DNA of 64,000 nt. Source: Comamonas granuli NBRC 101663 (lineage in GTDB: Bacteria > Pseudomonadota > Gammaproteobacteria > Burkholderiales > Burkholderiaceae_C). This document shows positions 1 through 64,000 of this stretch, piece after piece. The stretch lies in the NCBI RefSeq assembly GCF_000739995.1, contig NZ_BBJX01000004.1, positions 1 to 64,000 of the forward strand. Reading direction: 5' to 3'. A program made the position numbers and the translations under genes. Under the pieces are notes generated by a model, which saw nothing but the letters and a program-made list of their open reading frames with translations, made no database searches and was not told the origin of the DNA. Each line of letters opens with the position of its first letter. The stretch's first letter is position 1.

Positions 1-258
1 TGGCACGGCTTGCGGCATCCACGAGACATGGGGCAACTGGAAATCGAAGGTTTTCTAGCCATGTTGACTAACGAGCGGCGGGTGGCGGCTGCCACGCACA
101 ACCAGGCGTTGAGCGCACTGCTATTCCTCTACCGCGAGGAGTTGGGCATTGACCTGCCATGGCTCGATGGCGTGCAGTGCCCGCGTGCACCCATATCTCG
201 AAAGTCGCTGCTGGAGGAAACTCCAGTCCGTTGGGACTCGTTGGCCTTGCACTTGTAG
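1..258 (+). pseudogene. Truncated integron-type tyrosine recombinase (N-terminal fragment)
   Basis: The open frame runs in from the left edge (WHG before the first in-window ATG-like TTG at 10) and reads RHPRDMGQLEIEGFL, then THNQALSALLFLYRE and DLPWLDGVQ. This is the core-binding (SAM-like) domain pattern of integron integrases and related XerC/D-like recombinases. After about residue 57 the similarity stops: the expected catalytic domain (R...HxxR...Y) is absent and the frame ends at 258 after an unrelated tail. It is therefore a 3'-truncated remnant, unless the rest lies elsewhere. The 5' part is outside the window. No attI or attC site was recognised next to it. Confidence 0.7.
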
Positions 259-416
259 CCTGGCTGAGTGGCGGCTTTGGAGCGTCTAGCTGTACGGCGG
301 CTCAGGGTCGCTTCCAGACCTCCATACCCAGCACCGCGCAGCTTTCGCTGCTATACGACGAGTGGCACCAAACGCGGTGGTGGCCACTGGGTAGGGGGAA
401 ACGGATTGCGCCAGTA

Positions 417-465
417 GCTATGAAATAAATAGCTTGTAGCGCAATAGTGGCGGGCGTTCAAGGCC
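417..465 (+). repeat. 49-bp palindromic element, copy A
   Basis: Copy A of the ten-member family (GCTAT....ATAGC..GCGC....GGCC). It lies intergenically between the recombinase remnant and the VOC gene. It is closest to copy B: both have ATAGCTTG and a GGGCGTT right arm. Confidence 0.75.
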
Positions 466-516
466 AATGTGAATCAAAAACTTCCCACCCAGTGGTGCCA
501 AAGCACCGTGCCCTGC

Positions 517-930
517 TTACCCCGCCAAATGGCACACCGCCTCGATGTTGTTGCCCTCGGGGTCGATGACGAAGGCGCCGTAGTAGTGCGCGTGGTACTC
601 GGGGCGCAGGCCGGGGCCGCCGTTGTCCTTGCCGCCGGCGGCGATGGCGGCGGCGTAGAAGGCGTCCACCTGGGCGCGGGTCTGGTCCTTCCAGGCCAGG
701 TGGCAGCCGGTGGTGGCTGGCGGGCCGCCGTAGGGGGAGGGGCCGTCAACGAACCACACGTCGGCCTTCTTGCCGTCGGGCTCCGCAGGGTCGGGGTAGG
801 CGAAACCGAGGATGTTCATGCCGTAGTTGCCTTCAAAGCAAACGCTATAGCCCAGGGGCGCGAGGGCTGCGCTGTAGAACGCCTTGGCGCGCTGGATGTC
901 GGTGACGCGGAAGGTCATGTGATCAAGCAT
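517..930 (-). CDS. VOC (glyoxalase/bleomycin resistance) family protein
   Basis: A 137-residue single-domain protein of the vicinal oxygen chelate fold. It begins MLDHMTFRVTDIQRAKAFY, the usual first beta-alpha unit. It has a middle strand GCHLAWKD and a C-terminal strand ending DPEGNNIEAV, where the family's last metal-ligand Glu sits. The substrate cannot be told; relatives are often annotated as glyoxalases or dioxygenase-like proteins. The start at 930 is preceded by AGGAG (936-940 on this strand) at good spacing, so the longer upstream frame is rejected. It stands alone, facing the recombinase remnant. Confidence 0.85.
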   Translation of the reverse strand: MLDHMTFRVTDIQRAKAFYSAALAPLGYSVCFEGNYGMNILGFAYPDPAEPDGKKADVWFVDGPSPYGGPPATTGCHLAWKDQTRAQVDAFYAAAIAAGGKDNGGPGLRPEYHAHYYGAFVIDPEGNNIEAVCHLAG

Positions 931-1062
931 GGGGGCTCCTGTGTGGGATGGGCGTGTGCGGGGCGCCGCTTCATACTGCACGCGCACAGCCCTGTTTGGC
1001 AAGAGGCCCGTGTGCCGGCTCCAAGGCCGATGCGCGGGGCAGGGGCGCAGCCGGGCGCGTCC

Positions 1063-2196
1063 TCAGGCCGCGCAGGTCTGGTTGCGCCCCTGTGCCTTGG
1101 CCTGGTACAGCGCCTTGTCGGCGCGGGCCAGCATGGCGTCGAGCGTGTCGCCGGGGCCGTGCCAGGTGGTCACGCCTATGCTGAGCTGGCAGTCCAGCGC
1201 GTGGCCCGACGTGGCGGCGGCATGGATGCGCTGGGCCACGGCCTGAGCGTCCTGGGCGCTGGTTTCGGGCAGCAGCACCATGAATTCCTCGCCGCCGTAG
1301 CGGCCCAGCCGGTCGGCGCGGCGCAGCACGGCCTGGGTGCGCTGGACAAAGTGCACCAGCACGGCATCACCATGCTGGTGGCCCTGGGTGTCGTTCACGG
1401 TCTTGAAGTGATCCAGGTCCAGCATCATCATGGCCGGGCCCCGGCCCGTGCGCGCGCAGCGCGCCAGTTCGTCCTCGAAGCGTTCGAGCAGGGCGCGGCG
1501 GTTGAGCGTGTGCGTGAGGGCGTCGTGCGTGGCCAGGTGCTGCAGTTCGGTGGTGAGCCGGTCGGTGGCCATGAGTACGGCGCCAATTGACAGCATCAGC
1601 ACGGTGAGCACATAGGCGCCGACGTACAGGGTCTGGTAGAGCGAGGGCTCCATGAGGTCGCTGCCCGCCTTGCCGACGAGGGTGGACGCCAACCGCACCA
1701 GCAGCACCGCGACATGCAGCACCAGCACCACTTCCACCAGCCGCACGGGAAAGCGCTTGCCGCCATGGCGCAGCAGAAAGCGCAGGTTGGCGGCATAGAC
1801 GCCGATCATCAGCACGGTGAAGATGCCCAGCCGCAGGGGGTAGTTCGGGTGGCCGTAGGTGAGCCAGGTGAACAGCAGCGCCGAGAGCGCCGCGATGCCG
1901 CCCCACAGGCGCCACCCGCCGCCGTGGCCGAGGAAGCGGCGGCAGCCGATGTAGTAGGCGATGGTGCCCAGCAGCAGCAAGGTGTTGGCCGCCACCAGCG
2001 AGAGCAGGTCGGGGAACGCGCCGCGCCCGCTGAACAGCACGGTGGCCACCAGCCACATCAGCGGGGCGGCGGTCCAGTAGCCTATGCCCTGGATGCTGGG
2101 CGGGTAGTAGCGCCGCATGAAATACAGCACCACGGCCATCAGCGCTGCCATGAAACCCGCCATGGCGATCAGGGAGCGCGGGTCGAGGTTCGTCAT
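1063..2196 (-). CDS. Membrane-anchored diguanylate cyclase (GGEEF)
   Basis: 377 residues. The first ~215 hold six to seven hydrophobic segments and no recognisable ligand motif, so this is a membrane sensor module of unknown signal. The C-terminal GGDEF domain has the active-site GGEEF at 301-305 and an RxxD inhibitory I-site (RRAD) exactly five residues upstream. It should therefore make cyclic di-GMP from two GTP and be product-inhibited. There is no EAL domain. It lies alone between the VOC gene and nth. Confidence 0.93.
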   Translation of the reverse strand: MTNLDPRSLIAMAGFMAALMAVVLYFMRRYYPPSIQGIGYWTAAPLMWLVATVLFSGRGAFPDLLSLVAANTLLLLGTIAYYIGCRRFLGHGGGWRLWGGIAALSALLFTWLTYGHPNYPLRLGIFTVLMIGVYAANLRFLLRHGGKRFPVRLVEVVLVLHVAVLLVRLASTLVGKAGSDLMEPSLYQTLYVGAYVLTVLMLSIGAVLMATDRLTTELQHLATHDALTHTLNRRALLERFEDELARCARTGRGPAMMMLDLDHFKTVNDTQGHQHGDAVLVHFVQRTQAVLRRADRLGRYGGEEFMVLLPETSAQDAQAVAQRIHAAATSGHALDCQLSIGVTTWHGPGDTLDAMLARADKALYQAKAQGRNQTCAA

Positions 2197-2287
2197 CGGG
2201 CGGGAGCGGAGCGCTTCGTGTGGCGTTGCAGTTCAGTATAGCCAGCACCGCCGCGGGCTGCATCGCAGGGCTATTTGAGGTCAATTT

Positions 2288-2336
2288 GGCCTGAAACGCC
2301 CGTATCGCGGGCGCAACAAGCTATGGATTCAATAGC
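2288..2336 (-). repeat. 49-bp palindromic element, copy B (supplies nth stop codon)
   Basis: Copy B, oriented with nth. Its stem is GCGCCCG/CGGGCGT instead of the usual GCGCTTG/CAAGCGC, i.e. compensatory changes on both arms. The element's first bases, GCTATTGA, encode the last residue (Tyr) and the TGA stop of endonuclease III. Confidence 0.82.
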
Positions 2337-2979
2337 GCACTGGCGGGGCTGGCGACTTGGGCTGGTAGTCGCAGTACGGCGCCACCAGGCATTCCCAGCA
2401 GCGTGGCTTGCGCGCCTGGCACACGTAGCGGCCCAGCAGGATGAGCCAGTGGTGCGAATCCACCGCGTAGGCCGCGGGCACGCGCGCGAGCAACTGCTTC
2501 TCGACCTCCAGCGGGTTCTTGCCCGGCGCCAGGCCGGTGCGGTTGCTGACGCGGAAGATGTGCGTGTCCACCGCCATGGTGGGCTGGCCGAAGGCCACGT
2601 TGAGCACCACGTTGGCGGTCTTGCGGCCCACGCCGGGCAAGGCTTCGAGCGCCGCGCGCGTGCGCGGCACCTCGCCGCCGTGTTGCTCCACCAGGATGCG
2701 GCAGGTCTCCATCAGGTGCCGCGCCTTGCTCTTGTAGAGGCCGATGGTCTTGATGTAGCCCTCCAGGCCGTCCTGCCCCAGCGCCAGGATGGCCTGCGGC
2801 GTGTTCGCCACCGGGAACAGCTTGCGCGTGGCCTTGTTCACGCCCACGTCCGTGGCCTGGGCCGACAGCAGCACGGCGGCCAGCAGCTCGAACACGCTGG
2901 TGTATTCCAGCTCGGTGTTGGGCTGCGGGTTGGCGGCCTTGAGGGTGGCGAAGAAGGGTTCGATCTGCGCGGTTTTCAT
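2329..2979 (-). CDS. nth: Endonuclease III (DNA glycosylase/AP lyase)
   Basis: 216 residues, the usual size for Nth, which removes oxidised pyrimidines and cuts the AP site in base excision repair. The helix-hairpin-helix LPGVGRKTANVV carries the catalytic Lys. VDTHIFRVSNR carries the catalytic Asp. The C-terminal [4Fe-4S] loop C-x6-C-x2-C-x5-C (CQARKPRC..C..C) is intact. The last residue and stop codon come from repeat copy B, so the extreme C-terminus (PPVRY) has probably been rewritten by the repeat. The gene is divergent from the aminotransferase at 3095. Confidence 0.96.
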   Translation of the reverse strand: MKTAQIEPFFATLKAANPQPNTELEYTSVFELLAAVLLSAQATDVGVNKATRKLFPVANTPQAILALGQDGLEGYIKTIGLYKSKARHLMETCRILVEQHGGEVPRTRAALEALPGVGRKTANVVLNVAFGQPTMAVDTHIFRVSNRTGLAPGKNPLEVEKQLLARVPAAYAVDSHHWLILLGRYVCQARKPRCWECLVAPYCDYQPKSPAPPVRY

Positions 2980-3094
2980 GGCGTGCAGTGTAGGGGCTGG
3001 GCGCCTGGCAGAGCGGGCGGTGCGCGCTTGCAGGAAACCTGCGCTCCGATTGGCGACAATGCGGGATTCGTTGCCAACTCCGCCCCATCACGCC

Positions 3095-4285
3095 ATGCAA
3101 TTCGCCGACCGCCTGAACAACGTCGAAACCTCCGCCATCCGCGAACTCTTCAAGCTGCTGGGCAAGCCCGGCATCATCAGCTTTGCCGGGGGCTTCCCCG
3201 ACAGCGCCATGTTCGACGTGGATGGCATCCAGGCCGCCGTGAACCAGGCCCTGGCCGAGGAGCCCGGCGCCGCGCTGCAGTACGGCGCCACCGAGGGCTA
3301 CCAGCCGCTGCGCGAGCAGCTCGGCCAGTTTATGGCCGGCAAGGGCGCGCAGGGCGTGGCGAGCGAGAACCTCATCGTCACCACCGGCAGCCAGCAGGCG
3401 CTGGACCTGCTGGGCAAGACGCTCATCAGCCCGGGCGACAAGGTGATCGTCGAAGGCCCGACCTTCCTGGCCACCATCCAGTGCTTCCGCCTCTATGGCG
3501 CCGAGCTCATCAGCGCGCCCATCGACGGCAACGGTGTGAAAACCGATGAGCTGGAAAAGCTCATTGCCGAGCACCAGCCCAAGTTCGTCTACCTCATCCC
3601 CACCTTCGGCAACCCCAGCGGCGCCATGCTGAGCCTGGAGCGCCGCAAGAAGGTGCTGGAACTGGCCGTGAAGTACCAGACCGTGGTGGTCGAGGATGAC
3701 CCCTATGGCGACCTGTATTTCGGCGAGGCGCCCCCGCCCAGCCTGCTGAACCTCTCAAGCCAAGTGCCGGGCAGCCGCGAGCTGCTGGTGCACTGCGGCA
3801 GCTTGAGCAAGGTGCTCTCGCCCGGCCTGCGCGTGGGCTGGATGATCGCCCCGGCCGACCTGCTGGCCAAGGCCACCATGTGCAAGCAATTCAGCGACGC
3901 GCACACCAGCACCTTCGCCCAGGCCACGGCCGCGCAGTATCTCAAGGCCGGCCGCATGCCCGCCACGCTGGCCCATGTGCGCAAGGTGTACGCCGAGCGC
4001 GCCCAGGCCATGGGCGACGCGCTGCGCAAGGAGCTGGGCGACGCCATCGAGTTCGTGCAGCCCCAGGGCGGCCTGTTCGTGTGGGCGCGCCTGACGGGCG
4101 CGGGTGGCAAGGTGGCGGATGGCAACGTGTTCGCCAAGCGCGCCATCGAGCAGGGTGTGGCCTTCGTGCCCGGCACGCCGTTCTTCTGCGCCCAGCCCGA
4201 CCACGCCACGCTGCGCCTGTCGTTCGCCACGGCCGATGTGGCCAAGATCCGCGAGGGCGTGGCGCGCCTGGCCCGAGCGCTCTGA
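3095..4285 (+). CDS. PLP-dependent class I/II aminotransferase
   Basis: 396 residues, fold-type I aminotransferase of the LysN/2-aminoadipate or aromatic transaminase type (no MocR DNA-binding domain). The PLP lysine is in the motif SLSKVLSPGLRVGW. GGFPDSAMF near residue 30 and PTFGNPSGA are typical substrate/cofactor segments. The start MQFADRLNN at 3095 is chosen because the upstream part of the frame overlaps the nth promoter region and has no protein-like composition. Substrate is not determinable from sequence. It converges on the PAS-GGEEF gene with no spacer (TGA/TCA abut at 4285/4286). Confidence 0.9.
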   Translation: MQFADRLNNVETSAIRELFKLLGKPGIISFAGGFPDSAMFDVDGIQAAVNQALAEEPGAALQYGATEGYQPLREQLGQFMAGKGAQGVASENLIVTTGSQQALDLLGKTLISPGDKVIVEGPTFLATIQCFRLYGAELISAPIDGNGVKTDELEKLIAEHQPKFVYLIPTFGNPSGAMLSLERRKKVLELAVKYQTVVVEDDPYGDLYFGEAPPPSLLNLSSQVPGSRELLVHCGSLSKVLSPGLRVGWMIAPADLLAKATMCKQFSDAHTSTFAQATAAQYLKAGRMPATLAHVRKVYAERAQAMGDALRKELGDAIEFVQPQGGLFVWARLTGAGGKVADGNVFAKRAIEQGVAFVPGTPFFCAQPDHATLRLSFATADVAKIREGVARLARAL

Positions 4286-5536
4286 TCAGGCGCCCACGGC
4301 CCAGCGGTCGCGGCCCCCGCGCTTGGCCTGGTAGAGCGCCTGGTCGGCGCGGTCGAGCAGGTCGCGCAGGCCGCGATCGGTGGCGCGCATGCAGCCCAGG
4401 CCGATGCTGGTGGTGATTCGCCAGCGCTGCCCCTGTTCGTCGGTCAACGGCAGGCTGCGGATGTGTTGCAGGATGCGCTCGGCAATGGCCGTGCCATCGT
4501 GCGCCTCGGTGCGCGGCAGCAGCACGCCGAATTCCTCACCGCCCAGGCGCCCCACGACGTCGTCGGCACGCAGCAGCGTCTGCACGGCCTGGGCAAAGTC
4601 GATGAGCACGCGATCGCCCTCCAGGTGGCCCAGCCTGTCGTTGATGTGCTTGAAGTGGTCCAGGTCCAGCATCAGCAGCGCGAGCGGCTCTGACCGGCTG
4701 CGGGCCTGGTCGAACGCGGCCTGTGCCTGCTGCAGGAACACGCGGCGGTTGGCCATGCCGGTGAGCGTGTCGGTGCTCGCCATGCGGTGCAGCTCGCGTT
4801 CGAGGTTCTTGCGTTGGGTCACATCGCGGTAGATGCCCTCGACGCCGGCAAATTGGCCTTGGGCGTCGAAGATCGCCTGGCTGCTGATGGAAATGTCGAT
4901 GACCCGGCCGTCCTTGCGCACCATCTGCCCTGGAAAGTCTGCCACCTCCCCGTGGCTGGCGATGGCCGCCTTGAAGGCATCGCGGTCGGCGCTGTGCGGG
5001 TAGTAGGACTCGGCCGTGCGTCCGATGATCTGCTCGGGCTCGTAGCCCAGAACGCGGCGCACGCCGGGCCCCACGTCGAGCACCACGCCCTGTGCATCGG
5101 TGCGGTAGTACACGTCCTGCATGTTCTCGAACAGGCGGCGGTAGTTGCGGTCGCTCTCGAGCAACTGGGCCTCGATCTCGCTTTGGTGGGTCATGTCGGT
5201 GCCGCAGACCAGCAGGCAGGGCTCGCCGCCGATCTCCACGACGACACTCGTGACCAGGGCCATGCGCAGACGGCCGCGGCAGGTGTGCACGCGGTATTGG
5301 GCGGCCTGGCTGGGAGTGCCGCGCTCCTGGAGGGACGCGCGCTGGGCCATGCGTTCCTGTGAGCGCCGCTGGTCGATGGGGTGGATGAACTCCGACAGCG
5401 GATGGCCTATGACATGCTCGGTGGCATCGGCTTCCAGCAGGGCCAGGCACACCGGGTTGGCCTCCTTGATCACGCCGTTCTGTACGACCAGAACCGCGAC
5501 GGGAAGCATGTGCAGCAAAGCGTTGTCGATGGGCAT
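4286..5536 (-). CDS. PAS-PAS diguanylate cyclase
   Basis: 416 residues, soluble (no membrane segment). Two PAS domains (about 5-125 and 130-245) are followed by a GGDEF domain with GGEEF at 332-336. An RADD I-site lies five residues upstream, so product inhibition is expected. It is predicted to make c-di-GMP in response to a cytoplasmic cue; no haem or flavin ligand can be assigned by eye. It is the second cyclase within 4 kb and independent of the membrane-bound one. It abuts the aminotransferase tail-to-tail. Confidence 0.92.
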   Translation of the reverse strand: MPIDNALLHMLPVAVLVVQNGVIKEANPVCLALLEADATEHVIGHPLSEFIHPIDQRRSQERMAQRASLQERGTPSQAAQYRVHTCRGRLRMALVTSVVVEIGGEPCLLVCGTDMTHQSEIEAQLLESDRNYRRLFENMQDVYYRTDAQGVVLDVGPGVRRVLGYEPEQIIGRTAESYYPHSADRDAFKAAIASHGEVADFPGQMVRKDGRVIDISISSQAIFDAQGQFAGVEGIYRDVTQRKNLERELHRMASTDTLTGMANRRVFLQQAQAAFDQARSRSEPLALLMLDLDHFKHINDRLGHLEGDRVLIDFAQAVQTLLRADDVVGRLGGEEFGVLLPRTEAHDGTAIAERILQHIRSLPLTDEQGQRWRITTSIGLGCMRATDRGLRDLLDRADQALYQAKRGGRDRWAVGA

Positions 5537-5671
5537 GGCGCAAAGGGGAGAGCCCCCGGCAGCGATTGTGGCACTGCCGGCGCACGCCAGGCACCCGGCA
5601 GCGGGTGGCCTGGACTTGGTGTTTTCCCGTAGCAGGGCGCGTATGCGCCTGGCCGCCAGGAGGAGCGCGGG

Positions 5672-6403
5672 TCAGCTGCAGCCGCAGCCGCCCGAGCTGC
5701 CGCAGTCACCGCCGCCCATGGCTTGGCGGGCCTGGGCTTCAAACTGGGGGAACAGCACGTTGTTCTCCAGGTGGATGTGGTTGATCAGGTCGTCGCTCAG
5801 TTGCGCAATGCCGCTGTAGAGCGCGCGCCAGGTGTTGCAGGCACCTGCGGGGGGCGTGGCGTCGTGCGTCAGGGCGGCGAGCCGCTCCAGGGCGGCGCCA
5901 TGCTCCACATGTTCGGCGCGCATGACGTTGATGGGCTGGCCCACAAAGGGATTGCCCCCGGACTTGAGCATGGGGAAGAGGATGCTCTCTTCCTTGTGCA
6001 TGTGCGTGACCAGCTCGTGCTGGATGTCTTCCAGCAGTTGGGCCAGGCCTGCAGGCACCTCGGGGTTGGCGCGGTGCACGGTCTCCACGCGCTGTGCCAT
6101 GCGGATGAGCTCGGGCAATTGAGCGCGGTGCACCTCGTGGTAGCGCGCGATGATATGGTCTATCAAGGCCCGGGGCTCCGTGATGCCGGTGGGGGCGCTG
6201 TCGCGCTGCAGCACAGCCAGTTCGGCGAGCACGGCTTGCAGGTCCAGGCCGCGCTCGGCCACGGCGGTGGCCAGGCTCAGGTGGCCGCCGCAGCAAAAAT
6301 CGAGCTTCAGGCGGCGAAACACGGCCGTGGCGCCGGGCAGTTCCACGGCCAGTTGTCCTATGGATTGGGTGGGGTTCAAGGTCTCGGCGACGGGGGCGTT
6401 CAT
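5672..6403 (-). CDS. ytfE: Iron-sulfur cluster repair di-iron protein (Ric/YtfE/ScdA)
   Basis: 243 residues. The N-terminal ScdA domain has the conserved CCGG (KLDFCCGGHLSL, residues ~35-45). It is followed by a hemerythrin-like helical bundle with the His/Glu iron ligands (HEVHRAQLPEL, HMHKEESILFPML, EHVEHG, HLENNVLFPQF). These proteins repair Fe-S clusters damaged by nitric oxide. An unusual Cys/Gly-rich C-terminal tail (DCGSSGGCGCS) may bind metal. The gene is divergent from nsrR with a 95-bp shared regulatory region, which fits NsrR-controlled NO response. Confidence 0.93.
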   Translation of the reverse strand: MNAPVAETLNPTQSIGQLAVELPGATAVFRRLKLDFCCGGHLSLATAVAERGLDLQAVLAELAVLQRDSAPTGITEPRALIDHIIARYHEVHRAQLPELIRMAQRVETVHRANPEVPAGLAQLLEDIQHELVTHMHKEESILFPMLKSGGNPFVGQPINVMRAEHVEHGAALERLAALTHDATPPAGACNTWRALYSGIAQLSDDLINHIHLENNVLFPQFEAQARQAMGGGDCGSSGGCGCS

Positions 6404-6436
6404 GGGGGTGTGTCCTTGAAAGTGGTATTTCGTTTG

Positions 6437-6454
6437 TCTATTTTATCTAATAGA
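6437..6454. promoter_or_regulatory. Candidate NsrR operator between ytfE and nsrR
   Basis: A perfect 6-bp inverted repeat (TCTATT...AATAGA) with a 6-bp spacer sits in an AT-rich stretch of the divergent intergenic region. Rrf2 regulators bind AT-rich dyads. It does not match the enterobacterial NsrR consensus well, so the assignment rests mainly on position. Confidence 0.4.
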
Positions 6455-6498
6455 ATGCAACAGACCGAGCTGTTTTTCACCGTTATCCGGCAGGTGCC

Positions 6499-6984
6499 AT
6501 GCGACTGACCCAGTGGACCGATTACACCCTGCGGGTACTCATGTACTGCGCTGCATGCGAGGGGCGGGCACAGCCCGTGACCATCACCGAGGTGGCCGAG
6601 GCCTACGGCATTTCGCGCAGCCACCTGACCAAGATCGTGCAGGATCTCTCGGCGCGCGGCTACCTGGACACCACGCGTGGGCGTGGCGGCGGCATGCGCC
6701 TGATGAAGCCCGCCAAGGACATCAACATCGGTGCCGTGGTGCGCGCTACCGAGTCGGATTTCGTCGTCGTCGAGTGCTTTGACGCACAGAACAACCAGTG
6801 CCGCCTCAGCAGCCATTGCCGCCTGCAAAGCGTGCTGGGGCAGGCGATGGGCAATTTTTTTGCAGTGCTCGACGCCCTGACGCTGGAAGACCTCATGGTC
6901 CCGGTGGGGCCTGCGGCTGCGCCCGCCGGCGTCTCCCGGGTCAAGCTCGTCCCGGGGCTGCCGCAGCCTGCCGCGGCCTCATAG
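6499..6984 (+). CDS. nsrR: Rrf2-family nitric-oxide sensing repressor NsrR
   Basis: 161 residues. The winged-helix domain starts MRLTQWTDYTLRVLMYCA, with YGISRSHLTKIVQDL as recognition region and GRGGGMRL in the wing. Three cysteines in C-x7-C-x5-C (VECFDAQNNQCRLSSHC) are the expected Fe-S ligands that sense NO. It is divergent from ytfE, its probable target. The 3' end overlaps the convergent thioredoxin-like gene by 6 bp (6979-6984). Confidence 0.92.
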   Translation: MRLTQWTDYTLRVLMYCAACEGRAQPVTITEVAEAYGISRSHLTKIVQDLSARGYLDTTRGRGGGMRLMKPAKDINIGAVVRATESDFVVVECFDAQNNQCRLSSHCRLQSVLGQAMGNFFAVLDALTLEDLMVPVGPAAAPAGVSRVKLVPGLPQPAAAS

Positions 6985-7515
6985 CCCGGCCCACCACAGG
7001 CGCAGGCGCATGCCCAGCTCGCTGGTGTAGCCGACCGACGTGGCCGCCACGCGGCCCTGCGGGTCCAGGACAAGGAGTACCGGCACGGCCTGCACGCCCA
7101 GGCCCAGGGCCATCTCCCCATGCTCATCCACCGCCGTGGTCCATGGCAGGCGGCGCTGCTGCAGCACCTGGGCCACCTGCGGCGCGGGGCCTGATTGCAT
7201 GGCCACGGTCAGCACCGGGTGGTCGGCCTGCAGGCGCGAGATGCTGTCTTCTTCGAGGCGGCAGATCGGACACCAGTGCGCCCACACATGCAGCGCCACG
7301 GCCTGTCCGGGGTGGCGCGCACGCCACTGCGCCAGGGTGAGCCGCTCACCCGTTACCAGTTCCAGCGCCAGATCGGGCAGGGGGCCGGCGGGCAGGTGGC
7401 GCGTCTGCCACCAGTGTGTGCCTGCAAATACACCCAGCAGCATGAGCAGGTTGAGCGCGTGTGCGCGCCAGCGGCGCCGCAGGTGCGCGCCCAGCCATTG
7501 CCAGGGTGCCTGCAT
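6979..7515 (-). CDS. Thioredoxin-fold protein disulfide oxidoreductase (TlpA/ScsD-like)
   Basis: 178 residues. A single N-terminal membrane anchor (LNLLMLLGVFAGTHWW, ~20-36) is followed by a periplasmic thioredoxin-like domain with the redox motif W-C-P-I-C (HWCPICRLEED). A cis-Pro region AVPVLLVLDPQGRV is also present. This fits TlpA/DsbE/ScsD-type thiol reductases that act on periplasmic cysteines. The start MQAPWQWLG at 7515 is three bases from the serB stop, so the two are probably co-transcribed. The long open frame upstream of it is a shadow of serB. Partner and substrate unknown. Confidence 0.82.
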   Translation of the reverse strand: MQAPWQWLGAHLRRRWRAHALNLLMLLGVFAGTHWWQTRHLPAGPLPDLALELVTGERLTLAQWRARHPGQAVALHVWAHWCPICRLEEDSISRLQADHPVLTVAMQSGPAPQVAQVLQQRRLPWTTAVDEHGEMALGLGVQAVPVLLVLDPQGRVAATSVGYTSELGMRLRLWWAGL

Positions 7516-7517
7516 GC

Positions 7518-8234
7518 TCAGGGGCGGACCACTTCGAGCAGGCGGTCGAGCCCGCCGCTGTTGATGGCCACCTGGGCCTGTGCGCGCACCGAAGGTTTGG
7601 CGTGGAAGGCCACCGACAGGCCTGCGGCCGCCATCATGGGCAGGTCGTTGGCGCCATCGCCCACGGCAATCACCTGCTCGGTGCGGATGCCCAGAAGCGA
7701 GGCTACCTCGAGCAGGGTGCGGCGCTTTTCCGCGCCATCGCAGATGTCTCCCCAGACCTGATCGACCATGCGCCCGGTGAGGTGGCCGTCCTGCACTTCC
7801 AGCACATTCGAACGGGCGAACTGGATACCCAGGTCGGCGCGCACGCGGTCGGAAAAGTACGTGAACCCGCCCGAGACCAGCAGCGTTGCCAGGCCGGCGC
7901 TGCGGCAGGTGTGCACCAGCTCGCGCACCCCGGGGTTGTAGCGCATGCGGTGCAGCAGCACGCGCTCCATGTGCGCCACGGGAACGCCGCGCAGCAGGGC
8001 CACGCGCTGGCGCAGGCTTTCCTTGTAGTCGGCAATGACGCCCTGCATGGCGGCCTCGGTGATGGCCGCGACCTCGGCCTTGCGGCCCGCAGCGTCGGCG
8101 ATCTCGTCCACGCACTCGATGTTGATGAGCGTGGAGTCCATGTCAAAGGCGATCAGCCGGTAGTCAGCCAGGCGCAAGGGAGGGGCAATGCCCTGGACGT
8201 GGATGCCGGGGACGAATTCGGTGGTGTGGGTCAT
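7518..8234 (-). CDS. serB: Phosphoserine phosphatase
   Basis: 238 residues, HAD-superfamily enzyme for the last step of serine synthesis. Motif I is FDMDSTLINIECVDEIAD (DxDST). Motif II is LVSGGFTYF. Motif III/IV has a Lys in GAEKRRTLL and GDGANDLPMM. The N-terminal ACT region of long SerB forms is absent. The start MTHTTEF at 8234 is chosen because the upstream frame reads Pro/Arg-rich noise; no good Shine-Dalgarno sequence is visible. It is followed closely by the thioredoxin-like gene. Confidence 0.95.
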   Translation of the reverse strand: MTHTTEFVPGIHVQGIAPPLRLADYRLIAFDMDSTLINIECVDEIADAAGRKAEVAAITEAAMQGVIADYKESLRQRVALLRGVPVAHMERVLLHRMRYNPGVRELVHTCRSAGLATLLVSGGFTYFSDRVRADLGIQFARSNVLEVQDGHLTGRMVDQVWGDICDGAEKRRTLLEVASLLGIRTEQVIAVGDGANDLPMMAAAGLSVAFHAKPSVRAQAQVAINSGGLDRLLEVVRP

Positions 8235-8266
8235 GGGGACGGCAGGAGAACGAAGTGGAGGCAATC

Positions 8267-8923
8267 TTAGCCTTGGGTGCGCAGGTAGAGCCGGTCGGAC
8301 CAGGTGGCCAGCCACTGCGGCTTGAAGGCGACGAACACTGTCGCCAGCATGCCGGTGACGATGGCATCACCCCAGGCCATGAGCCAGTGCGCCACGAGCG
8401 ACAGGTCGGAGCCCACGCCGGGCAGGCGCTGGCCCAGCCACTGGGCGCACACGGAGGCCGCAAAAATGCACAGCGCCGTGCCGATGAAGGCGCGCCCCAG
8501 GATGTAGACGAACATGCGCTCGCCCGTGATTCTGCGCAGCGCCGAGCCCAGCAGCAAAGCCAGGGTGGCGGGCACCAGGCCCTGCCAGGTGGTGAGCGAG
8601 AGGGCCTGTTCCCAGCCCATGGGGGCGATCAGCCCGGTGATCGCGCCGACCGCGCACAGGGCCAGCACGGCCAGCGGCCAGCCGAGCATCAAAACCACCA
8701 GGCAGGCGCCGGACCACTGCAGTTGCAGCGGCATGGCGTGCAGCGTCGGCAGGGCCCAGAGCCAGGGCTGGAGCACCAGGGTGGCAAGCAGGGGCGTCCA
8801 CAGCGCGGCCGGCGCGCCATGCGCTTCGTGCGCCAGTGGCGGCTGGCTGGCCAGCAGGCGCCAGGGCCGGGTGGCGAGCGCGCTGGCCAGGGCCAGCAGG
8901 GCAAGAGCTGTGTCGAGCAGCAT
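8267..8923 (-). CDS. Predicted CbiM-like integral membrane protein
   Basis: 218 residues with about six hydrophobic segments. The C-terminal motif WGDAIVTGMLATVFVAF is like that of the COG3235-type 'energy-coupling factor transporter permease' proteins, which resemble CbiM. No ATPase or T-component gene is adjacent, so transport function is unproven. It starts at 8923 (MLLDTALALL), four bases after the mfd stop, and is likely in the same transcript as mfd. The family name comes from remembered motif similarity only. Confidence 0.6.
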   Translation of the reverse strand: MLLDTALALLALASALATRPWRLLASQPPLAHEAHGAPAALWTPLLATLVLQPWLWALPTLHAMPLQLQWSGACLVVLMLGWPLAVLALCAVGAITGLIAPMGWEQALSLTTWQGLVPATLALLLGSALRRITGERMFVYILGRAFIGTALCIFAASVCAQWLGQRLPGVGSDLSLVAHWLMAWGDAIVTGMLATVFVAFKPQWLATWSDRLYLRTQG

Positions 8924-8927
8924 GGCT

Positions 8928-11900
8928 TCAAGCACCCGCCGCCAGCGGCTGGCCCAGGCTGCGCAGCACGTCGCGCACCATTTGGGCGCGGGCGGCCGGG
9001 TCGGGCAGCTCGCGCTCGATGCGCAGCTTTTCATTGCCTGCCAGCTTGATGTGCCGGTTCTTCTGGATCAGCCCGATGATGGCCATGGGATCGACCGGCG
9101 GCTGAGGCCGGAAGCTGATGGTGATGCACCCCGGCGCCGCATCGACCTTGGCCACGCCGTAGGGCGCAGAGAGCACGCGCAGGCGGTGCACGTCGATGAG
9201 CGTCTGCGCCTGCGGCGGTAGCTTGCCGAAGCGGTCCACGATCTCTTCGAGCAGCACGTCGATCTGCTCGCTGGTGCGTGCGCTGGCCAGTTTCTTGTAG
9301 AACGACAGGCGCAGGTGCACGTCGCCGCAGTAGTCGCCCGGCAACAGGGCGGGGGCGTGCAGGTTGATGTCCGTGGCGGCCTGCAGGGGGGCGAGCAGGT
9401 CCGGCTCCTTGCCGTTCTTGAGGCAACGCACGGCTTCGGCCAGCATCTCGTTGTAGAGCTGGAAGCCGATCTCCATCATGTTGCCGCTCTGGTTCTCGCC
9501 CAGCACCTCGCCCGCGCCGCGGATCTCCAGGTCGTGCATGGCCAGGTAGAAGCCGCTGCCCAGCTCCTCCATCTGCTGGATGGCTTCCAGCCGCTGCTGC
9601 GCCTGCTTGGTGAGCCCGTCCACATCGGGCACCATGAGGTAGGCATAGGCTTGGTGGTGGCTGCGCCCCACGCGGCCGCGCAACTGGTGCAACTGCGCCA
9701 GGCCGAACTTGTCGGCGCGCGAGATGACGATGGTGTTGGCCGTGGGCACGTCGATGCCGGTCTCGATGATGGTCGAGCACAGCAGGATGTTGTAGCGCTG
9801 TGCCACGAAGTCGCGCATCACGCGCTCGAGCTCGCGCTCGGGCATCTGGCCGTGGGCCACGGCGATGCGCGCCTCCGGCAATATCTCTTCGAGCTTCTGG
9901 CGCCGGTTCTCGATGGTCTCGACCTCGTTGTGCAGGAAGTAGCACTGGCCGCCGCGCTTCAATTCGCGCAGCACGGCTTCGCGGATCACGCCGGTGTTTT
10001 CGCTGCGCACAAAGGTCTTGATCGCCAGGCGCCGCTGCGGCGCCGTGGCGATGACCGAGAGGTCGCGCAGGCCTTCGAGCGCCATGCCCAGCGTACGCGG
10101 GATGGGCGTGGCCGTGAGGGTGAGCACATCCACCTCGGCGCGCAGCTGCTTCATGGCCTCCTTGTGGCGCACGCCGAAGCGGTGCTCCTCGTCGATGATG
10201 AGCAGGCCCAGGTTGTGGAACTTGGTGGATTCGCTCAAGAGCTTGTGCGTGCCCACCACGATGTCCACCGTGCCATCGGCAATGCCCTTGATCGCCGCCG
10301 TGATCTCCTTGCCCGAGCGAAAGCGCGAGACCTCGGCAATCTTCACCGGCCACCTGGAAAAACGGTCCACCAGCGTCTGGTAGTGCTGCTCGGCCAGCAG
10401 CGTGGTGGGCGCGAGAAAGGCCACTTGCCGGCCCCCGGTCACGGCCACGAAGGCGGCGCGCAGGGCTACCTCGGTCTTGCCGAAGCCCACGTCGCCGCAG
10501 ACCAGGCGGTCCATGGGGCGCGGGCTGATCATGTCCTGGATCACGGCGTGGATGGCGGCGTTCTGGTCTGCCGTCTCCTCGAAGCCGAAGTCGGCCACGA
10601 ATTGCTCATAGTCCTGCGGGCTGTAGCGGAAGGCATGGCCTTCGCGTGCGGCGCGGCGGGCGTAGATGTTCAGCAGTTCGGCGGCGGCGTCGCGCACCTG
10701 CTCGGCCGCCTTGCGCTTGGCTTTTTCCCACTGGCCGCTGCCCAGCTTGTGCAGCGGTGCCTCATCCGCGGAGACGCCGGTGTAGCGGCTGATGAGCTGC
10801 AACTGGCTGACCGGCACATAGAGCGCTGCCTCGCCTGCGTATTCCAGGTGCAGGAACTCCTGCAGTGCGGGCGATCCGTCAGGATTCTTGTTGCCCACGT
10901 CCATGTTCACCAGGCCCCGGTAGCGGCCGATGCCGTGCTGGCTGTGCACCACGGGGTCGCCCACGTTGAGCTCGGAGAGGTCCTTGATCAGCGCCTCGAC
11001 GTCGCTCACCTGCTCCTGCTTCTTGCGCCGGCGCGTGGTCGGCCCCGCGGCGAAGAGTTCGGTCTCGGTGACCAGGTCTATGCCTTGTTCCACCCAGGAA
11101 AAGCCCTGGGCCAGCGCGGCAGTGGCGATGCCCACCTTCTCACCGCTGCTGTCGGCGAACTCGGCCAGCGAGTCGAAGGCGGGCGGGTTCAGTCCCGAGG
11201 CGCGCAGAAAGTCCAGCAGGCTGCTCATGCGCCCGCTGCTCTCGGCCAGCAGCAGCACGCGCTGGGGTGTGGCCCGGAGGTGGGCCTGCAGGCGCGCCAG
11301 CGGTTCTTCCGCCCCGCGCACCACGGTCAGCTCGGGCAGGTGCTGCGCGAAGGCGTTGTCCTCCACGTCGGCCTGGCCCGCGCGCAGCGCCAACTGGGCG
11401 CAGTCCTTGGCCCGCTGGTAGAACTGCTCGGCCGTGAGGAACAGGACCTCGGGCGGCAGGGCGGGGCGCTCGGGGTCGCCCGCCAGCAGGCGGTGGCGCT
11501 CGCGCGTGTCCTGCCAGAACCGCTGGAAGGCCGCCTCGAGATCGCCGTGCAGCAGCAAGGCCGCGTGCGGCCCGAGGTAGTCGAACACCGTGGCCGTCTC
11601 CTCGAAGAACAGCGGCAGGTAGTACTCGATACCGGCCGTGGCGATCGCCTGCCCCATGTCCTTGTAGATGCGGCTCTTGGTCGGGTCGCCTTCGAGCAGC
11701 TCGCGCCAGCGGTTGCGAAAGCGCGCGCGCGCTGCCTCGTCCATGGGGAATTCGCGCCCGGGCAGCAGGCGCACCTCGGGCACGGGGTAGAGGCTGCGCT
11801 GGCTGTCGGGGTCGAAGGTGCGGATGGAGTCGATCTCGTCGTCGAACAAGTCCACGCGGTAGGGCTGCAGCGAGCCCATGGGAAACAGGTCGATCAGGCC

Positions 11901-12395
11901 GCCGCGCACTGCGTATTCGCCGGGGCTGACCACCTGACTCACGTGCTGGTAGCCCGCCAGCGTGAGCTGGGCGCGCAGCTTGGCCTCGTCGAGCTTCTGC
12001 TTGACCTGGAAGTGGAAGGTATAGCCCGCCAGGAACGCGGGCGGCGCCAGCCGGTACAGTGCCGTGGTCGCGGGGACCAGCACCACATCGGCCTCTCCTT
12101 GCGAGATGCGCCACAGCGTGGACAGGCGTTCGCTGATCAGATCCTGGTGCGGCGAGAACTGGTCGTAGGGCAGTGTCTCCCAGTCCGGGAACAGCGCGCA
12201 GCGCAGGTCTGGCGCAAAAAAGGCCATTTCGTCGATAAGGCGCTGGGCATCGGCGGCATCGGCCGTGACGATGGCGGCGGTGCGGCCCAGGGATTTTTCA
12301 CGCCCGGCCAGGCGTGCGAGCAGCAGGGCGTCACTGCTGCCCACGGGACGGGGCAGGGCAAGGCGTTTGCCAGGAGAGAGCTTGGGAAGGTCCAT
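8928..12395 (-). CDS. mfd: Transcription-repair coupling factor Mfd
   Basis: 1155 residues, normal for Mfd. It removes RNA polymerase stalled at lesions and recruits UvrA. An N-terminal UvrB-homology part carries LPYDQFSPHQDLISERLSTL. A CarD-like RNAP-interaction domain reads VGDPVVHSQHGIGRY near residue 500. The RecG-like translocase has Walker A GDVGFGKTE, the box DEEHRFGV and TATPIPRTL, then a TRG/C-terminal TRCF domain. The start MDLPKLSPGKR (12395) is preferred over the 16-residue-longer frame, which is Cys/Pro-rich. It is divergent from ispD. Confidence 0.97.
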   Translation of the reverse strand: MDLPKLSPGKRLALPRPVGSSDALLLARLAGREKSLGRTAAIVTADAADAQRLIDEMAFFAPDLRCALFPDWETLPYDQFSPHQDLISERLSTLWRISQGEADVVLVPATTALYRLAPPAFLAGYTFHFQVKQKLDEAKLRAQLTLAGYQHVSQVVSPGEYAVRGGLIDLFPMGSLQPYRVDLFDDEIDSIRTFDPDSQRSLYPVPEVRLLPGREFPMDEAARARFRNRWRELLEGDPTKSRIYKDMGQAIATAGIEYYLPLFFEETATVFDYLGPHAALLLHGDLEAAFQRFWQDTRERHRLLAGDPERPALPPEVLFLTAEQFYQRAKDCAQLALRAGQADVEDNAFAQHLPELTVVRGAEEPLARLQAHLRATPQRVLLLAESSGRMSSLLDFLRASGLNPPAFDSLAEFADSSGEKVGIATAALAQGFSWVEQGIDLVTETELFAAGPTTRRRKKQEQVSDVEALIKDLSELNVGDPVVHSQHGIGRYRGLVNMDVGNKNPDGSPALQEFLHLEYAGEAALYVPVSQLQLISRYTGVSADEAPLHKLGSGQWEKAKRKAAEQVRDAAAELLNIYARRAAREGHAFRYSPQDYEQFVADFGFEETADQNAAIHAVIQDMISPRPMDRLVCGDVGFGKTEVALRAAFVAVTGGRQVAFLAPTTLLAEQHYQTLVDRFSRWPVKIAEVSRFRSGKEITAAIKGIADGTVDIVVGTHKLLSESTKFHNLGLLIIDEEHRFGVRHKEAMKQLRAEVDVLTLTATPIPRTLGMALEGLRDLSVIATAPQRRLAIKTFVRSENTGVIREAVLRELKRGGQCYFLHNEVETIENRRQKLEEILPEARIAVAHGQMPERELERVMRDFVAQRYNILLCSTIIETGIDVPTANTIVISRADKFGLAQLHQLRGRVGRSHHQAYAYLMVPDVDGLTKQAQQRLEAIQQMEELGSGFYLAMHDLEIRGAGEVLGENQSGNMMEIGFQLYNEMLAEAVRCLKNGKEPDLLAPLQAATDINLHAPALLPGDYCGDVHLRLSFYKKLASARTSEQIDVLLEEIVDRFGKLPPQAQTLIDVHRLRVLSAPYGVAKVDAAPGCITISFRPQPPVDPMAIIGLIQKNRHIKLAGNEKLRIERELPDPAARAQMVRDVLRSLGQPLAAGA

Positions 12396-12474
12396 GCGCG
12401 GGAAATGCTGGAGCGGGCAGGCCGGTGGGCAGCCGCCTGGCACAGCGCAAAGGGGACGATTCTAGAATGCCTGC

Positions 12475-13332
12475 ATGACCGAGCCGCTCATCCCGCCATT
12501 GACCCTTCCCGGGAGCGTGCCTTCGCAGCCTTGCGGCAGCCTGTGGGGCCTGGTGCCCTGTGCCGGAACAGGTTCGCGCGCCATGGCCGAGGGCGCGCAG
12601 GGGGCGGCTGCGCTGCCCAAGCAGTACCAGCCTGTGGCCGGGCAGCCCATGGTGCTGCACACGCTGGCGGCATTGGCGGGCGTGACGCGCCTGCGCAGCA
12701 CGCTGGTGGCCGTGGCGCCGGGTGACCATTTCCTCGACGCCTACGCCTGCCCCTTTTTCTTCACCGTCGATTGCGGCGGGCCCACGCGCGCCGACACGGT
12801 GCTGGGCGGTCTGCGCGCGCTGCTGGCGCGCGGTGCGCATGAACTCGACTGGGTGCTGGTGCATGACGCCGCGCGCTGCCTGGTGACGCCCGGGCAGATC
12901 GACGCGCTCATCGACGCCTGTGCGCACGACGGCGTGGGCGGGCTGCTGGCGCACCGGCTCGCCGACACCCTGAAGACGGCCTCGGCCGGGCCGGGCGGCA
13001 TCCGTGTGGCCTCCACGGTGGACCGTGCCGACAAGTGGCTGGCACAGACGCCGCAGATGTTCCGCATCGGCCCGCTGCGCAAGGCGCTGGAGCATGTGGG
13101 GCCGACAGTCACAGACGAAGCCAGCGCCATGGAGGCCATGGGTCTGCACCCCCGCCTGGTGCCCGGCAGTGCGCTCAACTTCAAGGTGACCTATCCCGAG
13201 GATTTTGCGCTGGCCCAGGCCGTGCTGGCCCAGCGCGGCCATGGTGCCACGCTGGAGCGTTTCGGTGGTGCGCGCGGTCAGGCGGGCGTGGCCACGGCAA
13301 GACTTTCTGATTCCACAGGACCTACCACATGA
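12475..13332 (+). CDS. ispD: 2-C-methyl-D-erythritol 4-phosphate cytidylyltransferase
   Basis: 285 residues, slightly long for IspD (about 235). It couples MEP to CTP in the non-mevalonate isoprenoid route. The nucleotide-binding start is [12 protein letters not shown]...[18 protein letters not shown], with [11 protein letters not shown] (metal-binding region) and the C-terminal [11 protein letters not shown]...[13 protein letters not shown]. The extra length is a ~22-residue N-terminal extension and a C-terminal tail; a start nearer GLVPCAG is possible. The stop overlaps the ispF start by 4 bp, so translation is coupled. Confidence 0.94.
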
Positions 13333-13808
13333 AATTCAGGATTGGCGAAGGCTGGGACGTGCATGCCCTGGTGCCCGGGCGCCGGCTCGTCATCGGCGGT
13401 GTGGACATTGCGCACACGGCGGGGCTGCTGGGGCATTCCGACGCCGACGTGCTGCTGCACGCCATCACCGACGCCCTGCTGGGCGCAGCGGCGCTGGGCG
13501 ATATTGGCACGCATTTCCCGGATAGCGACGCTCAGTTCCGCGGTGCCGACTCGCTGCTGCTGCTGCAGGAGGCGGCGCGCCGCGTGCGCGCGCGCGGCTG
13601 TGAGATCGGCAACATCGACAGCACCGTGGTGGCCCAGGCCCCGCGCCTGGCGCCGCACATACCGGCCATGCGCGAACGCATCGCGGGTGCGCTCGGCCTG
13701 GAGCCGGGCCAGGTGAACGTGAAGGCCAAGACGGCCGAGCGCCTGGGGCCGGTGGGCCAGTGCATGGCCATCGAGGCGCGCGCTGTGGTCCTGCTGCACC
13801 TTGCCTGA
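13329..13808 (+). CDS. ispF: 2-C-methyl-D-erythritol 2,4-cyclodiphosphate synthase
   Basis: 159 residues, the standard IspF length. The zinc site is GEGWDVHAL (DVH) near residue 10, with [27 protein letters not shown] and the C-terminal [15 protein letters not shown]. It forms the cyclic diphosphate from the product of IspD/IspE. ATGA overlap with ispD. Confidence 0.97.
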
Positions 13809-13904
13809 CGCCTGTATCGCCGGCTCCAGCAAGGGCAGCGGAACCCCGGGCTGCGCCCCGATTCTGTGCGAGCCGGGCAGTGTCCAGGAAACCCCGGCCG
13901 GACA

Positions 13905-15653
13905 CTAGGAGCAAGGCGCGGCACGCTCCAGCAGTGTGGCCAGTGCTGCTTGCAGGCTGGCGGGCTGCACGGGTTTGTGCAGCAGCAGGAAGCCTGCACT
14001 CGCTGCCTCCTTGAGGCGTTCTGGCGCGGTGTCGCCTGTCAGTATGGCCGCGGGCAAGGCTTTGCCAAGCGCCTGGCGTACCTCGGCAATCGCTGCGATG
14101 CCGGTGACCTGGTTGCGCAGGCGGTAGTCGGCGATCATCAGGTCCGGTGTGAGGCGTTGCTGCTCGAGCGTTGCGAGCGCCTCGGCGACGCCTTCCGCAG
14201 CCACGGCCGTGCAGCCCCAGCACCGGAGCACGTCCGCCAAAGACGCACGGATGCCGGGATCGTCGTCGATCACCAGCGCCACGCGCCCCACCAAAGGCGG
14301 ATGGCTGGGCGGCTCGGCCGGTTCTGCCGGTGCGGCCTTCGGCGCCCTGGGTACGCGCAGCTCGAAGCGGGAGCCCCGCCCCGGTACTGATGTCAACACC
14401 ACCCTGTGACCCAGCAGGTGGCACAGGCCATCCACGATGGCCAGGCCGAGTCCCAGGCCCTTGCGCCGGTCGCGTTCCGGGTTTCCGAGCTGATGGAATG
14501 CGCGAAAAATGTCCTGGTGGTGTTCGGGTGCAATGCCCGGCCCGGTGTCGCACACCAGGATGCCGATCTCGTCGCCACGCAGGCGGCAGCCCACGAGCAC
14601 GGTGCCTTGCACGGTGTGGCGCAATGCGTTGCTGATCAGGTTGCGCAGCATCCGCAGCAGCATCTGCGGGTCGCTGTACACCCATGCCTGCGTTGGCACA
14701 AAGCACAGCTCCAGGCCCTTTTGTTCGGCCAGCGGGCGCATTTCCCCATCCAGCCGGGAGAGCAGATCATTCACGGACAGGGCGGTCTTTTGCGGTGTGA
14801 TGAGCCCTGCCTGCAGGCGCGACATGTCCAGCAATTCGTCGAGTACCTCGTCCAGCGCCAGGGCGGAGGCCGACAAGCGCTCGAGCAATGGCGCGGACTG
14901 GGTGGGGTCGCGGGTGCGCCGCAGTGCCTCGATCAGCAGGTGGATCGCCTGCAGCGGCTGGCGCAGGTCATGGCTGGCTGCTGCAAGAAAGCGGGACTTG
15001 GCCTGGTCGGCTTCTTCCGCCAGTTGCTTTTCTCGGCTCAGGTGCTGGGCCAGCGCCTGCTTTTCCAGGCGCAGCCGGATCGACTCCTCTATGACCTTCG
15101 ATAGCTTGCGGGCGGATGACTGGACGGTGTACAGGTAAAGAAGGCTGATCAGCCCCATCAACTCCCAATCGCCGCCTTCCCACAGAAAGCGGCCGGCAAT
15201 GGGCAGGGCCGTAGGGATCGCTGCGTACTGCGCTGGCGGCCAGGACGCATAGGCAGGCACGGACCCGGCAGCAAGCCCCGCGAGGATCATTGACACGAAG
15301 CTCAGTGCGATCACCGATTCCGGGGCGAAGAAAACCGCTCCCGACACCCCCCAGGCCAGGCCCGACAGCAGCGTGACCACCGTCAGATAACGCGCCCAGG
15401 ACCGCGCCTGCGCCGGCTTCCGGTGGCGGTAGGCCCCGACCAGTCCCAGCCGCACCAGTACCAGCACCACGATCACGGCCCACCAGGTCAGCAGCAAGGA
15501 CGGGGGAAACAGCTCCCACAGCACGCTCACCAGGGCCGTGGCCAGCAGCACATTGGTTGCCAGGGTGGTACGGGTGTGGCGGAACAGAATGTCGATGCGC
15601 TCGACTTCTACCCGCTGCAGCAGATCGCCATCGCGGGGCCTCTCAGGGCGCAT
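13905..15653 (-). CDS. Hybrid sensor histidine kinase with C-terminal receiver
   Basis: 582 residues. Six hydrophobic segments (~30-190) are followed by a coiled linker and the H-box AAASHDLRQPLQAIHLL (His near 250). The ATPase has N-box LRNLISNALRHT, G1 CDTGPGIAPEH and GLGLGLAIV. The C-terminal receiver (~450-575) carries VIDDDPGIR and the phospho-acceptor Asp in LMIADYRL, but no output domain. The start overlaps the stop of the adjacent NarL-type regulator by 11 bp, so the two are a translation-coupled pair. The signal is unknown. Confidence 0.9.
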   Translation of the reverse strand: MRPERPRDGDLLQRVEVERIDILFRHTRTTLATNVLLATALVSVLWELFPPSLLLTWWAVIVVLVLVRLGLVGAYRHRKPAQARSWARYLTVVTLLSGLAWGVSGAVFFAPESVIALSFVSMILAGLAAGSVPAYASWPPAQYAAIPTALPIAGRFLWEGGDWELMGLISLLYLYTVQSSARKLSKVIEESIRLRLEKQALAQHLSREKQLAEEADQAKSRFLAAASHDLRQPLQAIHLLIEALRRTRDPTQSAPLLERLSASALALDEVLDELLDMSRLQAGLITPQKTALSVNDLLSRLDGEMRPLAEQKGLELCFVPTQAWVYSDPQMLLRMLRNLISNALRHTVQGTVLVGCRLRGDEIGILVCDTGPGIAPEHHQDIFRAFHQLGNPERDRRKGLGLGLAIVDGLCHLLGHRVVLTSVPGRGSRFELRVPRAPKAAPAEPAEPPSHPPLVGRVALVIDDDPGIRASLADVLRCWGCTAVAAEGVAEALATLEQQRLTPDLMIADYRLRNQVTGIAAIAEVRQALGKALPAAILTGDTAPERLKEAASAGFLLLHKPVQPASLQAALATLLERAAPCS

Positions 15654-16263
15654 TGATCAGGCCTCGGGTGATGGCCGCGCGCGCCGCATCGACGCGGTTG
15701 TCCACATTCAGGGCGCGAAGAATCGCGGCCACATGCACCCGCACGGTGTTGACGCGCATGCCGAGTGCCTGGGCAATGGCCTGGTTGGAGCAGTTGGTCG
15801 CCAGCAGGCCCAGCACCTCGCGCTGGCGCGGCGTCAGGTCGATGGCGCCTGCCGCCGCCGTGGGAGCGCTGCAAGCGTCGAGGGCGGCCACATGCACGCC
15901 GCCGCGCATGATCTGCTCCAGCGCCTGCAGGGTGGCCGCGGGCGAGAGCGACTTGGGGATGAACCCTCTGGCGCCGCGCCGCAAGCCTTCCAGGGCCCAC
16001 TCGGGCTGCTCGGCCGCAGACATCAGCACGATGGCCGCTTGCGGGCACCAGGCACGCAGGCGCAGCAGGCCATCGAGGCCGTGGATTCCCGGCAAGGTCA
16101 AATCCAGAACCACGACATCGGGCGCCGCCTCTGCCGCATCCATGGCGAGCGCAGCTTCGCAGGACGAAGCCTCCAGGACCTCATGCCCCTGCGGCATGGA
16201 CAGGAGCAGGGCCCTCAGGCCGTAGCGGAACAGGGCGTGGTCATCGATCAGCAGAAAGCGCAT
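15643..16263 (-). CDS. NarL/FixJ-type response regulator
   Basis: 206 residues. Receiver domain MRFLLIDDHALFRYGLRALL with phospho-acceptor Asp in VVVLDLTLPGI and the Lys in FIPKSLS. The C-terminal LuxR-type helix-turn-helix reads LTPRQREVLGLLATNCSNQAIAQALG. The upstream frame is discarded because MRFLLIDD at 16263 is the natural receiver start. It precedes and overlaps the hybrid kinase gene and is divergent from the MACPF-like lipoprotein gene, which lies across a 219-bp AT-richer gap and is a possible target. Confidence 0.92.
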   Translation of the reverse strand: MRFLLIDDHALFRYGLRALLLSMPQGHEVLEASSCEAALAMDAAEAAPDVVVLDLTLPGIHGLDGLLRLRAWCPQAAIVLMSAAEQPEWALEGLRRGARGFIPKSLSPAATLQALEQIMRGGVHVAALDACSAPTAAAGAIDLTPRQREVLGLLATNCSNQAIAQALGMRVNTVRVHVAAILRALNVDNRVDAARAAITRGLINAP

Positions 16264-16380
16264 GGGGTGGCAGCAGGCCTGTGGCGACTGGCCCAGTCTA
16301 GCCTCGAACATCAATCGCCCGCAGTGGGCTGCGATGGCCGACTAGTCTTCGGGGATTAGACCCATAGTCCGCGCGGCGGA

Positions 16381-16408
16381 TTGACGAGTTACGTTTATTA
16401 ACCAGAAT
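16381..16408 (+). promoter_or_regulatory. Possible promoter of the lipoprotein gene
   Basis: TTGACG (16381-16386), a 16-bp spacer, then CAGAAT (16403-16408), in the AT-rich gap 75 bp before the lipoprotein start. The -10 match is only four of six. Confidence 0.3.
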
Positions 16409-16482
16409 CATTGCTGCTCATTTGGAGAGGCAAATTGGCAAATGAGATGGATTTTAATTCAATCAAATGGAAAAGAGGGATT

Positions 16483-18213
16483 ATGAGGCCTATTCGAAAA
16501 GAAATCAGCCTTTCGCTGGGCGCCATATGCCTGGTGCTGGCGGGCTGCGGCGGCGGTGACGATGCGCCCGCGGGGACCGGCGGGGGCAATGGACTGGGAG
16601 CGCTGGGAACGTCCGGTGACGTCGGGCAAGGTTATGACTCGGTGGGCCGCAGCATCAAGCCGATGTACTGCATCAGGCCGCAGGAAGGGTCGGACTGGGC
16701 AGACGTGGGTTCGTCGTCGGCCACACTGTCCATGGCGCTTGAAAGCGATCGCACCAAAATCGCACGGTCGATTGGCGTGGATGTCAAGGCTTCTTATTCC
16801 ATCGTCAGTGCCTCGACCAGTTTTTATCGCGCGACAGAAACCGACGATTTTTCCGCCGCCTATGTGTTTGGCGGCGCGATCAGTTTCAAAGAGCGGCAGG
16901 TCGGACCCGATTACATCGTCAATCCGCTGTTGGCAGCGGTCAATCCGGTGGAGTGGCGTGAATATTGTGGCGACTCTTTTGTCCATGGCATTTCCCGCGG
17001 GGCAAGCCTGTATGCGGCGATGAAATTCCATTTCAAGTCGAGGAGTGAAAAGCAGACCTTTGAAGCGAAGATGAAGGTTTCCTCAGGCTTGTTCTCGGTA
17101 TCTTCAGCGCTGAAAACGGCTCAGAGCATATCCACCCAGGGCGTTTCGGTCAGTGTGTCGGCGATTCAGGTGGGGGGTGACGTGACCCAGTTGAACCGGG
17201 TTCTGAACGGTGCCAGTGCCGCATCCTGCAGCATGTCCGATGTCAAGAAATGCCTGGAATTCATGGATTCCATCGAGGCGTATGTCAGCAACGACTTTCC
17301 CAAGCAGTTCAGGGACGGTCAGGGCCACGTGCTGGCAGGCAGCGCGCTCGATCGCATGATCTCCACGGTGGACTACAGCGTACGGCCCTGGACCGACCTC
17401 GTTCTTCCGAGCCAGCCGAACTTGCGCGGCAAACCTCTGCAAAAGCAATTGCTCGATCAATTCGCCAAGCAGTTTGCCTTGCGTTCCAAGATCGATGGCA
17501 TCCGTGGCATCCCCATTCTGGGCAACCGTGGCTCGGTCATGGCGGAAAAGCAGGCGCGGGTGCTGCTGGGTGTTGAGAACGTGATCGCACAGAATCTGCA
17601 GGCGCTGGAGCAGGCCTGGGGTCTTTGCTATCCGCTGGAGCGTACGGATTGCAGCAGCGCCGTGAGCAGCGCCATGGCTCAGCAGGTGGAGGTGGCGCCG
17701 GAGAATCTGCAGCCTTGGTTTGATATGCTGGCCGTTGGTGGAATATTCCCGGCGCATGAAAATGACCTGGTGGACATCAATGACGATGGCCGTAAGGAGC
17801 TTTGCTACAGCCTGGATGATCCCAGCAGAATGCGCCTGGCGTGCATCTTGCCGGTGGGAGGGGGATTTGAAGATCGGCCCAGCATATTCATGGAGGGTGC
17901 GCCGCTGAGTTCGGTCTGGAACGTGATTCCTGGAAAGGGACTGTACCGGTGCTTTATCAACGGCGGCTCGAGCTGGCTGATGTGCGCCAAATACAAGGAC
18001 CGGGCTGTGGATACGAATCAATCATTCGCCATCCACATTGATCCGAAGATGGAACTGGATGTCTACGATTACCAAAATAATCGTACTCGCATCCCTGCAA
18101 GCGATGTTCCTGCCTTCATCGGACAAAATCCTGTGGAATTTTTGCGGGATGCGGTGACGCGACTCAATAATCGCTACCCAGGTTCCTGGCGGAGCTGGCC
18201 GCTGGGGAGCTGA
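16483..18213 (+). CDS. Large lipoprotein with a MACPF-like signature
   Basis: 576 residues. The signal peptide ends with a lipobox (LVLAGC, Cys ~21), then a Gly-rich linker. Around residues 160-178, CGDSFVHGISRGA fits a relaxed form of the membrane-attack-complex/perforin signature (G-[TD]-[HS]-F-x6-G-[GA]). It is followed by Ser/Thr-rich amphipathic strands (SSGLFSVSSALKTAQS, VSVSVSAIQVGGD), as in the pore-forming sheet. The C-terminal third has paired cysteines and an acidic NDLVDINDDGRKEL calcium-like loop. The start at 16483 has AAGAGGGA just upstream. Codon use and GC are lower than in neighbours. Function is inferred, not recognised by name. Confidence 0.6.
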   Translation: MRPIRKEISLSLGAICLVLAGCGGGDDAPAGTGGGNGLGALGTSGDVGQGYDSVGRSIKPMYCIRPQEGSDWADVGSSSATLSMALESDRTKIARSIGVDVKASYSIVSASTSFYRATETDDFSAAYVFGGAISFKERQVGPDYIVNPLLAAVNPVEWREYCGDSFVHGISRGASLYAAMKFHFKSRSEKQTFEAKMKVSSGLFSVSSALKTAQSISTQGVSVSVSAIQVGGDVTQLNRVLNGASAASCSMSDVKKCLEFMDSIEAYVSNDFPKQFRDGQGHVLAGSALDRMISTVDYSVRPWTDLVLPSQPNLRGKPLQKQLLDQFAKQFALRSKIDGIRGIPILGNRGSVMAEKQARVLLGVENVIAQNLQALEQAWGLCYPLERTDCSSAVSSAMAQQVEVAPENLQPWFDMLAVGGIFPAHENDLVDINDDGRKELCYSLDDPSRMRLACILPVGGGFEDRPSIFMEGAPLSSVWNVIPGKGLYRCFINGGSSWLMCAKYKDRAVDTNQSFAIHIDPKMELDVYDYQNNRTRIPASDVPAFIGQNPVEFLRDAVTRLNNRYPGSWRSWPLGS

Positions 18214-18356
18214 CCCGGCAGGCGCCTGCTCTGGTCCCCGAGGTGACAGGGCCAGGGCGGGCGCGGCTGGGAGAGTACGGAGCATTCCCAGCGGTCTGTG
18301 CACCGCGCTGCGGTGCGCGTCTGCTGGCCGCCTGTGGGATGCGGCGCTCTGTCGCC

Positions 18357-19838
18357 TCAGGTCGCCTGCGCCGGGGCCTGCCGCTTGACCGGGGGGCGCA
18401 TCAGGCGCTGCTGCAGGTCGGTGCCAGCAGGCTGGTCGCTGGTGCGCTGCAGCTGCACATGCGCCACCAGCCCGCCCGAGCTGGCGTTGGACAGGGCAAA
18501 AATGCCGCCCATGCGCTGGATGGTCTTGTCCACGATGGACAGGCCCAGCCCGGCACCAGCGGCGGCGGTGCGCGCCGCATCGCCGCGGAAGAAGGGTTTG
18601 GTCAGGTTGGCCAACTGTTCGGGCGGCACGCCCGTGCCGTGGTCGCGCAGCTTGACCAGCACCCAATCCTCCCGCCCCTTGGCGGTGATCTCCACCTGGG
18701 TGATGCCGGTGTCCGGGTCCTTGCCGTAGCGCCGGGCGTTCTCCAGCAGGTTGGAGATCACGCGCGCCAGCTCGATCTCGTCGGCCAGCACGTTCAGGTC
18801 GTCCGGGATCTGCATGGTGATCTGCAGTTCGCGGTGGTTTTGCACGGCGTAGACGCAGGAGGAGACGACCGCGTGCAGGTTCACCGGCGTGAGCGTGACG
18901 TTGTCGGGCCGGGCGTAGTCGAGGAACTTGTCGATGGTGGCGTCGAGCTGCACGATGTCGGCCACCATGTGTTCGCGCGCGACTTCGTCGTCCACGCTCA
19001 TCTCGGTCTCCAGGCGCAGGCGCGCCAGGGGCGTGCGCAGGTCGTGCGAGATGCCGGCGAGCATGACGGCGCGGTCCTGCTCCAGCTTGGCGAGTTTTTG
19101 CGCCATGCGGTTGAAGCCGATGTTGACCTCGCGGATCTCGCTGGTGACGGCTTCCTCGTCGAGGTGGCTGGCGGCAAAGTCACCGTCGCGCACGCGGTTG
19201 GCCGCGTAGGAGAGCTGCTTGAGCGGCTGGTTGATCAGCCGTGCAATCACGGCCGCGCCCGCCAGCGACAGCGCCCCGGCGGTCGCCAGCCAGATCAGCC
19301 AGGTCTTGCCGCCGGCCGGGCTGAAGCGCGAGCGGTCCATGAGCAGCCAGTTGGGGTCGCCGTTGATGGAGAAGCCCACCCAGATGCCTTTTTCCCCGTT
19401 CACGCTGCGTGCCACGATGGTGTCGGGCCCCAGGCGCTGGGTGAGCTGCTCCGTCAGGCGCAGGCCCAGGGCCGTGGGTTCGATGGGCTCGTACTGGTCG
19501 CCCGGTTCGCGCGGAATGATGCGCACGCCCTCCTGGTCCGCCATGGTCTTGATCAGCGAGACGCGCGCGATGCCGTCTGCCGCTTGCAGCGCGGCCCGGC
19601 TGAGGTTGACCAGTGAGGCCACTTGCTGGGCCGTGTGCAGCGTGCGCGGCTCCAGCTCCAGGGCGCGCAGCGTCTGCAGCCAGGCCAGGATGCTGCCCAG
19701 CAGCAGCAGACCGAGCAGGAAGAAAGTGCGCCAGAAGAGGTTGAGGCCGACGCGCGTGCGCCGCTCGCTGCGCCGCTCGGAGGGCTCGAGCGGTACGGGG
19801 CTGCTGGCTTCGTGGCTGTGCGAGGAGGCGTGGGGCAT
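18357..19838 (-). CDS. envZ: EnvZ-type osmosensing histidine kinase
   Basis: 493 residues. TM1 (~34-55), a periplasmic region to ~180, TM2 (~182-203), then a HAMP domain (RLINQPLKQLSYAANRVRDGDF). The H-box is AGISHDLRTPLARLRLE, with N-box ISNLLENARRYG, G1 RDHGTGVPPEQ and GLGLSIVDKTI. It follows ompR by 32 bp on the same strand, the classical ompR-envZ order. It is expected to phosphorylate/dephosphorylate OmpR. The N-terminal 30 residues are charged, so the true start could be further in. Confidence 0.9.
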   Translation of the reverse strand: MPHASSHSHEASSPVPLEPSERRSERRTRVGLNLFWRTFFLLGLLLLGSILAWLQTLRALELEPRTLHTAQQVASLVNLSRAALQAADGIARVSLIKTMADQEGVRIIPREPGDQYEPIEPTALGLRLTEQLTQRLGPDTIVARSVNGEKGIWVGFSINGDPNWLLMDRSRFSPAGGKTWLIWLATAGALSLAGAAVIARLINQPLKQLSYAANRVRDGDFAASHLDEEAVTSEIREVNIGFNRMAQKLAKLEQDRAVMLAGISHDLRTPLARLRLETEMSVDDEVAREHMVADIVQLDATIDKFLDYARPDNVTLTPVNLHAVVSSCVYAVQNHRELQITMQIPDDLNVLADEIELARVISNLLENARRYGKDPDTGITQVEITAKGREDWVLVKLRDHGTGVPPEQLANLTKPFFRGDAARTAAAGAGLGLSIVDKTIQRMGGIFALSNASSGGLVAHVQLQRTSDQPAGTDLQQRLMRPPVKRQAPAQAT

Positions 19839-19870
19839 CGGCGTGGCGTCCCGGCGGTGGTGTGGCGTGC

Positions 19871-20605
19871 TCAGCTCGTCCCGTCGGGCACGAACACATA
19901 GCCCACGCCCCAGACGGTCTGGATATAGCGCGGCGAGGCGGCGTCTTCCTCGATGAGCTTGCGCAGGCGCGAGACCTGCACGTCCAGGCTGCGGTCAAAG
20001 GGTTCGAACTCGCGCCCGCGCGCCAGCAGTGCGAGTTTCTCGCGCGACAGCGGCTGGCGCGGGTGGCGTACCAGGGCCTTGAGCATGGCGAACTCGCCCG
20101 TGGTCAGCGGCAGCTCGTCGCTGCCCTTTTGCAGCACACGTGTGCCCAGGTCGAAGGTGAAGGGGCCGAAGGTGACGACCTCGTTCTCGCCCGAGGGCGC
20201 GCCCGGCGCCTCCTGCGGCGGGCGGCGGCGCAGTACGGCGTTGATGCGCGCGAGCAGCTCGCGCGGGTTGAAGGGCTTGCCCAGGTAGTCGTCGGCGCCG
20301 ACCTCCAGGCCCACGATGCGGTCCACGTCCTCGCCCTTGGCGGTGAGCATCACGATGGGCGTGCGGTCGTTGGCCGCGCGCAGGCGCCGGCAGATCGACA
20401 GCCCATCCTCGCCCGGCATCATGAGGTCGAGCACGATGAGGTCGATGGCGTCGCGCTGCAAGGTGCGGTTGAGCGCTTTGCCGTCTTCCGCAAGAATCAC
20501 CTCCAGGCCTTCCTGCGTGAGGTAGCGGCGCAGCAGGTCACGGATGCGGGCATCATCATCCACGACCAGGATCTTGGGGGGGCGGGCGGTGGGTGGCGTA
20601 GGCAT
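19871..20605 (-). CDS. ompR: OmpR-type response regulator
   Basis: 244 residues. Receiver ILVVDDDARIRDLL with the phospho-acceptor in VLDLMMPGEDGL and K in GKPFNPREL. The C-terminal winged helix has LTTGEFAMLKALVRHPRQPLSREKL and RSLDVQVSRLRKLIEED...IQTVWGVGYVF. Of two ATGs (20611, 20605) the second has GAGG at a workable distance and is chosen. Upstream, three GTAAC-type boxes suggest autoregulation. Confidence 0.93.
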   Translation of the reverse strand: MPTPPTARPPKILVVDDDARIRDLLRRYLTQEGLEVILAEDGKALNRTLQRDAIDLIVLDLMMPGEDGLSICRRLRAANDRTPIVMLTAKGEDVDRIVGLEVGADDYLGKPFNPRELLARINAVLRRRPPQEAPGAPSGENEVVTFGPFTFDLGTRVLQKGSDELPLTTGEFAMLKALVRHPRQPLSREKLALLARGREFEPFDRSLDVQVSRLRKLIEEDAASPRYIQTVWGVGYVFVPDGTS

Positions 20606-20622
20606 GGTCATCCTCGGTCCAA

Positions 20623-20699
20623 TTTGTAACAGCGGTCATTGTTACCAATTTGCCGGCCAAAAACAGCGGTTTGCCGGGTACCTGACCATCGGTTACAAG
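20623..20699 (-). promoter_or_regulatory. Candidate OmpR boxes upstream of ompR
   Basis: Three copies of a GTAAC half-site lie in 77 bp: TTTGTAAC at 20623-20630, GTTACCAA at 20641-20648 and GGTTACAAG at 20691-20699. The first two form an inverted pair. TGTAAC-like boxes are known for OmpR in enterobacteria. Autoregulation is an inference. Confidence 0.4.
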
Positions 20700-20742
20700 T
20701 TTTGCCCCTGCAAGCATTTCGTGGCGCGTCTGCTGCGCCGGC

Positions 20743-21474
20743 TCAGTGCCCGTGACCCATCAGGCCCAGGAATTCGCGCCGCAGGGCTTCGTTGGACAGG
20801 AATGCGCCGCGCATGACGGAGCTTTTCATCACGGCGCCGTCGTCCTTCACCCCGCGCCAGTGCATGCAGAAATGGCGGGCCTCCATCACCACGGCCAGCC
20901 CGTCGGGCTGCACGCGCTCTTGCAGCGCATCGGCCAACATCACCACGGCTTCTTCCTGGATTTGCGGGCGGCTCATGATCCAGTGGCACAGGCGGGCGTA
21001 CTTGGACAGGCCGATGAGGTCGGACTGCGCGCTGGGCAGGATGCCGATCCACACCTGGCCCAGGATGGGGCACAGGTGGTGCGAGCAGGCGCTGCGCACC
21101 TTGATCGGCCCGACCACCACCAGCTCGTTGAGCTGCGCCACATTGGGAAACGCCGTGGCGGCAGGGGCGCTCTCGTAGCGGCCTGCAAAGACCTCGCTCA
21201 CAAACATCTTGGCCACGCGCCGTGCGGTCTCGCGGGTGTTGTGGTCGTTGTCCGTGTCGATCACCAGCGCCTGCAGCACTTCGCGCATCTTTGTCTCGAC
21301 TTCGGTGTGCAGTTCCTGCAGCTCGCCGTCGTTGATGAAGTCGGCAATGTTGTCGTTGGCGAAGTAGCGCTGTCCCGTCTGGATCAGGCGATAGCGTATG
21401 CGGTCGGATGCGCGCATGCGGGCGGTCACGCTGCTGCAGGCCGGCGGCTCGGCCGTGGCAATGGGTGGGGGCAT
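20743..21474 (-). CDS. folE: GTP cyclohydrolase I
   Basis: 243 residues. It converts GTP to dihydroneopterin triphosphate, the first step of folate/pterin synthesis. Zinc/active-site motifs are SACSHHLCPILGQVWIG and EARHFCMHWRGVKDDGA. The start MPPPIATAEPP at 21474 has TGGAGAAAA upstream; the longer frame is rejected. Length and motifs follow the larger proteobacterial FolE type. It lies upstream of ompR on the same strand, 137 bp away, but is probably a separate unit. Confidence 0.94.
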   Translation of the reverse strand: MPPPIATAEPPACSSVTARMRASDRIRYRLIQTGQRYFANDNIADFINDGELQELHTEVETKMREVLQALVIDTDNDHNTRETARRVAKMFVSEVFAGRYESAPAATAFPNVAQLNELVVVGPIKVRSACSHHLCPILGQVWIGILPSAQSDLIGLSKYARLCHWIMSRPQIQEEAVVMLADALQERVQPDGLAVVMEARHFCMHWRGVKDDGAVMKSSVMRGAFLSNEALRREFLGLMGHGH

Positions 21475-21564
21475 GGGGTTTTCTCCAGGGTGGATGGCGA
21501 AAGGGTGCGGCGCAAGATGCACCGCCGGCACGCACCGGCGTGCCGCGGGGGGAGGGGGGCTGCC

Positions 21565-22266
21565 CTAGCGCCCCAGCGTGCCGGCACGCGCCAGCACCCC
21601 GGCAACGATGCGGTCGCAGCGTGCGCCGTCAAAGGCATAGGCGTCGGGCAGGGTCATGTCGATGGCGCTGGCCAGGCCCTCGCGCAGCAGGCTGCGGGCG
21701 CGGAAGAACCGCGTGCGCACCGTCGACTCGGGGATGCCCAGGGCCTGCGCCACCTCGGCGACTTCCATCTCTTGCACGGCGCGCAGCACGAAGACGGTGC
21801 GAAACGCGTCCGGCAGCAGGTCGATGCGCGACTCCAGGATGCCGCGCAACTGGGCGCGCTGTGCCTGGTGTTCCGGTGCCTGCTGGGGCGCGGCCACCAG
21901 GGCGGCCTGGATGTCGGGGTCGGGTGCAGCCATGGCAGCCTCCAGGGGGATGACTTCGGCGCTCCTGCGGCGCAGGCGTCCCAGTGCCTCGTTGGCCACG
22001 ATGCGCACCAGCCAGGTCGACAGCTGGGCGTCGGCACGAAAGCCCGCCAGCGCCTGCCAGGCGCGCAGGTAGGCCTCCTGCAGTGCGTCTTCGGCCTCGT
22101 GGTCGCTCCGCAAGATGCTGCGCGCGGTGCGATACAAGAGCTGGTTGTGGCGACGCATGATGGCCTCAAAGGCCTTCGCATCGCCTGTCGCCGCGCGGGC
22201 GATGAGCTCCGGCTCGGGTGTGGCGCCGGAGAGGGGCACCGGGCTGCGGTGTGTGCTGGCGGGCAT
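21565..22266 (-). CDS. ECF-type RNA polymerase sigma factor
   Basis: 233 residues. Region 2 reads RHNQLLYRTARSILRSDHEAEDALQEAYLRAWQAL, with LSTWLVRIVANEALGRLRRR. Region 4 reads LPDAFRTVFVLRAVQEMEVAEVAQALGIPESTVRTRFFRAR. No anti-sigma factor gene with a zinc-finger motif is next to it. A ~35-residue C-terminal tail containing one Cys (GARCDRIVAGVL) may take part in sensing; this is speculation. It ends 5 bp before the oxidoreductase start on the same strand order, so co-expression is possible. Confidence 0.88.
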   Translation of the reverse strand: MPASTHRSPVPLSGATPEPELIARAATGDAKAFEAIMRRHNQLLYRTARSILRSDHEAEDALQEAYLRAWQALAGFRADAQLSTWLVRIVANEALGRLRRRSAEVIPLEAAMAAPDPDIQAALVAAPQQAPEHQAQRAQLRGILESRIDLLPDAFRTVFVLRAVQEMEVAEVAQALGIPESTVRTRFFRARSLLREGLASAIDMTLPDAYAFDGARCDRIVAGVLARAGTLGR

Positions 22267-22271
22267 GGCGG

Positions 22272-22997
22272 TCAGTAGCCGAAAAACTCTTCGCTGCGCA
22301 CATCGTCTTCGTCCACCCCGGCCTGGGCCAGGGTCTGGCGCATGGCCTGCACCAGTTCCGGCGGGCCGCTGACGTAGTAGATGGGTGCCGGCAGGCCTTG
22401 GGTTGCGCGCTGCACAAAGGCGGCATCGACCATGTCGGTGGCGCCGTCCCAGGTGTGGCTGGAATGCGCCATGTCTGTCATGGTGGCGTGCAGCGTGAAG
22501 TGCGGCAGAGCCCTGGCGTGCGCCTGCAACTCCGCCAGAAAGGCCGTGTCCTCGGGCCGGCGGTTGGAATACACCAGCGCCAGGGCCTGCGGCGACCGGC
22601 TGTGCACGGCGTGGCGGATCATGCTGATGAACGGTGTGATGCCAATGCCGCCGGCGATCAGCACGCCGGCGCGCTCGGCTTTCCTGTGCAGGGTCAGCGA
22701 GCCAAAGGGACCGTCGATCTCCAGCGGCGCGCCGATCTCCAGGGCGCCCAATGCGCGCTTGTAGGCGCTGTCGCGCATGCGGGTGGCGAAGACCAGGTCG
22801 TGCTCGTGCGGCGCGCTGACGATGGAGAAGGCGTGGCCCGCGTCCTGGCCGCTGCTGCCGGCTGGGGCTGCGGGCAGGAGGATTTCAAACGCCTGGCCGG
22901 GCTTGAAGTCGAAGCCGGCGGGTTTTGCCAGATGGAAGGCCAGGGTGCCTTGGGCGACTTCCTGGCGGGCGAGCAATCGGGTGGAAACGCTGGCCAT
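22272..22997 (-). CDS. Ferredoxin-NADP reductase-like FAD/NAD(P)-binding oxidoreductase
   Basis: 241 residues. FAD-binding barrel with GQAFEILL and HAFSIVSAPHE (RxxS-like FAD motif, here HAFS), then the NAD(P)-binding domain GVLIAGGIGITPFISMIRHA and PIYYVSGPPELVQAM. No [2Fe-2S] domain, so electrons must go to a separate carrier. MASVSTRLL at 22997 is preceded by AAAAGGAGC, a clear ribosome site; the longer frame is rejected. It lies directly upstream of the ECF sigma gene in transcription order. Confidence 0.85.
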   Translation of the reverse strand: MASVSTRLLARQEVAQGTLAFHLAKPAGFDFKPGQAFEILLPAAPAGSSGQDAGHAFSIVSAPHEHDLVFATRMRDSAYKRALGALEIGAPLEIDGPFGSLTLHRKAERAGVLIAGGIGITPFISMIRHAVHSRSPQALALVYSNRRPEDTAFLAELQAHARALPHFTLHATMTDMAHSSHTWDGATDMVDAAFVQRATQGLPAPIYYVSGPPELVQAMRQTLAQAGVDEDDVRSEEFFGY

Positions 22998-23144
22998 GGG
23001 GGCTCCTTTTGCGGTGGGTCGGACCATTGGATGCAGCCAGGCGGCTGCGCATTCCCGGCGCCGGGGCGGGCGCGCGGTGTGTGCAGGCTCTAGACTAAGG
23101 GGCCGATCCATCCATGGCACCCATGGGCCCTGAAAGTCACCACC

Positions 23145-23852
23145 ATGAAAATTGCTACAAAATCAATAGCTGCTTGCGCTTTATTGGTAAGCGCTAGCGC
23201 CACTTTTTGTCAAAATCTGCAGGCGCAGGAGCCGCGCAATGTGGTGCAGTTGTCGGCCGCGGGGGCCGTGGAGGTGCAGCAGGACCAGCTCGTGCTCACC
23301 CTGGGCACCCAGGCCGATGGCAAGGACGCTGCCGCCGTGCAGGCGCAGCTGCGCCAGGTGGTGGATGCCGCCTTGCAGGTGGCGCGCCGCCAGGCCGAGG
23401 CGCCGCACATGGAGGTGCGCACGGGCCAGTTCAGCCTGTACCCGCGCCACGGCAAGAATGGCGAGATCGCCGGCTGGCAGGGACGCGCCGAGCTGGTGCT
23501 GCAGGGGCGTGACTTCGGCCGCATCACCGCCACCGCAGCGCGCATCAGCGGCATGGCCATTGCGAACCTGGGGTTCGGCCTCTCGCGCGGCGAGCGCGAG
23601 CGCGCCGAAGGCGAGGCGCGTGCCCAGGCCATCGCGGCGTTCAAGGCCCGGGCGGGCGAAATCACCCGGGCCTTCGGTTTTGGCAGCTACCTGTTGCGCG
23701 AGGTGGCGGTGTCCAGCCACGGCGGCGGGGGCATGCCCCCGCCGCGCGTGATGGCCATGCAGGCCAAGGCCATGGCGGATGCGCCCCTGGACGTGGAGCC
23801 AGGGAAAAGCACCGTCGAGGTGTCGGTGTCCGGCTCGGTGCAGATGCAGTGA
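23145..23852 (+). CDS. SIMPL-domain (DUF541) secreted protein
   Basis: 235 residues. A short signal peptide (MKIATKSIAACALLVSASA) precedes a SIMPL domain: NVVQLSAAGAVEVQQDQLVLTL, GWQGRAELVLQGRDFG and the C-terminal VSVSGSVQMQ. Family members are periplasmic or outer-membrane-associated and of poorly known role. Nearly the whole signal peptide is encoded by repeat copy C (23154-23202), read in frame 0. A second, inverted copy (D) begins 4 bp after the stop codon. The start ATG at 23145 lies just outside the element. It sits between convergent bdhA and the oxidoreductase. Confidence 0.85.
   Translation: MKIATKSIAACALLVSASATFCQNLQAQEPRNVVQLSAAGAVEVQQDQLVLTLGTQADGKDAAAVQAQLRQVVDAALQVARRQAEAPHMEVRTGQFSLYPRHGKNGEIAGWQGRAELVLQGRDFGRITATAARISGMAIANLGFGLSRGERERAEGEARAQAIAAFKARAGEITRAFGFGSYLLREVAVSSHGGGGMPPPRVMAMQAKAMADAPLDVEPGKSTVEVSVSGSVQMQ
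23154..23202 (+). repeat. 49-bp palindromic element, copy C (forms SIMPL signal peptide)
   Basis: Copy C aligns gap-free to the family, with stem GCGCTT/AAGCGC. It begins nine bases after the ATG and encodes ATKSIAACALLVSASA, the hydrophobic core and probable cleavage region of the signal peptide. Confidence 0.85.
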
Positions 23853-23856
23853 AAAC

Positions 23857-23905
23857 AGCACTGAGCGCTTGACTGGCAAGCGCCAAGTGCTATCAAGATC
23901 GTAGC
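23857..23905 (-). repeat. 49-bp palindromic element, copy D (between SIMPL gene and bdhA)
   Basis: Copy D is in inverted orientation to copy C. It fills the gap between the SIMPL stop (23852) and the convergent bdhA stop (23907). Stem GCGCTTG/CAAGCGC; it may act as a bidirectional terminator. Confidence 0.85.
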
Positions 23906-23906
23906 T

Positions 23907-24695
23907 TTATTGCGCGGTCCAGCCGCCGTCCATGTTCCAGGCCACGCCGCGCACATTGTTGGCGGCGCTGGAGCAGAAGAACACGGCCAGGCCCGCCAGC
24001 TCCTCCGGCGTGGTGAACTGCATGGAGGGCTCCTTCTCGCCCAGCAGCACCTTCTTGGCCTCCTCGTTGGAGATGCCCAGGGCGGCGGCCTTGGCGTCCA
24101 CCTGCTTTTGCACCAGGGGCGTGAGCACCCAGCCCGGGCAGATGGCATTGCAGGTGATGCCGGTGGTGGCGGTCTCCAGGGCCGTGACCTTGGTCAGACC
24201 CACGATGCCGTGCTTGGCGGCCACATAGGCCGACTTCTGCACCGAGGCCACGAGGCCGTGCACCGAGGCCACGTTGATGATGCGCCCCCAGTTGGCCGCG
24301 CGCATGGCGGGCAGGGCCAGACGCGTGGTGTGGAAGGCGCTGGTGAGGTTGATGGCGATGATGGCGTCCCAGCGCTCGGCCGGGAAGTCCTCGATGCTGG
24401 CCACATGCTGAATGCCGGCGTTGTTCACGAGGATGTCCACGCGGCCGTTCGGACCGGCGGCAAAGGCCATCATGTCGGCGATGTCGGCGCTGCGCGACAT
24501 GTCGGCGCCGTGGTGTTCGACGCGCACGTCGTGCCCCGCCTGTGCGGCGGCGGCGCGCACCTCGGCGCATGGGCCCTGGGCGTCACCGAAACCGTTGAGG
24601 ACGACATGGGCGCCCTGTTGGGCCAGGGCCTTGGCGATGCCCAGCCCGATGCCGCTGGTGGAACCGGTGACGAGGGCCGTCTTGCCTGTGAGCAT
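23907..24695 (-). CDS. bdhA: 3-hydroxybutyrate dehydrogenase
   Basis: 262 residues, short-chain dehydrogenase. It oxidises D-3-hydroxybutyrate from polyhydroxybutyrate breakdown to acetoacetate with NAD. The Rossmann motif is TGSTSGIG (9-16), then LVNNAGIQHV, the catalytic Ser in INVASVHGLV and YVAAKHG. CPGWVLTPLVQKQ and DGGWTAQ are typical of HBDH. The start MLTGKTALV (24695) has GGAGAA at good spacing. PhaR further along also indicates PHB metabolism. Confidence 0.93.
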   Translation of the reverse strand: MLTGKTALVTGSTSGIGLGIAKALAQQGAHVVLNGFGDAQGPCAEVRAAAAQAGHDVRVEHHGADMSRSADIADMMAFAAGPNGRVDILVNNAGIQHVASIEDFPAERWDAIIAINLTSAFHTTRLALPAMRAANWGRIINVASVHGLVASVQKSAYVAAKHGIVGLTKVTALETATTGITCNAICPGWVLTPLVQKQVDAKAAALGISNEEAKKVLLGEKEPSMQFTTPEELAGLAVFFCSSAANNVRGVAWNMDGGWTAQ

Positions 24696-24762
24696 GGATG
24701 AGTTCTCCGGATGAATTACGATGCTTGCGGAATTATCGAACAAGCGATTCGCAGGGGCATCC

Positions 24763-25710
24763 ATGATAGAACCTAGGCTGAACTACGTATTCTGCCCCGG
24801 AGCGGCCGCCGCGCGCGATGGCCGCCCCGCCGCGGCGCAGCATCGTATGGCCTGGTGGGAGTGGAACGCCACGGGCAACCCCCAGCACCCGCACGTGGTC
24901 GTGTGCGTGCACGGCCTCTCGCGCCAGGGGCGCGACTTCGACACCCTGGCGCGCGCGCTGTGCCAGGAGGTGCGCGTGGTGTGCCCCGACGTGGTGGGCC
25001 GTGGCCACAGCGACTGGCTGGCCGACCCCATGGGCTACCAGGTCGGCCAGTATGCGGCCGACATGCTGGCCCTGCTGCAGCACCTGCACCAGCAGGCGCC
25101 GCTGCAGACCATCGACTGGGTGGGCACCAGCATGGGTGGCCTCATCGGCATGGCGCTGTGCGGCCAGCCGGGGCTGCCCCTGCCCGTGCCCGTGCGCCGC
25201 CTGGTGCTCAACGATGTCGGGCCGGCCATCGAGTGGCAGGCGCTGCAGCGCATCGGCCAGTACCTGGGCCAGCCTATGCATTTCGCCACCGAGCAGGAGG
25301 CGGCCGACGCGCTCTGGAGCCTCTCGACCACCTTCGGTCCGCACACGCCCGCACAGTGGCTGGCGCTCTCGCGCCCCATGCTGCGCGCCCTGCCGGGTGG
25401 GGGCTATGGCCTGCACTACGACCCCGGCATCGCCGTGCCCTTCCATGCCTTGACGCCAGAGGCGGCGCAGGCCGGCGAGACCCTGCTGTGGCAGCTCTAT
25501 GACCAGATCACCGCGCGCACCCTGCTGCTGCGCGGCGCGGCCTCCGACCTGCTGGCGCCCGGGACGGCACAGGCCATGACCGTGCGCGGGCCGCGCGCGC
25601 AGCTTGTGGAGTTTGACGGCGTAGGCCATGCGCCCACGCTGGTGGCCCCCGACCAGGTGGCGGCGGTCTGCCGCTTTCTGCGGGGCGAAATCGGCGGGGC
25701 GGTGGCATGA
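24763..25710 (+). CDS. Alpha/beta-fold hydrolase
   Basis: 315 residues. HVVVCVHGLSRQGRDF (oxyanion region), nucleophile elbow GTSMGG, acid Asp in GAASDLL and His in GVGHAPTL give a complete triad. Substrate unknown; relatives include esterases and epoxide/lactone hydrolases. The start MIEPRLNYVF at 24763 is preferred to the longer frame, which overlaps the divergent bdhA promoter. The stop overlaps the relA start (ATGA at 25707), so it is co-transcribed with and coupled to relA. Confidence 0.88.
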   Translation: MIEPRLNYVFCPGAAAARDGRPAAAQHRMAWWEWNATGNPQHPHVVVCVHGLSRQGRDFDTLARALCQEVRVVCPDVVGRGHSDWLADPMGYQVGQYAADMLALLQHLHQQAPLQTIDWVGTSMGGLIGMALCGQPGLPLPVPVRRLVLNDVGPAIEWQALQRIGQYLGQPMHFATEQEAADALWSLSTTFGPHTPAQWLALSRPMLRALPGGGYGLHYDPGIAVPFHALTPEAAQAGETLLWQLYDQITARTLLLRGAASDLLAPGTAQAMTVRGPRAQLVEFDGVGHAPTLVAPDQVAAVCRFLRGEIGGAVA

Positions 25711-27938
25711 AGGGCGCCAGCGCAGAGCAGACCGCCAGCACGGCGCAGGCGCCGGGCCGCGCCCCCGTGCCCCAGGTGATCGCAGCCACCCAGCACGCAC
25801 CGCCCGGGCAGCAGCAGGCGCTGGAGCGCGCGCGCGCGTTTGCCGAGCCGCTGATCGCGGACGAGCAGCTCGACTCGGGCGAGAACACCCTGGCCCACGC
25901 CGATGCCGTGGCCGCCATCCTCAAATCCATCGGCGGCTCCGAGGCCATGCAGGCCGCCAGCTACCTGGTGCATGCCTGCGTGCACCTGAACAAGCCGCAG
26001 GAGGTCATCGCCAAGGTGTTCGGCGAGAACTTCGCCACCCTGGCCGTGCAGACCACGCAGCTCATGCGCGTGCAGTACCAGGCGCGCATGGCCCAGGCCT
26101 CGCACCAGCAGGTGGACGACGCCGCCGCGCAGACCGAAACCGTGCGCAAGATGCTGCTGGCCTTCTCGCGCGATCTGCGCGTGATCATGCTGCGCCTGGC
26201 CTCGCGCCTGCAGACGCTGCGCTACTACGCCGCGACCAAGAAGCCCGTGCCCCCCGGGCTGGCGCGCGAATCGCTGCACGCCTTTGCCCCGCTGGCCAAC
26301 CGCCTGGGCATCTGGCAGATCAAGTGGGAGATGGAGGACCTGTCCTTCCGCTTCCTGGAGCCCGAGACGTACAAGGAGGTCGCGCGCCTGCTCGACGAGA
26401 AGCGCGTCGGGCGCGAGCAGGGCATTGCCCAGTTGCGCGAATATGTGCAGGAGCAACTGCGCGCACAGGGCATCAGCGCCACGGTCAGCGGGCGGCCCAA
26501 GCACATCTACAGCATCGTCAAGAAAATGCGCGGCAAGTCGCTGCAGTTCGACCAGGTGTTCGACGTGCGCGCGCTGCGCGTCATCGTCCCCACGGTCAAG
26601 GACTGCTATTCGGTGCTGAGCTGGGTGCATTCGCACTTCACGCCGCTCATGGAAGAGCTGGACGACTACATCGCCAAGCCCAAGCCCAACGGCTACCAGT
26701 CGCTGCACACCATCGTGCGCGACGCCTCGGGCCGGCCCGTGGAAATCCAGATCCGCACCCAGGCCATGCACGACCACGCCGAGCACGGCGTCGCCGCGCA
26801 CTGGGCCTACAAGGAGGCCGGCAGCAAGGGCTATGCGGGCGTCTCGGCCAGCGGCGAGTACGACGCCAAGATCGCCGTGCTGCGCCAGCTCCTGGCCTGG
26901 GAGCGCGACCTCTCCAATGCCCCGCAGTACGCCGGGCTGTTCGACGACCGCATCTACGTGCTCACGCCGCAGGCCTCCATCGTCGAGCTGCCCAAAGGCG
27001 CCACGCCCGTGGACTTTGCCTACACGGTGCACACCGACGTGGGCCACCGCTGCCGCGGGGCGCGCGTCGATGGCGCCATGGTGCCGCTCAACACCCCGCT
27101 GCAGAACGGCCAGACCGTGGAGATCACCACCGCCAAGGAGGGCGGTCCCTCGCGCGACTGGCTCAACGCCGACTTGGGCTACCTCTGCAGCCACCGCGCG
27201 CGCGCCAAGGTGCGCGCCTGGTTCAACGCCCAGGTGCAGCACGAGACCATCGCCCGCGGCCGCGAGGCGGTGGAAAAGCTCCTGCAGCGCGAGGGCAGGA
27301 CGGCCATGCGCCTGGATGACCTGGCGGGCCAGCTCGGCTTCAAGTCGGCCGATGCGCTGTTTGAGGTCGTGGGCAAGGACGAGTTTTCGCTGCGCAACAT
27401 CGAAAACCTGCTGCGCCCCGCCGAGGCGGCGCCTGCCGCCGAGGAGTACGTGCCCCTGAAGAAGGCGCGCAGTGCAGGCCAGTCGCCCAAGGGCGGCGTG
27501 CTGGTGGTGGGCGTCGACTCCCTCATGACGCAATTGGCCAAGTGCTGCAAGCCCGCGCCGCCCGACGACATCCGCGGCTTCGTCACGCGCGGCAAGGGCG
27601 TGAGCATCCACCGGGCCAATTGCAGCAACTTCCGGGAGCTGGCGGCGCGCAATGCCGAGCGCGTGATCGACGTGGAATGGGGCCGGCCCAAGGAGGCGGC
27701 CAGTCCGGTGTACCCGGTGGATGTGTCCATCGAGTCAGCCGACCGCCAGGGCCTGCTGCGCGACATCTCCGAGGTGTTTGCCAAGGAGAAGGTCAACGTC
27801 ATCGGCGTGCAGACGCAGTCGGTCAAGGGGACGGCATGGATGACCTTCACCGCCGAGGTGGCCGACTCGGGTCGCTTGGGCAAGGTGCTGGCTGCCGTGG
27901 CCAAGGTGCCGGGCGTGCGCTCGGCGCGCCGGCGCTGA
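25707..27938 (+). CDS. relA: (p)ppGpp synthetase, RelA type
   Basis: 743 residues. The N-terminal HD hydrolase domain is degenerate: the place of the HD motif reads SYLVHACVHLNKP, without the metal-binding His-Asp pair. The synthetase domain has VSGRPKHIYSIVKKM and EELDDYIAKPKPNGYQSLHT; ELDD is the ExDD motif of monofunctional RelA (bifunctional enzymes have RxKD). TGS (VELPKGATPVDFAYTVH), a conserved Cys region (CCKPAPPDDIRGFVTRGKG) and a C-terminal ACT domain follow. It acts on the ribosome, sensing uncharged tRNA. A hairpin terminator follows. Confidence 0.94.
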   Translation: MKGASAEQTASTAQAPGRAPVPQVIAATQHAPPGQQQALERARAFAEPLIADEQLDSGENTLAHADAVAAILKSIGGSEAMQAASYLVHACVHLNKPQEVIAKVFGENFATLAVQTTQLMRVQYQARMAQASHQQVDDAAAQTETVRKMLLAFSRDLRVIMLRLASRLQTLRYYAATKKPVPPGLARESLHAFAPLANRLGIWQIKWEMEDLSFRFLEPETYKEVARLLDEKRVGREQGIAQLREYVQEQLRAQGISATVSGRPKHIYSIVKKMRGKSLQFDQVFDVRALRVIVPTVKDCYSVLSWVHSHFTPLMEELDDYIAKPKPNGYQSLHTIVRDASGRPVEIQIRTQAMHDHAEHGVAAHWAYKEAGSKGYAGVSASGEYDAKIAVLRQLLAWERDLSNAPQYAGLFDDRIYVLTPQASIVELPKGATPVDFAYTVHTDVGHRCRGARVDGAMVPLNTPLQNGQTVEITTAKEGGPSRDWLNADLGYLCSHRARAKVRAWFNAQVQHETIARGREAVEKLLQREGRTAMRLDDLAGQLGFKSADALFEVVGKDEFSLRNIENLLRPAEAAPAAEEYVPLKKARSAGQSPKGGVLVVGVDSLMTQLAKCCKPAPPDDIRGFVTRGKGVSIHRANCSNFRELAARNAERVIDVEWGRPKEAASPVYPVDVSIESADRQGLLRDISEVFAKEKVNVIGVQTQSVKGTAWMTFTAEVADSGRLGKVLAAVAKVPGVRSARRR

Positions 27939-27952
27939 TCGGCAAGAATTTG

Positions 27953-27985
27953 GGGCCGCTGCCCGGAAGCGGCCCAGTTTCTTGC
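27953..27985 (+). terminator. Rho-independent terminator after relA
   Basis: GGGCCGCT (27953-27960), a 7-nt loop, AGCGGCCC (27968-27975), then a short T-rich tail AGTTTCTTG. Confidence 0.65.
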
Positions 27986-27991
27986 TATAAT
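27983..27991 (+). promoter_or_regulatory. Extended -10 promoter for tRNA-Val(GAC)
   Basis: TGCTATAAT is a perfect -10 (TATAAT, 27986-27991) with the TGn extension, 20 bp before the tRNA. No good -35 is visible because that position is taken by the relA terminator hairpin. Confidence 0.65.
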
Positions 27992-28011
27992 CTTGTTTCT
28001 CGAACAAACAC

Positions 28012-28088
28012 AGGCGCGTAGCTCAGCTGGTTAGAGCACCACCTTGACATGGTGGGGGTCGTTGGTTCGAGTCCAATCGCGCCTACCA
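28012..28088 (+). tRNA. tRNA-Val (anticodon GAC)
   Basis: 77 nt including encoded CCA. Acceptor AGGCGCG pairs with CGCGCCU. D arm GCTCAGCTGGTTAGAGC, anticodon loop with GAC in a CACC/GGTG stem, T arm GGTTCGAGTCC. The cloverleaf folds by eye. Confidence 0.95.
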
Positions 28089-28163
28089 TTTTCCCTCTGG
28101 AAGTAACCAGCCTCCAGGCAAACAGGGAATTCCCGGGGTCCATCCCTGTTGCCGTGACAGTCG

Positions 28164-28187
28164 AACCGCCTTGGGTTGGGCGGTTTT
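28164..28187 (+). terminator. Hairpin terminator downstream of tRNA-Val
   Basis: AACCGCC (28164-28170), an 8-nt loop, GGCGGTT (28179-28185) running into TTTT. A weaker dyad AACAGGGA/TCCCTGTT (28121-28150) lies just before it. Confidence 0.65.
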
Positions 28188-28309
28188 CCCTGGTGCCGCT
28201 GGCGTTGCTGCCAGCTGGTCCGTCACCTTTCCTGCCAGTCCCTCACCTTCATTTCCGGGCTGGCGCTACGCCAACGGCTGTGTCTGTTGGGCTTTTCCCT
28301 ATTTCCCCG

Positions 28310-28564
28310 ATGGCCGGCGCTCCTGTGCGCACCATTCGCTATCCAATGCACCAAGAACAAAACGCTGAGCGCGTGGGCCACTACCTCGTCACGCCGCTCA
28401 CCCAATCCACGGAACACGGCCTGTTTGCCGCGGCCGTGTCCATCCGCCGCGGCGTGTATGACCGCATTTTCAAGTTCATTCCGCGCTTTGCCAGCGATGT
28501 GCAGGCAACGCAATACGCCCTGGCTGAAGGCCGCAGCATGGTGCTGCAGAACCAGCTCGGCTGA
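28310..28564 (+). CDS. Small conserved-looking hypothetical protein
   Basis: 84 residues from the ATG at 28310, or 72 from the ATG at 28346. The latter part ([20 protein letters not shown], then [15 protein letters not shown]) has normal protein composition. The upstream continuation of the frame is Pro-rich noise crossing the tRNA region, so it is excluded. No domain is recognised. It lies 29 bp before the second infA and may be co-transcribed with it. Neither candidate start has a clear ribosome site. Confidence 0.6.
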
Positions 28565-28593
28565 TTTTTCCCCACCACCGACCAAGGAGAACC

Positions 28594-28854
28594 GTGGCCA
28601 AAGAAGACCTGATTGAAATGCAAGGGAAAGTCGACGAAGTCCTTCCCGACGCCCGTTACCGCGTGGTGCTTGAAAACGGCCACCAGCTCATCGCCTACAC
28701 CGGCGGCAAGATGCGCAAGCACCGCATCAAGGTTCTTGCCGGCGACCGTGTGACGCTCGAAATGTCGCCCTACGACCTCAACAAGGGGCGCATCACTTTC
28801 CGCCATATCGAGAACCGCACCAGCGGCGGCGCGGCACCCTTCCGCCGCCGCTGA
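28594..28854 (+). CDS. infA: Translation initiation factor IF-1 (long paralogue)
   Basis: 86 residues, one S1-like OB fold: [61 protein letters not shown]-1 blocks the ribosomal A site during initiation. It differs from the canonical 72-residue IF-1 in a C-terminal Arg-rich extension ending FRRR, and is not in a ribosomal protein operon. It is therefore likely the second infA copy seen in many betaproteobacteria. GTG start with AAGGAG upstream. Confidence 0.93.
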
Positions 28855-28881
28855 GCCGGTGGCCGCGGGGGCCGCAGGCGC

Positions 28882-30069
28882 TCAGCCCAGCACCAGTGCG
28901 GCGGCCTCGGCGGCTGCCACGCGGCCTTCATCGGTGGGGACGACCCACACTTCCACGGTGCTGTCGCGTGCGTGGATGGCCTGCGCATGGCGGCCGTGCA
29001 CCGCCTGCGCATTCAGCGCGGCATCCACGCGCACGCCCAGATAGGCCAGGCGCTCGGCCACCTGGGCGCGCAGCAGGCTGTCGTTTTCACCGATGCCGCC
29101 GCTGAAGGCCAGCACATCCAGGCCGCCGATGCAGGCACTCAACTCGCCCGCCCCGCGCACCACGCGGCGCGTGAACAGGTCGATGGCGAACTGCGCCGCG
29201 GGCGCCGGGCTGGCGCGCAGGGTGCGCATGTCCGCCGCAATGCCCGAGACGCCCAGCAGCCCGCTCTGGCGGTACAGCAGGGCCTGGATGCGGTCATGGT
29301 CCCAGCCCTGCTCCAGCAGGTAGAGCAGCACGCCGGGGTCGATGGCGCCGCAGCGCGTGCCCATCACCAGCCCGTCCAGCGCCGAGAACCCCATGGTCGT
29401 CGCCTGGCTGCGCCCGTCCAGCGCGGCGCACAGGCTGGCGCCGTTGCCCAGGTGGGCCATGAGCGTGCGGCCGCGCGCGCGCGCGCTGCGCGCCAGCAGC
29501 GTAGCCATGATGAACTGGTACGACAGGCCATGGAAGCCGTAGCGCCGCACGCCCTGCGCCGTGAGCGCCTGGGGCAGGGCGTATTGCGCCTCCGCGGGCG
29601 CGATGGTCGCGTGAAAGGCGGTGTCGAAGCAGGCCACCTGCGGCAGGTCGGGAAACGACGCCATGAAGGCGCGTATGCCCGCCAGGTTGTGCGGCTGGTG
29701 GAGCGGCGCCAGGCTGTTGAGCCGCTCCAGTTGCTCCAGCACGGTGGCGTCCACGCGCACGCTGGCGTGGTAGCGCTGGCCGCCGTGCACTACCCGGTGG
29801 GCCACGGCGCGCAGCCGCGGCAGGGTGGGCAGCCCGTCCAGCAGCGCGTGCAGGGCCTGCAGCGCGCGGTCGAACGGCGTGCCCGGGTCGTCGGTCAGCG
29901 CGCGCGTGTGGCGCTGGCCTTGCCAGGTCCAGGCCATGGAGGGGACGCCCCCCGGCTCCAGGCCCTGGATGCTGCCCGTGAGGTCGGGGTCGTGCACGGT
30001 GGCACCCTGCAGCGGGTGCACGGCGAACTTGAGCGTGGACGAGCCCGCGTTGACGGCAAGAATGGCCAT
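28882..30069 (-). CDS. ackA: Acetate/propionate kinase
   Basis: 395 residues, ASKHA-fold kinase. It transfers phosphate between acetyl phosphate and ADP. The N-terminal motif is NAGSSTLKF, the catalytic Asp lies in ACFDTAFHATI, then MAHLGNGASL, TRCGAIDPG and FSGGIGEN. The start at 30069 (MAILAVNAG) is 11 bp after the stop of the upstream phosphotransacetylase fusion, so the two form an operon. The long open frame continuing upstream is a shadow of that gene. Confidence 0.94.
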   Translation of the reverse strand: MAILAVNAGSSTLKFAVHPLQGATVHDPDLTGSIQGLEPGGVPSMAWTWQGQRHTRALTDDPGTPFDRALQALHALLDGLPTLPRLRAVAHRVVHGGQRYHASVRVDATVLEQLERLNSLAPLHQPHNLAGIRAFMASFPDLPQVACFDTAFHATIAPAEAQYALPQALTAQGVRRYGFHGLSYQFIMATLLARSARARGRTLMAHLGNGASLCAALDGRSQATTMGFSALDGLVMGTRCGAIDPGVLLYLLEQGWDHDRIQALLYRQSGLLGVSGIAADMRTLRASPAPAAQFAIDLFTRRVVRGAGELSACIGGLDVLAFSGGIGENDSLLRAQVAERLAYLGVRVDAALNAQAVHGRHAQAIHARDSTVEVWVVPTDEGRVAAAEAAALVLG

Positions 30070-30080
30070 GGCGGCTTCCC

Positions 30081-31514
30081 TCAGGCGCTGGCGCCGGCGG
30101 CGGGCGCGGCCTTGCGCGCGTGCTGGGCCACCAGGCGGGCGAGCAGGGCCGAGGCCACGCGCGCCTGCGGGCCGTCGGCGCGGCTGGTGAGCGCGATGGG
30201 CACGCGCGCGCCCAGCACGATGCCCGAGCCCGAGGCCCCGGCCAGGTATTCGAGCTGCTTGGCCAGCATATTGCCGCTCTCCAGGTCGGGCACGGCCAGG
30301 ATGTCGGCCTGGCCCGCCACCGGCGAGCTGATGTCCTTGATCTGCGCCGCCTGCAGGGAGATGGCGTTGTCGAATGCGAGCGGCCCGTCGAGCACGCCGC
30401 CGCAGATCTGCTGGCGGTCGGCCATCTTGCACAGGGCCGCGGCGTCCAGCGTGGAGGGGATGCTGGGGTTGACGGTCTCCACCGCCGAGAGAATGGCCAC
30501 GCGCGGCTGCTGCACGCCCAGGATGCGTGCAAAGTCGATGGCGTTGCGGATGATGTCGGCCTTTTCCGCCAGGCTGGGGCGGATGTTGAGCGCCGCATCG
30601 GTGATGAGCAGCGGCTTGGAGTAGAGCGGCACGTCGAAGCGGAACACGTGCGACATGCGCCGCCCGGTGCGCAGCGTGGGCTGCGCGAGCACGGCCTGCA
30701 TGAGTTCGTCGGTGTGCAGGCTGCCCTTCATGAGCATCTCCACCTGGCCCAGGGCGGCGAGCTCGGCGGCTTTGGCGGCGGCGGCGTGGCTGTGCTCCAC
30801 GGGCACGATCTCGGCGCCGTGCAGGTCGATGCCGGCCTGCCCGGCCAGCGCACGCAGGCGCGCCTCGGGGCCGACCAGCACGGGGACGATCAGCCCATGG
30901 TGTGCCGCATCCATGGCGCCGCGCAGCGACTCGGCATCGCAGGGGTGGACCACGGCGCAGCGGGCAGGCGCCAGGCCCTGCCCGAGGGCGAGCAGCTCGC
31001 GCAGGCGCGCCTGAGGGTCGAAGAGCTGGATCTGCGGCATGTGCGGCCGCGGCAGGCGCACTTTCTTGGTGGGCGCCAGCACCCGGGCCAGCCCGTGCAG
31101 CACGGTCTCGCCCTTCTGGTTGACGGCCTGGCAGTCGAGTTCGACCTGCTTGCGTTCGGCCAGCTTGCGCACCACCGTGGCCGTCACGGTCAGCGTGTCG
31201 CCCACGCGCACCGGGCGCGTGAAGTGCAGGTCCTGCGAGACGTAGATGGTGCCCGGCCCGGGGAACTGCGTGCCCAGCAGCGCCGAGATCAGCGCGCCGC
31301 CCCACATGCCGTGGGCGATGACGCCGTGGAACAGTGTGTCGTTGGCAAAGTCGCTGCTCAGGTGCGCGGGGTTGGTGTCGCCCGAGACGGCGGCAAAGGC
31401 CTGGATGTCCGCCATGCTCAGCGTGCGCAGCAGGCGCGCGCTCTGGCCCTCGTGCAGTTCGTCGTAGGTGATGTTCTCCAGCCAGTCAGCAGCAGGTGTC
31501 ATGTCGCGCGCCAT
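30081..31514 (-). CDS. MaoC hydratase-phosphate acetyl/butyryltransferase fusion
   Basis: 477 residues, two domains. Residues ~1-145 are a MaoC-like (R)-enoyl-CoA hydratase fold with the catalytic signature DTNPAHLSSDFANDTLF...GMWGGALISALLG (Asp-His pair). Residues ~160-470 are a phosphate acetyl/butyryltransferase (SGSGIVLGARVPIALTSRAD near the end). The enzyme would make acyl phosphate from acyl-CoA, feeding AckA next to it, while the hydratase half is linked to short-chain beta-oxidation or PHB monomer flux. Start is either 31514 or 31502; no ideal ribosome site decides. Such fusions are known in proteobacteria. Confidence 0.9.
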   Translation of the reverse strand: MARDMTPAADWLENITYDELHEGQSARLLRTLSMADIQAFAAVSGDTNPAHLSSDFANDTLFHGVIAHGMWGGALISALLGTQFPGPGTIYVSQDLHFTRPVRVGDTLTVTATVVRKLAERKQVELDCQAVNQKGETVLHGLARVLAPTKKVRLPRPHMPQIQLFDPQARLRELLALGQGLAPARCAVVHPCDAESLRGAMDAAHHGLIVPVLVGPEARLRALAGQAGIDLHGAEIVPVEHSHAAAAKAAELAALGQVEMLMKGSLHTDELMQAVLAQPTLRTGRRMSHVFRFDVPLYSKPLLITDAALNIRPSLAEKADIIRNAIDFARILGVQQPRVAILSAVETVNPSIPSTLDAAALCKMADRQQICGGVLDGPLAFDNAISLQAAQIKDISSPVAGQADILAVPDLESGNMLAKQLEYLAGASGSGIVLGARVPIALTSRADGPQARVASALLARLVAQHARKAAPAAGASA

Positions 31515-31672
31515 CCTCGTCGGTCAAGATGAAAGACCCTGGAAGGTAGCACGTCTGCGCATGCCCGCGCGCGTGGCGGCTCAGGGTATTCCTCGCCCCG
31601 GGGTTGCGGGAGCCGCCCCTAGAATATGCTGCACTGCAAAACACCCGCCGCCCGACCCGAGGAGCCCCGTCC

Positions 31673-32209
31673 GTGCCAGATTCCCACACCGCCGCCGCTG
31701 ACCAGCCGTCCCAGCGCGTGATCAAGAAGTACCCGAACCGGCGCCTCTACGACACCCAGACCTCCACCTACATCACGCTGGCCGAGGTCAAGCAACTGGT
31801 GATGGCGAGCGAGAACCTGGTCGTGCGCGATGCCAAGACGGGCGAGGACATCACGCGCAGCATCCTGCTGCAGATCATCCTGGAGGAAGAGGCCGGCGGC
31901 GCGCCCATGTTCACCGAGGCGGTGCTGGCCAACATCATCCGCTTCTATGGCCATGCCATGCAGGGCTTCATGGGCAGCTATCTGGAGAAGAACGTCCAGA
32001 TGTTCACCGACATGCAGGCGCGCCTGGCCGAGCAGGCCCAGGGCATGACGCCCGAGATGTGGAAACAGTTCATGGGAGCGCAGTCGCCCCTGGCGGCGGG
32101 CCTGATGGGCGGCTACGCCGAGCAGTCGCGCGCCCTGTTCACGCAGATGCAGGAGCAGATGCAGAAGCAGGCCGAACAAATGCTCGGCGCCTTCGGCCTC
32201 AAGCGCTGA
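31673..32209 (+). CDS. phaR: Polyhydroxyalkanoate synthesis repressor PhaR
   Basis: 178 residues. The N-terminal PHB/PHA accumulation regulator DNA-binding domain reads [22 protein letters not shown], the family signature. It is followed by [18 protein letters not shown] and a Gln/Met-rich helical C-terminus. PhaR represses phasin and PHA genes and binds PHA granules. GTG start at 31673 with AGGAG 8 bp upstream. It is divergent from the Pta-AckA operon, and no pha synthase genes are in the window. Confidence 0.93.
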
Positions 32210-32234
32210 ACGCCAGAACGGGGACAATACGGGG

Positions 32235-33626
32235 ATGAGCGACGCACTCTCCCCCAACCCCACCCCCAAGATCGGTTTCGTCAGCCTGGGCTGCCCCAAG
32301 AACCTGACCGACTCCGAACTCATCCTCACGCAACTGAGCGCCGAGGGCTACCAGACCGCCAAGACCTTCGAGGGCGCGGACCTGGTCATCGTCAACACCT
32401 GTGGCTTCATCGACGACGCCGTCAAGGAAAGCCTGGACACCATCGGCGAGGCCCTGGCCGAGAACGGCAAGGTCATCGTCACCGGCTGTCTGGGCGCGCG
32501 CTCGGACCGGGACGGCGGCAACTACGTGCAGCAGGTGCACCCCAGCGTGCTCGCCGTGACCGGCCCGCAGGCCACGCAGGACGTGATGGACGCCGTGCAC
32601 CGCCACCTGCCCAAGCCGCACGACCCCTTCATCGACCTGGTGCCCGGCGCCTTCGGCGAGGCGGGCATCAAGCTCACGCCGCGCCACTACGCCTACCTCA
32701 AGATCAGCGAGGGCTGCAACCACCGCTGCACCTTCTGCATCATCCCCTCGATGCGCGGCGACCTGGTCTCGCGCCCCATTGGTGACGTGCTGAACGAGGC
32801 GCGGGCGCTGTTTGCGGGCGGGGTGAAGGAGCTGCTCGTCATCAGCCAGGACACCTCGGCCTATGGCGTGGATGTGAAATACCGCACCGGCTTCTGGGAC
32901 GGCAAGCCCGTCAAGACGCGCACGCTGGAGCTGGTGCAACAGCTCGGCGAACTGGCCGCGCCCTACGGCGCCTGGGTGCGCCTGCACTATGTCTACCCCT
33001 ACCCCAGCGTGGACGAGATCATTCCCCTCATGGCCCAGGGCCTGGTGCTGCCCTACCTGGACGTGCCCTTCCAGCACAGCCACCCGGACGTGCTGCGCCG
33101 CATGAAGCGCCCGGCCAGCGGCGAGAAGAACCTCGAGCGCATCCAGCGCTGGCGCGAGGTGTGCCCTGAATTGGTGATCCGCAGTACCTTCATCGCCGGT
33201 TTCCCGGGCGAGACGGAAGAGGAATTCCAGCACCTGCTTGACTTTGTGCGCGAGGCGCAGATCGACCGCGCCGGCTGCTTTGCCTACAGCGACGTGACCG
33301 GTGCTGCGGCCAACCAGCTGCCCGGCATGCTGCCGCTGCAGGAGCGCGAGGAGCGCCGCGCGCGCTTCATGGCCGTGGCCGAGGAGGTGTCGGCCGCCAA
33401 GCTGCAAGAGCGTGTGGGCGCCACCATGCAAATCCTGGTGGACCGCGCCCCCGCCCAGGGCCGCAAGGGCGCCGTCGGGCGCAGCTATGCCGATGCGCCC
33501 GAGATCGACGGCGTGGTGCACCTGCTGCCCCCGGCCAAGGCCAGCAAGACCATCAAGGTTGGCGACTTCATCGATGCCGAGATCGTCGCCGCCCAAGGCC
33601 ACGACCTCATCGCGCAGCCCTGTTGA
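32235..33626 (+). CDS. rimO: Ribosomal protein S12 methylthiotransferase RimO
   Basis: 463 residues. The N-terminal UPF0004 domain has conserved Cys ([30 protein letters not shown]). The radical-SAM motif C-x3-C-x2-C is at ~160 ([10 protein letters not shown]), and a TRAM domain follows. RimO adds a methylthio group to an Asp of S12. SLGCPKN plus [11 protein letters not shown] separates it from MiaB. It starts 25 bp after phaR, so it is likely co-transcribed. Repeat copy E begins 3 bp after its stop. Confidence 0.95.
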
Positions 33627-33628
33627 AT

Positions 33629-33677
33629 GCTACTGATTTGATAGCTGCTGGCGCTTGCCTGGCAAGCGCTGCAGGCC
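33629..33677 (+). repeat. 49-bp palindromic element, copy E
   Basis: Best-preserved copy. GCGCTTGCC/GGCAAGCGC gives a perfect 9-bp stem around one base, followed by GGCCAAATTG. Intergenic, directly after rimO. Confidence 0.88.
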
Positions 33678-33723
33678 AAATTGCTTTCAATTGACGTCCG
33701 GCGGTCCGCCGCCGCACGCGCCC

Positions 33724-33757
33724 AGCAAAAAGGCTTCCCGCAGGAAGCCTTTTTGCT
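33724..33757. terminator. Bidirectional terminator between rimO and efp
   Basis: Perfect 15-bp dyad (AGCAAAAAGGCTTCC / its complement) with a CGCA loop. It has a T-run on either strand and serves both convergent genes. Confidence 0.9.
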
Positions 33758-33774
33758 GCCGGGGCCGTGCAGGC

Positions 33775-34329
33775 TCAGACGCGCTTGCGGTACTCGCCCG
33801 TGCGCGTGTCGATTTCGATCTTGTCGCCCTGGTCCACGAACAGGGGCACGGGCACTTCGAAGCCGGTGGCGATCTTGGCGGGCTTCATCACCTTGCCGGA
33901 GGTGTCGCCCTTGACGGCAGGTTCCGTCCAGGTGATTTCACGCTCCACGCTGGTGGGCAGTTCGACCGAGATGGCCTTGCCTTCGTAGAACACCACTTCG
34001 GCGGCCATGCCGTCTTCCAGGTAGTTGAGCGCGTCGCCCATATTGGTGGCCTCGACCTCGTACTGGTTGTACTCCTGGTCCATCCACACGTACATGGGGT
34101 CGGCGAAGTAGGAGTAGTTGCACTCCTTCTTGTCCAGGATGATCTGGTCCATCTTGTCGTCGGCCTTGAACACCACTTCGGTGCCGAAGTTGCCGATCAG
34201 GCTCTTGAGCTTCATGCGCACGGTGGCGGCGTTGCGGCCACCGCGCGAGTATTCGGTCTTGAGCACGACCATGGGGTCTTTGCCGTGCATGATGACGTTG
34301 CCGGCGCGGATTTCTTGAGCGATTTTCAT
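33775..34329 (-). CDS. efp: Elongation factor P (arginine-rhamnosylated type)
   Basis: 184 residues. It stimulates peptide bond formation at polyproline stretches. KOW-like N-domain with the tip loop [13 protein letters not shown]; the tip residue is Arg rather than Lys, the type modified by EarP. The adjacent gene is earP, which supports this. The start [10 protein letters not shown] at 34329 has GGGAACTTCCT upstream. The 147-base longer frame is rejected. Confidence 0.97.
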
Positions 34330-34477
34330 AGGAAGTTCCCGGGGAGTTGGGCCGCTCGATACGCAGGCCCGCAGCCCGAAGGCTTGTTGTGCCGGCGCAT
34401 GTTCCGCGGCGGGAGGGCGCTCCGGGGGGACGCCCCGCAGCGATGCAGGGGGGCCAGTGAGCGCAAAGCCCAGCATT

Positions 34478-35623
34478 TTACTCTGTTTTCTGGCGCACGA
34501 AATTCAGGAGCTGTGTCACCAGGTCCGGCTGCGCCAGCAGGCGCGTGCGCGCGGCCCGCACGCAGGCCCCCCATTCGGCCAGCAGGCCGGCGTCGAGCTG
34601 CGGCAGCGCGGCCTGCTCCAGCCCGTTCCAGACGGCGTGAAACTGGCGCAGCGCGGCGGGCGCCTGCAGCCAGTCCAGAAAGGCGTGCAGCTTGCCGTGG
34701 TGCGCGTCGTCGTGCTGCGGGTAGATCTGCCAGACCAGCGGCTGTCCGGCCCACAGCGCACGCACGAGCGAATCCTCCCCGCGCACGAAATTCAGGTCGC
34801 AGGCCCAGAGCATTTCGTCGAAAGCGTCCTGCGGTTGGTAGGAGAGGTATGAAATCGATAGCTGCTTGCGCTTGTCCCATGCGCCCTGCAGGGTATTTTG
34901 GCTTTGATCGGCCTGCAGGGCGGCGCGCGTGGCGGCTGCGGCGCGCCCCGGCGTCACCAGCCAGTGCGTGGGCTGGGTGCGGCACTGTGCGAGCAGCGCC
35001 GGCAGCGCCGGGGGCTCGTAGCAGAACAGCGAGAACCAGCGCGCCTGCGCGCCCTGGTCCGGGGCGGCGCCGTGGCGCTGGCGCCAGGCGGCGCGATCGA
35101 AACGGGCCTGGCGCTGCAGCAGGCCGTGCTCGCGCAGCAGGCCGCCCGTGGCGGGGGTGAAGCCGGGGTAGAAGAAGCATTTGGCATCACCGGCCGCACC
35201 GCTGCCGTGGGCGGGTGAGGGCAGGCCGTGGCAGCGCTCCACATAGCCCTCGGCGCTGAGGTATTCGAGATTGATCCAGACGTATTTTTGCCCTGTGGCG
35301 CTCGCGTGCTGCGCGCATTGCGCTATGAAATCAGGAGCTGGGTCGCAGCCGAAGGCCTCCACCAGCACCTCGGTGGGCGGCTCGTGCGCCGCGCGCAGGC
35401 CGCCGAAGGCGCGCACCTGCACGCCCGGGCAGCCCTGCGGCGCCAGCCAGGCCAGGGCCGAGGCGTCGTCCGTCCACAGGCGCACCTGCTGCCCGCGCCG
35501 GGCCAGCTCGGCGGCCAGGCGCCAGCACACGCCGATGTCGCCGAAGTTGTCGATCACACGGCACACGATGTCCCACTGGCGTGCTGCAGCGGGGGGCGAT
35601 GCGGGAGGAGCGGACAGGGTCAT
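34478..35623 (-). CDS. earP: EF-P arginine rhamnosyltransferase EarP
   Basis: 381 residues, GT-B fold glycosyltransferase that puts rhamnose from dTDP-rhamnose on the EF-P Arg. N-terminal [21 protein letters not shown], middle [16 protein letters not shown] and the C-terminal [23 protein letters not shown] (nucleotide-sugar site) are typical. The gene lies upstream of efp in the same direction. Two copies of the 49-bp repeat (F antisense, G sense) lie in frame within it, encoding [17 protein letters not shown] and [16 protein letters not shown]. Divergent from uvrC (48 bp). Confidence 0.93.
34846..34894 (+). repeat. 49-bp palindromic element, copy F (inside earP, antisense)
   Basis: Copy F (GATAGCTGCTTGCGCTTG core intact) lies within the earP coding region, opposite to the gene. 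The right stem arm is decayed (GCGCC), as expected under coding constraint. Confidence 0.75.
35290..35338 (-). repeat. 49-bp palindromic element, copy G (inside earP, sense)
   Basis: Copy G aligns gap-free (GCTCCTGATTTCATAGC....GAGCGCCACAGGGC). It is read in frame 0 by earP as [16 protein letters not shown]. It is more diverged than the intergenic copies. Confidence 0.65.
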
Positions 35624-35670
35624 GGGCGGCCATTGTCCCCGCAGCCGCTCGGCGTGCGCACAATAGCGCC

Positions 35671-37632
35671 ATGAACCAGGCCCATTCCGACGAACTGCTC
35701 GCGCAGGTGGCGGCCCTGCCCGCGCTGCCCGGCGTGTACCGCTACTTCGATGCGGCCGGCGTCCTGCTCTACGTGGGCAAGGCGCGCAACCTGAAAAAGC
35801 GCGTGTCCAGCTATTTCACGCGCCAGCATGGCGGCACGCGCATCGGCCACATGGTGGGCAAGATTGCGCGGCTGGAGACCACCGTGGTGCGCTCCGAGGC
35901 CGAGGCGCTGCTGCTGGAGAACAACCTCATCAAGTCGCAGCAGCCCAAGTACAACATCCTGTTTCGCGACGACAAGAGCTACCCCTTCCTGAAGATCACC
36001 GGCGTCGCCGCCAAGGACGGCCAGGGCGACGCACCGGGCCAGCGCTTTGCGCGCATCGCCTACTACCGTGGCAGCATCGACAAGCGCCACCGCTACTTCG
36101 GTCCCTACCCGAGCGCGTGGGCGGTGAAGGAGACCATTCTGCTGCTGCAAAAGGTGTTCCGCCTGCGCACCTGCGAGGACACGGTGTTCGCCCACCGCAC
36201 GCGGCCCTGCCTGCTCTACCAGATCAAGCGCTGCACCGCGCCCTGCGTGGGCTACATCTCCCCAGAGGCCTATGCCCAGGACGTGGCGCACGCCGAGGCG
36301 CTCCTGCGCGGCGAGACGCAGGCGCTCTTGCAGGAGCTGGAGGCGCGCATGATGGCGCACGCCGAGCGGCTGGAGTACGAGCAGGCGGCCGAGCTGCGCA
36401 ACCAGATCCAGGCCCTGGCGCGCGTGCTGCACCAGCAAAGCGTGGAGACCGCGTCCGACCAGGATGTGGACATCCTCGCCGTGCGCGTGCAGGGTGGGCG
36501 CGCCTGCGTGAACCTGGCCATGGTGCGCGGCGGGCGCCACCTGGGCGACCGCGCGTACTTCCCCGTCCAGGTGGACGATGCCGTGGGCGTCTACGCAGCC
36601 GAGGAGGGCGCCGAAAGCGCCGAGGGCGGCGGCGGTGCGGAGCCCTCGGCCGAGCAGCAGGTGCTCGCGGCCTTTCTGGCGCAGCACTACCTCAACGTGC
36701 CCGTGCCGGGCGTGCTGGTGACCAGCGAGCCGGTGGACGCGGCCCTGCTGGCGGCGCTGTCGGAGCAGGCCGGCGTGCGCGTGACGGCGGTGCACCAGCC
36801 GCGCGGGCAGCGGCGCACCTGGCTGGAGATGGCGCAGCAGAATGCCGCCCTGCAATTGACACGCCTGCTGGCCGAGGAAGGCTCGCAGCAGGCGCGCACG
36901 CGCCAACTGGCCGAGGCGCTGGACCTGCCGACCGAGGATCTGGACAGCCTCACCATCGAGTGTTTCGACATCTCGCACACCGCGGGTGAGGCCACGCAGG
37001 CCTCCTGCGTGGTGTTCCGCCAGCACCGGATGCAAAGCAGCGAATACCGCCGCTACCGCATCGAGGGCATCACCGGGGGCGACGACTACGCCGCCATGCG
37101 CCAGGTGCTTGAGCGCCGCTACCGCCCCGTGGCCGAGGCGCAGCGCGAGGCGGGCGGCGCCGAGCCCGGCTCCCCCAGGGCCCGCCTGCCCGATCTCGTG
37201 CTCATCGACGGCGGCAAGGGCCAGGTGGCCGTGGCGCGCGCGGTGTTTGCCGAGTTGGGGCTGGATCTCGCGCGCATCGTCGGCGTGGAGAAGGGCGAGG
37301 GGCGCAAGGTCGGGCTCGAGGAGCTGGTGTTTGCCGACGGGCGCGGGAAGGTCTACCTGGGCCGCGACTCCGCGGCGCTCATGCTCGTGGCGCAGATCCG
37401 CGACGAGGCGCACCGCTTTGCCATCACCGGCATGCGCGCGGCGCGCGCCAAGGTGCGCGTGGGCGCCAGCCGCCTGGAGGACATCCCCGGCATCGGCCCG
37501 AAAAAGCGTGCCCGCCTGCTGCAGCGCTTCGGCGGCGTGCGCGGTGTGCAGGACGCCAGCGTCCAGGATCTGGCCAGCGTGGAGGGCATCTCGCGCGAGC
37601 TGGCCGAGGAAATCTACCGCGCGCTGCGCTGA
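35671..37632 (+). CDS. uvrC: Excinuclease ABC subunit C
   Basis: 653 residues. It makes both incisions in nucleotide excision repair with UvrAB. GIY-YIG-type endonuclease domain [27 protein letters not shown]. Cys-containing segment [20 protein letters not shown], then UVR motif [15 protein letters not shown]. The C-terminal RNase H-like domain has [12 protein letters not shown] and [10 protein letters not shown], followed by a tandem HhH ([19 protein letters not shown]). A Glu/Gly-rich insert (~312-330) is unusual. MNQAHSDEL at 35671 is chosen; mfd upstream in the window belongs to the same pathway. Confidence 0.96.
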
Positions 37633-37683
37633 GACCCCGGTGCGGCGCGGCGGCGTGCTCCGTGCCATGACACAATCGCGGCC

Positions 37684-38253
37684 ATGTTCTGGACCATTCC
37701 CACCCTCATGACGTGGACGCGCATCGTCGCGATACCCTTGATCGTGGGGGTGTTCTACGCGCCCCTGGACGGGGCCACGCGCAACCTGGTGGCCACCGTC
37801 ATGTTCGTGGTGTTCGCGGCCACCGACTGGCTGGACGGCTACCTCGCGCGCAAGCTCAACCAGACGTCCTCGTTCGGCGCCTTCCTTGATCCGGTGGCCG
37901 ACAAATTCCTCGTCTGCGCTTCGCTGCTCGTGCTGGTGCACCTGCAGCGCGCCGATGTGTTCGTCGCCCTCATCATCATCGGCCGCGAAATCGCCATCTC
38001 CGCGTTGCGCGAATGGATGGCGCAGATCGGCGCGAGCAAGAGCGTGGCCGTGCACATGCTCGGCAAGGTCAAGACCACCGTGCAGATGCTGGCCATCCCC
38101 TTCCTGCTCTACGACGGGCGGCTCCTGGACGTGATCGACACCGGCGTGTGGGGCACCTGGCTGATCTGGCTCGCTGCCGTGCTCACCGTCTGGTCCATGG
38201 TGTACTACCTGCAAAAGGCGCTGCCCGAGATCCGGGCGCGGGTGTCCAAGTAA
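37684..38253 (+). CDS. pgsA: CDP-diacylglycerol-glycerol-3-phosphate 3-phosphatidyltransferase
   Basis: 189 residues, integral membrane, about five to six TM segments. The CDP-alcohol phosphotransferase signature DG-x2-AR-x8-G-x3-D-x3-D is complete in DWLDGYLARKLN...FGAFLDPVADK. It makes phosphatidylglycerol phosphate for PG and cardiolipin. It follows uvrC by 51 bp, a common pairing, and is probably in the same operon. Confidence 0.95.
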   Translation: MFWTIPTLMTWTRIVAIPLIVGVFYAPLDGATRNLVATVMFVVFAATDWLDGYLARKLNQTSSFGAFLDPVADKFLVCASLLVLVHLQRADVFVALIIIGREIAISALREWMAQIGASKSVAVHMLGKVKTTVQMLAIPFLLYDGRLLDVIDTGVWGTWLIWLAAVLTVWSMVYYLQKALPEIRARVSK

Positions 38254-38540
38254 TGTTTCGGGGCCACACAGGCGCGGGGCTGTCAATCCGTACTGTTGCC
38301 AAGCGTTTGTACCATGCCAAAAAAGCACGGTTTCCCGGCCTGCATGGATGCAATTCCGTCTAGAATCGATTCCATCGTTGTGACTATGCTTCGTGTTGTA
38401 TTGACACGCCGGGGGCCCATGGCTCTAATCGCCGCTGGCAGTGCCAAGTGCATGGGGCCAGCCTGTCACCCCTGACCGGCGCTGTGCGTCGTGCACCCAC
38501 AACCGAGAGACAATCCACACCTACATACGAGAGGCCTCCT
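38254..38540 (+). other. Intergenic region and hupB leader
   Basis: 287 bp without a gene. It holds a strong promoter-like sequence (38401-38429) and an ~100-nt leader before the HU gene. Near 38295-38325 there is faint similarity to the right half of the 49-bp element, too weak to call. Otherwise nothing was seen. Confidence 0.6.
38401..38429 (+). promoter_or_regulatory. Sigma-70 promoter of the HU gene
   Basis: Perfect -35 TTGACA (38401-38406), 17-bp spacer, -10 TCTAAT (38424-38429, five of six). A transcript start near 38436 leaves a ~105-nt 5' leader. Confidence 0.75.
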
Positions 38541-38813
38541 GTGAACAAAACCGAATTGATCGAGCACATTGCTAACAATGCAGACATCTCCAAGGCTGCA
38601 GCCGCGCGGGCACTGGAGTCCACCATTGAGGCGGTCAAGAAGACCTTGAAGAAAGGCGGCACGGTGTCGCTCGTCGGTTTCGGTACTTTCGCTGTGGGCA
38701 AGCGTGCGGCACGCACGGGCCGCAACCCCCGCACGGGCGCGGCGATCAAGATCAAGGCGGCCAAGGTGCCCAAGTTCCGTCCCGGCAAGGCGCTCAAGGA
38801 CGCCATCAACTGA
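38541..38813 (+). CDS. hupB: HU-family nucleoid DNA-binding protein
   Basis: 90 residues, standard [51 protein letters not shown] (beta-arm with Pro intercalation site) and [13 protein letters not shown]. It bends DNA and compacts the nucleoid. GTG start with GAGAGG upstream. A single gene behind its own promoter; tRNA-Val follows within 16 bp and probably shares the transcript up to the terminator at 38925. Confidence 0.96.
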
Positions 38814-38828
38814 CATCGGATTTACCGT

Positions 38829-38904
38829 GGGTGCTTAGCTCAGTCGGTAGAGCGGCGCCCTTACAAGGCGTAGGTCGGCGGTTCGACCCCGTCAGCACCC
38901 ACCA
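38829..38904 (+). tRNA. tRNA-Val (anticodon TAC)
   Basis: 76 nt with encoded CCA. Acceptor GGGTGCT/AGCACCC, D arm GCTCAGTCGGTAGAGC, anticodon loop CTTACAA (TAC), T arm GGTTCGACCCC. All stems pair. Confidence 0.95.
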
Positions 38905-38924
38905 CACCAATCCAATGCATCCAA

Positions 38925-38956
38925 GGGCCTAGAGAAATCTAGGCCCTTTTCTTTTC
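38925..38956 (+). terminator. Terminator after hupB-tRNA-Val
   Basis: GGGCCTAGA (38925-38933), GAAA loop, TCTAGGCCC (38938-38946), then TTTTCTTTTC. Confidence 0.92.
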
Positions 38957-39011
38957 AGGGCCATGGGAATGCCTCCCCGCCCTGTCGTGCCTTGCGGAGG
39001 CACAGCGGGCG

Positions 39012-39668
39012 TCAACATGGCTCGGATCCGGGTTTTCGGCCCGGCTTGCGGACCGGCGCCAGGCAGGCAATCGCGTGGTCGGCAAAGGCCTGGGCGATCT
39101 GCTCGCCGGCGAGCGGGCCGTCTTCAGTGAACCAGCGGTTGATGTTGTTGATGGCGCCCATGAAGAAAAACACCGCGAGCTTGGGGTCGCAGGGGGCGAT
39201 CTGGCCCTCGTCCATGGCCTGTTGCACCAGGGCCCGCAGCTCGCTGTCGAGCACGCGGCGGCGCCGTTGGATCGCTTCGGTGTGCTCGGGTGTCATCGAG
39301 TAGTACTCGGTCAGCACGACGCAGGTCCCGAGTTCGCTGGTCATCTTGCGGATGTACAGCGCCACGAATTCGCGCAGCCGTGCCAGGGGCGCCGTGGCCG
39401 TTTGCTGCGCCTGGGCCATGGCCTCCTCGGCCATGGCCACGGCCATGCGGTGGCATTCGAACAGGATCTCGTGCTTGTTCTCCACATAGCGGTACAGCGC
39501 CGGCTTGGTGACCGACAGCGCCTGGGCGATGTCATCGAGCGTGGTGTTGTGAAAGCCCTTGGTCCCAAACACCCGGCCGGCCGCCATGATCAGGGCGCGC
39601 TTGCGCACCTCGCGTGCGTCGGGCACTTCGGCAAGGGCATTGTTCCAGCGGGCGGGTTTGTTCTTCAC
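39012..39668 (-). CDS. TetR-family transcriptional regulator
   Basis: 218 residues. The N-terminal HTH is RKRALIMAAGRVFGTKGFHNTTLDDIAQALSVTKPALYRYVENKHEIL, followed by a TetR_C-like helical ligand domain. The start is uncertain: a GTG at 39668 (VKNKPARW) gives normal length. The ATG at 39776 would overlap the divergent promoter. It is divergent from the binding-protein/acyl-CoA cluster, whose promoter carries a matching dyad. It is likely the local repressor, perhaps induced by an acyl-CoA. Confidence 0.9.
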   Translation of the reverse strand: MKNKPARWNNALAEVPDAREVRKRALIMAAGRVFGTKGFHNTTLDDIAQALSVTKPALYRYVENKHEILFECHRMAVAMAEEAMAQAQQTATAPLARLREFVALYIRKMTSELGTCVVLTEYYSMTPEHTEAIQRRRRVLDSELRALVQQAMDEGQIAPCDPKLAVFFFMGAINNINRWFTEDGPLAGEQIAQAFADHAIACLAPVRKPGRKPGSEPC

Positions 39669-39730
39669 TTGGAGGCGGGTGGTTGGATGGGGAAGGCGCC
39701 GGCCATGTCGCCGACGTGTCAATGGTGCGG

Positions 39731-39759
39731 TTGACACTGTGCATTGTCGCTCATACGAT
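39731..39759 (+). promoter_or_regulatory. Promoter of the acyl-CoA catabolic cluster
   Basis: Perfect -35 TTGACA (39731-39736), 17-bp spacer, -10 TACGAT (39754-39759, four of six). About 84 bp before the binding-protein start. Confidence 0.65.
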
Positions 39760-39766
39760 TCACCGC

Positions 39767-39786
39767 AAGTTACCAAAGAGTAACTT
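39767..39786. promoter_or_regulatory. Candidate TetR-family operator
   Basis: Perfect 7-bp inverted repeat AAGTTAC/GTAACTT around a 6-bp spacer, starting at the expected transcription start just after the -10. A second, shorter dyad GTTTA/TAAAC (39790-39806) follows directly. Confidence 0.6.
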
Positions 39787-39842
39787 ATAGTTTATCATCG
39801 GTAAACACCCGCCCGGTGCGGGTCACCACAGGAGACGAATCC

Positions 39843-41087
39843 ATGAGCATTTTTCGTGCAACCAGCATAGCCGCCGTCTTGGCCTGCGCCGCATGGGCCG
39901 CTGCGGCGCAGTCGGCGCCGCCCATCCGCATCGCCCACATCGACACGTTCTCGGGCCCGACGGCCTCGACGGGGGCCACCGTTGCCAAGACCATGCTGTA
40001 CGCAGCGCACCTGATCAACGAGCGCGGTGGCGTGCTGGGCCGCAAGCTCGAAGTGGTGCAGATGGACAATGCCGGCGATTCCAACAAGGCCGTGGCCATG
40101 TTGACCAGCACCATCGACCAGAAGATCAACTTCATGGTGCAGGCGGGCAATTCGGGCATTGCCGGCTCCTTGCTCACGGCCGTGGAAAAGCACAACCAGC
40201 GCAACCCCAATGCGCGCGTGCTGTTCCTGAACTACGGCTCGGCGCTGCCCGACCTCACCGAGTCCAAGTGCAGCTTCTGGTTCTTCCGCTTCGAGGCGCA
40301 CCAGAAGATGAAGATGCACGCCGTGGCCGAGTACGTGGCCAAGAACCCCGATATCAAGAAGATCTACCTGATCAACCAGGACTACAGCTTTGGTCACGAG
40401 GTCAGCGCCGATGCCAAGGCGATCATCGGCAAGGCACGGCCTGACATCCAGTTCGTGGGCGATGACTTCCACCCGTTCGGCAAGATCAAGGATTTCTCGC
40501 CGTACGTGCTCAAGATCAAGCAGTCGGGCGCCGATACGGTGCTCACCGGCAACTGGGGCAACGACCTGGCGCTGCTGGTGCGTGCCAGCAAGGAGTCGGG
40601 CCTGAGCACCAAATACATCACGTACTACGGAGGCCTGTTCGGCGTGCCCACATCCATAGGCACGGCCGGTGAGAACACGGTGTTCCAGATCTCGTCCTGG
40701 CATCCGAATGCACCAGTCGAGGACAAGACCCCGGAGCTGGAGAAGTACCAGCGCGACTTCAAGGCCAAGTTTGGCGAGGACCTGTACTACACCTCGATCC
40801 TGGTGCAGATGGACATGCTGGCCAAGGCCATCGAGAAGACCGGTAACGCCGAAGACCTGGTCAAGATCGCCAAGGCGCTGGAGGGCATGGAGTACGACTC
40901 GCCGTTTGGCCGCATCCAGATGCGCGCCCAGGACCACCAGGCCAGCCATCCGATCTACATCAACCAGCTGGTCAAGGGCGTGAAGTACGACGCCGAGGGT
41001 CTGGGCATGGGCTGGAAGACCGTGGCCAAGGTGCCGGGCGACAAGACCGTGCTGCCCACCGCCTGCAAGATGGAGCGCCCGCTCTGA
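39843..41087 (+). CDS. Branched-chain-amino-acid-type ABC substrate-binding protein
   Basis: 414 residues. A signal peptide (MSIFRATSIAAVLACAAWAAAAQS) is followed by a periplasmic binding fold type 1 (IRIAHIDTFSGPTASTGATVAKTMLYAAHLINERGG, residues split below this limit in the protein). The C-terminal lobe contains FGRIQMRAQDHQASHPIYIN. LivK/LivJ-like proteins of this class often bind aromatic or other organic acids. No permease or ATPase genes are near, so it is an orphan component that must use a transporter coded elsewhere. ACAGGAGACG ribosome site. First gene of the cluster. Confidence 0.9.
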   Translation: MSIFRATSIAAVLACAAWAAAAQSAPPIRIAHIDTFSGPTASTGATVAKTMLYAAHLINERGGVLGRKLEVVQMDNAGDSNKAVAMLTSTIDQKINFMVQAGNSGIAGSLLTAVEKHNQRNPNARVLFLNYGSALPDLTESKCSFWFFRFEAHQKMKMHAVAEYVAKNPDIKKIYLINQDYSFGHEVSADAKAIIGKARPDIQFVGDDFHPFGKIKDFSPYVLKIKQSGADTVLTGNWGNDLALLVRASKESGLSTKYITYYGGLFGVPTSIGTAGENTVFQISSWHPNAPVEDKTPELEKYQRDFKAKFGEDLYYTSILVQMDMLAKAIEKTGNAEDLVKIAKALEGMEYDSPFGRIQMRAQDHQASHPIYINQLVKGVKYDAEGLGMGWKTVAKVPGDKTVLPTACKMERPL

Positions 41088-41127
41088 TGCGCCAGCCCCA
41101 CGCAGATCGCATGCCGGGAGATCGGTC

Positions 41128-41913
41128 ATGAACGTGCACGACAGAGTGGCCGTGGTCACGGGCGGTGCCTCGGGCCTGGGCTATGCCAGCGCGGCGGCCC
41201 TGGCGGCCGCGGGCGCGCGCGTGGTCATCCTGGACCGCGATGCCCAGGCCGTGGCCGCGGCAGCGCGGTCGCTGGGGCACGGGGTGCAGGGCCACCAGGC
41301 CGACGTCACGCAGGACGCGGCCGTGGAGCAGCTCTTTGCGCAACTGCACGACACCGTGGGAGCGGTGTCGGTGCTGGTCAACTGCGCGGGCATCGCCGAG
41401 CCCGGCAACGTAGTGCGGCAAGGCCGGGCCATGCCGCTGGCCGCGTTCGAGCATGTCGTCGCCGTGAACCTGCTGGGCACCATCAACTGCATCCGTTGCG
41501 CGGTGCCCCAGATGATCAACGCGCGCAGCGACGCCGGCCTGCCGGCCGGCACCGAGGCGGGCGTGATCATCAACACCGCCTCGATTGCGGCCTTCGATGG
41601 CCAGATGGGCCAGGCCGCGTATGCCGCCTCCAAGGGCGGCGCGGCGGGCATGGTGCTGCCGCTGGCCCGCGAGCTGGGCAACTACGGCATCCGCGTTCTG
41701 GGCATTGCGCCGGGCGTGTTCGAGACGCCCATGACGCTGGGCCTGCCGCAGCGCTCGCGCGAGGTGGTGTTTGCCGCTGTGCCGCCGTTTCCGCAGCGCC
41801 CCGGCCAGCCGCAGGAGTTTGCCCAACTGGTGTTGTCCATGGTCGCCAATCCCATGCTCAATGGCGAGGTGGTGCGCCTGGACGGGGGCCTGCGCATGCC
41901 GGCCCGCGTCTGA
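41128..41913 (+). CDS. Short-chain dehydrogenase, type II 3-hydroxyacyl-CoA dehydrogenase-like
   Basis: 261 residues. Cofactor motif [19 protein letters not shown], catalytic Ser in [15 protein letters not shown] and [18 protein letters not shown] is typical of the HSD17B10/3-hydroxyacyl-CoA dehydrogenase type II group. It would oxidise a 3-hydroxyacyl-CoA with NAD. It lies 40 bp after the binding protein and 28 bp before a second SDR of the same group (about half of aligned motifs shared). A hydratase and an acyl-CoA dehydrogenase are missing from the cluster. Confidence 0.88.
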
Positions 41914-41941
41914 TGCCCTCCCGCAAGAAAGAAGGACGCAT

Positions 41942-42751
41942 ATGAAATTGCAGGGAACCGTGGCCGTGGTGACCGGTGCCGCATCGGGACTGGGCCGCGC
42001 CTGTGTCGACATGCTGCTGGCCGAAGGGTGCAGCGTGGCGGCCATCGACCTGGCACCCGCCGAGGCCGAGGTCCGGAGCGGGGCGCCGCGCCTGCTGCGG
42101 CTGGCGGGCGATGTGAGCGACGCCGGCGACATGGAGCGCGCGTTTGCCACCATCGAGCGCGAGCTGGGCACGCCAGGCATCCTGATCAACTGTGCCGGCG
42201 TGCTGGGCCCGGCGCGCGTGTTCCGCATCGACAAGGCCACCGGGCGCGCCGTGCCCCGGCCCATGGAGCTGTTTCGCCGCGTGATCGACATCAACCTCGT
42301 GGGCACCTTCAACACCATCCGGTTGTTCGTCCAGGCATTGGCCCAGGCGGGCCCGGTGCGTGACGGCGAAGACCGCGGGGTCATCATCAACACGGCTTCG
42401 GTGGCGGCCTATGAGGCCCTGTCCGCCCAGACCGCCTACGGTGCCTCCAAGGCCGGCGTGGCCAGCATGACCTTGCCGCTGGCGCGTGAGCTGGCGTACT
42501 ACGGCATCCGGGCCATGGCGCTGGCGCCGGGCACGTTCGAGACCGGCATGTACGAGGTCGTTCCCGACCATACGCGCCGCACGCTGATCGACGACGTGCC
42601 TTTCCCGTGCCGACCGGGCCGTCCGGCCGAGTTTGCCCACATGGCCAAGGCCGTGATCGAAAACCAGATGATGAACGGATCGGTCGTGCGCATCGACGGC
42701 GCCGTGCGCATGCGCGAGCCGCAAGCCCGCGGCACCGAGCCGACGCGGTGA
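41942..42751 (+). CDS. Second short-chain dehydrogenase (HSD17B10-like)
   Basis: 269 residues. TGAASGLG, ILINCAGVLGPARVF, INTASVAAYEALSAQ, YGASKAG and ALAPGTFETGMY parallel the preceding SDR, suggesting tandem duplication with later specialisation. The start MKLQGTVAVV follows AAGAAAGAAGG. The pair may act on two different 3-hydroxyacyl-CoA intermediates (for example stereoisomers or chain lengths); this is inference. Confidence 0.88.
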   Translation: MKLQGTVAVVTGAASGLGRACVDMLLAEGCSVAAIDLAPAEAEVRSGAPRLLRLAGDVSDAGDMERAFATIERELGTPGILINCAGVLGPARVFRIDKATGRAVPRPMELFRRVIDINLVGTFNTIRLFVQALAQAGPVRDGEDRGVIINTASVAAYEALSAQTAYGASKAGVASMTLPLARELAYYGIRAMALAPGTFETGMYEVVPDHTRRTLIDDVPFPCRPGRPAEFAHMAKAVIENQMMNGSVVRIDGAVRMREPQARGTEPTR

Positions 42752-42792
42752 CGCCGTGCCCTGACCAACCCTCCCTGATTTGCTTCCCCGCC

Positions 42793-44448
42793 ATGTCCGA
42801 GACCCCCAGTACCGACGAACACGCCTTGCGTACCGAGGCGCTGTACCAGGACCGCCTGGTGCCGTGCTATGCCCACCGTCCAGACCACCTGGATGCCATG
42901 TTCCGCGCTTCGGCGCAGCGCCGGCCGCAGGCGCTGGCGATCGAGGAGGGCGAGCGGTCGTTGACCTATGCGCAGCTCGATCTGGCGGTCGGCCGCCTGT
43001 CTGCAGGCTGGGCCGCGCGCGGCATCGGCAGCGGTGACCGCGTCGCGCTGTTTCTGGGCAACCGCATCGAATTCGTGCTGGTGCTGCTGTCGCTGTGGCG
43101 GCTGGGCGCCATCGCCGTGCCGATCGGCATCCGGCAAAGTGCCCCCGAGCTGGAATACATGCTGGGGCAATGCGGCGCGTGCGCCCTGGTGTTCGAGGGC
43201 ACGCTGGCCGACCGCTTGCCCCGGCCCGACGCCATCCCGGGGGTGCGCCTGCTGGTGCATTGCCTGGACGCCGACGAAAGCCCCGAAGTGCTGCAGGCGG
43301 CCGACCTCCCCAGCGTCTTGCTGACGGATGTCTCCTGCGATCCGCCAATCCTCGCCAGCCCGGACGGCCTGAGCGACCAGGCACCGGCCTGCATCATGTA
43401 CACCTCGGGCACCACCGGGCACCCCAAGGGCGCGGTGTTGTCGCACCTGGGGTTCTTCCACACCGCGCGGCACTATGTGCACCGCTTCGGCTACCGTCCC
43501 GATGACCGCTTGCTGCTGGTCATTCCGGGCAGCCATATCTCCGGCCTGTTGGCCGTGGTGGTGGTGTCGCTGCAGGTTGGCGGCTGCCTGGTCTGCCTGC
43601 GGCAGTTTCATGCGCCGGCCGTGCTGCAGACCATGCAGGCACGCCGCATCACCGCCACCGTGATGGTGCCTGCGATGTACAACCTGTGCCTGCTGCAGCC
43701 CGAGATCGCCACCTACGATCTGTCGGCCTGGCGCATCGGGCATTTTGGCGGTGCAGCCATGCCCGAGGTCACCATCGAGCGCCTGGCGCAGGTGCTGCCC
43801 ACGCTGCAGTTGTACAACGGCTTTGGCGCCACCGAGACCACCTCCGCCGTCACCTTGACCGAGCGGGGCGATGCCGCCCGCTATCCCGATTCGGTGGGCA
43901 CGCTGCTGCCGTGCATCGACATCCGCGTGCTGGACCCCGAGGGCCGCGAGGTGCTGCCGGGTGAGCCCGGCGAGCTGTGGATCCGCAGCCCTGGCAACGC
44001 CATCGGCTACTGGAACAACCCCGAGGCCACCCGGGCCACGTTTGTGGCGGGCTACTGGCGCTCGGGCGACATAGGCAGCGTGGATGCGGCGGGCTACCTG
44101 CGCGTCTTTGACCGTATCAAGGACATGATCAACCGCGGCGGCTTCAAGATCTATTGCGTGGAGCTGGAGAACACCATCCAGCGCTGCGAAGGCGTGGTCG
44201 AGGCGGCCGCCGTGGCCAGCCCCTGCCCGGTGCTGGGCGAGCGCATTCATGTGTTCGTCCATGCCCGCGCTGCCATCGACCCCGAGAGCATTTGCCAGTT
44301 CTGCCGCAGCCAGCTTGCCGACTACAAGACCCCCGACTTCATCACCCTCAGTCCGACCCCGCTGCCGCGCAATCTCAACGGCAAGCTGGTCAAGGCGCCG
44401 CTGCGCGAGGCGGCACGCGCCGCGGCTTTGCAATCATCCGACCACTGA
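42793..44448 (+). CDS. AMP-forming acyl-CoA synthetase
   Basis: 551 residues, ANL superfamily. P-loop-like A3 motif YTSGTTGHPKGAV, A5 GFGATET, A7 YWRSGDIGSVDAAGYLRV, A8 DRIKDMINRGGFKI and the A10 Lys in PRNLNGKLVK. It activates a carboxylic acid to its CoA thioester, probably the substrate taken up via the binding protein. Chain specificity cannot be read from sequence. The start MSETPSTDE at 42793 lies 41 bp after the SDR stop. Confidence 0.92.
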   Translation: MSETPSTDEHALRTEALYQDRLVPCYAHRPDHLDAMFRASAQRRPQALAIEEGERSLTYAQLDLAVGRLSAGWAARGIGSGDRVALFLGNRIEFVLVLLSLWRLGAIAVPIGIRQSAPELEYMLGQCGACALVFEGTLADRLPRPDAIPGVRLLVHCLDADESPEVLQAADLPSVLLTDVSCDPPILASPDGLSDQAPACIMYTSGTTGHPKGAVLSHLGFFHTARHYVHRFGYRPDDRLLLVIPGSHISGLLAVVVVSLQVGGCLVCLRQFHAPAVLQTMQARRITATVMVPAMYNLCLLQPEIATYDLSAWRIGHFGGAAMPEVTIERLAQVLPTLQLYNGFGATETTSAVTLTERGDAARYPDSVGTLLPCIDIRVLDPEGREVLPGEPGELWIRSPGNAIGYWNNPEATRATFVAGYWRSGDIGSVDAAGYLRVFDRIKDMINRGGFKIYCVELENTIQRCEGVVEAAAVASPCPVLGERIHVFVHARAAIDPESICQFCRSQLADYKTPDFITLSPTPLPRNLNGKLVKAPLREAARAAALQSSDH

Positions 44449-44462
44449 CAAGGAGGGCCACC

Positions 44463-45695
44463 ATGGGCCACGAAACCATCTACATCCTGGGAGGCGATCA
44501 GACAGACTTCGCCGCCAACGCATCCCGCCAGGGGCAGGGCTTGTTCGAGCTGCTGCAAGACGCCGTGCAGGGCGCCCTGTACAACGCAGGCGTCGAGGCC
44601 CAGGAGGTACAGGCGGGCCATATTGGCAACTTCGTCGGTGAATTGTTCACGGGGCAGGGCCAGTTGGGCGGCATGTTCGCGGCCATTGACCCGGCGTTTC
44701 ATGGCATGCCCGCGGGCCGGCATGAGGCGGCCTGCGCGTCGGGCAGCATTGCCGCCCTGGCGGCCACCGCCGAGATCCAGGCGCAGCGCTATGACTGCGT
44801 ACTGGTGGCCGGCGTGGAACTGGAGCGCAACGTGCCCGGAGCCGTGGCAGCGCGGCACCTGGGCGCTGCCACCTGGGTGGGCGAAGAGGCGCAGGACGTG
44901 CCCTATGCCTGGCCCCACATGTTTCACCGCGTCGGCCTGGAGTACGAGCGCCGCTACGGCCTGAAGTACGAGCACCTGGGCCGCATTGCCGAGATCAACC
45001 TCACCAACGCCCGGCGCAACCCCAAGGCACAAACGCGCGATTGGGTCTACGGGCCGCGCAGCTTCCTGGCCGATGACGAGGCCAACCCGGTGATCGACGG
45101 CATGATCCGACGCCAGGATTGCGGCCAGGTCACCGATGGTGCCGCCGCGGTCGTGCTGGCCTCCGAGCGCTTTGCGGCGCGCTGGGCGGCGCGCCACCAG
45201 AGGTCGCTGGACTCCATTCCCCGCATCGCGGGCTGGGGCCACCGCACCGCGCACCTCAAGCTCGATGTGAAGCTGCAGGCCAGCGCACAGGACCCCTATG
45301 TGTTTCCGCACGTGCGCGACACCATCCAGGACGCGTTCCGGCGTGCCGGCATCCGCGATGTGTTCGAGCTCGATGGCATCGAAACGCACGACTGTTTCAC
45401 CACCACCGAGTACATGGCGATCGACCACTTCGGCATCACGCTGCCGGGCCAGAGCTGGCGTGCGATCGAAGACGGCACCATTGCCATGGGCGGGCGGCTG
45501 CCCATCAATGCCAGCGGGGGCTTGATCGGCCTGGGGCACCCGGTGGGCGCCACGGGCGTGCGCATGCTGCTCGATGCCGCGCGCCAGGTCACCGGCCAGG
45601 CGGGCGACTGCCAGATCGAAGGCGCCCGGCGCTGCGCCACGCTCAACATCGGTGGCAGCGCCACCACGGTGGTGAGCTTTGTGGTGGAGCGCTGA
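44463..45695 (+). CDS. SCP2-type thiolase
   Basis: 410 residues. The nucleophile Cys is in HEAACASGSIAAL. The HDCF motif (ETHDCFTTTEY) and GLIGLGHPVGATG are present. The usual late C-x-G motif is replaced by TLNIGGSATT, so the second catalytic Cys is the one in HDCF, as in SCP2/SCP-x thiolases. It would cleave a 3-ketoacyl-CoA, completing the cluster's beta-oxidation. AAGGAGGG ribosome site 14 bp after the ligase stop. Confidence 0.9.
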   Translation: MGHETIYILGGDQTDFAANASRQGQGLFELLQDAVQGALYNAGVEAQEVQAGHIGNFVGELFTGQGQLGGMFAAIDPAFHGMPAGRHEAACASGSIAALAATAEIQAQRYDCVLVAGVELERNVPGAVAARHLGAATWVGEEAQDVPYAWPHMFHRVGLEYERRYGLKYEHLGRIAEINLTNARRNPKAQTRDWVYGPRSFLADDEANPVIDGMIRRQDCGQVTDGAAAVVLASERFAARWAARHQRSLDSIPRIAGWGHRTAHLKLDVKLQASAQDPYVFPHVRDTIQDAFRRAGIRDVFELDGIETHDCFTTTEYMAIDHFGITLPGQSWRAIEDGTIAMGGRLPINASGGLIGLGHPVGATGVRMLLDAARQVTGQAGDCQIEGARRCATLNIGGSATTVVSFVVER

Positions 45696-45701
45696 GCCCC
45701 T

Positions 45702-45729
45702 GGAGCACTGGCTGCCGGGTCAGTGCTCC
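45702..45729 (+). repeat. Inverted repeat after the thiolase gene
   Basis: Perfect 9-bp stem GGAGCACTG/CAGTGCTCC with a 10-nt loop. No T-run; it may stabilise the 3' end or assist Rho-dependent termination. Confidence 0.5.
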
Positions 45730-45841
45730 GACCGCGCAGGCCGCAGGGAGTAGGCGGCATCAAAGCGCGCGTTCGCGCCTCACAGGGCGCAGACCGCGGC
45801 CCCAGCGGCAGAGCACCCCGGCCCGCAAAGACGGGCAAAAG

Positions 45842-45880
45842 AAAAACCCCGCTATCGTTTCGATAGCGGGGTTTTTTTAT
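45842..45880. terminator. Strong bidirectional terminator next to tRNA-His
   Basis: Perfect 16-bp dyad AAAAACCCCGCTATCG and complement with a TTT loop. T-runs on both strands end the catabolic cluster and the tRNA-His transcript. Confidence 0.93.
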
Positions 45881-45885
45881 TTATC

Positions 45886-45962
45886 TGGGGTGGCTGATGG
45901 GACTCGAACCCACGACAACAGGAATCACAATCCTGGACTCTACCAACTGAGCTACAGCCACC
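45886..45962 (-). tRNA. tRNA-His (anticodon GTG)
   Basis: 77 nt with encoded CCA and the diagnostic extra G at -1 opposite C73. Acceptor GGTGGCTG..CAGCCACC, anticodon loop TTGTGAT, T arm GGGTTCGAGTCCC. Terminator lies directly downstream. Confidence 0.96.
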
Positions 45963-45998
45963 GTACAGCCTTGTATTATAGCCTGAAATTTGTCGACA

Positions 45999-47927
45999 TC
46001 AGCTTCCGCTGTCCAAAGTTGCTTCAACACCCGGACGCTGGACTTTGAATTGCACCTTGAAGCGCTTTTTGAGCGTTTCGTAGTACGCCAGGCCTTCTGC
46101 GTTGGCCCACCACTGGGTGTACTGCTGCTGCATTTGCGCCAGCAGCGATGGGTCGATGTTCTCGCGCGGCTTGATGCCGATCACCTTGACCACTGCGTAG
46201 CCCACCGGCCCCAGGTCCACGCCCAGCCACTGGGGCAGGGCATCGGGCTTGGCGGACATCACTGCATCGACGATGGCGCGCGACTGGCCTTGGGATTGGT
46301 CGCGCGACAGGACCATGGCCGCCGGCAGACCCGTGGCCAGCTCGGGCTTGTCGGCCCAGGCCGTGCGTTTGGCCTCGCCTTCCTTGCGTGCCAACTCGGC
46401 GGCCTTGTCGGCGATGAAGTTTTGGCGCACCTGGTCCTTGACCTCCTCGTAGGCCAGGGTGCGCGCTGCCTGGTGCTCGGTGACGCGGCCTGCCGCCATC
46501 TGGTTGGCGCCCAGTTCGACGGCTTCGGTATTGCGCTTGCTCTCCAGGGTCTCGCTGGCAAACAGGGCCTGCAGAAACTTGGGGTTGGCCAGCACGCCTT
46601 GGCTGCCGGGGGCCGGGGTGCGGGTGACGGCCTTGGCAGTCCGGACCGTGAGCTTGAGCTTGTCCGCCACGGGCTGCAGGCTGTCGGACTGCTCGTAGAC
46701 CGTGTTGGCAAAGGTTTCGGCCATTTCAGCGTATTTGCGCTGGGCCTGCTGCTGCTTGAGCTCGGCCTCAAGTTGGGGGCGCAGCTCCTCGAAGCTGGGC
46801 TGGCGCGGCGTCTTGACGTCGGTGAGCTGGATGATGTGGTAGCCGAAGTCGGACTCCACCACGTCGCTGATGGCCCCCTTGGCCAGTGCGAAGGCGGCGT
46901 CCTCGAAAGGCTTGACCATGGCGCCGCGGGCGAAGAAGCCGAGGTCGCCGCCGTTGGGCGCCGAACCGGGGTCCTGCGAGTTCTTTTTGGCCAGTGCGGC
47001 AAATTCTGCCGGGTTCTTGCGCAGTTGGGCGAGCAGCTCCTGCGCGCGCGCCTGGGCCTTTTCGCGCTCGGCCGCCGGGGCATCCTTGGCGGCGGCAATC
47101 AGGATGTGGCTGGCGCGGCGCTCTTCCTTGCCGGCGTAGCGGGACTGGTTTTCCTTGTAGTAGGTCCGCAGGTCGTCTTCGTTGAGGGTGATGGCGGCGC
47201 GCACGCTGTCGATGTCGAAGACCACGTATTCGACCGTCACCTGCTCGGGCTGCTGGTAGCGGGCGCTGTGCTCCTTGTACCAGGCCTGGAGCTCGTCCTC
47301 GGACGGGTGCACCTTGGCGGCCTGGTCTGCGGCCTTGAACAGCATGACCTGGACTTCGCGCTGCTGGAACATGGGACCGATGGCCGCCATGCCCTGGGAC
47401 GAAGTGGCAAAGCTGCTGCCCAGCACGCCCCCGATAACCTGGTTGAGCGACAGGTCCCGGCGCATGCTGGCTTCAAAGCCCTCCGGCGTCATGCCCTGTG
47501 TGGCGACCAGGGCGCGGTAGCCTTCGGCGTCCAGCGTGCCGTCGGGCTTGCGCAGCGCGGCAATCTGCGGGATCTCCTGCAGGCTGCGGGCCAGGCGGGC
47601 GTCGGTGGTCACCAGGTGCATCTTCTGGGCTGCGGCCTCCAGCACGCGGTCGCGCACGAGGCGCTCCAGTGTCGCGTAACGGGCCTGGGGCGTGTCGAAG
47701 AGCTTGGCGTCGGTGTTGGGTTGTTCGCGGCGCAGGCGGTCGGACTCCATGCGGTGCGCGTTGTCCCAGTCGGTCTGCGTGATGTCGTGGCCATCCACCC
47801 GTGCCACCACGGTGCTGCTGCCGGAAAAATAGCTCCTGTCGATACCGACAAGCACGAACGACGGGATGATCAGCAAGAACAGCAAGAACATCGCGATCTT
47901 GGTGTGCTTGCGGATGGATTCGAACAT
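45999..47927 (-). CDS. ppiD: Periplasmic folding chaperone/peptidyl-prolyl isomerase PpiD
   Basis: 642 residues. One N-terminal membrane anchor ([19 protein letters not shown], 11-29), a SurA-N-like domain ([24 protein letters not shown]), a parvulin domain ([13 protein letters not shown]...[21 protein letters not shown], ~285-390) and a C-terminal PPIC-like region. It assists proteins leaving the Sec translocon. The start [10 protein letters not shown] at 47927 is chosen over the longer frame, which crosses a terminator hairpin. tRNA-His follows. Confidence 0.93.
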
Positions 47928-47953
47928 GGTCAACCCTTCTGCAACATAAAACA

Positions 47954-47977
47954 AAAGGCGAACTTGCGTTCGCCTTT
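47954..47977 (-). terminator. Hairpin between ribC and ppiD
   Basis: AAAGGCGAAC/GTTCGCCTTT with a 4-nt loop. On the minus strand it is followed by TGTTTTATG. It probably ends the riboflavin transcript, with ppiD starting 27 bp later. Confidence 0.65.
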
Positions 47978-48105
47978 GCATCCGTGGTGGGTGCTGGCGG
48001 GGCCAGGCCGCCGGCAAGTCAATCCCACCGCCACGCGCTCTCTCATGATGAGGCTGGGCGGATTCTACCGAAAGCGAGGCATCGCAAAGGCCCGCGCCGG
48101 CCGTT

Positions 48106-48729
48106 TCAGCGACCGACCGAGCCGAGCATGCGCTCACAATAGCGCGCGATCAGGTCGATCTCCAGGTTCACCTTCGATCCCGCACGCAGGTGCCCCAGCG
48201 CCGTGTTCTGCACCGTGTGCGGGATGAGATTGATGCTCACCTCGCAACCGCCTGCGGTGTCGGCGATGCGGTTGACCGTGAGGCTCACGCCATTGATGGT
48301 GATGGACCCCTTGGTCGCCAGGTAGCGCGCCAGAGCCCCTGGCGCCAGCACGCGCAGTTCCCAGCTCTCGCCCACCTGCGCAAAATGCGTCACGGCGCCA
48401 ATCCCGTCCACATGGCCGGACACCAGGTGGCCTCCCAGGCGGTCGTTGGCGCGCAAGGCTTTCTCCAGGTTGATGGGGCCGGGGACATCGAGTCCCGTGG
48501 TCTTGCTCAGCGATTCTGCGGAAATATCGACGCTGAACTCCGGTTTGGCGGCGTCCAGCTGGGTGACCGTCATGCATGCACCATTGAGTGCAATGCTGTC
48601 GCCCAGGCCCACGTCGTCCAGATAGCCCGCCGGCGGCTGAATGACCAGGCGTTTGCCATGCGCCGCCGAACCGCCCAGATCGTGCACGGCGGTGATATGC
48701 CCCGTGCCGGTGATGATTCCAGTAAACAT
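48106..48729 (-). CDS. ribC: Riboflavin synthase alpha chain
   Basis: 207 residues with the internal two-fold lumazine-binding repeat: [12 protein letters not shown]...[16 protein letters not shown] and [16 protein letters not shown]...[15 protein letters not shown]. It dismutates two lumazines to riboflavin. MFTG at 48729 has GGGAG upstream. It lies 20 bp after ribD on the same strand; no FMN riboswitch precedes the pair. The gene is also called ribE. Confidence 0.96.
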
Positions 48730-48749
48730 GGCTCCCATTGTGGCAGGCT

Positions 48750-49880
48750 TCAGAACCTGTCGCGCCCTTGCACGTGCGCCAGAATGCGCAAGTCCCGCCC
48801 CACGGGCTGCACCGCATCGAACTCCAGCGCCAGCCCATGAGATACCGCCGCCAAAGGCGGCCTGTCTGCCATGCCCCGGCCCGGGCCAAGCAGGGTAGGG
48901 GCCAGGTAGAGCAGCAGCTCGTCCACCAGGGCGGCATCGAGCAAGGCGCCATTGAGCGTATGCCCGGCTTCCACATGCAGCTCGTTCACGCCACGACGTG
49001 CCAGATCGCGCAGCATGGCAGGCAAATCCACCCGCCCCCCAGCGCCCGCCAGCAGCGCGACGGTGGCGCCGAGCGCCTCCAGCGCCAGCCTGCGCGCCGC
49101 AAATGCCGCGCTATCTTGAGCATCAAAAGGGCCGGTAGCGTATATCCAGCAAGCGCGACCAGCTACGAATATAGGAGCGTCCGGCGGTGTCCGCAAATGG
49201 CTGTCGAGCACCACCACATGCGGCTGGCGTGGAGTGGCCACGGCACGCACGTCCAGCCGGGGCCTGTCGGCCAGTACCGTACCGACGCCGGTCAGGATGG
49301 CGCAGGCGCGTGCGCGCCAGGCATGGCCATCGGCGCGCGCCTCGGGCGAGGTGATCCACTGGCTCGCCCCATTGTGCAGGGCGGTGGTCCCGTCGAGCGA
49401 AGCGGCCACCTTCATGCGCACCCAGGGTGTACCCCGCAGCATGCGGCTGAAGAACCCGATATTGAGCGCCCGCGACTCGGCCGCGCCGGCGCCGACCTCC
49501 ACGGTCACCCCGGCGGCGCGCAGCCGGGCAAAACCCTGACCACCGACCAGCGGATTGGGATCCTCGATGCTGGCCACCACCCGGGCAATGCCTGCGGCAA
49601 TCAAGGCATCGCAGCACGGCCCGGTACGGCCTTGGTGGGCGCAGGGCTCCAGCGTGACCCATGCCGTGGCCCCGCGCACGCCGTAACCCCGTGCGGCGGC
49701 ATCGCGCAGCGCCACCACCTCGGCATGCGGGCCGCCGGCCTGCTGGGTGAAGCCTTCGCCCAGCACCTGCCCATCGGGCGCAGTGATCACGCAGCCCACA
49801 CGCGGGTTGGGATTGGAAAGAAAAAGCGCCTGGGCGGCCAGCCCAAGCGCTCGGGTCATGAAGGGCGTGTCAGTTGTCAT
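48750..49880 (-). CDS. ribD: Bifunctional riboflavin deaminase/reductase
   Basis: 376 residues. The N-terminal deaminase has zinc motifs HAEVVAL and VTLEPCAHQGRTGPCCDAL. The C-terminal reductase has MKVAASLDGTTAL, ILTGVGTVLADRP and ELHVEAGHTLNGALL. It performs two successive steps of riboflavin synthesis. Repeat copy H (49130-49178) is read in frame as APIFVAGRACWIYATG, at a variable surface region between reductase strands. MTTDTPFMTRAL at 49880 is the start. pilE ends 30 bp upstream. Confidence 0.95.
   Translation of the reverse strand: MTTDTPFMTRALGLAAQALFLSNPNPRVGCVITAPDGQVLGEGFTQQAGGPHAEVVALRDAAARGYGVRGATAWVTLEPCAHQGRTGPCCDALIAAGIARVVASIEDPNPLVGGQGFARLRAAGVTVEVGAGAAESRALNIGFFSRMLRGTPWVRMKVAASLDGTTALHNGASQWITSPEARADGHAWRARACAILTGVGTVLADRPRLDVRAVATPRQPHVVVLDSHLRTPPDAPIFVAGRACWIYATGPFDAQDSAAFAARRLALEALGATVALLAGAGGRVDLPAMLRDLARRGVNELHVEAGHTLNGALLDAALVDELLLYLAPTLLGPGRGMADRPPLAAVSHGLALEFDAVQPVGRDLRILAHVQGRDRF
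49130..49178 (-). repeat. 49-bp palindromic element, copy H (inside ribD, sense)
   Basis: Copy H aligns without gaps (GCTCCTATATTCGTAGC..CGCGCTTGC....GGCC), and similarity continues past GGCC as CTTTTGATGCT. It is read in frame 0 by ribD. The right stem arm is decayed. Confidence 0.75.
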
Positions 49881-49910
49881 GGCGCCCGGATGGTAGCGCA
49901 TTGCTTTGAA

Positions 49911-50351
49911 TTATTTGCCCCAGCATTCCGCGACGATGTCGCCCGTGGTCACACCCTTGGCGCCACGTAAACCAGAGTTGGTAAGCGTGTAGTTGCCGCA
50001 CTTGTCGCCGGTCTGTGCGCCCTTAGGGGTAGCAGTCAAGGTGAAGCTAGCGACTGGAGTTCCACTGGGGGCGTAGCTAATATCGTAGCGATCATTAGGC
50101 ACTTTTTTTAGCGCTGCTGGAAACGCTGCAGAAGCAGGGTAGTTGCCCGTTGCCGTAGCTGCGCGTTCCAGCCACTGCTGCGCTTGCAACAATCCAGCCC
50201 GAGCCTCGGCCCTGTGACCGCGGCGAATATATTCAGCATAGCTCGGATAAGCGATGGCCGAGAGGATGCCCACTACAGCCACCACGATCATCAATTCAAT
50301 AAGTGTGAAACCACCTTGCAATAGGATGAATCTATTTTTTGGGTATTGCAT
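49911..50351 (-). CDS. pilE: Type IV pilin-like protein PilE
   Basis: 146 residues. Short prepilin leader cut at G|F before [31 protein letters not shown], with the conserved Glu5. Globular part has [16 protein letters not shown] and a disulfide pair (CGNYTL...ECWGK), the PilE minor pilin pattern. It is the last gene of the fimT-pilV-pilW-pilX-pilY1-pilE unit, 13 bp after pilY1. Start MQYPKNRF at 50351; the longer frame overlaps pilY1 and has no pilin leader. Confidence 0.92.
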
Positions 50352-50364
50352 TGTAAATCCTTGC

Positions 50365-53300
50365 TCATTGAATTTGTCGCCAGCTTGGGCGTAGAGATTC
50401 TTCAGGCAACGCGGCCAGATTTTCTTTATTGTTTTTTGCATCGATATCAGCATTTTCAAACTTGTCTTTCTTTATAATGCTGTGCGGGCCTTTTGCTACC
50501 TTCTTCCGGGATACTCCGCCATCCGAAGAGTTGTAGGCGCCATCGTTATTGGCATCAACAATTTGCACAGAGGGGCGTTTGCCATCCATTATGTTGATAA
50601 AAGTGCGATATTGGCGCTCGCTGTCTACCGATGTGGAGTCGCAGCTTTCAACATTAGGGTCAACATCAGAGCCTTTTGCTGGTACTTGGGACCACACTGT
50701 CAGCAAATTGCTGGCATCATAAAATTCCATCGGCTTTAGCAGCCGCTCTCCAATGGCTGGTAAATCCATATACCAACCGTTATAATTGGCCCAAGTGGTA
50801 GTTTTCAGCTCGTCAACAATATCAACCGTTGCATAATCACCAGAACCGATTTCTGTAATCTTTTGTTGGGCTAGTTTGGCATTTGCAACGCCAATACCTA
50901 AAGCTGTAGGAGCAGGAACACAGTCCGCGCCAGACGGGCAGGTTCCACCGCCTGGATGAATCTCTAATCGTTTACCCAAAGCAGTGCTTACCTCGCGATA
51001 GCGACTATTGTCGAGAACAGAATAAATAGTTTGTACTTCGACGCTGGATGGATCTGTTTTTGTAATATTTCTACCGGTTCCAAAAGCAACCATCATGCCG
51101 CCTACACGTACGGTTTTGGCTGAGGGGCCAGAGCCGACTTGCATCTTCCGGTCATTTGCACGAACCGTTGGAGCGGTTGAAATCGGCTGGGCTTTATCGC
51201 GTGAACCGGTCGTCAGTGAGGCTTTGCCTCTAGCAGTGAATAGTGGGGTTCCACCAAATGCGACTTTCCAATCGGTAAGGTCTGCACTGGTTAGATCGAA
51301 TTTCCACATGTTTCCTAAATTGTCGCCGGCATATACCACGTCGGGCATTCCGTCACCGTTGATATCTACAAGGCGTGGCGCGCCAAGACCATTATCCTTG
51401 GAGTTGCCTGTGCCGGCGCTTTCGGTAGTGACCGGAATGCGAACTAATTCTTTTGATCCGTCAAGAAACTGCACTAGCAGCACAGGCCGTTGATTGGTGC
51501 TGTTATAGCCATTACCCATCACTACGGCCCATCGGTTGTTATTCATGCGAGTAATTTGTGTGCTGCGCATAGAATCATTATCGTCGCGAACGGGTCGCGC
51601 GGTGATGTAGCCAATATCTTTGTCTTCATCGGTAATCTGCAAGCACTTGGTTTTTTCTGCGCCAGCCAGTATCGCACAGTTAGGTGCTGGTTCAGATGGG
51701 CCGCGAGTCCTATCTAATTTTACCAAGAATTGTGCGTTGCCTTCAGAAAAACCCGGTATTCCACTGGCGGTGGGAGTTGCGTTGGGATTGGTGACATCCA
51801 AAACGAAATAGCCCTTTCCACCAAGACCGAGAGTTCCAACAAGCAGCGTTCTCCAATCGGGTATGTACGGCCCATAATTGGGATCGGTGGGGTCTTGAAT
51901 TCCTCCGTTCATATCTACATCACCCGTCATGGGCGATCCATCCACCAAATATTTGTGCTTGTTATTGTAGGCTGGGTCTGTCAACAGTGAGAGATACGGG
52001 ATGACACCCCTCGGGATATAGGCAATTTTCTCTTCGCCGTTTGTCGCAGAAAACCCGTGCAGCATTCCATCATTGCCCCCTACATAAAGCATACCTGGGC
52101 GGGATTTGTTTGCGCGCACAAAGTTTGAATAACCTTTGAGCAGGTAGTCTGCTCCTGGTGCACCAGTAAACCAGACATCAGAATTAATGATGTCACCTTG
52201 AATGCTCTTGCGATCGCGAAATGGTTTTGTTGCTGAGTACGTACTGGGGGCTGTGCCCTCAAGACTTGTATCGCCTCGTATGTAGTCCAGTCGCTGCTGG
52301 CCTTTGAGGTCGCCCTCGTCTGCACCGGTCGTGCTCTTTCGCAGCCACAATTTTTGAGCGTTGCTCAGATTGCTCTCGTCTGCCGCCCATTTGAAAGGGA
52401 CGCCGCCTTTGAAACCGGAACCATCCCATTTGTCACTCCAACTCAGTACCAGGCGGTTGCTAACTGAGATTGCATCTAGTTTATCTGCGGTATTTTGCCC
52501 ACCCCAGCCTGGGTCTGGGTAGGTGGTTCCGTCGGTGCGTACCTTGTCTGCAGTGATGAAACCCTTCCAATAATTCTTAGGCTCATAGGCAGCAGTGTAC
52601 TTGCCGACTTCACTGCGTGACACATTGGAGCCGCTGGTTGCGCTAGAGCTCAGATCTGGATCTGTGGCTGTATTGATCTGCCCAAAAATCTCCCTGAAGG
52701 CTTTTTCAAGGTCCTCCCCCTTGGTGACAGCATAAAAACGACCCCGGCCATTGAGGGCTGCATGCCAGAGATCAAGTGCACGCTTGTCTTCATTATTCAT
52801 TCTGGGCCAAGTCTTAGCCCCGGTGACAAAATCCTGGAAGCTCCCGCTATAGCCAAAGGGGACACGGTCTGTTGCAGGCGGTGCCATGATCGTCGGCGCA
52901 CCCGGCCATGTCGTGGCGTCATTACTGAAACCGATGGTGTATGTCACCATGTGTGGCCAAGTGGCAGGGTTGTATCGTGGATTCCAGTAACGCTCCAGAA
53001 TGGCGGGCTTGCCATTAGAGTCATTTCCAAAGTTCTCGGTTGCAGGCGCAGCACGGTAGTCCGCTGCCGGCTCTAGGGAGCCGGTCATGCCGCTTGTCTG
53101 TGCCGGTCTAGCCCAACTGTGAAATGCCCAGTCTGCAAGCGTGAGCGAGTCACTCTGCGTGTAGCTGTCACGATAAAGCGCTGTTTTCGCTCTCTCGGCA
53201 GCGGTTGTACCACCATAAATCGTGCCATCCGGTAGTGTGAGATTGGTGGCGTTGTCACGGTAGGCTGTGTTTGAAACCTCAATCGTGGCATCGTTCCAGC

Positions 53301-53952
53301 GCCCATCGGACATAAAGATATGGTAGCTGCGTCTGCAGGCAAGGTAAGGTGAGTCAGTCACACCCGGTTCGCTAGCCCATGCGCTATTGATGCCCAGTGT
53401 GCGCCGCATATAGGCGTCGGCTTGGCTAAACATTAGGTGTGAAGGGGTGCCGTTATTGGCTTTAAGGCTGTTAACAAAACTGAGAAAGTTGGTTCGATGG
53501 CTTCCTTCCAATATGCGCATCGAATTGGTTTTCATGGTGGAACTGTCGACGTTTTTGGCGTCAGGAGAATTACCATTGTTGTGTAAAGTCTGCCATGCAA
53601 TCCGAATCTTCTTGTCTGGCATCAAACTTGAGTCAAATTTAGGATGGGATGGATCGAATACAGACTTGAGTGCATATTTTAAAATATTGATACGCTTTGC
53701 ATTCGTTGGCCAAGTCCCATCGGCATTTGGTTGTGTGATTGTTGAGCTACCAGTACTGGAATTTGTGACTTGCCAGTCCATACTTCCGGAGTCGTCCACT
53801 GAGATGATGACGTTGGGCCGCACGTAAGGCTCCACGGTACCGGGGGGCGCCTCAGCCAGGTCAAGTGCCCAGGCGCCATAGGGTGCAAGGGCTGCACTGG
53901 CGGCCAAAGCCAATAGAGACTTACGGAAACAGGGTGATGTCTTACGGGCCAT
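50365..53952 (-). CDS. pilY1: PilY1 pilus tip adhesin
   Basis: 1195 residues. A signal peptide ([17 protein letters not shown]) precedes an N-terminal von Willebrand A-like part whose MIDAS is DDSGSMD (~53-59). The C-terminal beta-propeller (~610-1100) has the calcium loop [11 protein letters not shown] and a second [12 protein letters not shown] near the end. PilY1 sits at the pilus tip, is needed for pilus extension and can act in surface sensing. GC is far lower than in flanking DNA. GAGTCACC-type leader before ATG; last gene but one of the operon. Confidence 0.95.
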
Positions 53953-54030
53953 GGGTGACTCCTTGGCTTTAAACTCTTGATTGATATTTATTGGACCAAA
54001 TTTTTAATTGATCCTACTTCGGGTAAAAAA

Positions 54031-54831
54031 TTAGTCTTTTCGATTCTGTCTGGCGTAAACTTGCTGAATGATTGCGCGCGTCACAGGTGTTCCATCTGCA
54101 GCACGTTTGCGTCCAAAAGCGATTGCGGTAATTCTATAAATCACTGGTGGGTTCATATTAAGTTGCAGGAAATTGTTATTGCTTGCGCCTTTGTTGTTAA
54201 CGATAAGTCGACTTTTGTCGGCACTGGCATCATAAGGCAAAATTTCTATCCAATACCATCCGCCTCGATCATTTGCGCTCCTGTCGGTAAGGATTGGATT
54301 GGCAGGGTTATCTGCATCTCCGAGCGTTGCATCGGTATATTGACCATAGCGAGCACCCACATTTGGATCCAGCATGTCGGAAAGTTTAACCTCGCCCGGT
54401 TGAATGTTAGAAGGGGCAGGGATCAGCGCGCTGGTGTAGTTCCAGAAATCTTGCCTCCCGGAGCGTTTGGTGCATAGGCCGCTAAAGCACTTGGTCGGCT
54501 GTGTATCCAATTCTGCCAAGGTGCGCATAGCCTCGACTTTATCTAAAGGAATTTTTGCTGCCGCAGCGATATTGTTTCTGCAATTTATTCCTGTGCATGG
54601 GAGTCCGTCAGGGCGCTCGTTGCGGATGTCGAGTTCTGCATCCTGAATCAAGGCCTCTGCGGCCATAAAGGCGCGTTGATAATCAGCGTCATTGCCCACA
54701 ATCATCTCGTTGAACATTGATGTGCGCGACGCCCATAGCGCCAGTAACATGGACAACATCACAAATACAATGACTATAAAAAGCGCCACACCCTTCTGAC
54801 GCGGCTGGTGGTGAAAGGGGCTGGATGGCAT
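54031..54831 (-). CDS. pilX: PilX-type minor pilin
   Basis: 266 residues. Leader KG|VALFIVIVFVMLSMLLALWASR (class III-like site without the usual TLIE) typical of PilX. FNEMIVGNDADYQRAFMAAEALIQDAE is the family's helix with the QxAFxAAEA-like motif. Two Cys pairs in the globular domain. It works with PilV/PilW to prime pilus assembly and recruit PilY1. 78 bp before pilY1; AT-rich. Confidence 0.92.
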   Translation of the reverse strand: MPSSPFHHQPRQKGVALFIVIVFVMLSMLLALWASRTSMFNEMIVGNDADYQRAFMAAEALIQDAELDIRNERPDGLPCTGINCRNNIAAAAKIPLDKVEAMRTLAELDTQPTKCFSGLCTKRSGRQDFWNYTSALIPAPSNIQPGEVKLSDMLDPNVGARYGQYTDATLGDADNPANPILTDRSANDRGGWYWIEILPYDASADKSRLIVNNKGASNNNFLQLNMNPPVIYRITAIAFGRKRAADGTPVTRAIIQQVYARQNRKD

Positions 54832-54851
54832 GATGACTTCTCGTATGAAAT

Positions 54852-55853
54852 TTATAGTACTGTGCCAATCAAACCTTGGCTCCGGAGTTGGAAGATATTT
54901 CGGAAGGCCATGTGCATACGGTTTGTACGTGGTGCAGTGAGTGTTCTCATGTCAACCAGCGCATTATTGCAGTCGCGGTAACTGGTGCTCGGGTCATTGG
55001 CTGGTGGAGATTGGGGAAGGCTGATAGATTCAGTCCCATATAGAACAAAGCAAACTTCTACAGCCTGCACTCGGGCCCAATCGGTATCCGTAGCTATAGC
55101 CGTCGCATCTACCTTGCGTATTGTAGGATTCCCGGGTGTGGTTCTGTTATCTTGAAGGAGGTAGCGTACTTGAAAATCGGCTACATTTTGAAGCAATGGT
55201 TGACCTGCGGTATTGGGCGGAGGAAGAGTCAATCCTTCATTGCCGGCGCAGCGTAGCTGGTTTTTGTCGTCAAGCCAGAAAATATTTTCTATCCGTTGAT
55301 CAGTGCTGGAATCTGCGGGGCCGCCAAGACAATTGCGGGATAATGCCTGCTCTGTTGCACTTACAAAAACGGGTTCTGTGTATCTCCGATAGCCGACCAA
55401 GAGTGAATCTGGCGATGCTGTACCGGTTACGGTTTGTTTTGGATTTTCTGCGTCAAAACTAGATATTGCTGAGGATGCGCTTGATTCTGGTGAAGGTGCG
55501 ATTTCAATAGCAACTCCAATATTGTAGGGGGACTCGGTTTTTGTATTGCCTTCGGCACTTAAATTAATGCGAAGAGACCCAGCTTGACGTGCCTGCATGC
55601 CAATCACCCGCATGGCATAGGCGGCTTGTTGTTGAATATTGCTTGCGTCACTTACCGTGCCAGATATGCCGCGCGAGATCATTAGTGCCCCCATGGCGAC
55701 CGCTATCACTAGCAAACCAATAGCGATGCCCACCATCAACTCGATCAATGTAACGCCTTTTTGAATTAGTGGCGACACAGGGAGGTTGATCGAGAGGCGT
55801 TTCTCCTGAATGCCAACGGCGGGCGCATCAATCTTGAGGGTGGTAGATCGCAT
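54852..55853 (-). CDS. pilW: PilW-type minor pilin
   Basis: 333 residues. Prepilin site KG|VTLIELMVGIAIGLLVIAVAMGALM, preceded by an unusually long ~32-residue leader if the start at 55853 is right. The ATG follows the pilV stop by one base and has TGGAG upstream. The C-terminal domain includes VADFQVRYLLQDN and RVQAVEVCFVLYG, typical of PilW. Part of the pilus tip complex. Confidence 0.9.
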   Translation of the reverse strand: MRSTTLKIDAPAVGIQEKRLSINLPVSPLIQKGVTLIELMVGIAIGLLVIAVAMGALMISRGISGTVSDASNIQQQAAYAMRVIGMQARQAGSLRINLSAEGNTKTESPYNIGVAIEIAPSPESSASSAISSFDAENPKQTVTGTASPDSLLVGYRRYTEPVFVSATEQALSRNCLGGPADSSTDQRIENIFWLDDKNQLRCAGNEGLTLPPPNTAGQPLLQNVADFQVRYLLQDNRTTPGNPTIRKVDATAIATDTDWARVQAVEVCFVLYGTESISLPQSPPANDPSTSYRDCNNALVDMRTLTAPRTNRMHMAFRNIFQLRSQGLIGTVL

Positions 55854-55854
55854 T

Positions 55855-56511
55855 TCAAGCTCCAGGGCAATAATAGGTGGTTGCACCACCACCAGGTGCA
55901 TATGGCGCACAGCGGGCGGGGACGGAGATATACTGCAGGTGGCAGACGAATCCGGCAGGGCACGCTGCTTGTGAGCCACCTTGATTTTTGAATGTACCGC
56001 CATCATTGATTTTTGTAGCATCAATGTTATCTTTGAAGCCACTGTCGGCATCGTGGCGTTCGTTTTCACGCCATGCAATCATTACGCCGAGTTGGCGGTT
56101 CGTTCCGGCAGGGAGCCCGCTTTCGGCTTGTGGAATGAAAATACTGGCTTGACCTTGTGGCAAAGTGCTGCTGACGATTTGCTTCCATCCAGCAAGATCA
56201 TATGCAGCCAGTTGTGACGAATCGCAACCCGAAGCACAGCTTCCGATGGAGTGGGTGGCGTTAAAATCCGATACAAACGAATTGGAGTTGCGCAACGCAT
56301 TGGGATTGACCTTCATGCGCTCACCCAGGTCCTCGATGAGCCGTATGGCCTGGGCACGGCGCACGGTGGTAGACGTGTCGGTCAGCGTGCGCATTTGCAC
56401 ACCCACGATGCCCAGGATGCCCAGAGCCATGACGACGATGGCAATCAGGGATTCGATGAGCGCAAAACCGCGCAGGTGCTGTGGGAGGTGCGGAGTTCTT
56501 GAATCGGCCAT
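55855..56511 (-). CDS. pilV: PilV-type minor pilin
   Basis: 218 residues. Prepilin site RG|FALIESLIAIVVMALGILGIVGVQ, then RRAQAIRLIEDLGERMKVNP. C-terminal Cys-rich stretch (CPAGFVCHLQYISVPARCAPYAPGG). MADSRTPHL at 56511 is chosen as start. The stop is one base from the pilW start; the fimT stop is 5 bp upstream of its start, so it is tightly packed. Confidence 0.9.
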   Translation of the reverse strand: MADSRTPHLPQHLRGFALIESLIAIVVMALGILGIVGVQMRTLTDTSTTVRRAQAIRLIEDLGERMKVNPNALRNSNSFVSDFNATHSIGSCASGCDSSQLAAYDLAGWKQIVSSTLPQGQASIFIPQAESGLPAGTNRQLGVMIAWRENERHDADSGFKDNIDATKINDGGTFKNQGGSQAACPAGFVCHLQYISVPARCAPYAPGGGATTYYCPGA

Positions 56512-56516
56512 GGTAG

Positions 56517-57092
56517 TTATCCTGTGCATGGAATTTCTGCTGGTGGAATCACGCGGATGCGGCCGCCGGAGCTCATGCAGACGCCGCGTGCGCCAGGGTG
56601 GTTGGTGGATTTGTCAAGTGGCACCAGGCTGAAACCCAGCCAGGTGCCGTCGACCAGGCCCCAGCGGTTGAGCTTGATCCCCGATCCGCCGCCGGTGCGG
56701 GTCACTTGCACCCGGGCGGGGGTGTCTATGCGCTGCAGCACGAGCTCACTTGCGTTGCAGGTGCCGTTGTTGTTGGTGTCGTGACAGACGAACCAGCCGC
56801 AATCCCAGTCCCGGTTGCCGGTGGCGCTGTTGCAGCCGTTGGTGTTGTTGGGGATTTTTTGGATGACCACCTGCCCGCCGCGTTTGATGGCCTCGGAGCG
56901 CGCAAGATACAGGCTGGACGTCAGTTGTTCTGTCGCCTGGCGCACGCGCCAGCCTTCGATCAGCGGGGTGAAACTGGGTGCGGCCAGGGACGCCAGGACA
57001 GCAACGATGGACACCACCACCATCAGCTCGATGGCCGAAAACCCGGTCACGCGCCGGAATGCGGGCAGGGAGAGCGGATGGCGGAGGTGCAT
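56517..57092 (-). CDS. fimT: GspH/FimT-type pseudopilin (copy 1)
   Basis: 191 residues. Site TG|FSAIELMVVVSIVAVLASLAAPSF, then LYLARSEAIKRGG and the GspH beta-domain (LNRWGLVDGTWLGFSLVP..., C-terminal GGRIRVIPPAEIPCTG). FimT initiates pili and in some species binds DNA for uptake. Start MHLRHPLSLP at 57092. It is followed by pilV. Confidence 0.88.
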   Translation of the reverse strand: MHLRHPLSLPAFRRVTGFSAIELMVVVSIVAVLASLAAPSFTPLIEGWRVRQATEQLTSSLYLARSEAIKRGGQVVIQKIPNNTNGCNSATGNRDWDCGWFVCHDTNNNGTCNASELVLQRIDTPARVQVTRTGGGSGIKLNRWGLVDGTWLGFSLVPLDKSTNHPGARGVCMSSGGRIRVIPPAEIPCTG

Positions 57093-57112
57093 GGTTTCTC
57101 GTCCGTGCGGGT

Positions 57113-57667
57113 TCAAGCGGGGCAGGCGGCCCCTTGTTTCATTTGCACAATGCGCCCGCCGCCCGCAATGCACAGCCGGATGGCGCTGATGTCCGTATCG
57201 CCCTTGCCATTGGGTTTGAGCAGGATATTCATCGCTGCCGGAGCACCGCCGTTGGCTTCCGAGAGCATGCCCCAACGGTCCACGTAGAGCTGCAGCTTGC
57301 CGTTGCTCTGGGCCAGGCTGACGCGGCTGGGGGCGGCGTTGACTTGCAGGTCTGTGGTGGTGCCGTTCTGGGTGTGGGTGACTTTCCAACCCTGATCCCA
57401 GCCTCCGGTGGCATCGATGGTGATGCCGCCCCCGCGCTTGATGGCTTCGGAGCGCGCGTAGTACAGGGTGGAGGTGAGATTTTCTGCGGCCTCGCGCACG
57501 CGCCAGCGCTCGATCAGGGGCTGGAAACTCGGGGCCGCCAGCGCCGCCAGGATGGCGACGATGGATACCACCACCATCAGCTCGATGGCGGTGAATCCGG
57601 CGTGGTGTGCCGGCCCCTTTTGCGCGGGTGCGCTGAAGGCTGGGCGTGGAAATGCGAAGAATGGCAT
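57113..57667 (-). CDS. fimT: GspH/FimT-type pseudopilin (copy 2)
   Basis: 184 residues. Site AG|FTAIELMVVVSIVAILAALAAPSF, then LYYARSEAIKRGGG and the domain ending GGGRIVQMKQGAACPA. It is clearly paralogous to copy 1 across the helix and the C-terminal RIV motif, so it is a tandem duplication. GC is still high here, unlike in pilW-pilY1. First gene of the pilin operon. Confidence 0.88.
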   Translation of the reverse strand: MPFFAFPRPAFSAPAQKGPAHHAGFTAIELMVVVSIVAILAALAAPSFQPLIERWRVREAAENLTSTLYYARSEAIKRGGGITIDATGGWDQGWKVTHTQNGTTTDLQVNAAPSRVSLAQSNGKLQLYVDRWGMLSEANGGAPAAMNILLKPNGKGDTDISAIRLCIAGGGRIVQMKQGAACPA

Positions 57668-57764
57668 AGGAACATGCTATGGGCGCAGGGGGGCAAGGGC
57701 GCCCGGGCGGGGATGAATGGCGCCTTGGCGCAGACGAGCGGTCAATAGCTTGCTGGCGGTGCGC

Positions 57765-58064
57765 TTACCGGGTGTAGCCCAGGCAGGCGCCGGCGTTGTG
57801 CATGCCTTTGCACTCGCGTTTGAGCCGCCGGTCGCGCTGGGCCGGGGACTCTTCCGAAGGGCTGCGCTGGTAGGTGATTTTGCTCACGCCTTTCTTGCGG
57901 GGCGCTTCGGCGGCGGCGCTGCTGCCCTGGGCGCGCTTGGCCAGGGCGGCGCCCGGGGCGCCCAGCAGGCCCAGTGCCAATACGGCAGCGAGCAGCCGCG
58001 CCGCCATGGAGACGGAAGCGCGCGGGACCGTGCGGGAGGGTGGGGGTGTGTGCTGGGGTGTCAT
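57765..58064 (-). CDS. Small secreted hypothetical protein
   Basis: 99 residues. Signal peptide (MAARLLAAVLALGLLGAPGAALA, possibly with MTPQHTPPP as an upstream extension). The mature part is basic and ends SPAQRDRRLKRECKGMHNAG plus ACLGYTR with two Cys, which may form a disulfide. I do not recognise a named family. It is read on the strand opposite to the aminotransferase, with an 87-bp divergent gap. An alternative start is the ATG about 20 codons further in. Confidence 0.65.
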   Translation of the reverse strand: MTPQHTPPPSRTVPRASVSMAARLLAAVLALGLLGAPGAALAKRAQGSSAAAEAPRKKGVSKITYQRSPSEESPAQRDRRLKRECKGMHNAGACLGYTR

Positions 58065-58151
58065 GCGGGGGCTTTCGGTGGGTGTGGGGCCGCAGGGGTG
58101 GGGGATGCCGTAGGATGCCGCGGCTTGTTCCTTCGGTTTTTCCATGCTGCC

Positions 58152-59321
58152 ATGCGCCAGACCATTCTTGACCTCGAAGAATCCCGCATCCGTGAAGTTG
58201 CCAATGCCGGCATGGGGCGCAGCGATGTGCTGGCTTTCTGGTTTGGCGAGAGCGATGAGGGCACGCCCGAGGTCGTGCGCCAGGCGGCCATGGAGTCCAT
58301 CGCCCGCGGCGAGACGTTTTATGCCCACAACCTGGGTCTGCCGGAGCTGCGCGAAGCGGTGGCACAGTACATGACGCAGTTGCACGGGCCGGTGGCGGCC
58401 GATCGCATTGCCATCACCTCCGGCGGCGTCAATGCGCTGATGCTGGCCGTGCAGGCCTTGGTGGACGCCGGCGACGAAGTCGTGGCGATCACCCCTGTCT
58501 GGCCCAATCTGACGGCGCAGCCGCTCATCATGGGCGCGCACTTGCGCTGCGTGGCCCTGGCGCCGCAGGCCGATGGCCAATGGGCCCTGGACATGGAGGC
58601 GCTGCTGGCCGCCATCACGCCCGCGACGCGCCTGCTGGTACTCAATGCGCCCAACAACCCCACAGGTTGGACGCTCACGCGCGCCGAGCAGCAGCGCATC
58701 CTGGCGCACTGCCGCAGCACGGGCACCTGGATTCTGGCCGACGAGGTGTACGAGCGCCTCTATTACGAGCCTTCGGCCCAGGGCTGCGCCCCCAGTTTCC
58801 TCGATGTGGCCGAGCCGCAGGACCGTCTGGTGGTGGTGCACAGCTTCTCCAAGAGCTTTTTGATGACCGGCTGGCGCCTGGGCTGGATGGTGCTGCCGCC
58901 CGGCATGGCGCCGCAGGTGGGCAAGTTGATCGAGTTCAACACCTCCTGCATCAGCGTGTTCACCCAGCGTGCCGGGCTGGCGGCGCTGCAGCATGCCGAC
59001 GCCATCACGGCCCAGGTGGTGGGCCACCTGCGGCGCTGCCGCGACACCCTGGTGCCGCTGCTGCAGGCGGTGCCGGGGGTGCAGGTGGCGCCGGCGCGCG
59101 GGGGCATGTATGCCTTCTTCCGGCTGGCCGGGCAGGACGATTCGCTGGAGGCGGCCAAGCGCCTCGTCCTGCAGGCGGGCCTGGGCCTGGCGCCGGGCAA
59201 TGCCTTCGGGCCGCAGGGGCAGGGCTGGCTGCGCTGGTGCTTTGCTTCGCGCGATCCGCAGCGACTGCAAGAGGGGGTGCGCAGGCTGCAGGGGTGGCTG
59301 GCGTCCGCGAGCCAGTTATAA
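58152..59321 (+). CDS. Pyridoxal phosphate-dependent aminotransferase
   Basis: 389 residues, fold-type [21 protein letters not shown] at the N-terminus, [23 protein letters not shown] and the PLP Lys in [17 protein letters not shown]-terminal [22 protein letters not shown]. AspC/AlaT-like; substrate not determinable. Its stop (TAA 59319-59321) lies inside the TATAAT of the putative rpsO promoter. ATG at 58152 is used; another at 58144 is out of frame. Confidence 0.9.
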
Positions 59322-59322
59322 T
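59317..59322 (+). promoter_or_regulatory. Possible -10 box of rpsO
   Basis: TATAAT overlapping the aminotransferase stop, 124 bp before rpsO. No convincing -35 at 17 bp. Confidence 0.4.
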
Positions 59323-59445
59323 CGACGAGTTTTGCATGGTGCAAGACGCACGCCAGTTGCCGTTCCAGCTTCTGGCGCAAGTAAAACCCGTGCCTGCTGG
59401 CGGCTTCACAAGGGCTGCCGCGCACCCAACCACACAGGAAAACCA

Positions 59446-59712
59446 ATGATCTCCTCTTCCGCCAAGGCCGAAGTCGTCAAGGCCAACCAGCGCGCTGCCA
59501 ACGATACCGGCAGCCCTGAGGTCCAGGTGGCGCTGCTCACCGCCCGTATCAACGAGCTGATGCCCCACTTCAAGACGCACGCCAAGGACCACCACGGCCG
59601 CCGCGGCCTGCTGCGCATGGTGAGCCGCCGCCGCAAGCTGCTCGACTACCTCAAGGCCAAGGATGCCGACCGCTACACCGCGCTGATCAGCAAGCTGGGC
59701 CTGCGCAAGTAA
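59446..59712 (+). CDS. rpsO: 30S ribosomal protein S15
   Basis: 88 residues, standard. [29 protein letters not shown] and [24 protein letters not shown] are the S15 signature; it binds the central domain of 16S rRNA. ACAGGAAAA ribosome site. The usual rpsO-pnp order is kept, with a terminator between them. Confidence 0.98.
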
Positions 59713-59730
59713 GCCCTACCGCATGCAGGG

Positions 59731-59766
59731 AACGCCTGGGTTAGTGCGCTGACTCAGGCGTTTTTT
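59731..59766 (+). terminator. Terminator between rpsO and pnp
   Basis: AACGCCTG...CAGGCGTT (59731-59738/59755-59762) with further partial pairing inside the loop, then TTTTTT. It is read-through type in many rpsO-pnp operons. Confidence 0.85.
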
Positions 59767-59857
59767 GCTTTGGCTGGGGTGCCAAGCAGAGCGAAGCTGT
59801 GTCATTCCAATGAATTGCCGCGCGCGGTTTCACTGGAATGGCATCGTTTGCTGAATT

Positions 59858-59906
59858 GGCCTCCAGCGCCCGCTGGCAGAGCGCTGCCAGCTATTTATTC
59901 AGGAGC
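59858..59906 (-). repeat. 49-bp palindromic element, copy I (supplies pnp Shine-Dalgarno)
   Basis: Copy I (GCTCCTGAATAAATAGC..CAGCGC....GCGCTG GAGGCC). It lies antisense to pnp. The complement of its first bases (AGGAGC, 59901-59906) is the pnp ribosome-binding site, six bases from the ATG. Confidence 0.85.
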
Positions 59907-59911
59907 AAACC

Positions 59912-62158
59912 ATGACCATGTTCAATAAAATCACCAAGACCTTCCAGTGGGGCCAGCACACGGTCACCATGGAGACGGGCGAAATCGCCCGCCAGGCCAG
60001 CGGCGCCGTGCTCGTCAACATGGACGACACCGTGGTGCTGGCCACCGTGGTGGCATCCAAGTCGGCCAAGCCCGGCCAGGACTTCTTCCCCCTGACGGTG
60101 GACTACATCGAGAAGACCTACGCCGCCGGCAAGATCCCCGGCAGCTTCTTCAAGCGCGAGGCCAAGCCCAGCGAGCTGGAGACGCTGACCAGCCGCCTGA
60201 TCGATCGCCCGATCCGCCCGCTGTTCCCTGAGGGCTTCTACAACGAAGTCCACGTGGTCATCCACACCATCTCGCTCAACCCCGAGGTGGATGCCGACAT
60301 CGCCGCCATGATCGCCACCAGCGCCGCGCTGGCGGTCTCCGGCATCCCGTTCAACGGCCCCATCGGCGCTGCGCGCGTGGGCTACATCAACGGCGAATAC
60401 GTGCTCAACCCGGGTCAGACGGCGCGCAAGAGCAGCCAGATGGACCTGGTGGTGGCGGGCACCGAAGCCGCCGTGCTGATGGTCGAGTCCGAAGCGCAGC
60501 AACTGCCCGAGGACGTGATGCTGGGCGCCGTGGTCTATGGCCATGAGCAGAGCCAGACCGCCATCAACGCCATCCACGAGCTGGTGCGCGACGCCGGCAA
60601 GCCCGTGTGGGACTGGCAGGCTGCGCCCAAGGACGAGGCGCTGATCGCCAAGGTGGCCGAGCTGGGCGAGGGCGCGCTGCGCGCCGCCTACCAGCACCGC
60701 AACAAGCAGGTGCGCACCCAGGCCTGCCGCGAGGCCTATGCCGCAGTCAAGGCCGGTCTGGCCGCGCAGGGCGTGGAATTCGATTCCGTGAACGTGGACA
60801 ACCTGCTGTTCGAACTCGAGGCGCGCATCGTGCGCGGCCAGATCCTGGCGGGCGAGCCGCGCATCGACGGCCGTGACACGCGCACCGTGCGCCCCATCGA
60901 AATCCGCAATTCCGTGCTGCCGCGCACCCACGGCTCGGCGCTGTTCACGCGCGGCGAGACGCAGGCCCTGGTGGTCACCACCCTGGGCACCGAGCGCGAT
61001 GCGCAGCGCATCGACGCGCTGGCCGGCGAGTTCGAGGACCGCTTCCTGTTCCACTACAACATGCCTCCCTTCGCCACCGGCGAAGTGGGCCGCATGGGCT
61101 CGACCAAGCGCCGCGAAGTCGGCCACGGCCGTCTGGCCAAGCGCGCCCTGGTGGCCTGCCTGCCGAGCAAGGACGAGTTCCCCTACACCGTGCGTGTGGT
61201 CTCCGAGATCACCGAGTCCAACGGCTCCTCGTCCATGGCCTCGGTCTGCGGCGGCTGCCTGTCGCTGATGGACGCCGGCGTGCCCATGAAGGCGCATGTG
61301 GCGGGCATCGCCATGGGCCTGATCAAGGAGGACAACAAGTTCGCCGTGCTGACCGACATCCTGGGCGATGAGGACCACCTGGGCGACATGGACTTCAAGG
61401 TGGCCGGCACCACGGCCGGCATCACGGCGCTGCAGATGGACATCAAGATCCAGGGCATCACCAAGGAGATCATGCAGGTCGCCCTGGCCCAGGCCAAGGA
61501 GGCGCGCATGCACATCCTCGGCAAGATGCAGGAGGCCATGGGCGAGGCCAAGGCCGAGATCTCGTCCTTTGCGCCCAAGCTCTACACCATGAAGATCAAC
61601 CCCGAGAAGATCCGCGACGTGATCGGCAAGGGCGGCGCCACCATCCGCGCGCTGTGCGACGAGACCGGCTGCCAGATCAACATCGAGGAAGACGGCACCA
61701 TCACCATCGCCTCCAACGACTCCGCCAAGGCCGATGAGGCCAAGCGCCGCATTGAGGAAATCACCGCCGAGGTCGAAATCGGCAAGGTGTACGAAGGCCC
61801 GGTCACCAAGATTCTGGACTTCGGCGCCCTGGTGAACCTGCTGCCCGGCAAGGACGGCCTGCTGCACATCAGCCAGATCGCCCACGAGCGCGTGGAAAAG
61901 GTCACCGATTACCTGACCGAAGGCCAGATCGTCAAGGTCAAGGTGCTCGAGACCGACGAGAAGGGCCGCGTCAAGCTGTCGATGAAGGCGCTGACGGAGC
62001 GCCCCGCCGGCATGGAGCGCCCCGAGCGCGGCGAGCGCGAGGAGCGTGGCGAACGCCGTGAGCGCCGCGAGCGCGCCCCGCGCGAGCACCGCGAGCAGCA
62101 GGTGCCTGCCATGCAGCAGGCCCCGGCCCAGGACGGCCAGGACGCTTCCCAGGAGTGA
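59912..62158 (+). CDS. pnp: Polyribonucleotide nucleotidyltransferase
   Basis: 748 residues. Two RNase PH-like domains ([20 protein letters not shown] region; [16 protein letters not shown]), a KH domain with GKGG ([13 protein letters not shown], ~565) and an S1 domain ([19 protein letters not shown]). It degrades RNA 3'-5' by phosphorolysis in the degradosome. The C-terminal ~50 residues are a repetitive Glu/Arg-rich tail ([17 protein letters not shown]). The start at 59912 is decided by AGGAG at 59901, which belongs to repeat copy I. Confidence 0.97.
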
Positions 62159-62185
62159 GTCCGGCGCCGCAGGCAGGCGCGCAGC

Positions 62186-62234
62186 GCTATGGTATTCGTA
62201 GCTGCTCGCGCTTGCCTGGTAAGCGTTTCATGCC
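62186..62234 (+). repeat. 49-bp palindromic element, copy J
   Basis: Copy J lies between pnp and the quinone oxidoreductase (GCTAT....CGTAGC..CGCGCTTG....AAGCG), 26 bp before the oxidoreductase start. Stem CGCTT/AAGCG. Confidence 0.85.
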
Positions 62235-62259
62235 AAAAACACTTGTAAATTGCCCGTCC

Positions 62260-63258
62260 ATGCTCATGCAGGCCATCGAGATCTCCGCGTTCGGCGCCCC
62301 CGAGGTGCTGCGCCTGTGCGAGCGTGTGCGGCCTGAGCCCGGGGCGGGTGAGGTGCTGATCCGCGTGCTCGCCAGCGGGGTCAACCGCCCCGACGTGCTG
62401 CAGCGCAAGGGCCACTACCCCGCACCGCCCGGTGCCAGCGACCTGCCGGGCCTGGAGGTGGCGGGCGTGATCGAGGGCGGCGACGCCGCAGCCATGGCCG
62501 CCCAGGGGCTGCGCCCCGGCGACCGCGTCTGCGCCCTGCTGGCCGGCGGGGGCTATGCCCAGTGGTGCGTGGCGCCCGTGCAGCAATGCCTGCCGGTGCC
62601 CGCCGGCTGGAGCGACGCCGAGGCCGCAGCCCTGCCCGAGACCTTCTTCACCGTCTGGAGCAATGTGTTCGAGCGCGCGCGCCTGCAGCCCGGCGAAACC
62701 CTGCTGGTGCAGGGCGGCAGCAGCGGCATCGGCGTGGCGGCCATCCAGCTGGGGCGGGCCTTCGGGGCCACGGTCATCGTCACCGCGGGCAGCGACGACA
62801 AATGCGCCGCATGCCTGGCGCTGGGCGCGCACCATGCCATCAACTACCGCAGCCAGGACTTCGGGGCCGAGGCCTTGCGCCTCACCGCGGGCCGGGGCGT
62901 GGACGTGGTGCTCGACATGGTGGCGGGCGCCTATGTGGCGCGCGAGGTCGACTGCCTGGCCGAGGACGGGCGCATTGCCATCATCGCCGTGCAGGGCGGG
63001 GTGCAGGCGGGCTTCGATGCCGGCAAGCTGCTGCGCCGGCGCCTGACCATCACCGGCTCCACGCTGCGCGCGCGCTCGGTGGACTTCAAGGGCGCTATCG
63101 CCCGTGCGCTGCATGCCCATGTCTGGCCGCTGCTGGAGTCGGGGGCCGTGCGCCCGGTGGTGCACAGCCGGTTTGCCGCGCGCGACGCGGCACAGGCCCA
63201 TGCCCTGATGGAGTCCAACCGCCATATCGGAAAAATCGTTTTGACGTGGGAGCCATGA
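62260..63258 (+). CDS. NAD(P)H-quinone oxidoreductase (zeta-crystallin/PIG3 type)
   Basis: 332 residues. Medium-chain dehydrogenase fold without zinc ligands: [41 protein letters not shown] (the PIG3/Qor motif), NADPH motif [16 protein letters not shown] and [13 protein letters not shown]. It likely reduces quinones or 2-enoyl compounds. The start is 62260 or 62266 ([10 protein letters not shown]). The longer frame from 62155 runs through repeat J and is rejected. ATGA-type overlap with tpiA. Confidence 0.92.
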
Positions 63259-63998
63259 TGAAAAAACTCATTGCAGGCAACTGGAAGATGAACGGCAGCC
63301 TGGCCGCCAACGACGCGCTGGTGCGTGCCCTGCTGGGCGGCCTGGGCACGGCGGCGTGCGATGTCGCCGTGGCCGTGCCGGCCCCCTATCTGGCCCAGGT
63401 GCAGGCGCTGGCAACAGGCACGCCGCTGCAATTGGCGGCGCAGGACGTATCGCAGCATGAGTCCGGCGCCTACACCGGCGAATGGTCGGCCGCCATGCTG
63501 CGCGAGTTCGGCGTGCGCTACACCCTGGTGGGCCATTCCGAGCGCCGCCAGTACCACGGCGAGAGCGACGCCGTGGTGGCCGCCAAGGCCCAGCGTGCGC
63601 TGGCCGCGGGCATCACGCCCATCGTCTGCGTCGGCGAGACGCTGGCGCAGCGTGAAGCGGGCGACACCGAGTCCGTGGTGCGGCGCCAACTGGCGGCGGT
63701 CATCCACGTCAACGGCCACTGCATCAGCGAAGTGGTCGTGGCCTACGAGCCCGTCTGGGCCATCGGCACGGGCCGGACGGCCACGCCCGAACAGGCGCAG
63801 CAGGTGCACGACGTGCTGCGCGCGCAGCTCGCGGCGGCCAGCCCCCATGCCGCCAAGATCCGGCTGCTCTACGGCGGCAGCATGAACGCGGGCAACGCCG
63901 CGCAACTGCTGGAGCAGCCCGACATCGACGGCGGCCTGGTGGGCGGCGCGTCGCTCAAGGCGGCAGATTTCTTGCAGATCATCGCTGCAGCTCAATAA
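63255..63998 (+). CDS. tpiA: Triosephosphate isomerase
   Basis: 247 residues, complete. It interconverts DHAP and glyceraldehyde 3-phosphate. AGNWKMNGS (Lys13), [13 protein letters not shown] (His95), [17 protein letters not shown] (Glu167 and loop 6) and [22 protein letters not shown] phosphate site are all intact. Start overlaps the preceding stop by 4 bp (ATGATGA at 63255), with GGGAGCC upstream. It ends two bases before the window edge. Confidence 0.98.
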
Positions 63999-64000
63999 AC

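Follow-up and report, generated by a model that had tools for sequence, protein, structure and literature searches.

A probable REP-type family of about 67-bp repeats in Comamonadaceae and its candidate TIRYT-like transposase

Described repeat systems and the ten window copies

REP/REPtron systems (TnpA-REP, RAYT) comprise, in the relevant passages of PMC3733652 and PMC6006769, small palindromic and extragenic sequences in more than 100 copies, with a tetranucleotide tag beside a hairpin, a related sequence accompanying a single-copy HUH/Y1 transposase gene and some tolerated copies within genes. The family analysed here shares these features but differs in its tag, which is mostly ATAG rather than GT[AG]G, in its longer, composite unit with an AT-rich dyad and W-tracts, and in a transposase that looks TIRYT-type. 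With TIRYT/TIRtron systems (TnpA-Y1 subclass 2.1, RAYT group 1), as described in passages of PMC3733652 and PMC6006769, it has in common that motifs of the GGGGWSAS type lie close to the transposase gene. No REP-like sequences were found for subclasses 2.1 and 2.3, according to the consulted part of PMC6006769. Some TIRYT genes, for example in S. maltophilia, do have moderately abundant TIR repeat families (PMC3733652, in part), so repeats tied to a TIRYT have precedents; in those cases the TIR itself is repeated, whereas here a hairpin lies between the stop codon and the TIR.

BRE of Bordetella, compared by description only, is likewise a dispersed betaproteobacterial repeat with some copies in coding sequence, but is 75-91 bp at full length, partly tandem and present at 1-29 per genome; one copy is listed for Acidovorax sp. 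JS42 (PMC3110155, in part). In Acidovorax ebreus, the motif GCTTAT(N)5AAGCG has 114 copies, of which 107 are intergenic, close to gene ends, 44 of them convergent and 4 divergent (PMC5217627, Table 7). The consulted part of that paper presents it as an unexplained motif pair only; its string occurred in 2 of 101 copies from our genome and in one Comamonas plasmid copy, and the Polaromonas motif pair of the same table matched none of the 101. Searching literature text for strings of our element returned none.

The window, a 64,000-nt stretch of Comamonas granuli NBRC 101663 DNA, had been predicted to hold ten copies of a 49-bp palindromic element. Alignment confirmed all ten, gap-free over 49 positions, together with the invariant T14 A15 G16 C17 and G23 C24 G25, to which C26 can be added. 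Copy A (unit 414..480, 49-bp core 417-465, +) is overlapped by a weak inverted half-copy (393-433, -). Copy B (unit 2273..2339, core 2288-2336, -) extends into the 3′ end of a gene (2329-2979, -) for an endonuclease III-like protein, and copy D (unit 23842..23908, core 23857-23905, -) takes up the space that separates two convergent genes; both overlap stop codons. Copy C (unit 23151..23217, core 23154-23202, +) has divergent genes on either side and lies 23 bp upstream of a SIMPL-domain gene. Copy E (unit 33626..33692, core 33629-33677, +), the top-scoring copy, starts at the stop codon that ends a radical SAM/TRAM-domain gene and is followed by a terminator-like hairpin. The earP gene for the EF-P rhamnosyltransferase (34478..35623, -; PF10093, E=3.5e-116) hosts copy F (unit 34843..34909, core 34846-34894, +) in antisense and copy G (unit 35275..35341, core 35290-35338, -) in sense, and copy H (unit 49115..49181, core 49130-49178, -) lies in sense within a ribD-like gene (48750-49901, -). 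Copy I (unit 59843..59909, core 59858-59906, -) has the S15 gene (59446-59712) on one side and the PNPase gene (59912-62158) on the other; it stops 2 bp short of the pnp start, and this end provides AGGAGC close to the start codon. Copy J (unit 62183..62249, core 62186-62234, +) separates the PNPase gene from a zinc-binding dehydrogenase-like gene. The number of copies that touch genes or their signals, predicted as half, is corrected to 6/10 (F, G, H, B, D and I).

The window copies scored 44-63 bits with a covariance model built from the same ten copies, which therefore match by construction; the match after them in the window reached 24.5 bits, and the four next-best matches overlapped these copies on the opposite strand. 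A 44-column weight matrix gave 12 matches at a score of at least 0 in the real window; one mononucleotide-shuffled window gave none. Rfam matches at gathering score in the window were three tRNAs only, so that at this threshold the element matched no Rfam family.

Anatomy and genomic context of the unit

Across 101 copies from the C. granuli genome, conserved columns span about -3 to +64 and include 3′ W-tracts, which makes the unit ~67 bp long and revises the predicted 49 bp. (The set leaves out three indel copies, L080, the second of L077 and the third of L083, as well as three overlaps on the reverse strand and two rows that were duplicates; one locus-edge copy was left out of set A3.) The layout is an AT-rich dyad GCTAY-n7-RTAGC, an RTAG tag, a GCGCTT-n7-AAGCGC hairpin, AGGCC and two W-tracts. 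Position 13, directly before TAG, carries A in 81% of these copies and G in 17%, so that the tag is mainly ATAG with a GTAG minority. In the column profile the edges were sharp and no long TIR was apparent, and inspection of the listed flanks by eye showed no target duplications.

The predicted combination of AT dyad and GC-rich hairpin stands as REP-like anatomy, but a hairpin defined by covariance is weakly supported. Likewise, the predicted stem-preserving double change in copy B is real, but stem covariation was weak overall: the score was 0.175, compared with 0.160 in shuffles (11 of 500 shuffles attained it), and stem cells altered on both sides numbered 61, compared with 50.6 (attained in 22 of 500). 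Stem pairs with double changes were not more numerous than in shuffles, and the GCGC core of the stem showed no covariation.

Most copies (89/101) lie between or overlap gene ends, with 9 in genes and 3 at locus edges. Many sit a few bp from a stop codon, and the element often occupies the space from one gene to the next; divergent promoters are avoided. This placement, the excess between convergent genes (28/101, against 2 between divergent ones) and U.G wobbles in the stem would suit an RNA 3′-end element, in which the transcribed hairpin would end transcription or shield mRNA ends. We nevertheless regard such a role as improbable. In co-directional gene gaps, sense and antisense copies were about equally frequent (31 and 28), with no orientation preference; an A-tract replaces the T-tract at positions 52-53 in 19 of 100 copies; the eight folds of four copies were only a little more stable than shuffles (z -0.2 to -3.0); and the in-gene copies in earP are kept. 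Orientation balance, A-tract swaps and fold energies also disfavour an intrinsic terminator.

Among the 17 copies abutting a start codon, 10 had a C or a T at position 4, compared with 18 of 81 others (p=0.006); the strict GGAG form occurred in 5 of 17 and 12 of 81, respectively (p=0.17). A Shine-Dalgarno role of start-abutting copies is thus only partly borne out.

Distribution and retention across species

The C. granuli genome (3.5 Mb) contains at least 149 copies: 149 of 150 scored candidates fell at E<=1e-3, a clear excess, and the same count was obtained for G127, a complete genome of another genus. The original prediction mentioned similar sequences in other Comamonadaceae, and these proved to be a large family, carried by 41/150 genomes and 35/126 genera within the family. 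Order-wide, 4 of 250 genomes carry the element, our own included, all in this one family (f1). Within the genus, three members gave no element match. Among the genomes searched, the element is confined to part of one family, which is Comamonadaceae judging by named records.

Element-like sequence also occurs in DUF1010 open reading frames, with copies of 28-33 bits in the non-carrier G005. Plasmid records matched copy E in 3 cases and the consensus in 1,754; among the 60 matches listed, Enterobacterales plasmids had DUF1010 as the named feature, except for one 'hypothetical protein'. Pfam DUF1010 appears to start with the translated repeat, including in the cassette that dfrA12 and aadA2 flank in a class 1 integron. 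Of 50,697 phage records, one, labelled Salmonella, matched the consensus and none matched copy E. IMG/VR contained 29 stretches with the exact pattern, possibly phage or host, of which 14 were scored with the covariance model.

Seven sites were compared between species (C, D, E, F, G, I and J). Six of them are occupied in five or more further members of the genus, which does not support the predicted repeated recent landing, and the earP copies F and G recur at identical codon positions in other genera. Site J is occupied in eight other genus members. Sites without the element, which the prediction implied, were found in part: element-like sequence at site D is present in seven genus members and absent in G003, and site E lacks the element in several species. 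At site I (rpsO-pnp), however, the sequence of three non-carrier genus members is colinear, with the core broken rather than the site empty; these retain 10-11 of 20 core letters (identity counts leave out G010, a carrier whose copy scores 16.7 bits). The comparison between species showed no recent insertion with matching flanks. The copies are mostly not fresh insertions, and the element is old.

At the noncoding orthologous sites D, E and J, core identity was 0.82, 1.00 and 0.82, and variable-column identity was 0.31, 0.38 and 0.47, which is near saturation. The values for D and J are below the 0.93 among copies of our own genome, the latter having been picked for high scores. If the copies were functionless, decaying relics of an ordinary MITE, they would be dispersed, intergenic and missing at some sites, as seen at D and E. 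That reading, already disfavoured, is very improbable: conservation is column-specific rather than uniform, no target duplications were noticed in the flanks inspected by eye and in-gene copies are kept across genera.

Alternatively, the copies could be host-functional sites that bind a trans-acting factor, uptake-sequence-like or nucleoid, are held by purifying selection and are lost with the factor, with RAYT not involved now. Retention of the core at shared noncoding sites while other columns approach saturation, and the core letters left in site I non-carriers, point in this direction. An exchange of TTTT and AAAA at positions 51-54 among copies, with the missing orientation bias, would suit duplex recognition, and natural transformation is shown in two of four tested Acidovorax species and in Verminephrobacter in the consulted part of PMC4212676. 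Still, we judge this unlikely. In G127, copies are about 21 kb apart on average and spaced at random rather than evenly (CV 0.98 vs 0.99), with no clear ori-ter polarity; the factor is only hypothetical, and the resemblance to the RAYT 3′ end is left unexplained. With respect to inverted REP pairs as a possible unit (REPIN/BIME), the 16 neighbouring pairs in G127 that lie less than 3 kb apart comprise 11 in the same, 1 in convergent and 4 in divergent orientation; in the window, copy A has the weak inverted half-copy beside it.

The RAYT gene as candidate partner

A RAYT-type transposase, as had been suggested, was found, and its 3′ end carries a related sequence. A protein query (E<=1e-20) detected a RAYT homologue, mostly in single copy, in 146 of the 150 family genomes; RAYT scored 79.4 bits against NF047646 (REP_Tyr_transpos), whose cutoff is 80. 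RAYT also occurs in nearly all non-carriers and is therefore not sufficient. Its loci were sampled from 40 family genomes (23 with at least 7 element matches and 17 with none; G038 and G105, also with at least 7, were left out) plus 12 genus loci; G169 was classed as a carrier from its loci alone.

A GGG[AT]C[AG] motif was located within 160 nt 3′ of the RAYT gene in 52/52 loci. The motif was followed by an RTAGC tag in 22/32 carriers and 5/20 non-carriers (Fisher p=0.004, uncorrected for descent); the pattern failed in the other 10 carriers, among them G004, although its ATAGC is visible. In many carriers, tag and hairpin are placed between the RAYT stop codon and this motif. An element-like antisense hairpin (matrix score of at least 0) directly followed the stop codon in 14/32 carriers, against a background of 30/235 genes that is biased upward because the windows were mostly chosen for holding copies; a clear 3′ hairpin was missing in the remaining 18. 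Upstream of RAYT, a strong copy was found in two carriers (G028 and G001) and a weak match in the non-carrier G067. The TIR-type motifs beside RAYT read GGGGTCAG and GGGGACAC/T. With a strict pattern, the 5′ motif was detected within 200 bp at 31/52 loci (15/32 carriers and 16/20 non-carriers), and our own genome had no such strict-pattern motif within that distance. Judging from the flanking motif, the RAYT looks TIRYT-like.

An earlier reading that RAYT is unlinked to the element was based on a Pfam search that found no Y1_Tnp in G003 but did find it in non-carriers, and on the weak matches (23 bits, two loci) that the covariance model gave beside RAYT. This reading was overturned: the protein query detects RAYT in G003, and the RAYT-linked copies differ at the left end, opening with GGGACAYATCAAA where dispersed copies open with GCTAY.

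On balance, we consider it probable that the element is a REP-type family of ~67 bp, the cognate factor being most likely the single-copy HUH/Y1 transposase (the TIRYT-like RAYT). By analogy with TnpA-REP of E. coli, the transposase would recognize tag and hairpin as single-stranded DNA. It may have spread the element in the past by moving copies, and the core could since have been maintained by continued RAYT activity or by host use of each copy. More tentatively, and as something possible rather than probable, we propose that TIRYT-type RAYTs do have REPs: in Comamonadaceae, the TIR-side hairpin would have become a dispersed, long-lived REP family, its copies held at sites across genera by host use or RAYT-dependent renewal and lost by point mutation where the interaction is lost.

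The suggested repeat-derived start of DUF1010 bears on the annotation of an ORF cassette of a resistance integron. If the RAYT link is true, TIRYT or RAYT group 1 transposases would gain a candidate hairpin substrate, none having been found in the consulted part of PMC6006769, and TIRtrons would be connected to REPtrons, which passages of PMC3733652 discuss as a possible route of REP formation. Carrier and non-carrier sister species with the same transposase are natural replicates for the question of why bacteria keep REPs.

A repeat family with a unit of about 67 bp

The ten palindromic copies noticed in the window sequence (A–J, at 417–465, 2288–2336, 23154–23202, 23857–23905, 33629–33677, 34846–34894, 35290–35338, 49130–49178, 59858–59906 and 62186–62234) were confirmed; all align across 49 positions without gaps and carry the invariant TA (14–15), GC (16–17) and GCG (23–25). 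A covariance model built from these copies themselves, and then run on the window and on genomes, gave them 44–63 bits in the window and everything else at most 24.5 bits. The Comamonas granuli genome (3.5 Mb, 34 contigs, of which contig 31 contributes the window as its positions 1–64000) holds at least 149 copies, a lower bound from the 150 candidates scored (E ≤ 1e-3 in 149). In an alignment of 101 of these copies, taken from stretches fetched around them, conservation set in sharply at about −3 and ended at about +64. The unit, around the gap-free 49-bp core, is therefore about 67 bp long, with the consensus W W W T GCTAY TGAWTTG RTAGC TGCTN GCGCTTG n5 CAAGCGC TGSAGGCC N WTTT n6 AAAW. At copy A (window 393–465), a weak inverted half-copy (18.2 bits) overlaps the left end, resembling an inverted REP pair.

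The hairpin stem, which the original note had suggested testing for covariation, received weak support from pair counts. The strongest couplings joined neighbouring columns (including TTT/AAA at 52–54), and folding four copies as RNA, each strand in turn, gave z values of −0.16 to −2.97, indicating that the sequence is kept more than the fold.

Genes around the 101 copies were called with a purpose-written gene finder. Between co-directional genes, 31 copies lay in sense and 28 in antisense; 28 lay between convergent and 2 between divergent genes, with another 9 inside genes and 3 at the edge of a locus. The window background of 50 neighbouring gene pairs includes 9 divergent versus 8 convergent ones, indicating that copies avoid divergent gaps. 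Many copies take up the whole intergenic gap. Among copies whose left end adjoins a start codon, 10 of 17 had C or T at position 4, versus 18 of 81 others (p = 0.006), making this end purine-rich in the direction of the abutted gene; the strict GGAG form was not significantly enriched at such ends (5 of 17 versus 12 of 81, p = 0.17).

At E ≤ 1e-5, nine of the twelve other species of the genus had 19–125 matches, and none were found in the other three (G002, G005 and G008) or in eight genomes representing other families in the order. Within the family, where up to 40 candidates were scored in each genome, the element occurred in 41 of 150 genomes, representing 35 of 126 genera; across the order, 4 of 250 genomes were positive, all from the same family (f1) and including C. 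granuli itself. An exact 43-nt pattern matched nine stretches, in records of Ottowia, Comamonas and Acidovorax and two labelled Pseudomonadota only. In G127, a complete genome of another genus, 149 copies were randomly spaced (CV 0.98 versus 0.99 for random), with no clear ori–ter polarity. We found no name for the family in the open-licence literature; an A. ebreus motif, listed without explanation in an excerpt of PMC5217627, is probably the element's hairpin.

Orthologous sites and age

The search for empty orthologous sites had a mixed outcome. Site D, between convergent genes, is occupied in seven genus members and empty in G003, which has a direct stop-to-stop junction, and intergenic site E lacks the element in several species. 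By contrast, site I, which separates the S15 gene from the PNPase gene, is colinear in all twelve relatives, non-carriers (genomes without element matches) included. The three non-carriers keep 10–11 of 20 core letters there, and their identity to carriers is 0.53–0.57 in core and 0.61–0.66 in variable columns, against 0.92 and 0.75 among nine carriers; G010, a carrier, is degraded too (16.7 bits). Intergenic site J is occupied in eight other genus members. At D, E and J, respectively, orthologous core identity was 0.82, 1.00 and 0.82, and variable-letter identity 0.31, 0.38 and 0.47; unrelated own-genome copies gave 0.93, flattered because they were chosen by score, and 0.40. This pattern is compatible either with selection acting on the core of individual copies or with their renewal in place.

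In other genera, the S15–PNPase gap is mostly 199–240 bp (range 152–291), often with another hairpin by eye, and element scores there were 37.1 (G033), 23.7 (G041), 20.4 (G084) and 15.4 (G028). In the window, a hairpin between these genes (about 59785–59842, CATTCCA...TGGAATGGCATCG) is kept in the aligned genus members and most other genera displayed. A terminator-like hairpin just downstream of copy E (about 33725–33760, AAAAAGGCTTCCC...GGAAGCCTTTTT) is conserved in the genus.

Copies F and G both lie inside earP. Among 29 earP loci of other genera (L170–L198), matches (E ≤ 0.1, 19–51 bits) fell at two in-gene places: that of G in 11 loci, in sense, some 20 residues ahead of W[IL]NLEYL (25 in L182), and that of F in 9 loci, in antisense, near residues 221–236 in the usual numbering. 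Several other genomes have short versions of the corresponding peptide segments, or lack them. G045 and G077 had earP matches but none in the family scan; relics thus exist in non-carriers.

DUF1010, integrons and plasmids

Translated in a reverse frame, the typed consensus matched positions 1–21 of Pfam DUF1010 at 24.6 bits (cutoff 25), and these first 21 model positions look like a translation of the repeat. Several weak DUF1010 matches in genomes coincide with element copies, and in the non-carrier G005, copies scoring 32.5 and 28.1 bits sit within DUF1010 ORFs. A 42.8-bit copy (L258, 1493–1538) lies in the DUF1010 cassette, named orfF/gcuF, that separates dfrA12 from aadA2 in a class 1 integron. 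In G127 (contig 1, 1577472–1590608), thirteen strong DUF1010 matches follow one another over about 13 kb, most with an element copy (16–41 bits), and several have, judged by eye, attC-like TCTAAC...GTTAG stretches after them; the cluster looks like a chromosomal integron array. The consensus matched 1,754 plasmid records, 60 of them listed. On pADP-1 and a plasmid of Comamonas sp. C11 (L306 and L307), copies sit close to IS1071 transposase genes, which suggests that these plasmids carry chromosomal fragments.

A candidate transposase partner

A candidate for the transposase sought was found: C. granuli encodes a RAYT-like HUH/Y1 protein (contig 34, 54963–55673; NCBIfam NF047646, 79.4 bits, cutoff 80), and the element's hairpin lies 3′ of RAYT in many carriers. 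Homologues occur, mostly singly, in 146 of 150 family genomes (E ≤ 1e-20). RAYT had first been judged unlinked, a view rejected because the covariance model is blind to the different left end of RAYT-linked copies.

All 52 RAYT loci carry GGG[AT]C[AG] within 160 nt downstream, and TCTGACCC lies 46–47 bp beyond TGTCCC where both strings matched. A 5′ motif was present in 31 of 52 loci (15 of 32 carriers, 16 of 20 non-carriers) and was not found at RAYT in C. granuli. Between stop codon and 3′ motif, the opposite strand reads GGGACAYATCAAAWTTGATAGC; in many carriers the element's hairpin comes next. Directly after the stop, a matrix score of at least 0 was reached in 14 of 32 carriers and 0 of 20 non-carriers, the latter as expected if these have no copies anywhere. 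Compared with 30 of 235 genes in a background that is biased upward, the proportion among carriers is high (binomial probability 1.5e-5, with shared descent ignored). Of the carriers, 22 of 32 have the RTAGC tag at RAYT, as do 5 of 20 non-carriers; three of these five are the non-carriers of the genus itself. In the stretches that were compared, G003 is the closest relative at the DNA level (83–84%); its RAYT (contig 2, 21463–22149) is 53–54% identical to that of C. granuli, below many other genera.

An excerpt of PMC3733652 gives the definition of TIRYT genes, many of which are accompanied by GGGGWSAS repeats, and describes TIRtrons as predominating in species without REPs and TIR families as moderately abundant in some species. 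Excerpted text of PMC6006769 places most TIRYTs in subclass 2.1/RAYT group 1, for which it reports that no REP-like sequence was found, and PMC2817692 notes a RAYT gained by horizontal transfer in one betaproteobacterium, Thauera. We infer both mobilization of the element by RAYT and its present function. Together, these results show a real, large and old family of REP type, and lead us to favour, by a modest degree, a TIRYT-type RAYT as its probable partner.
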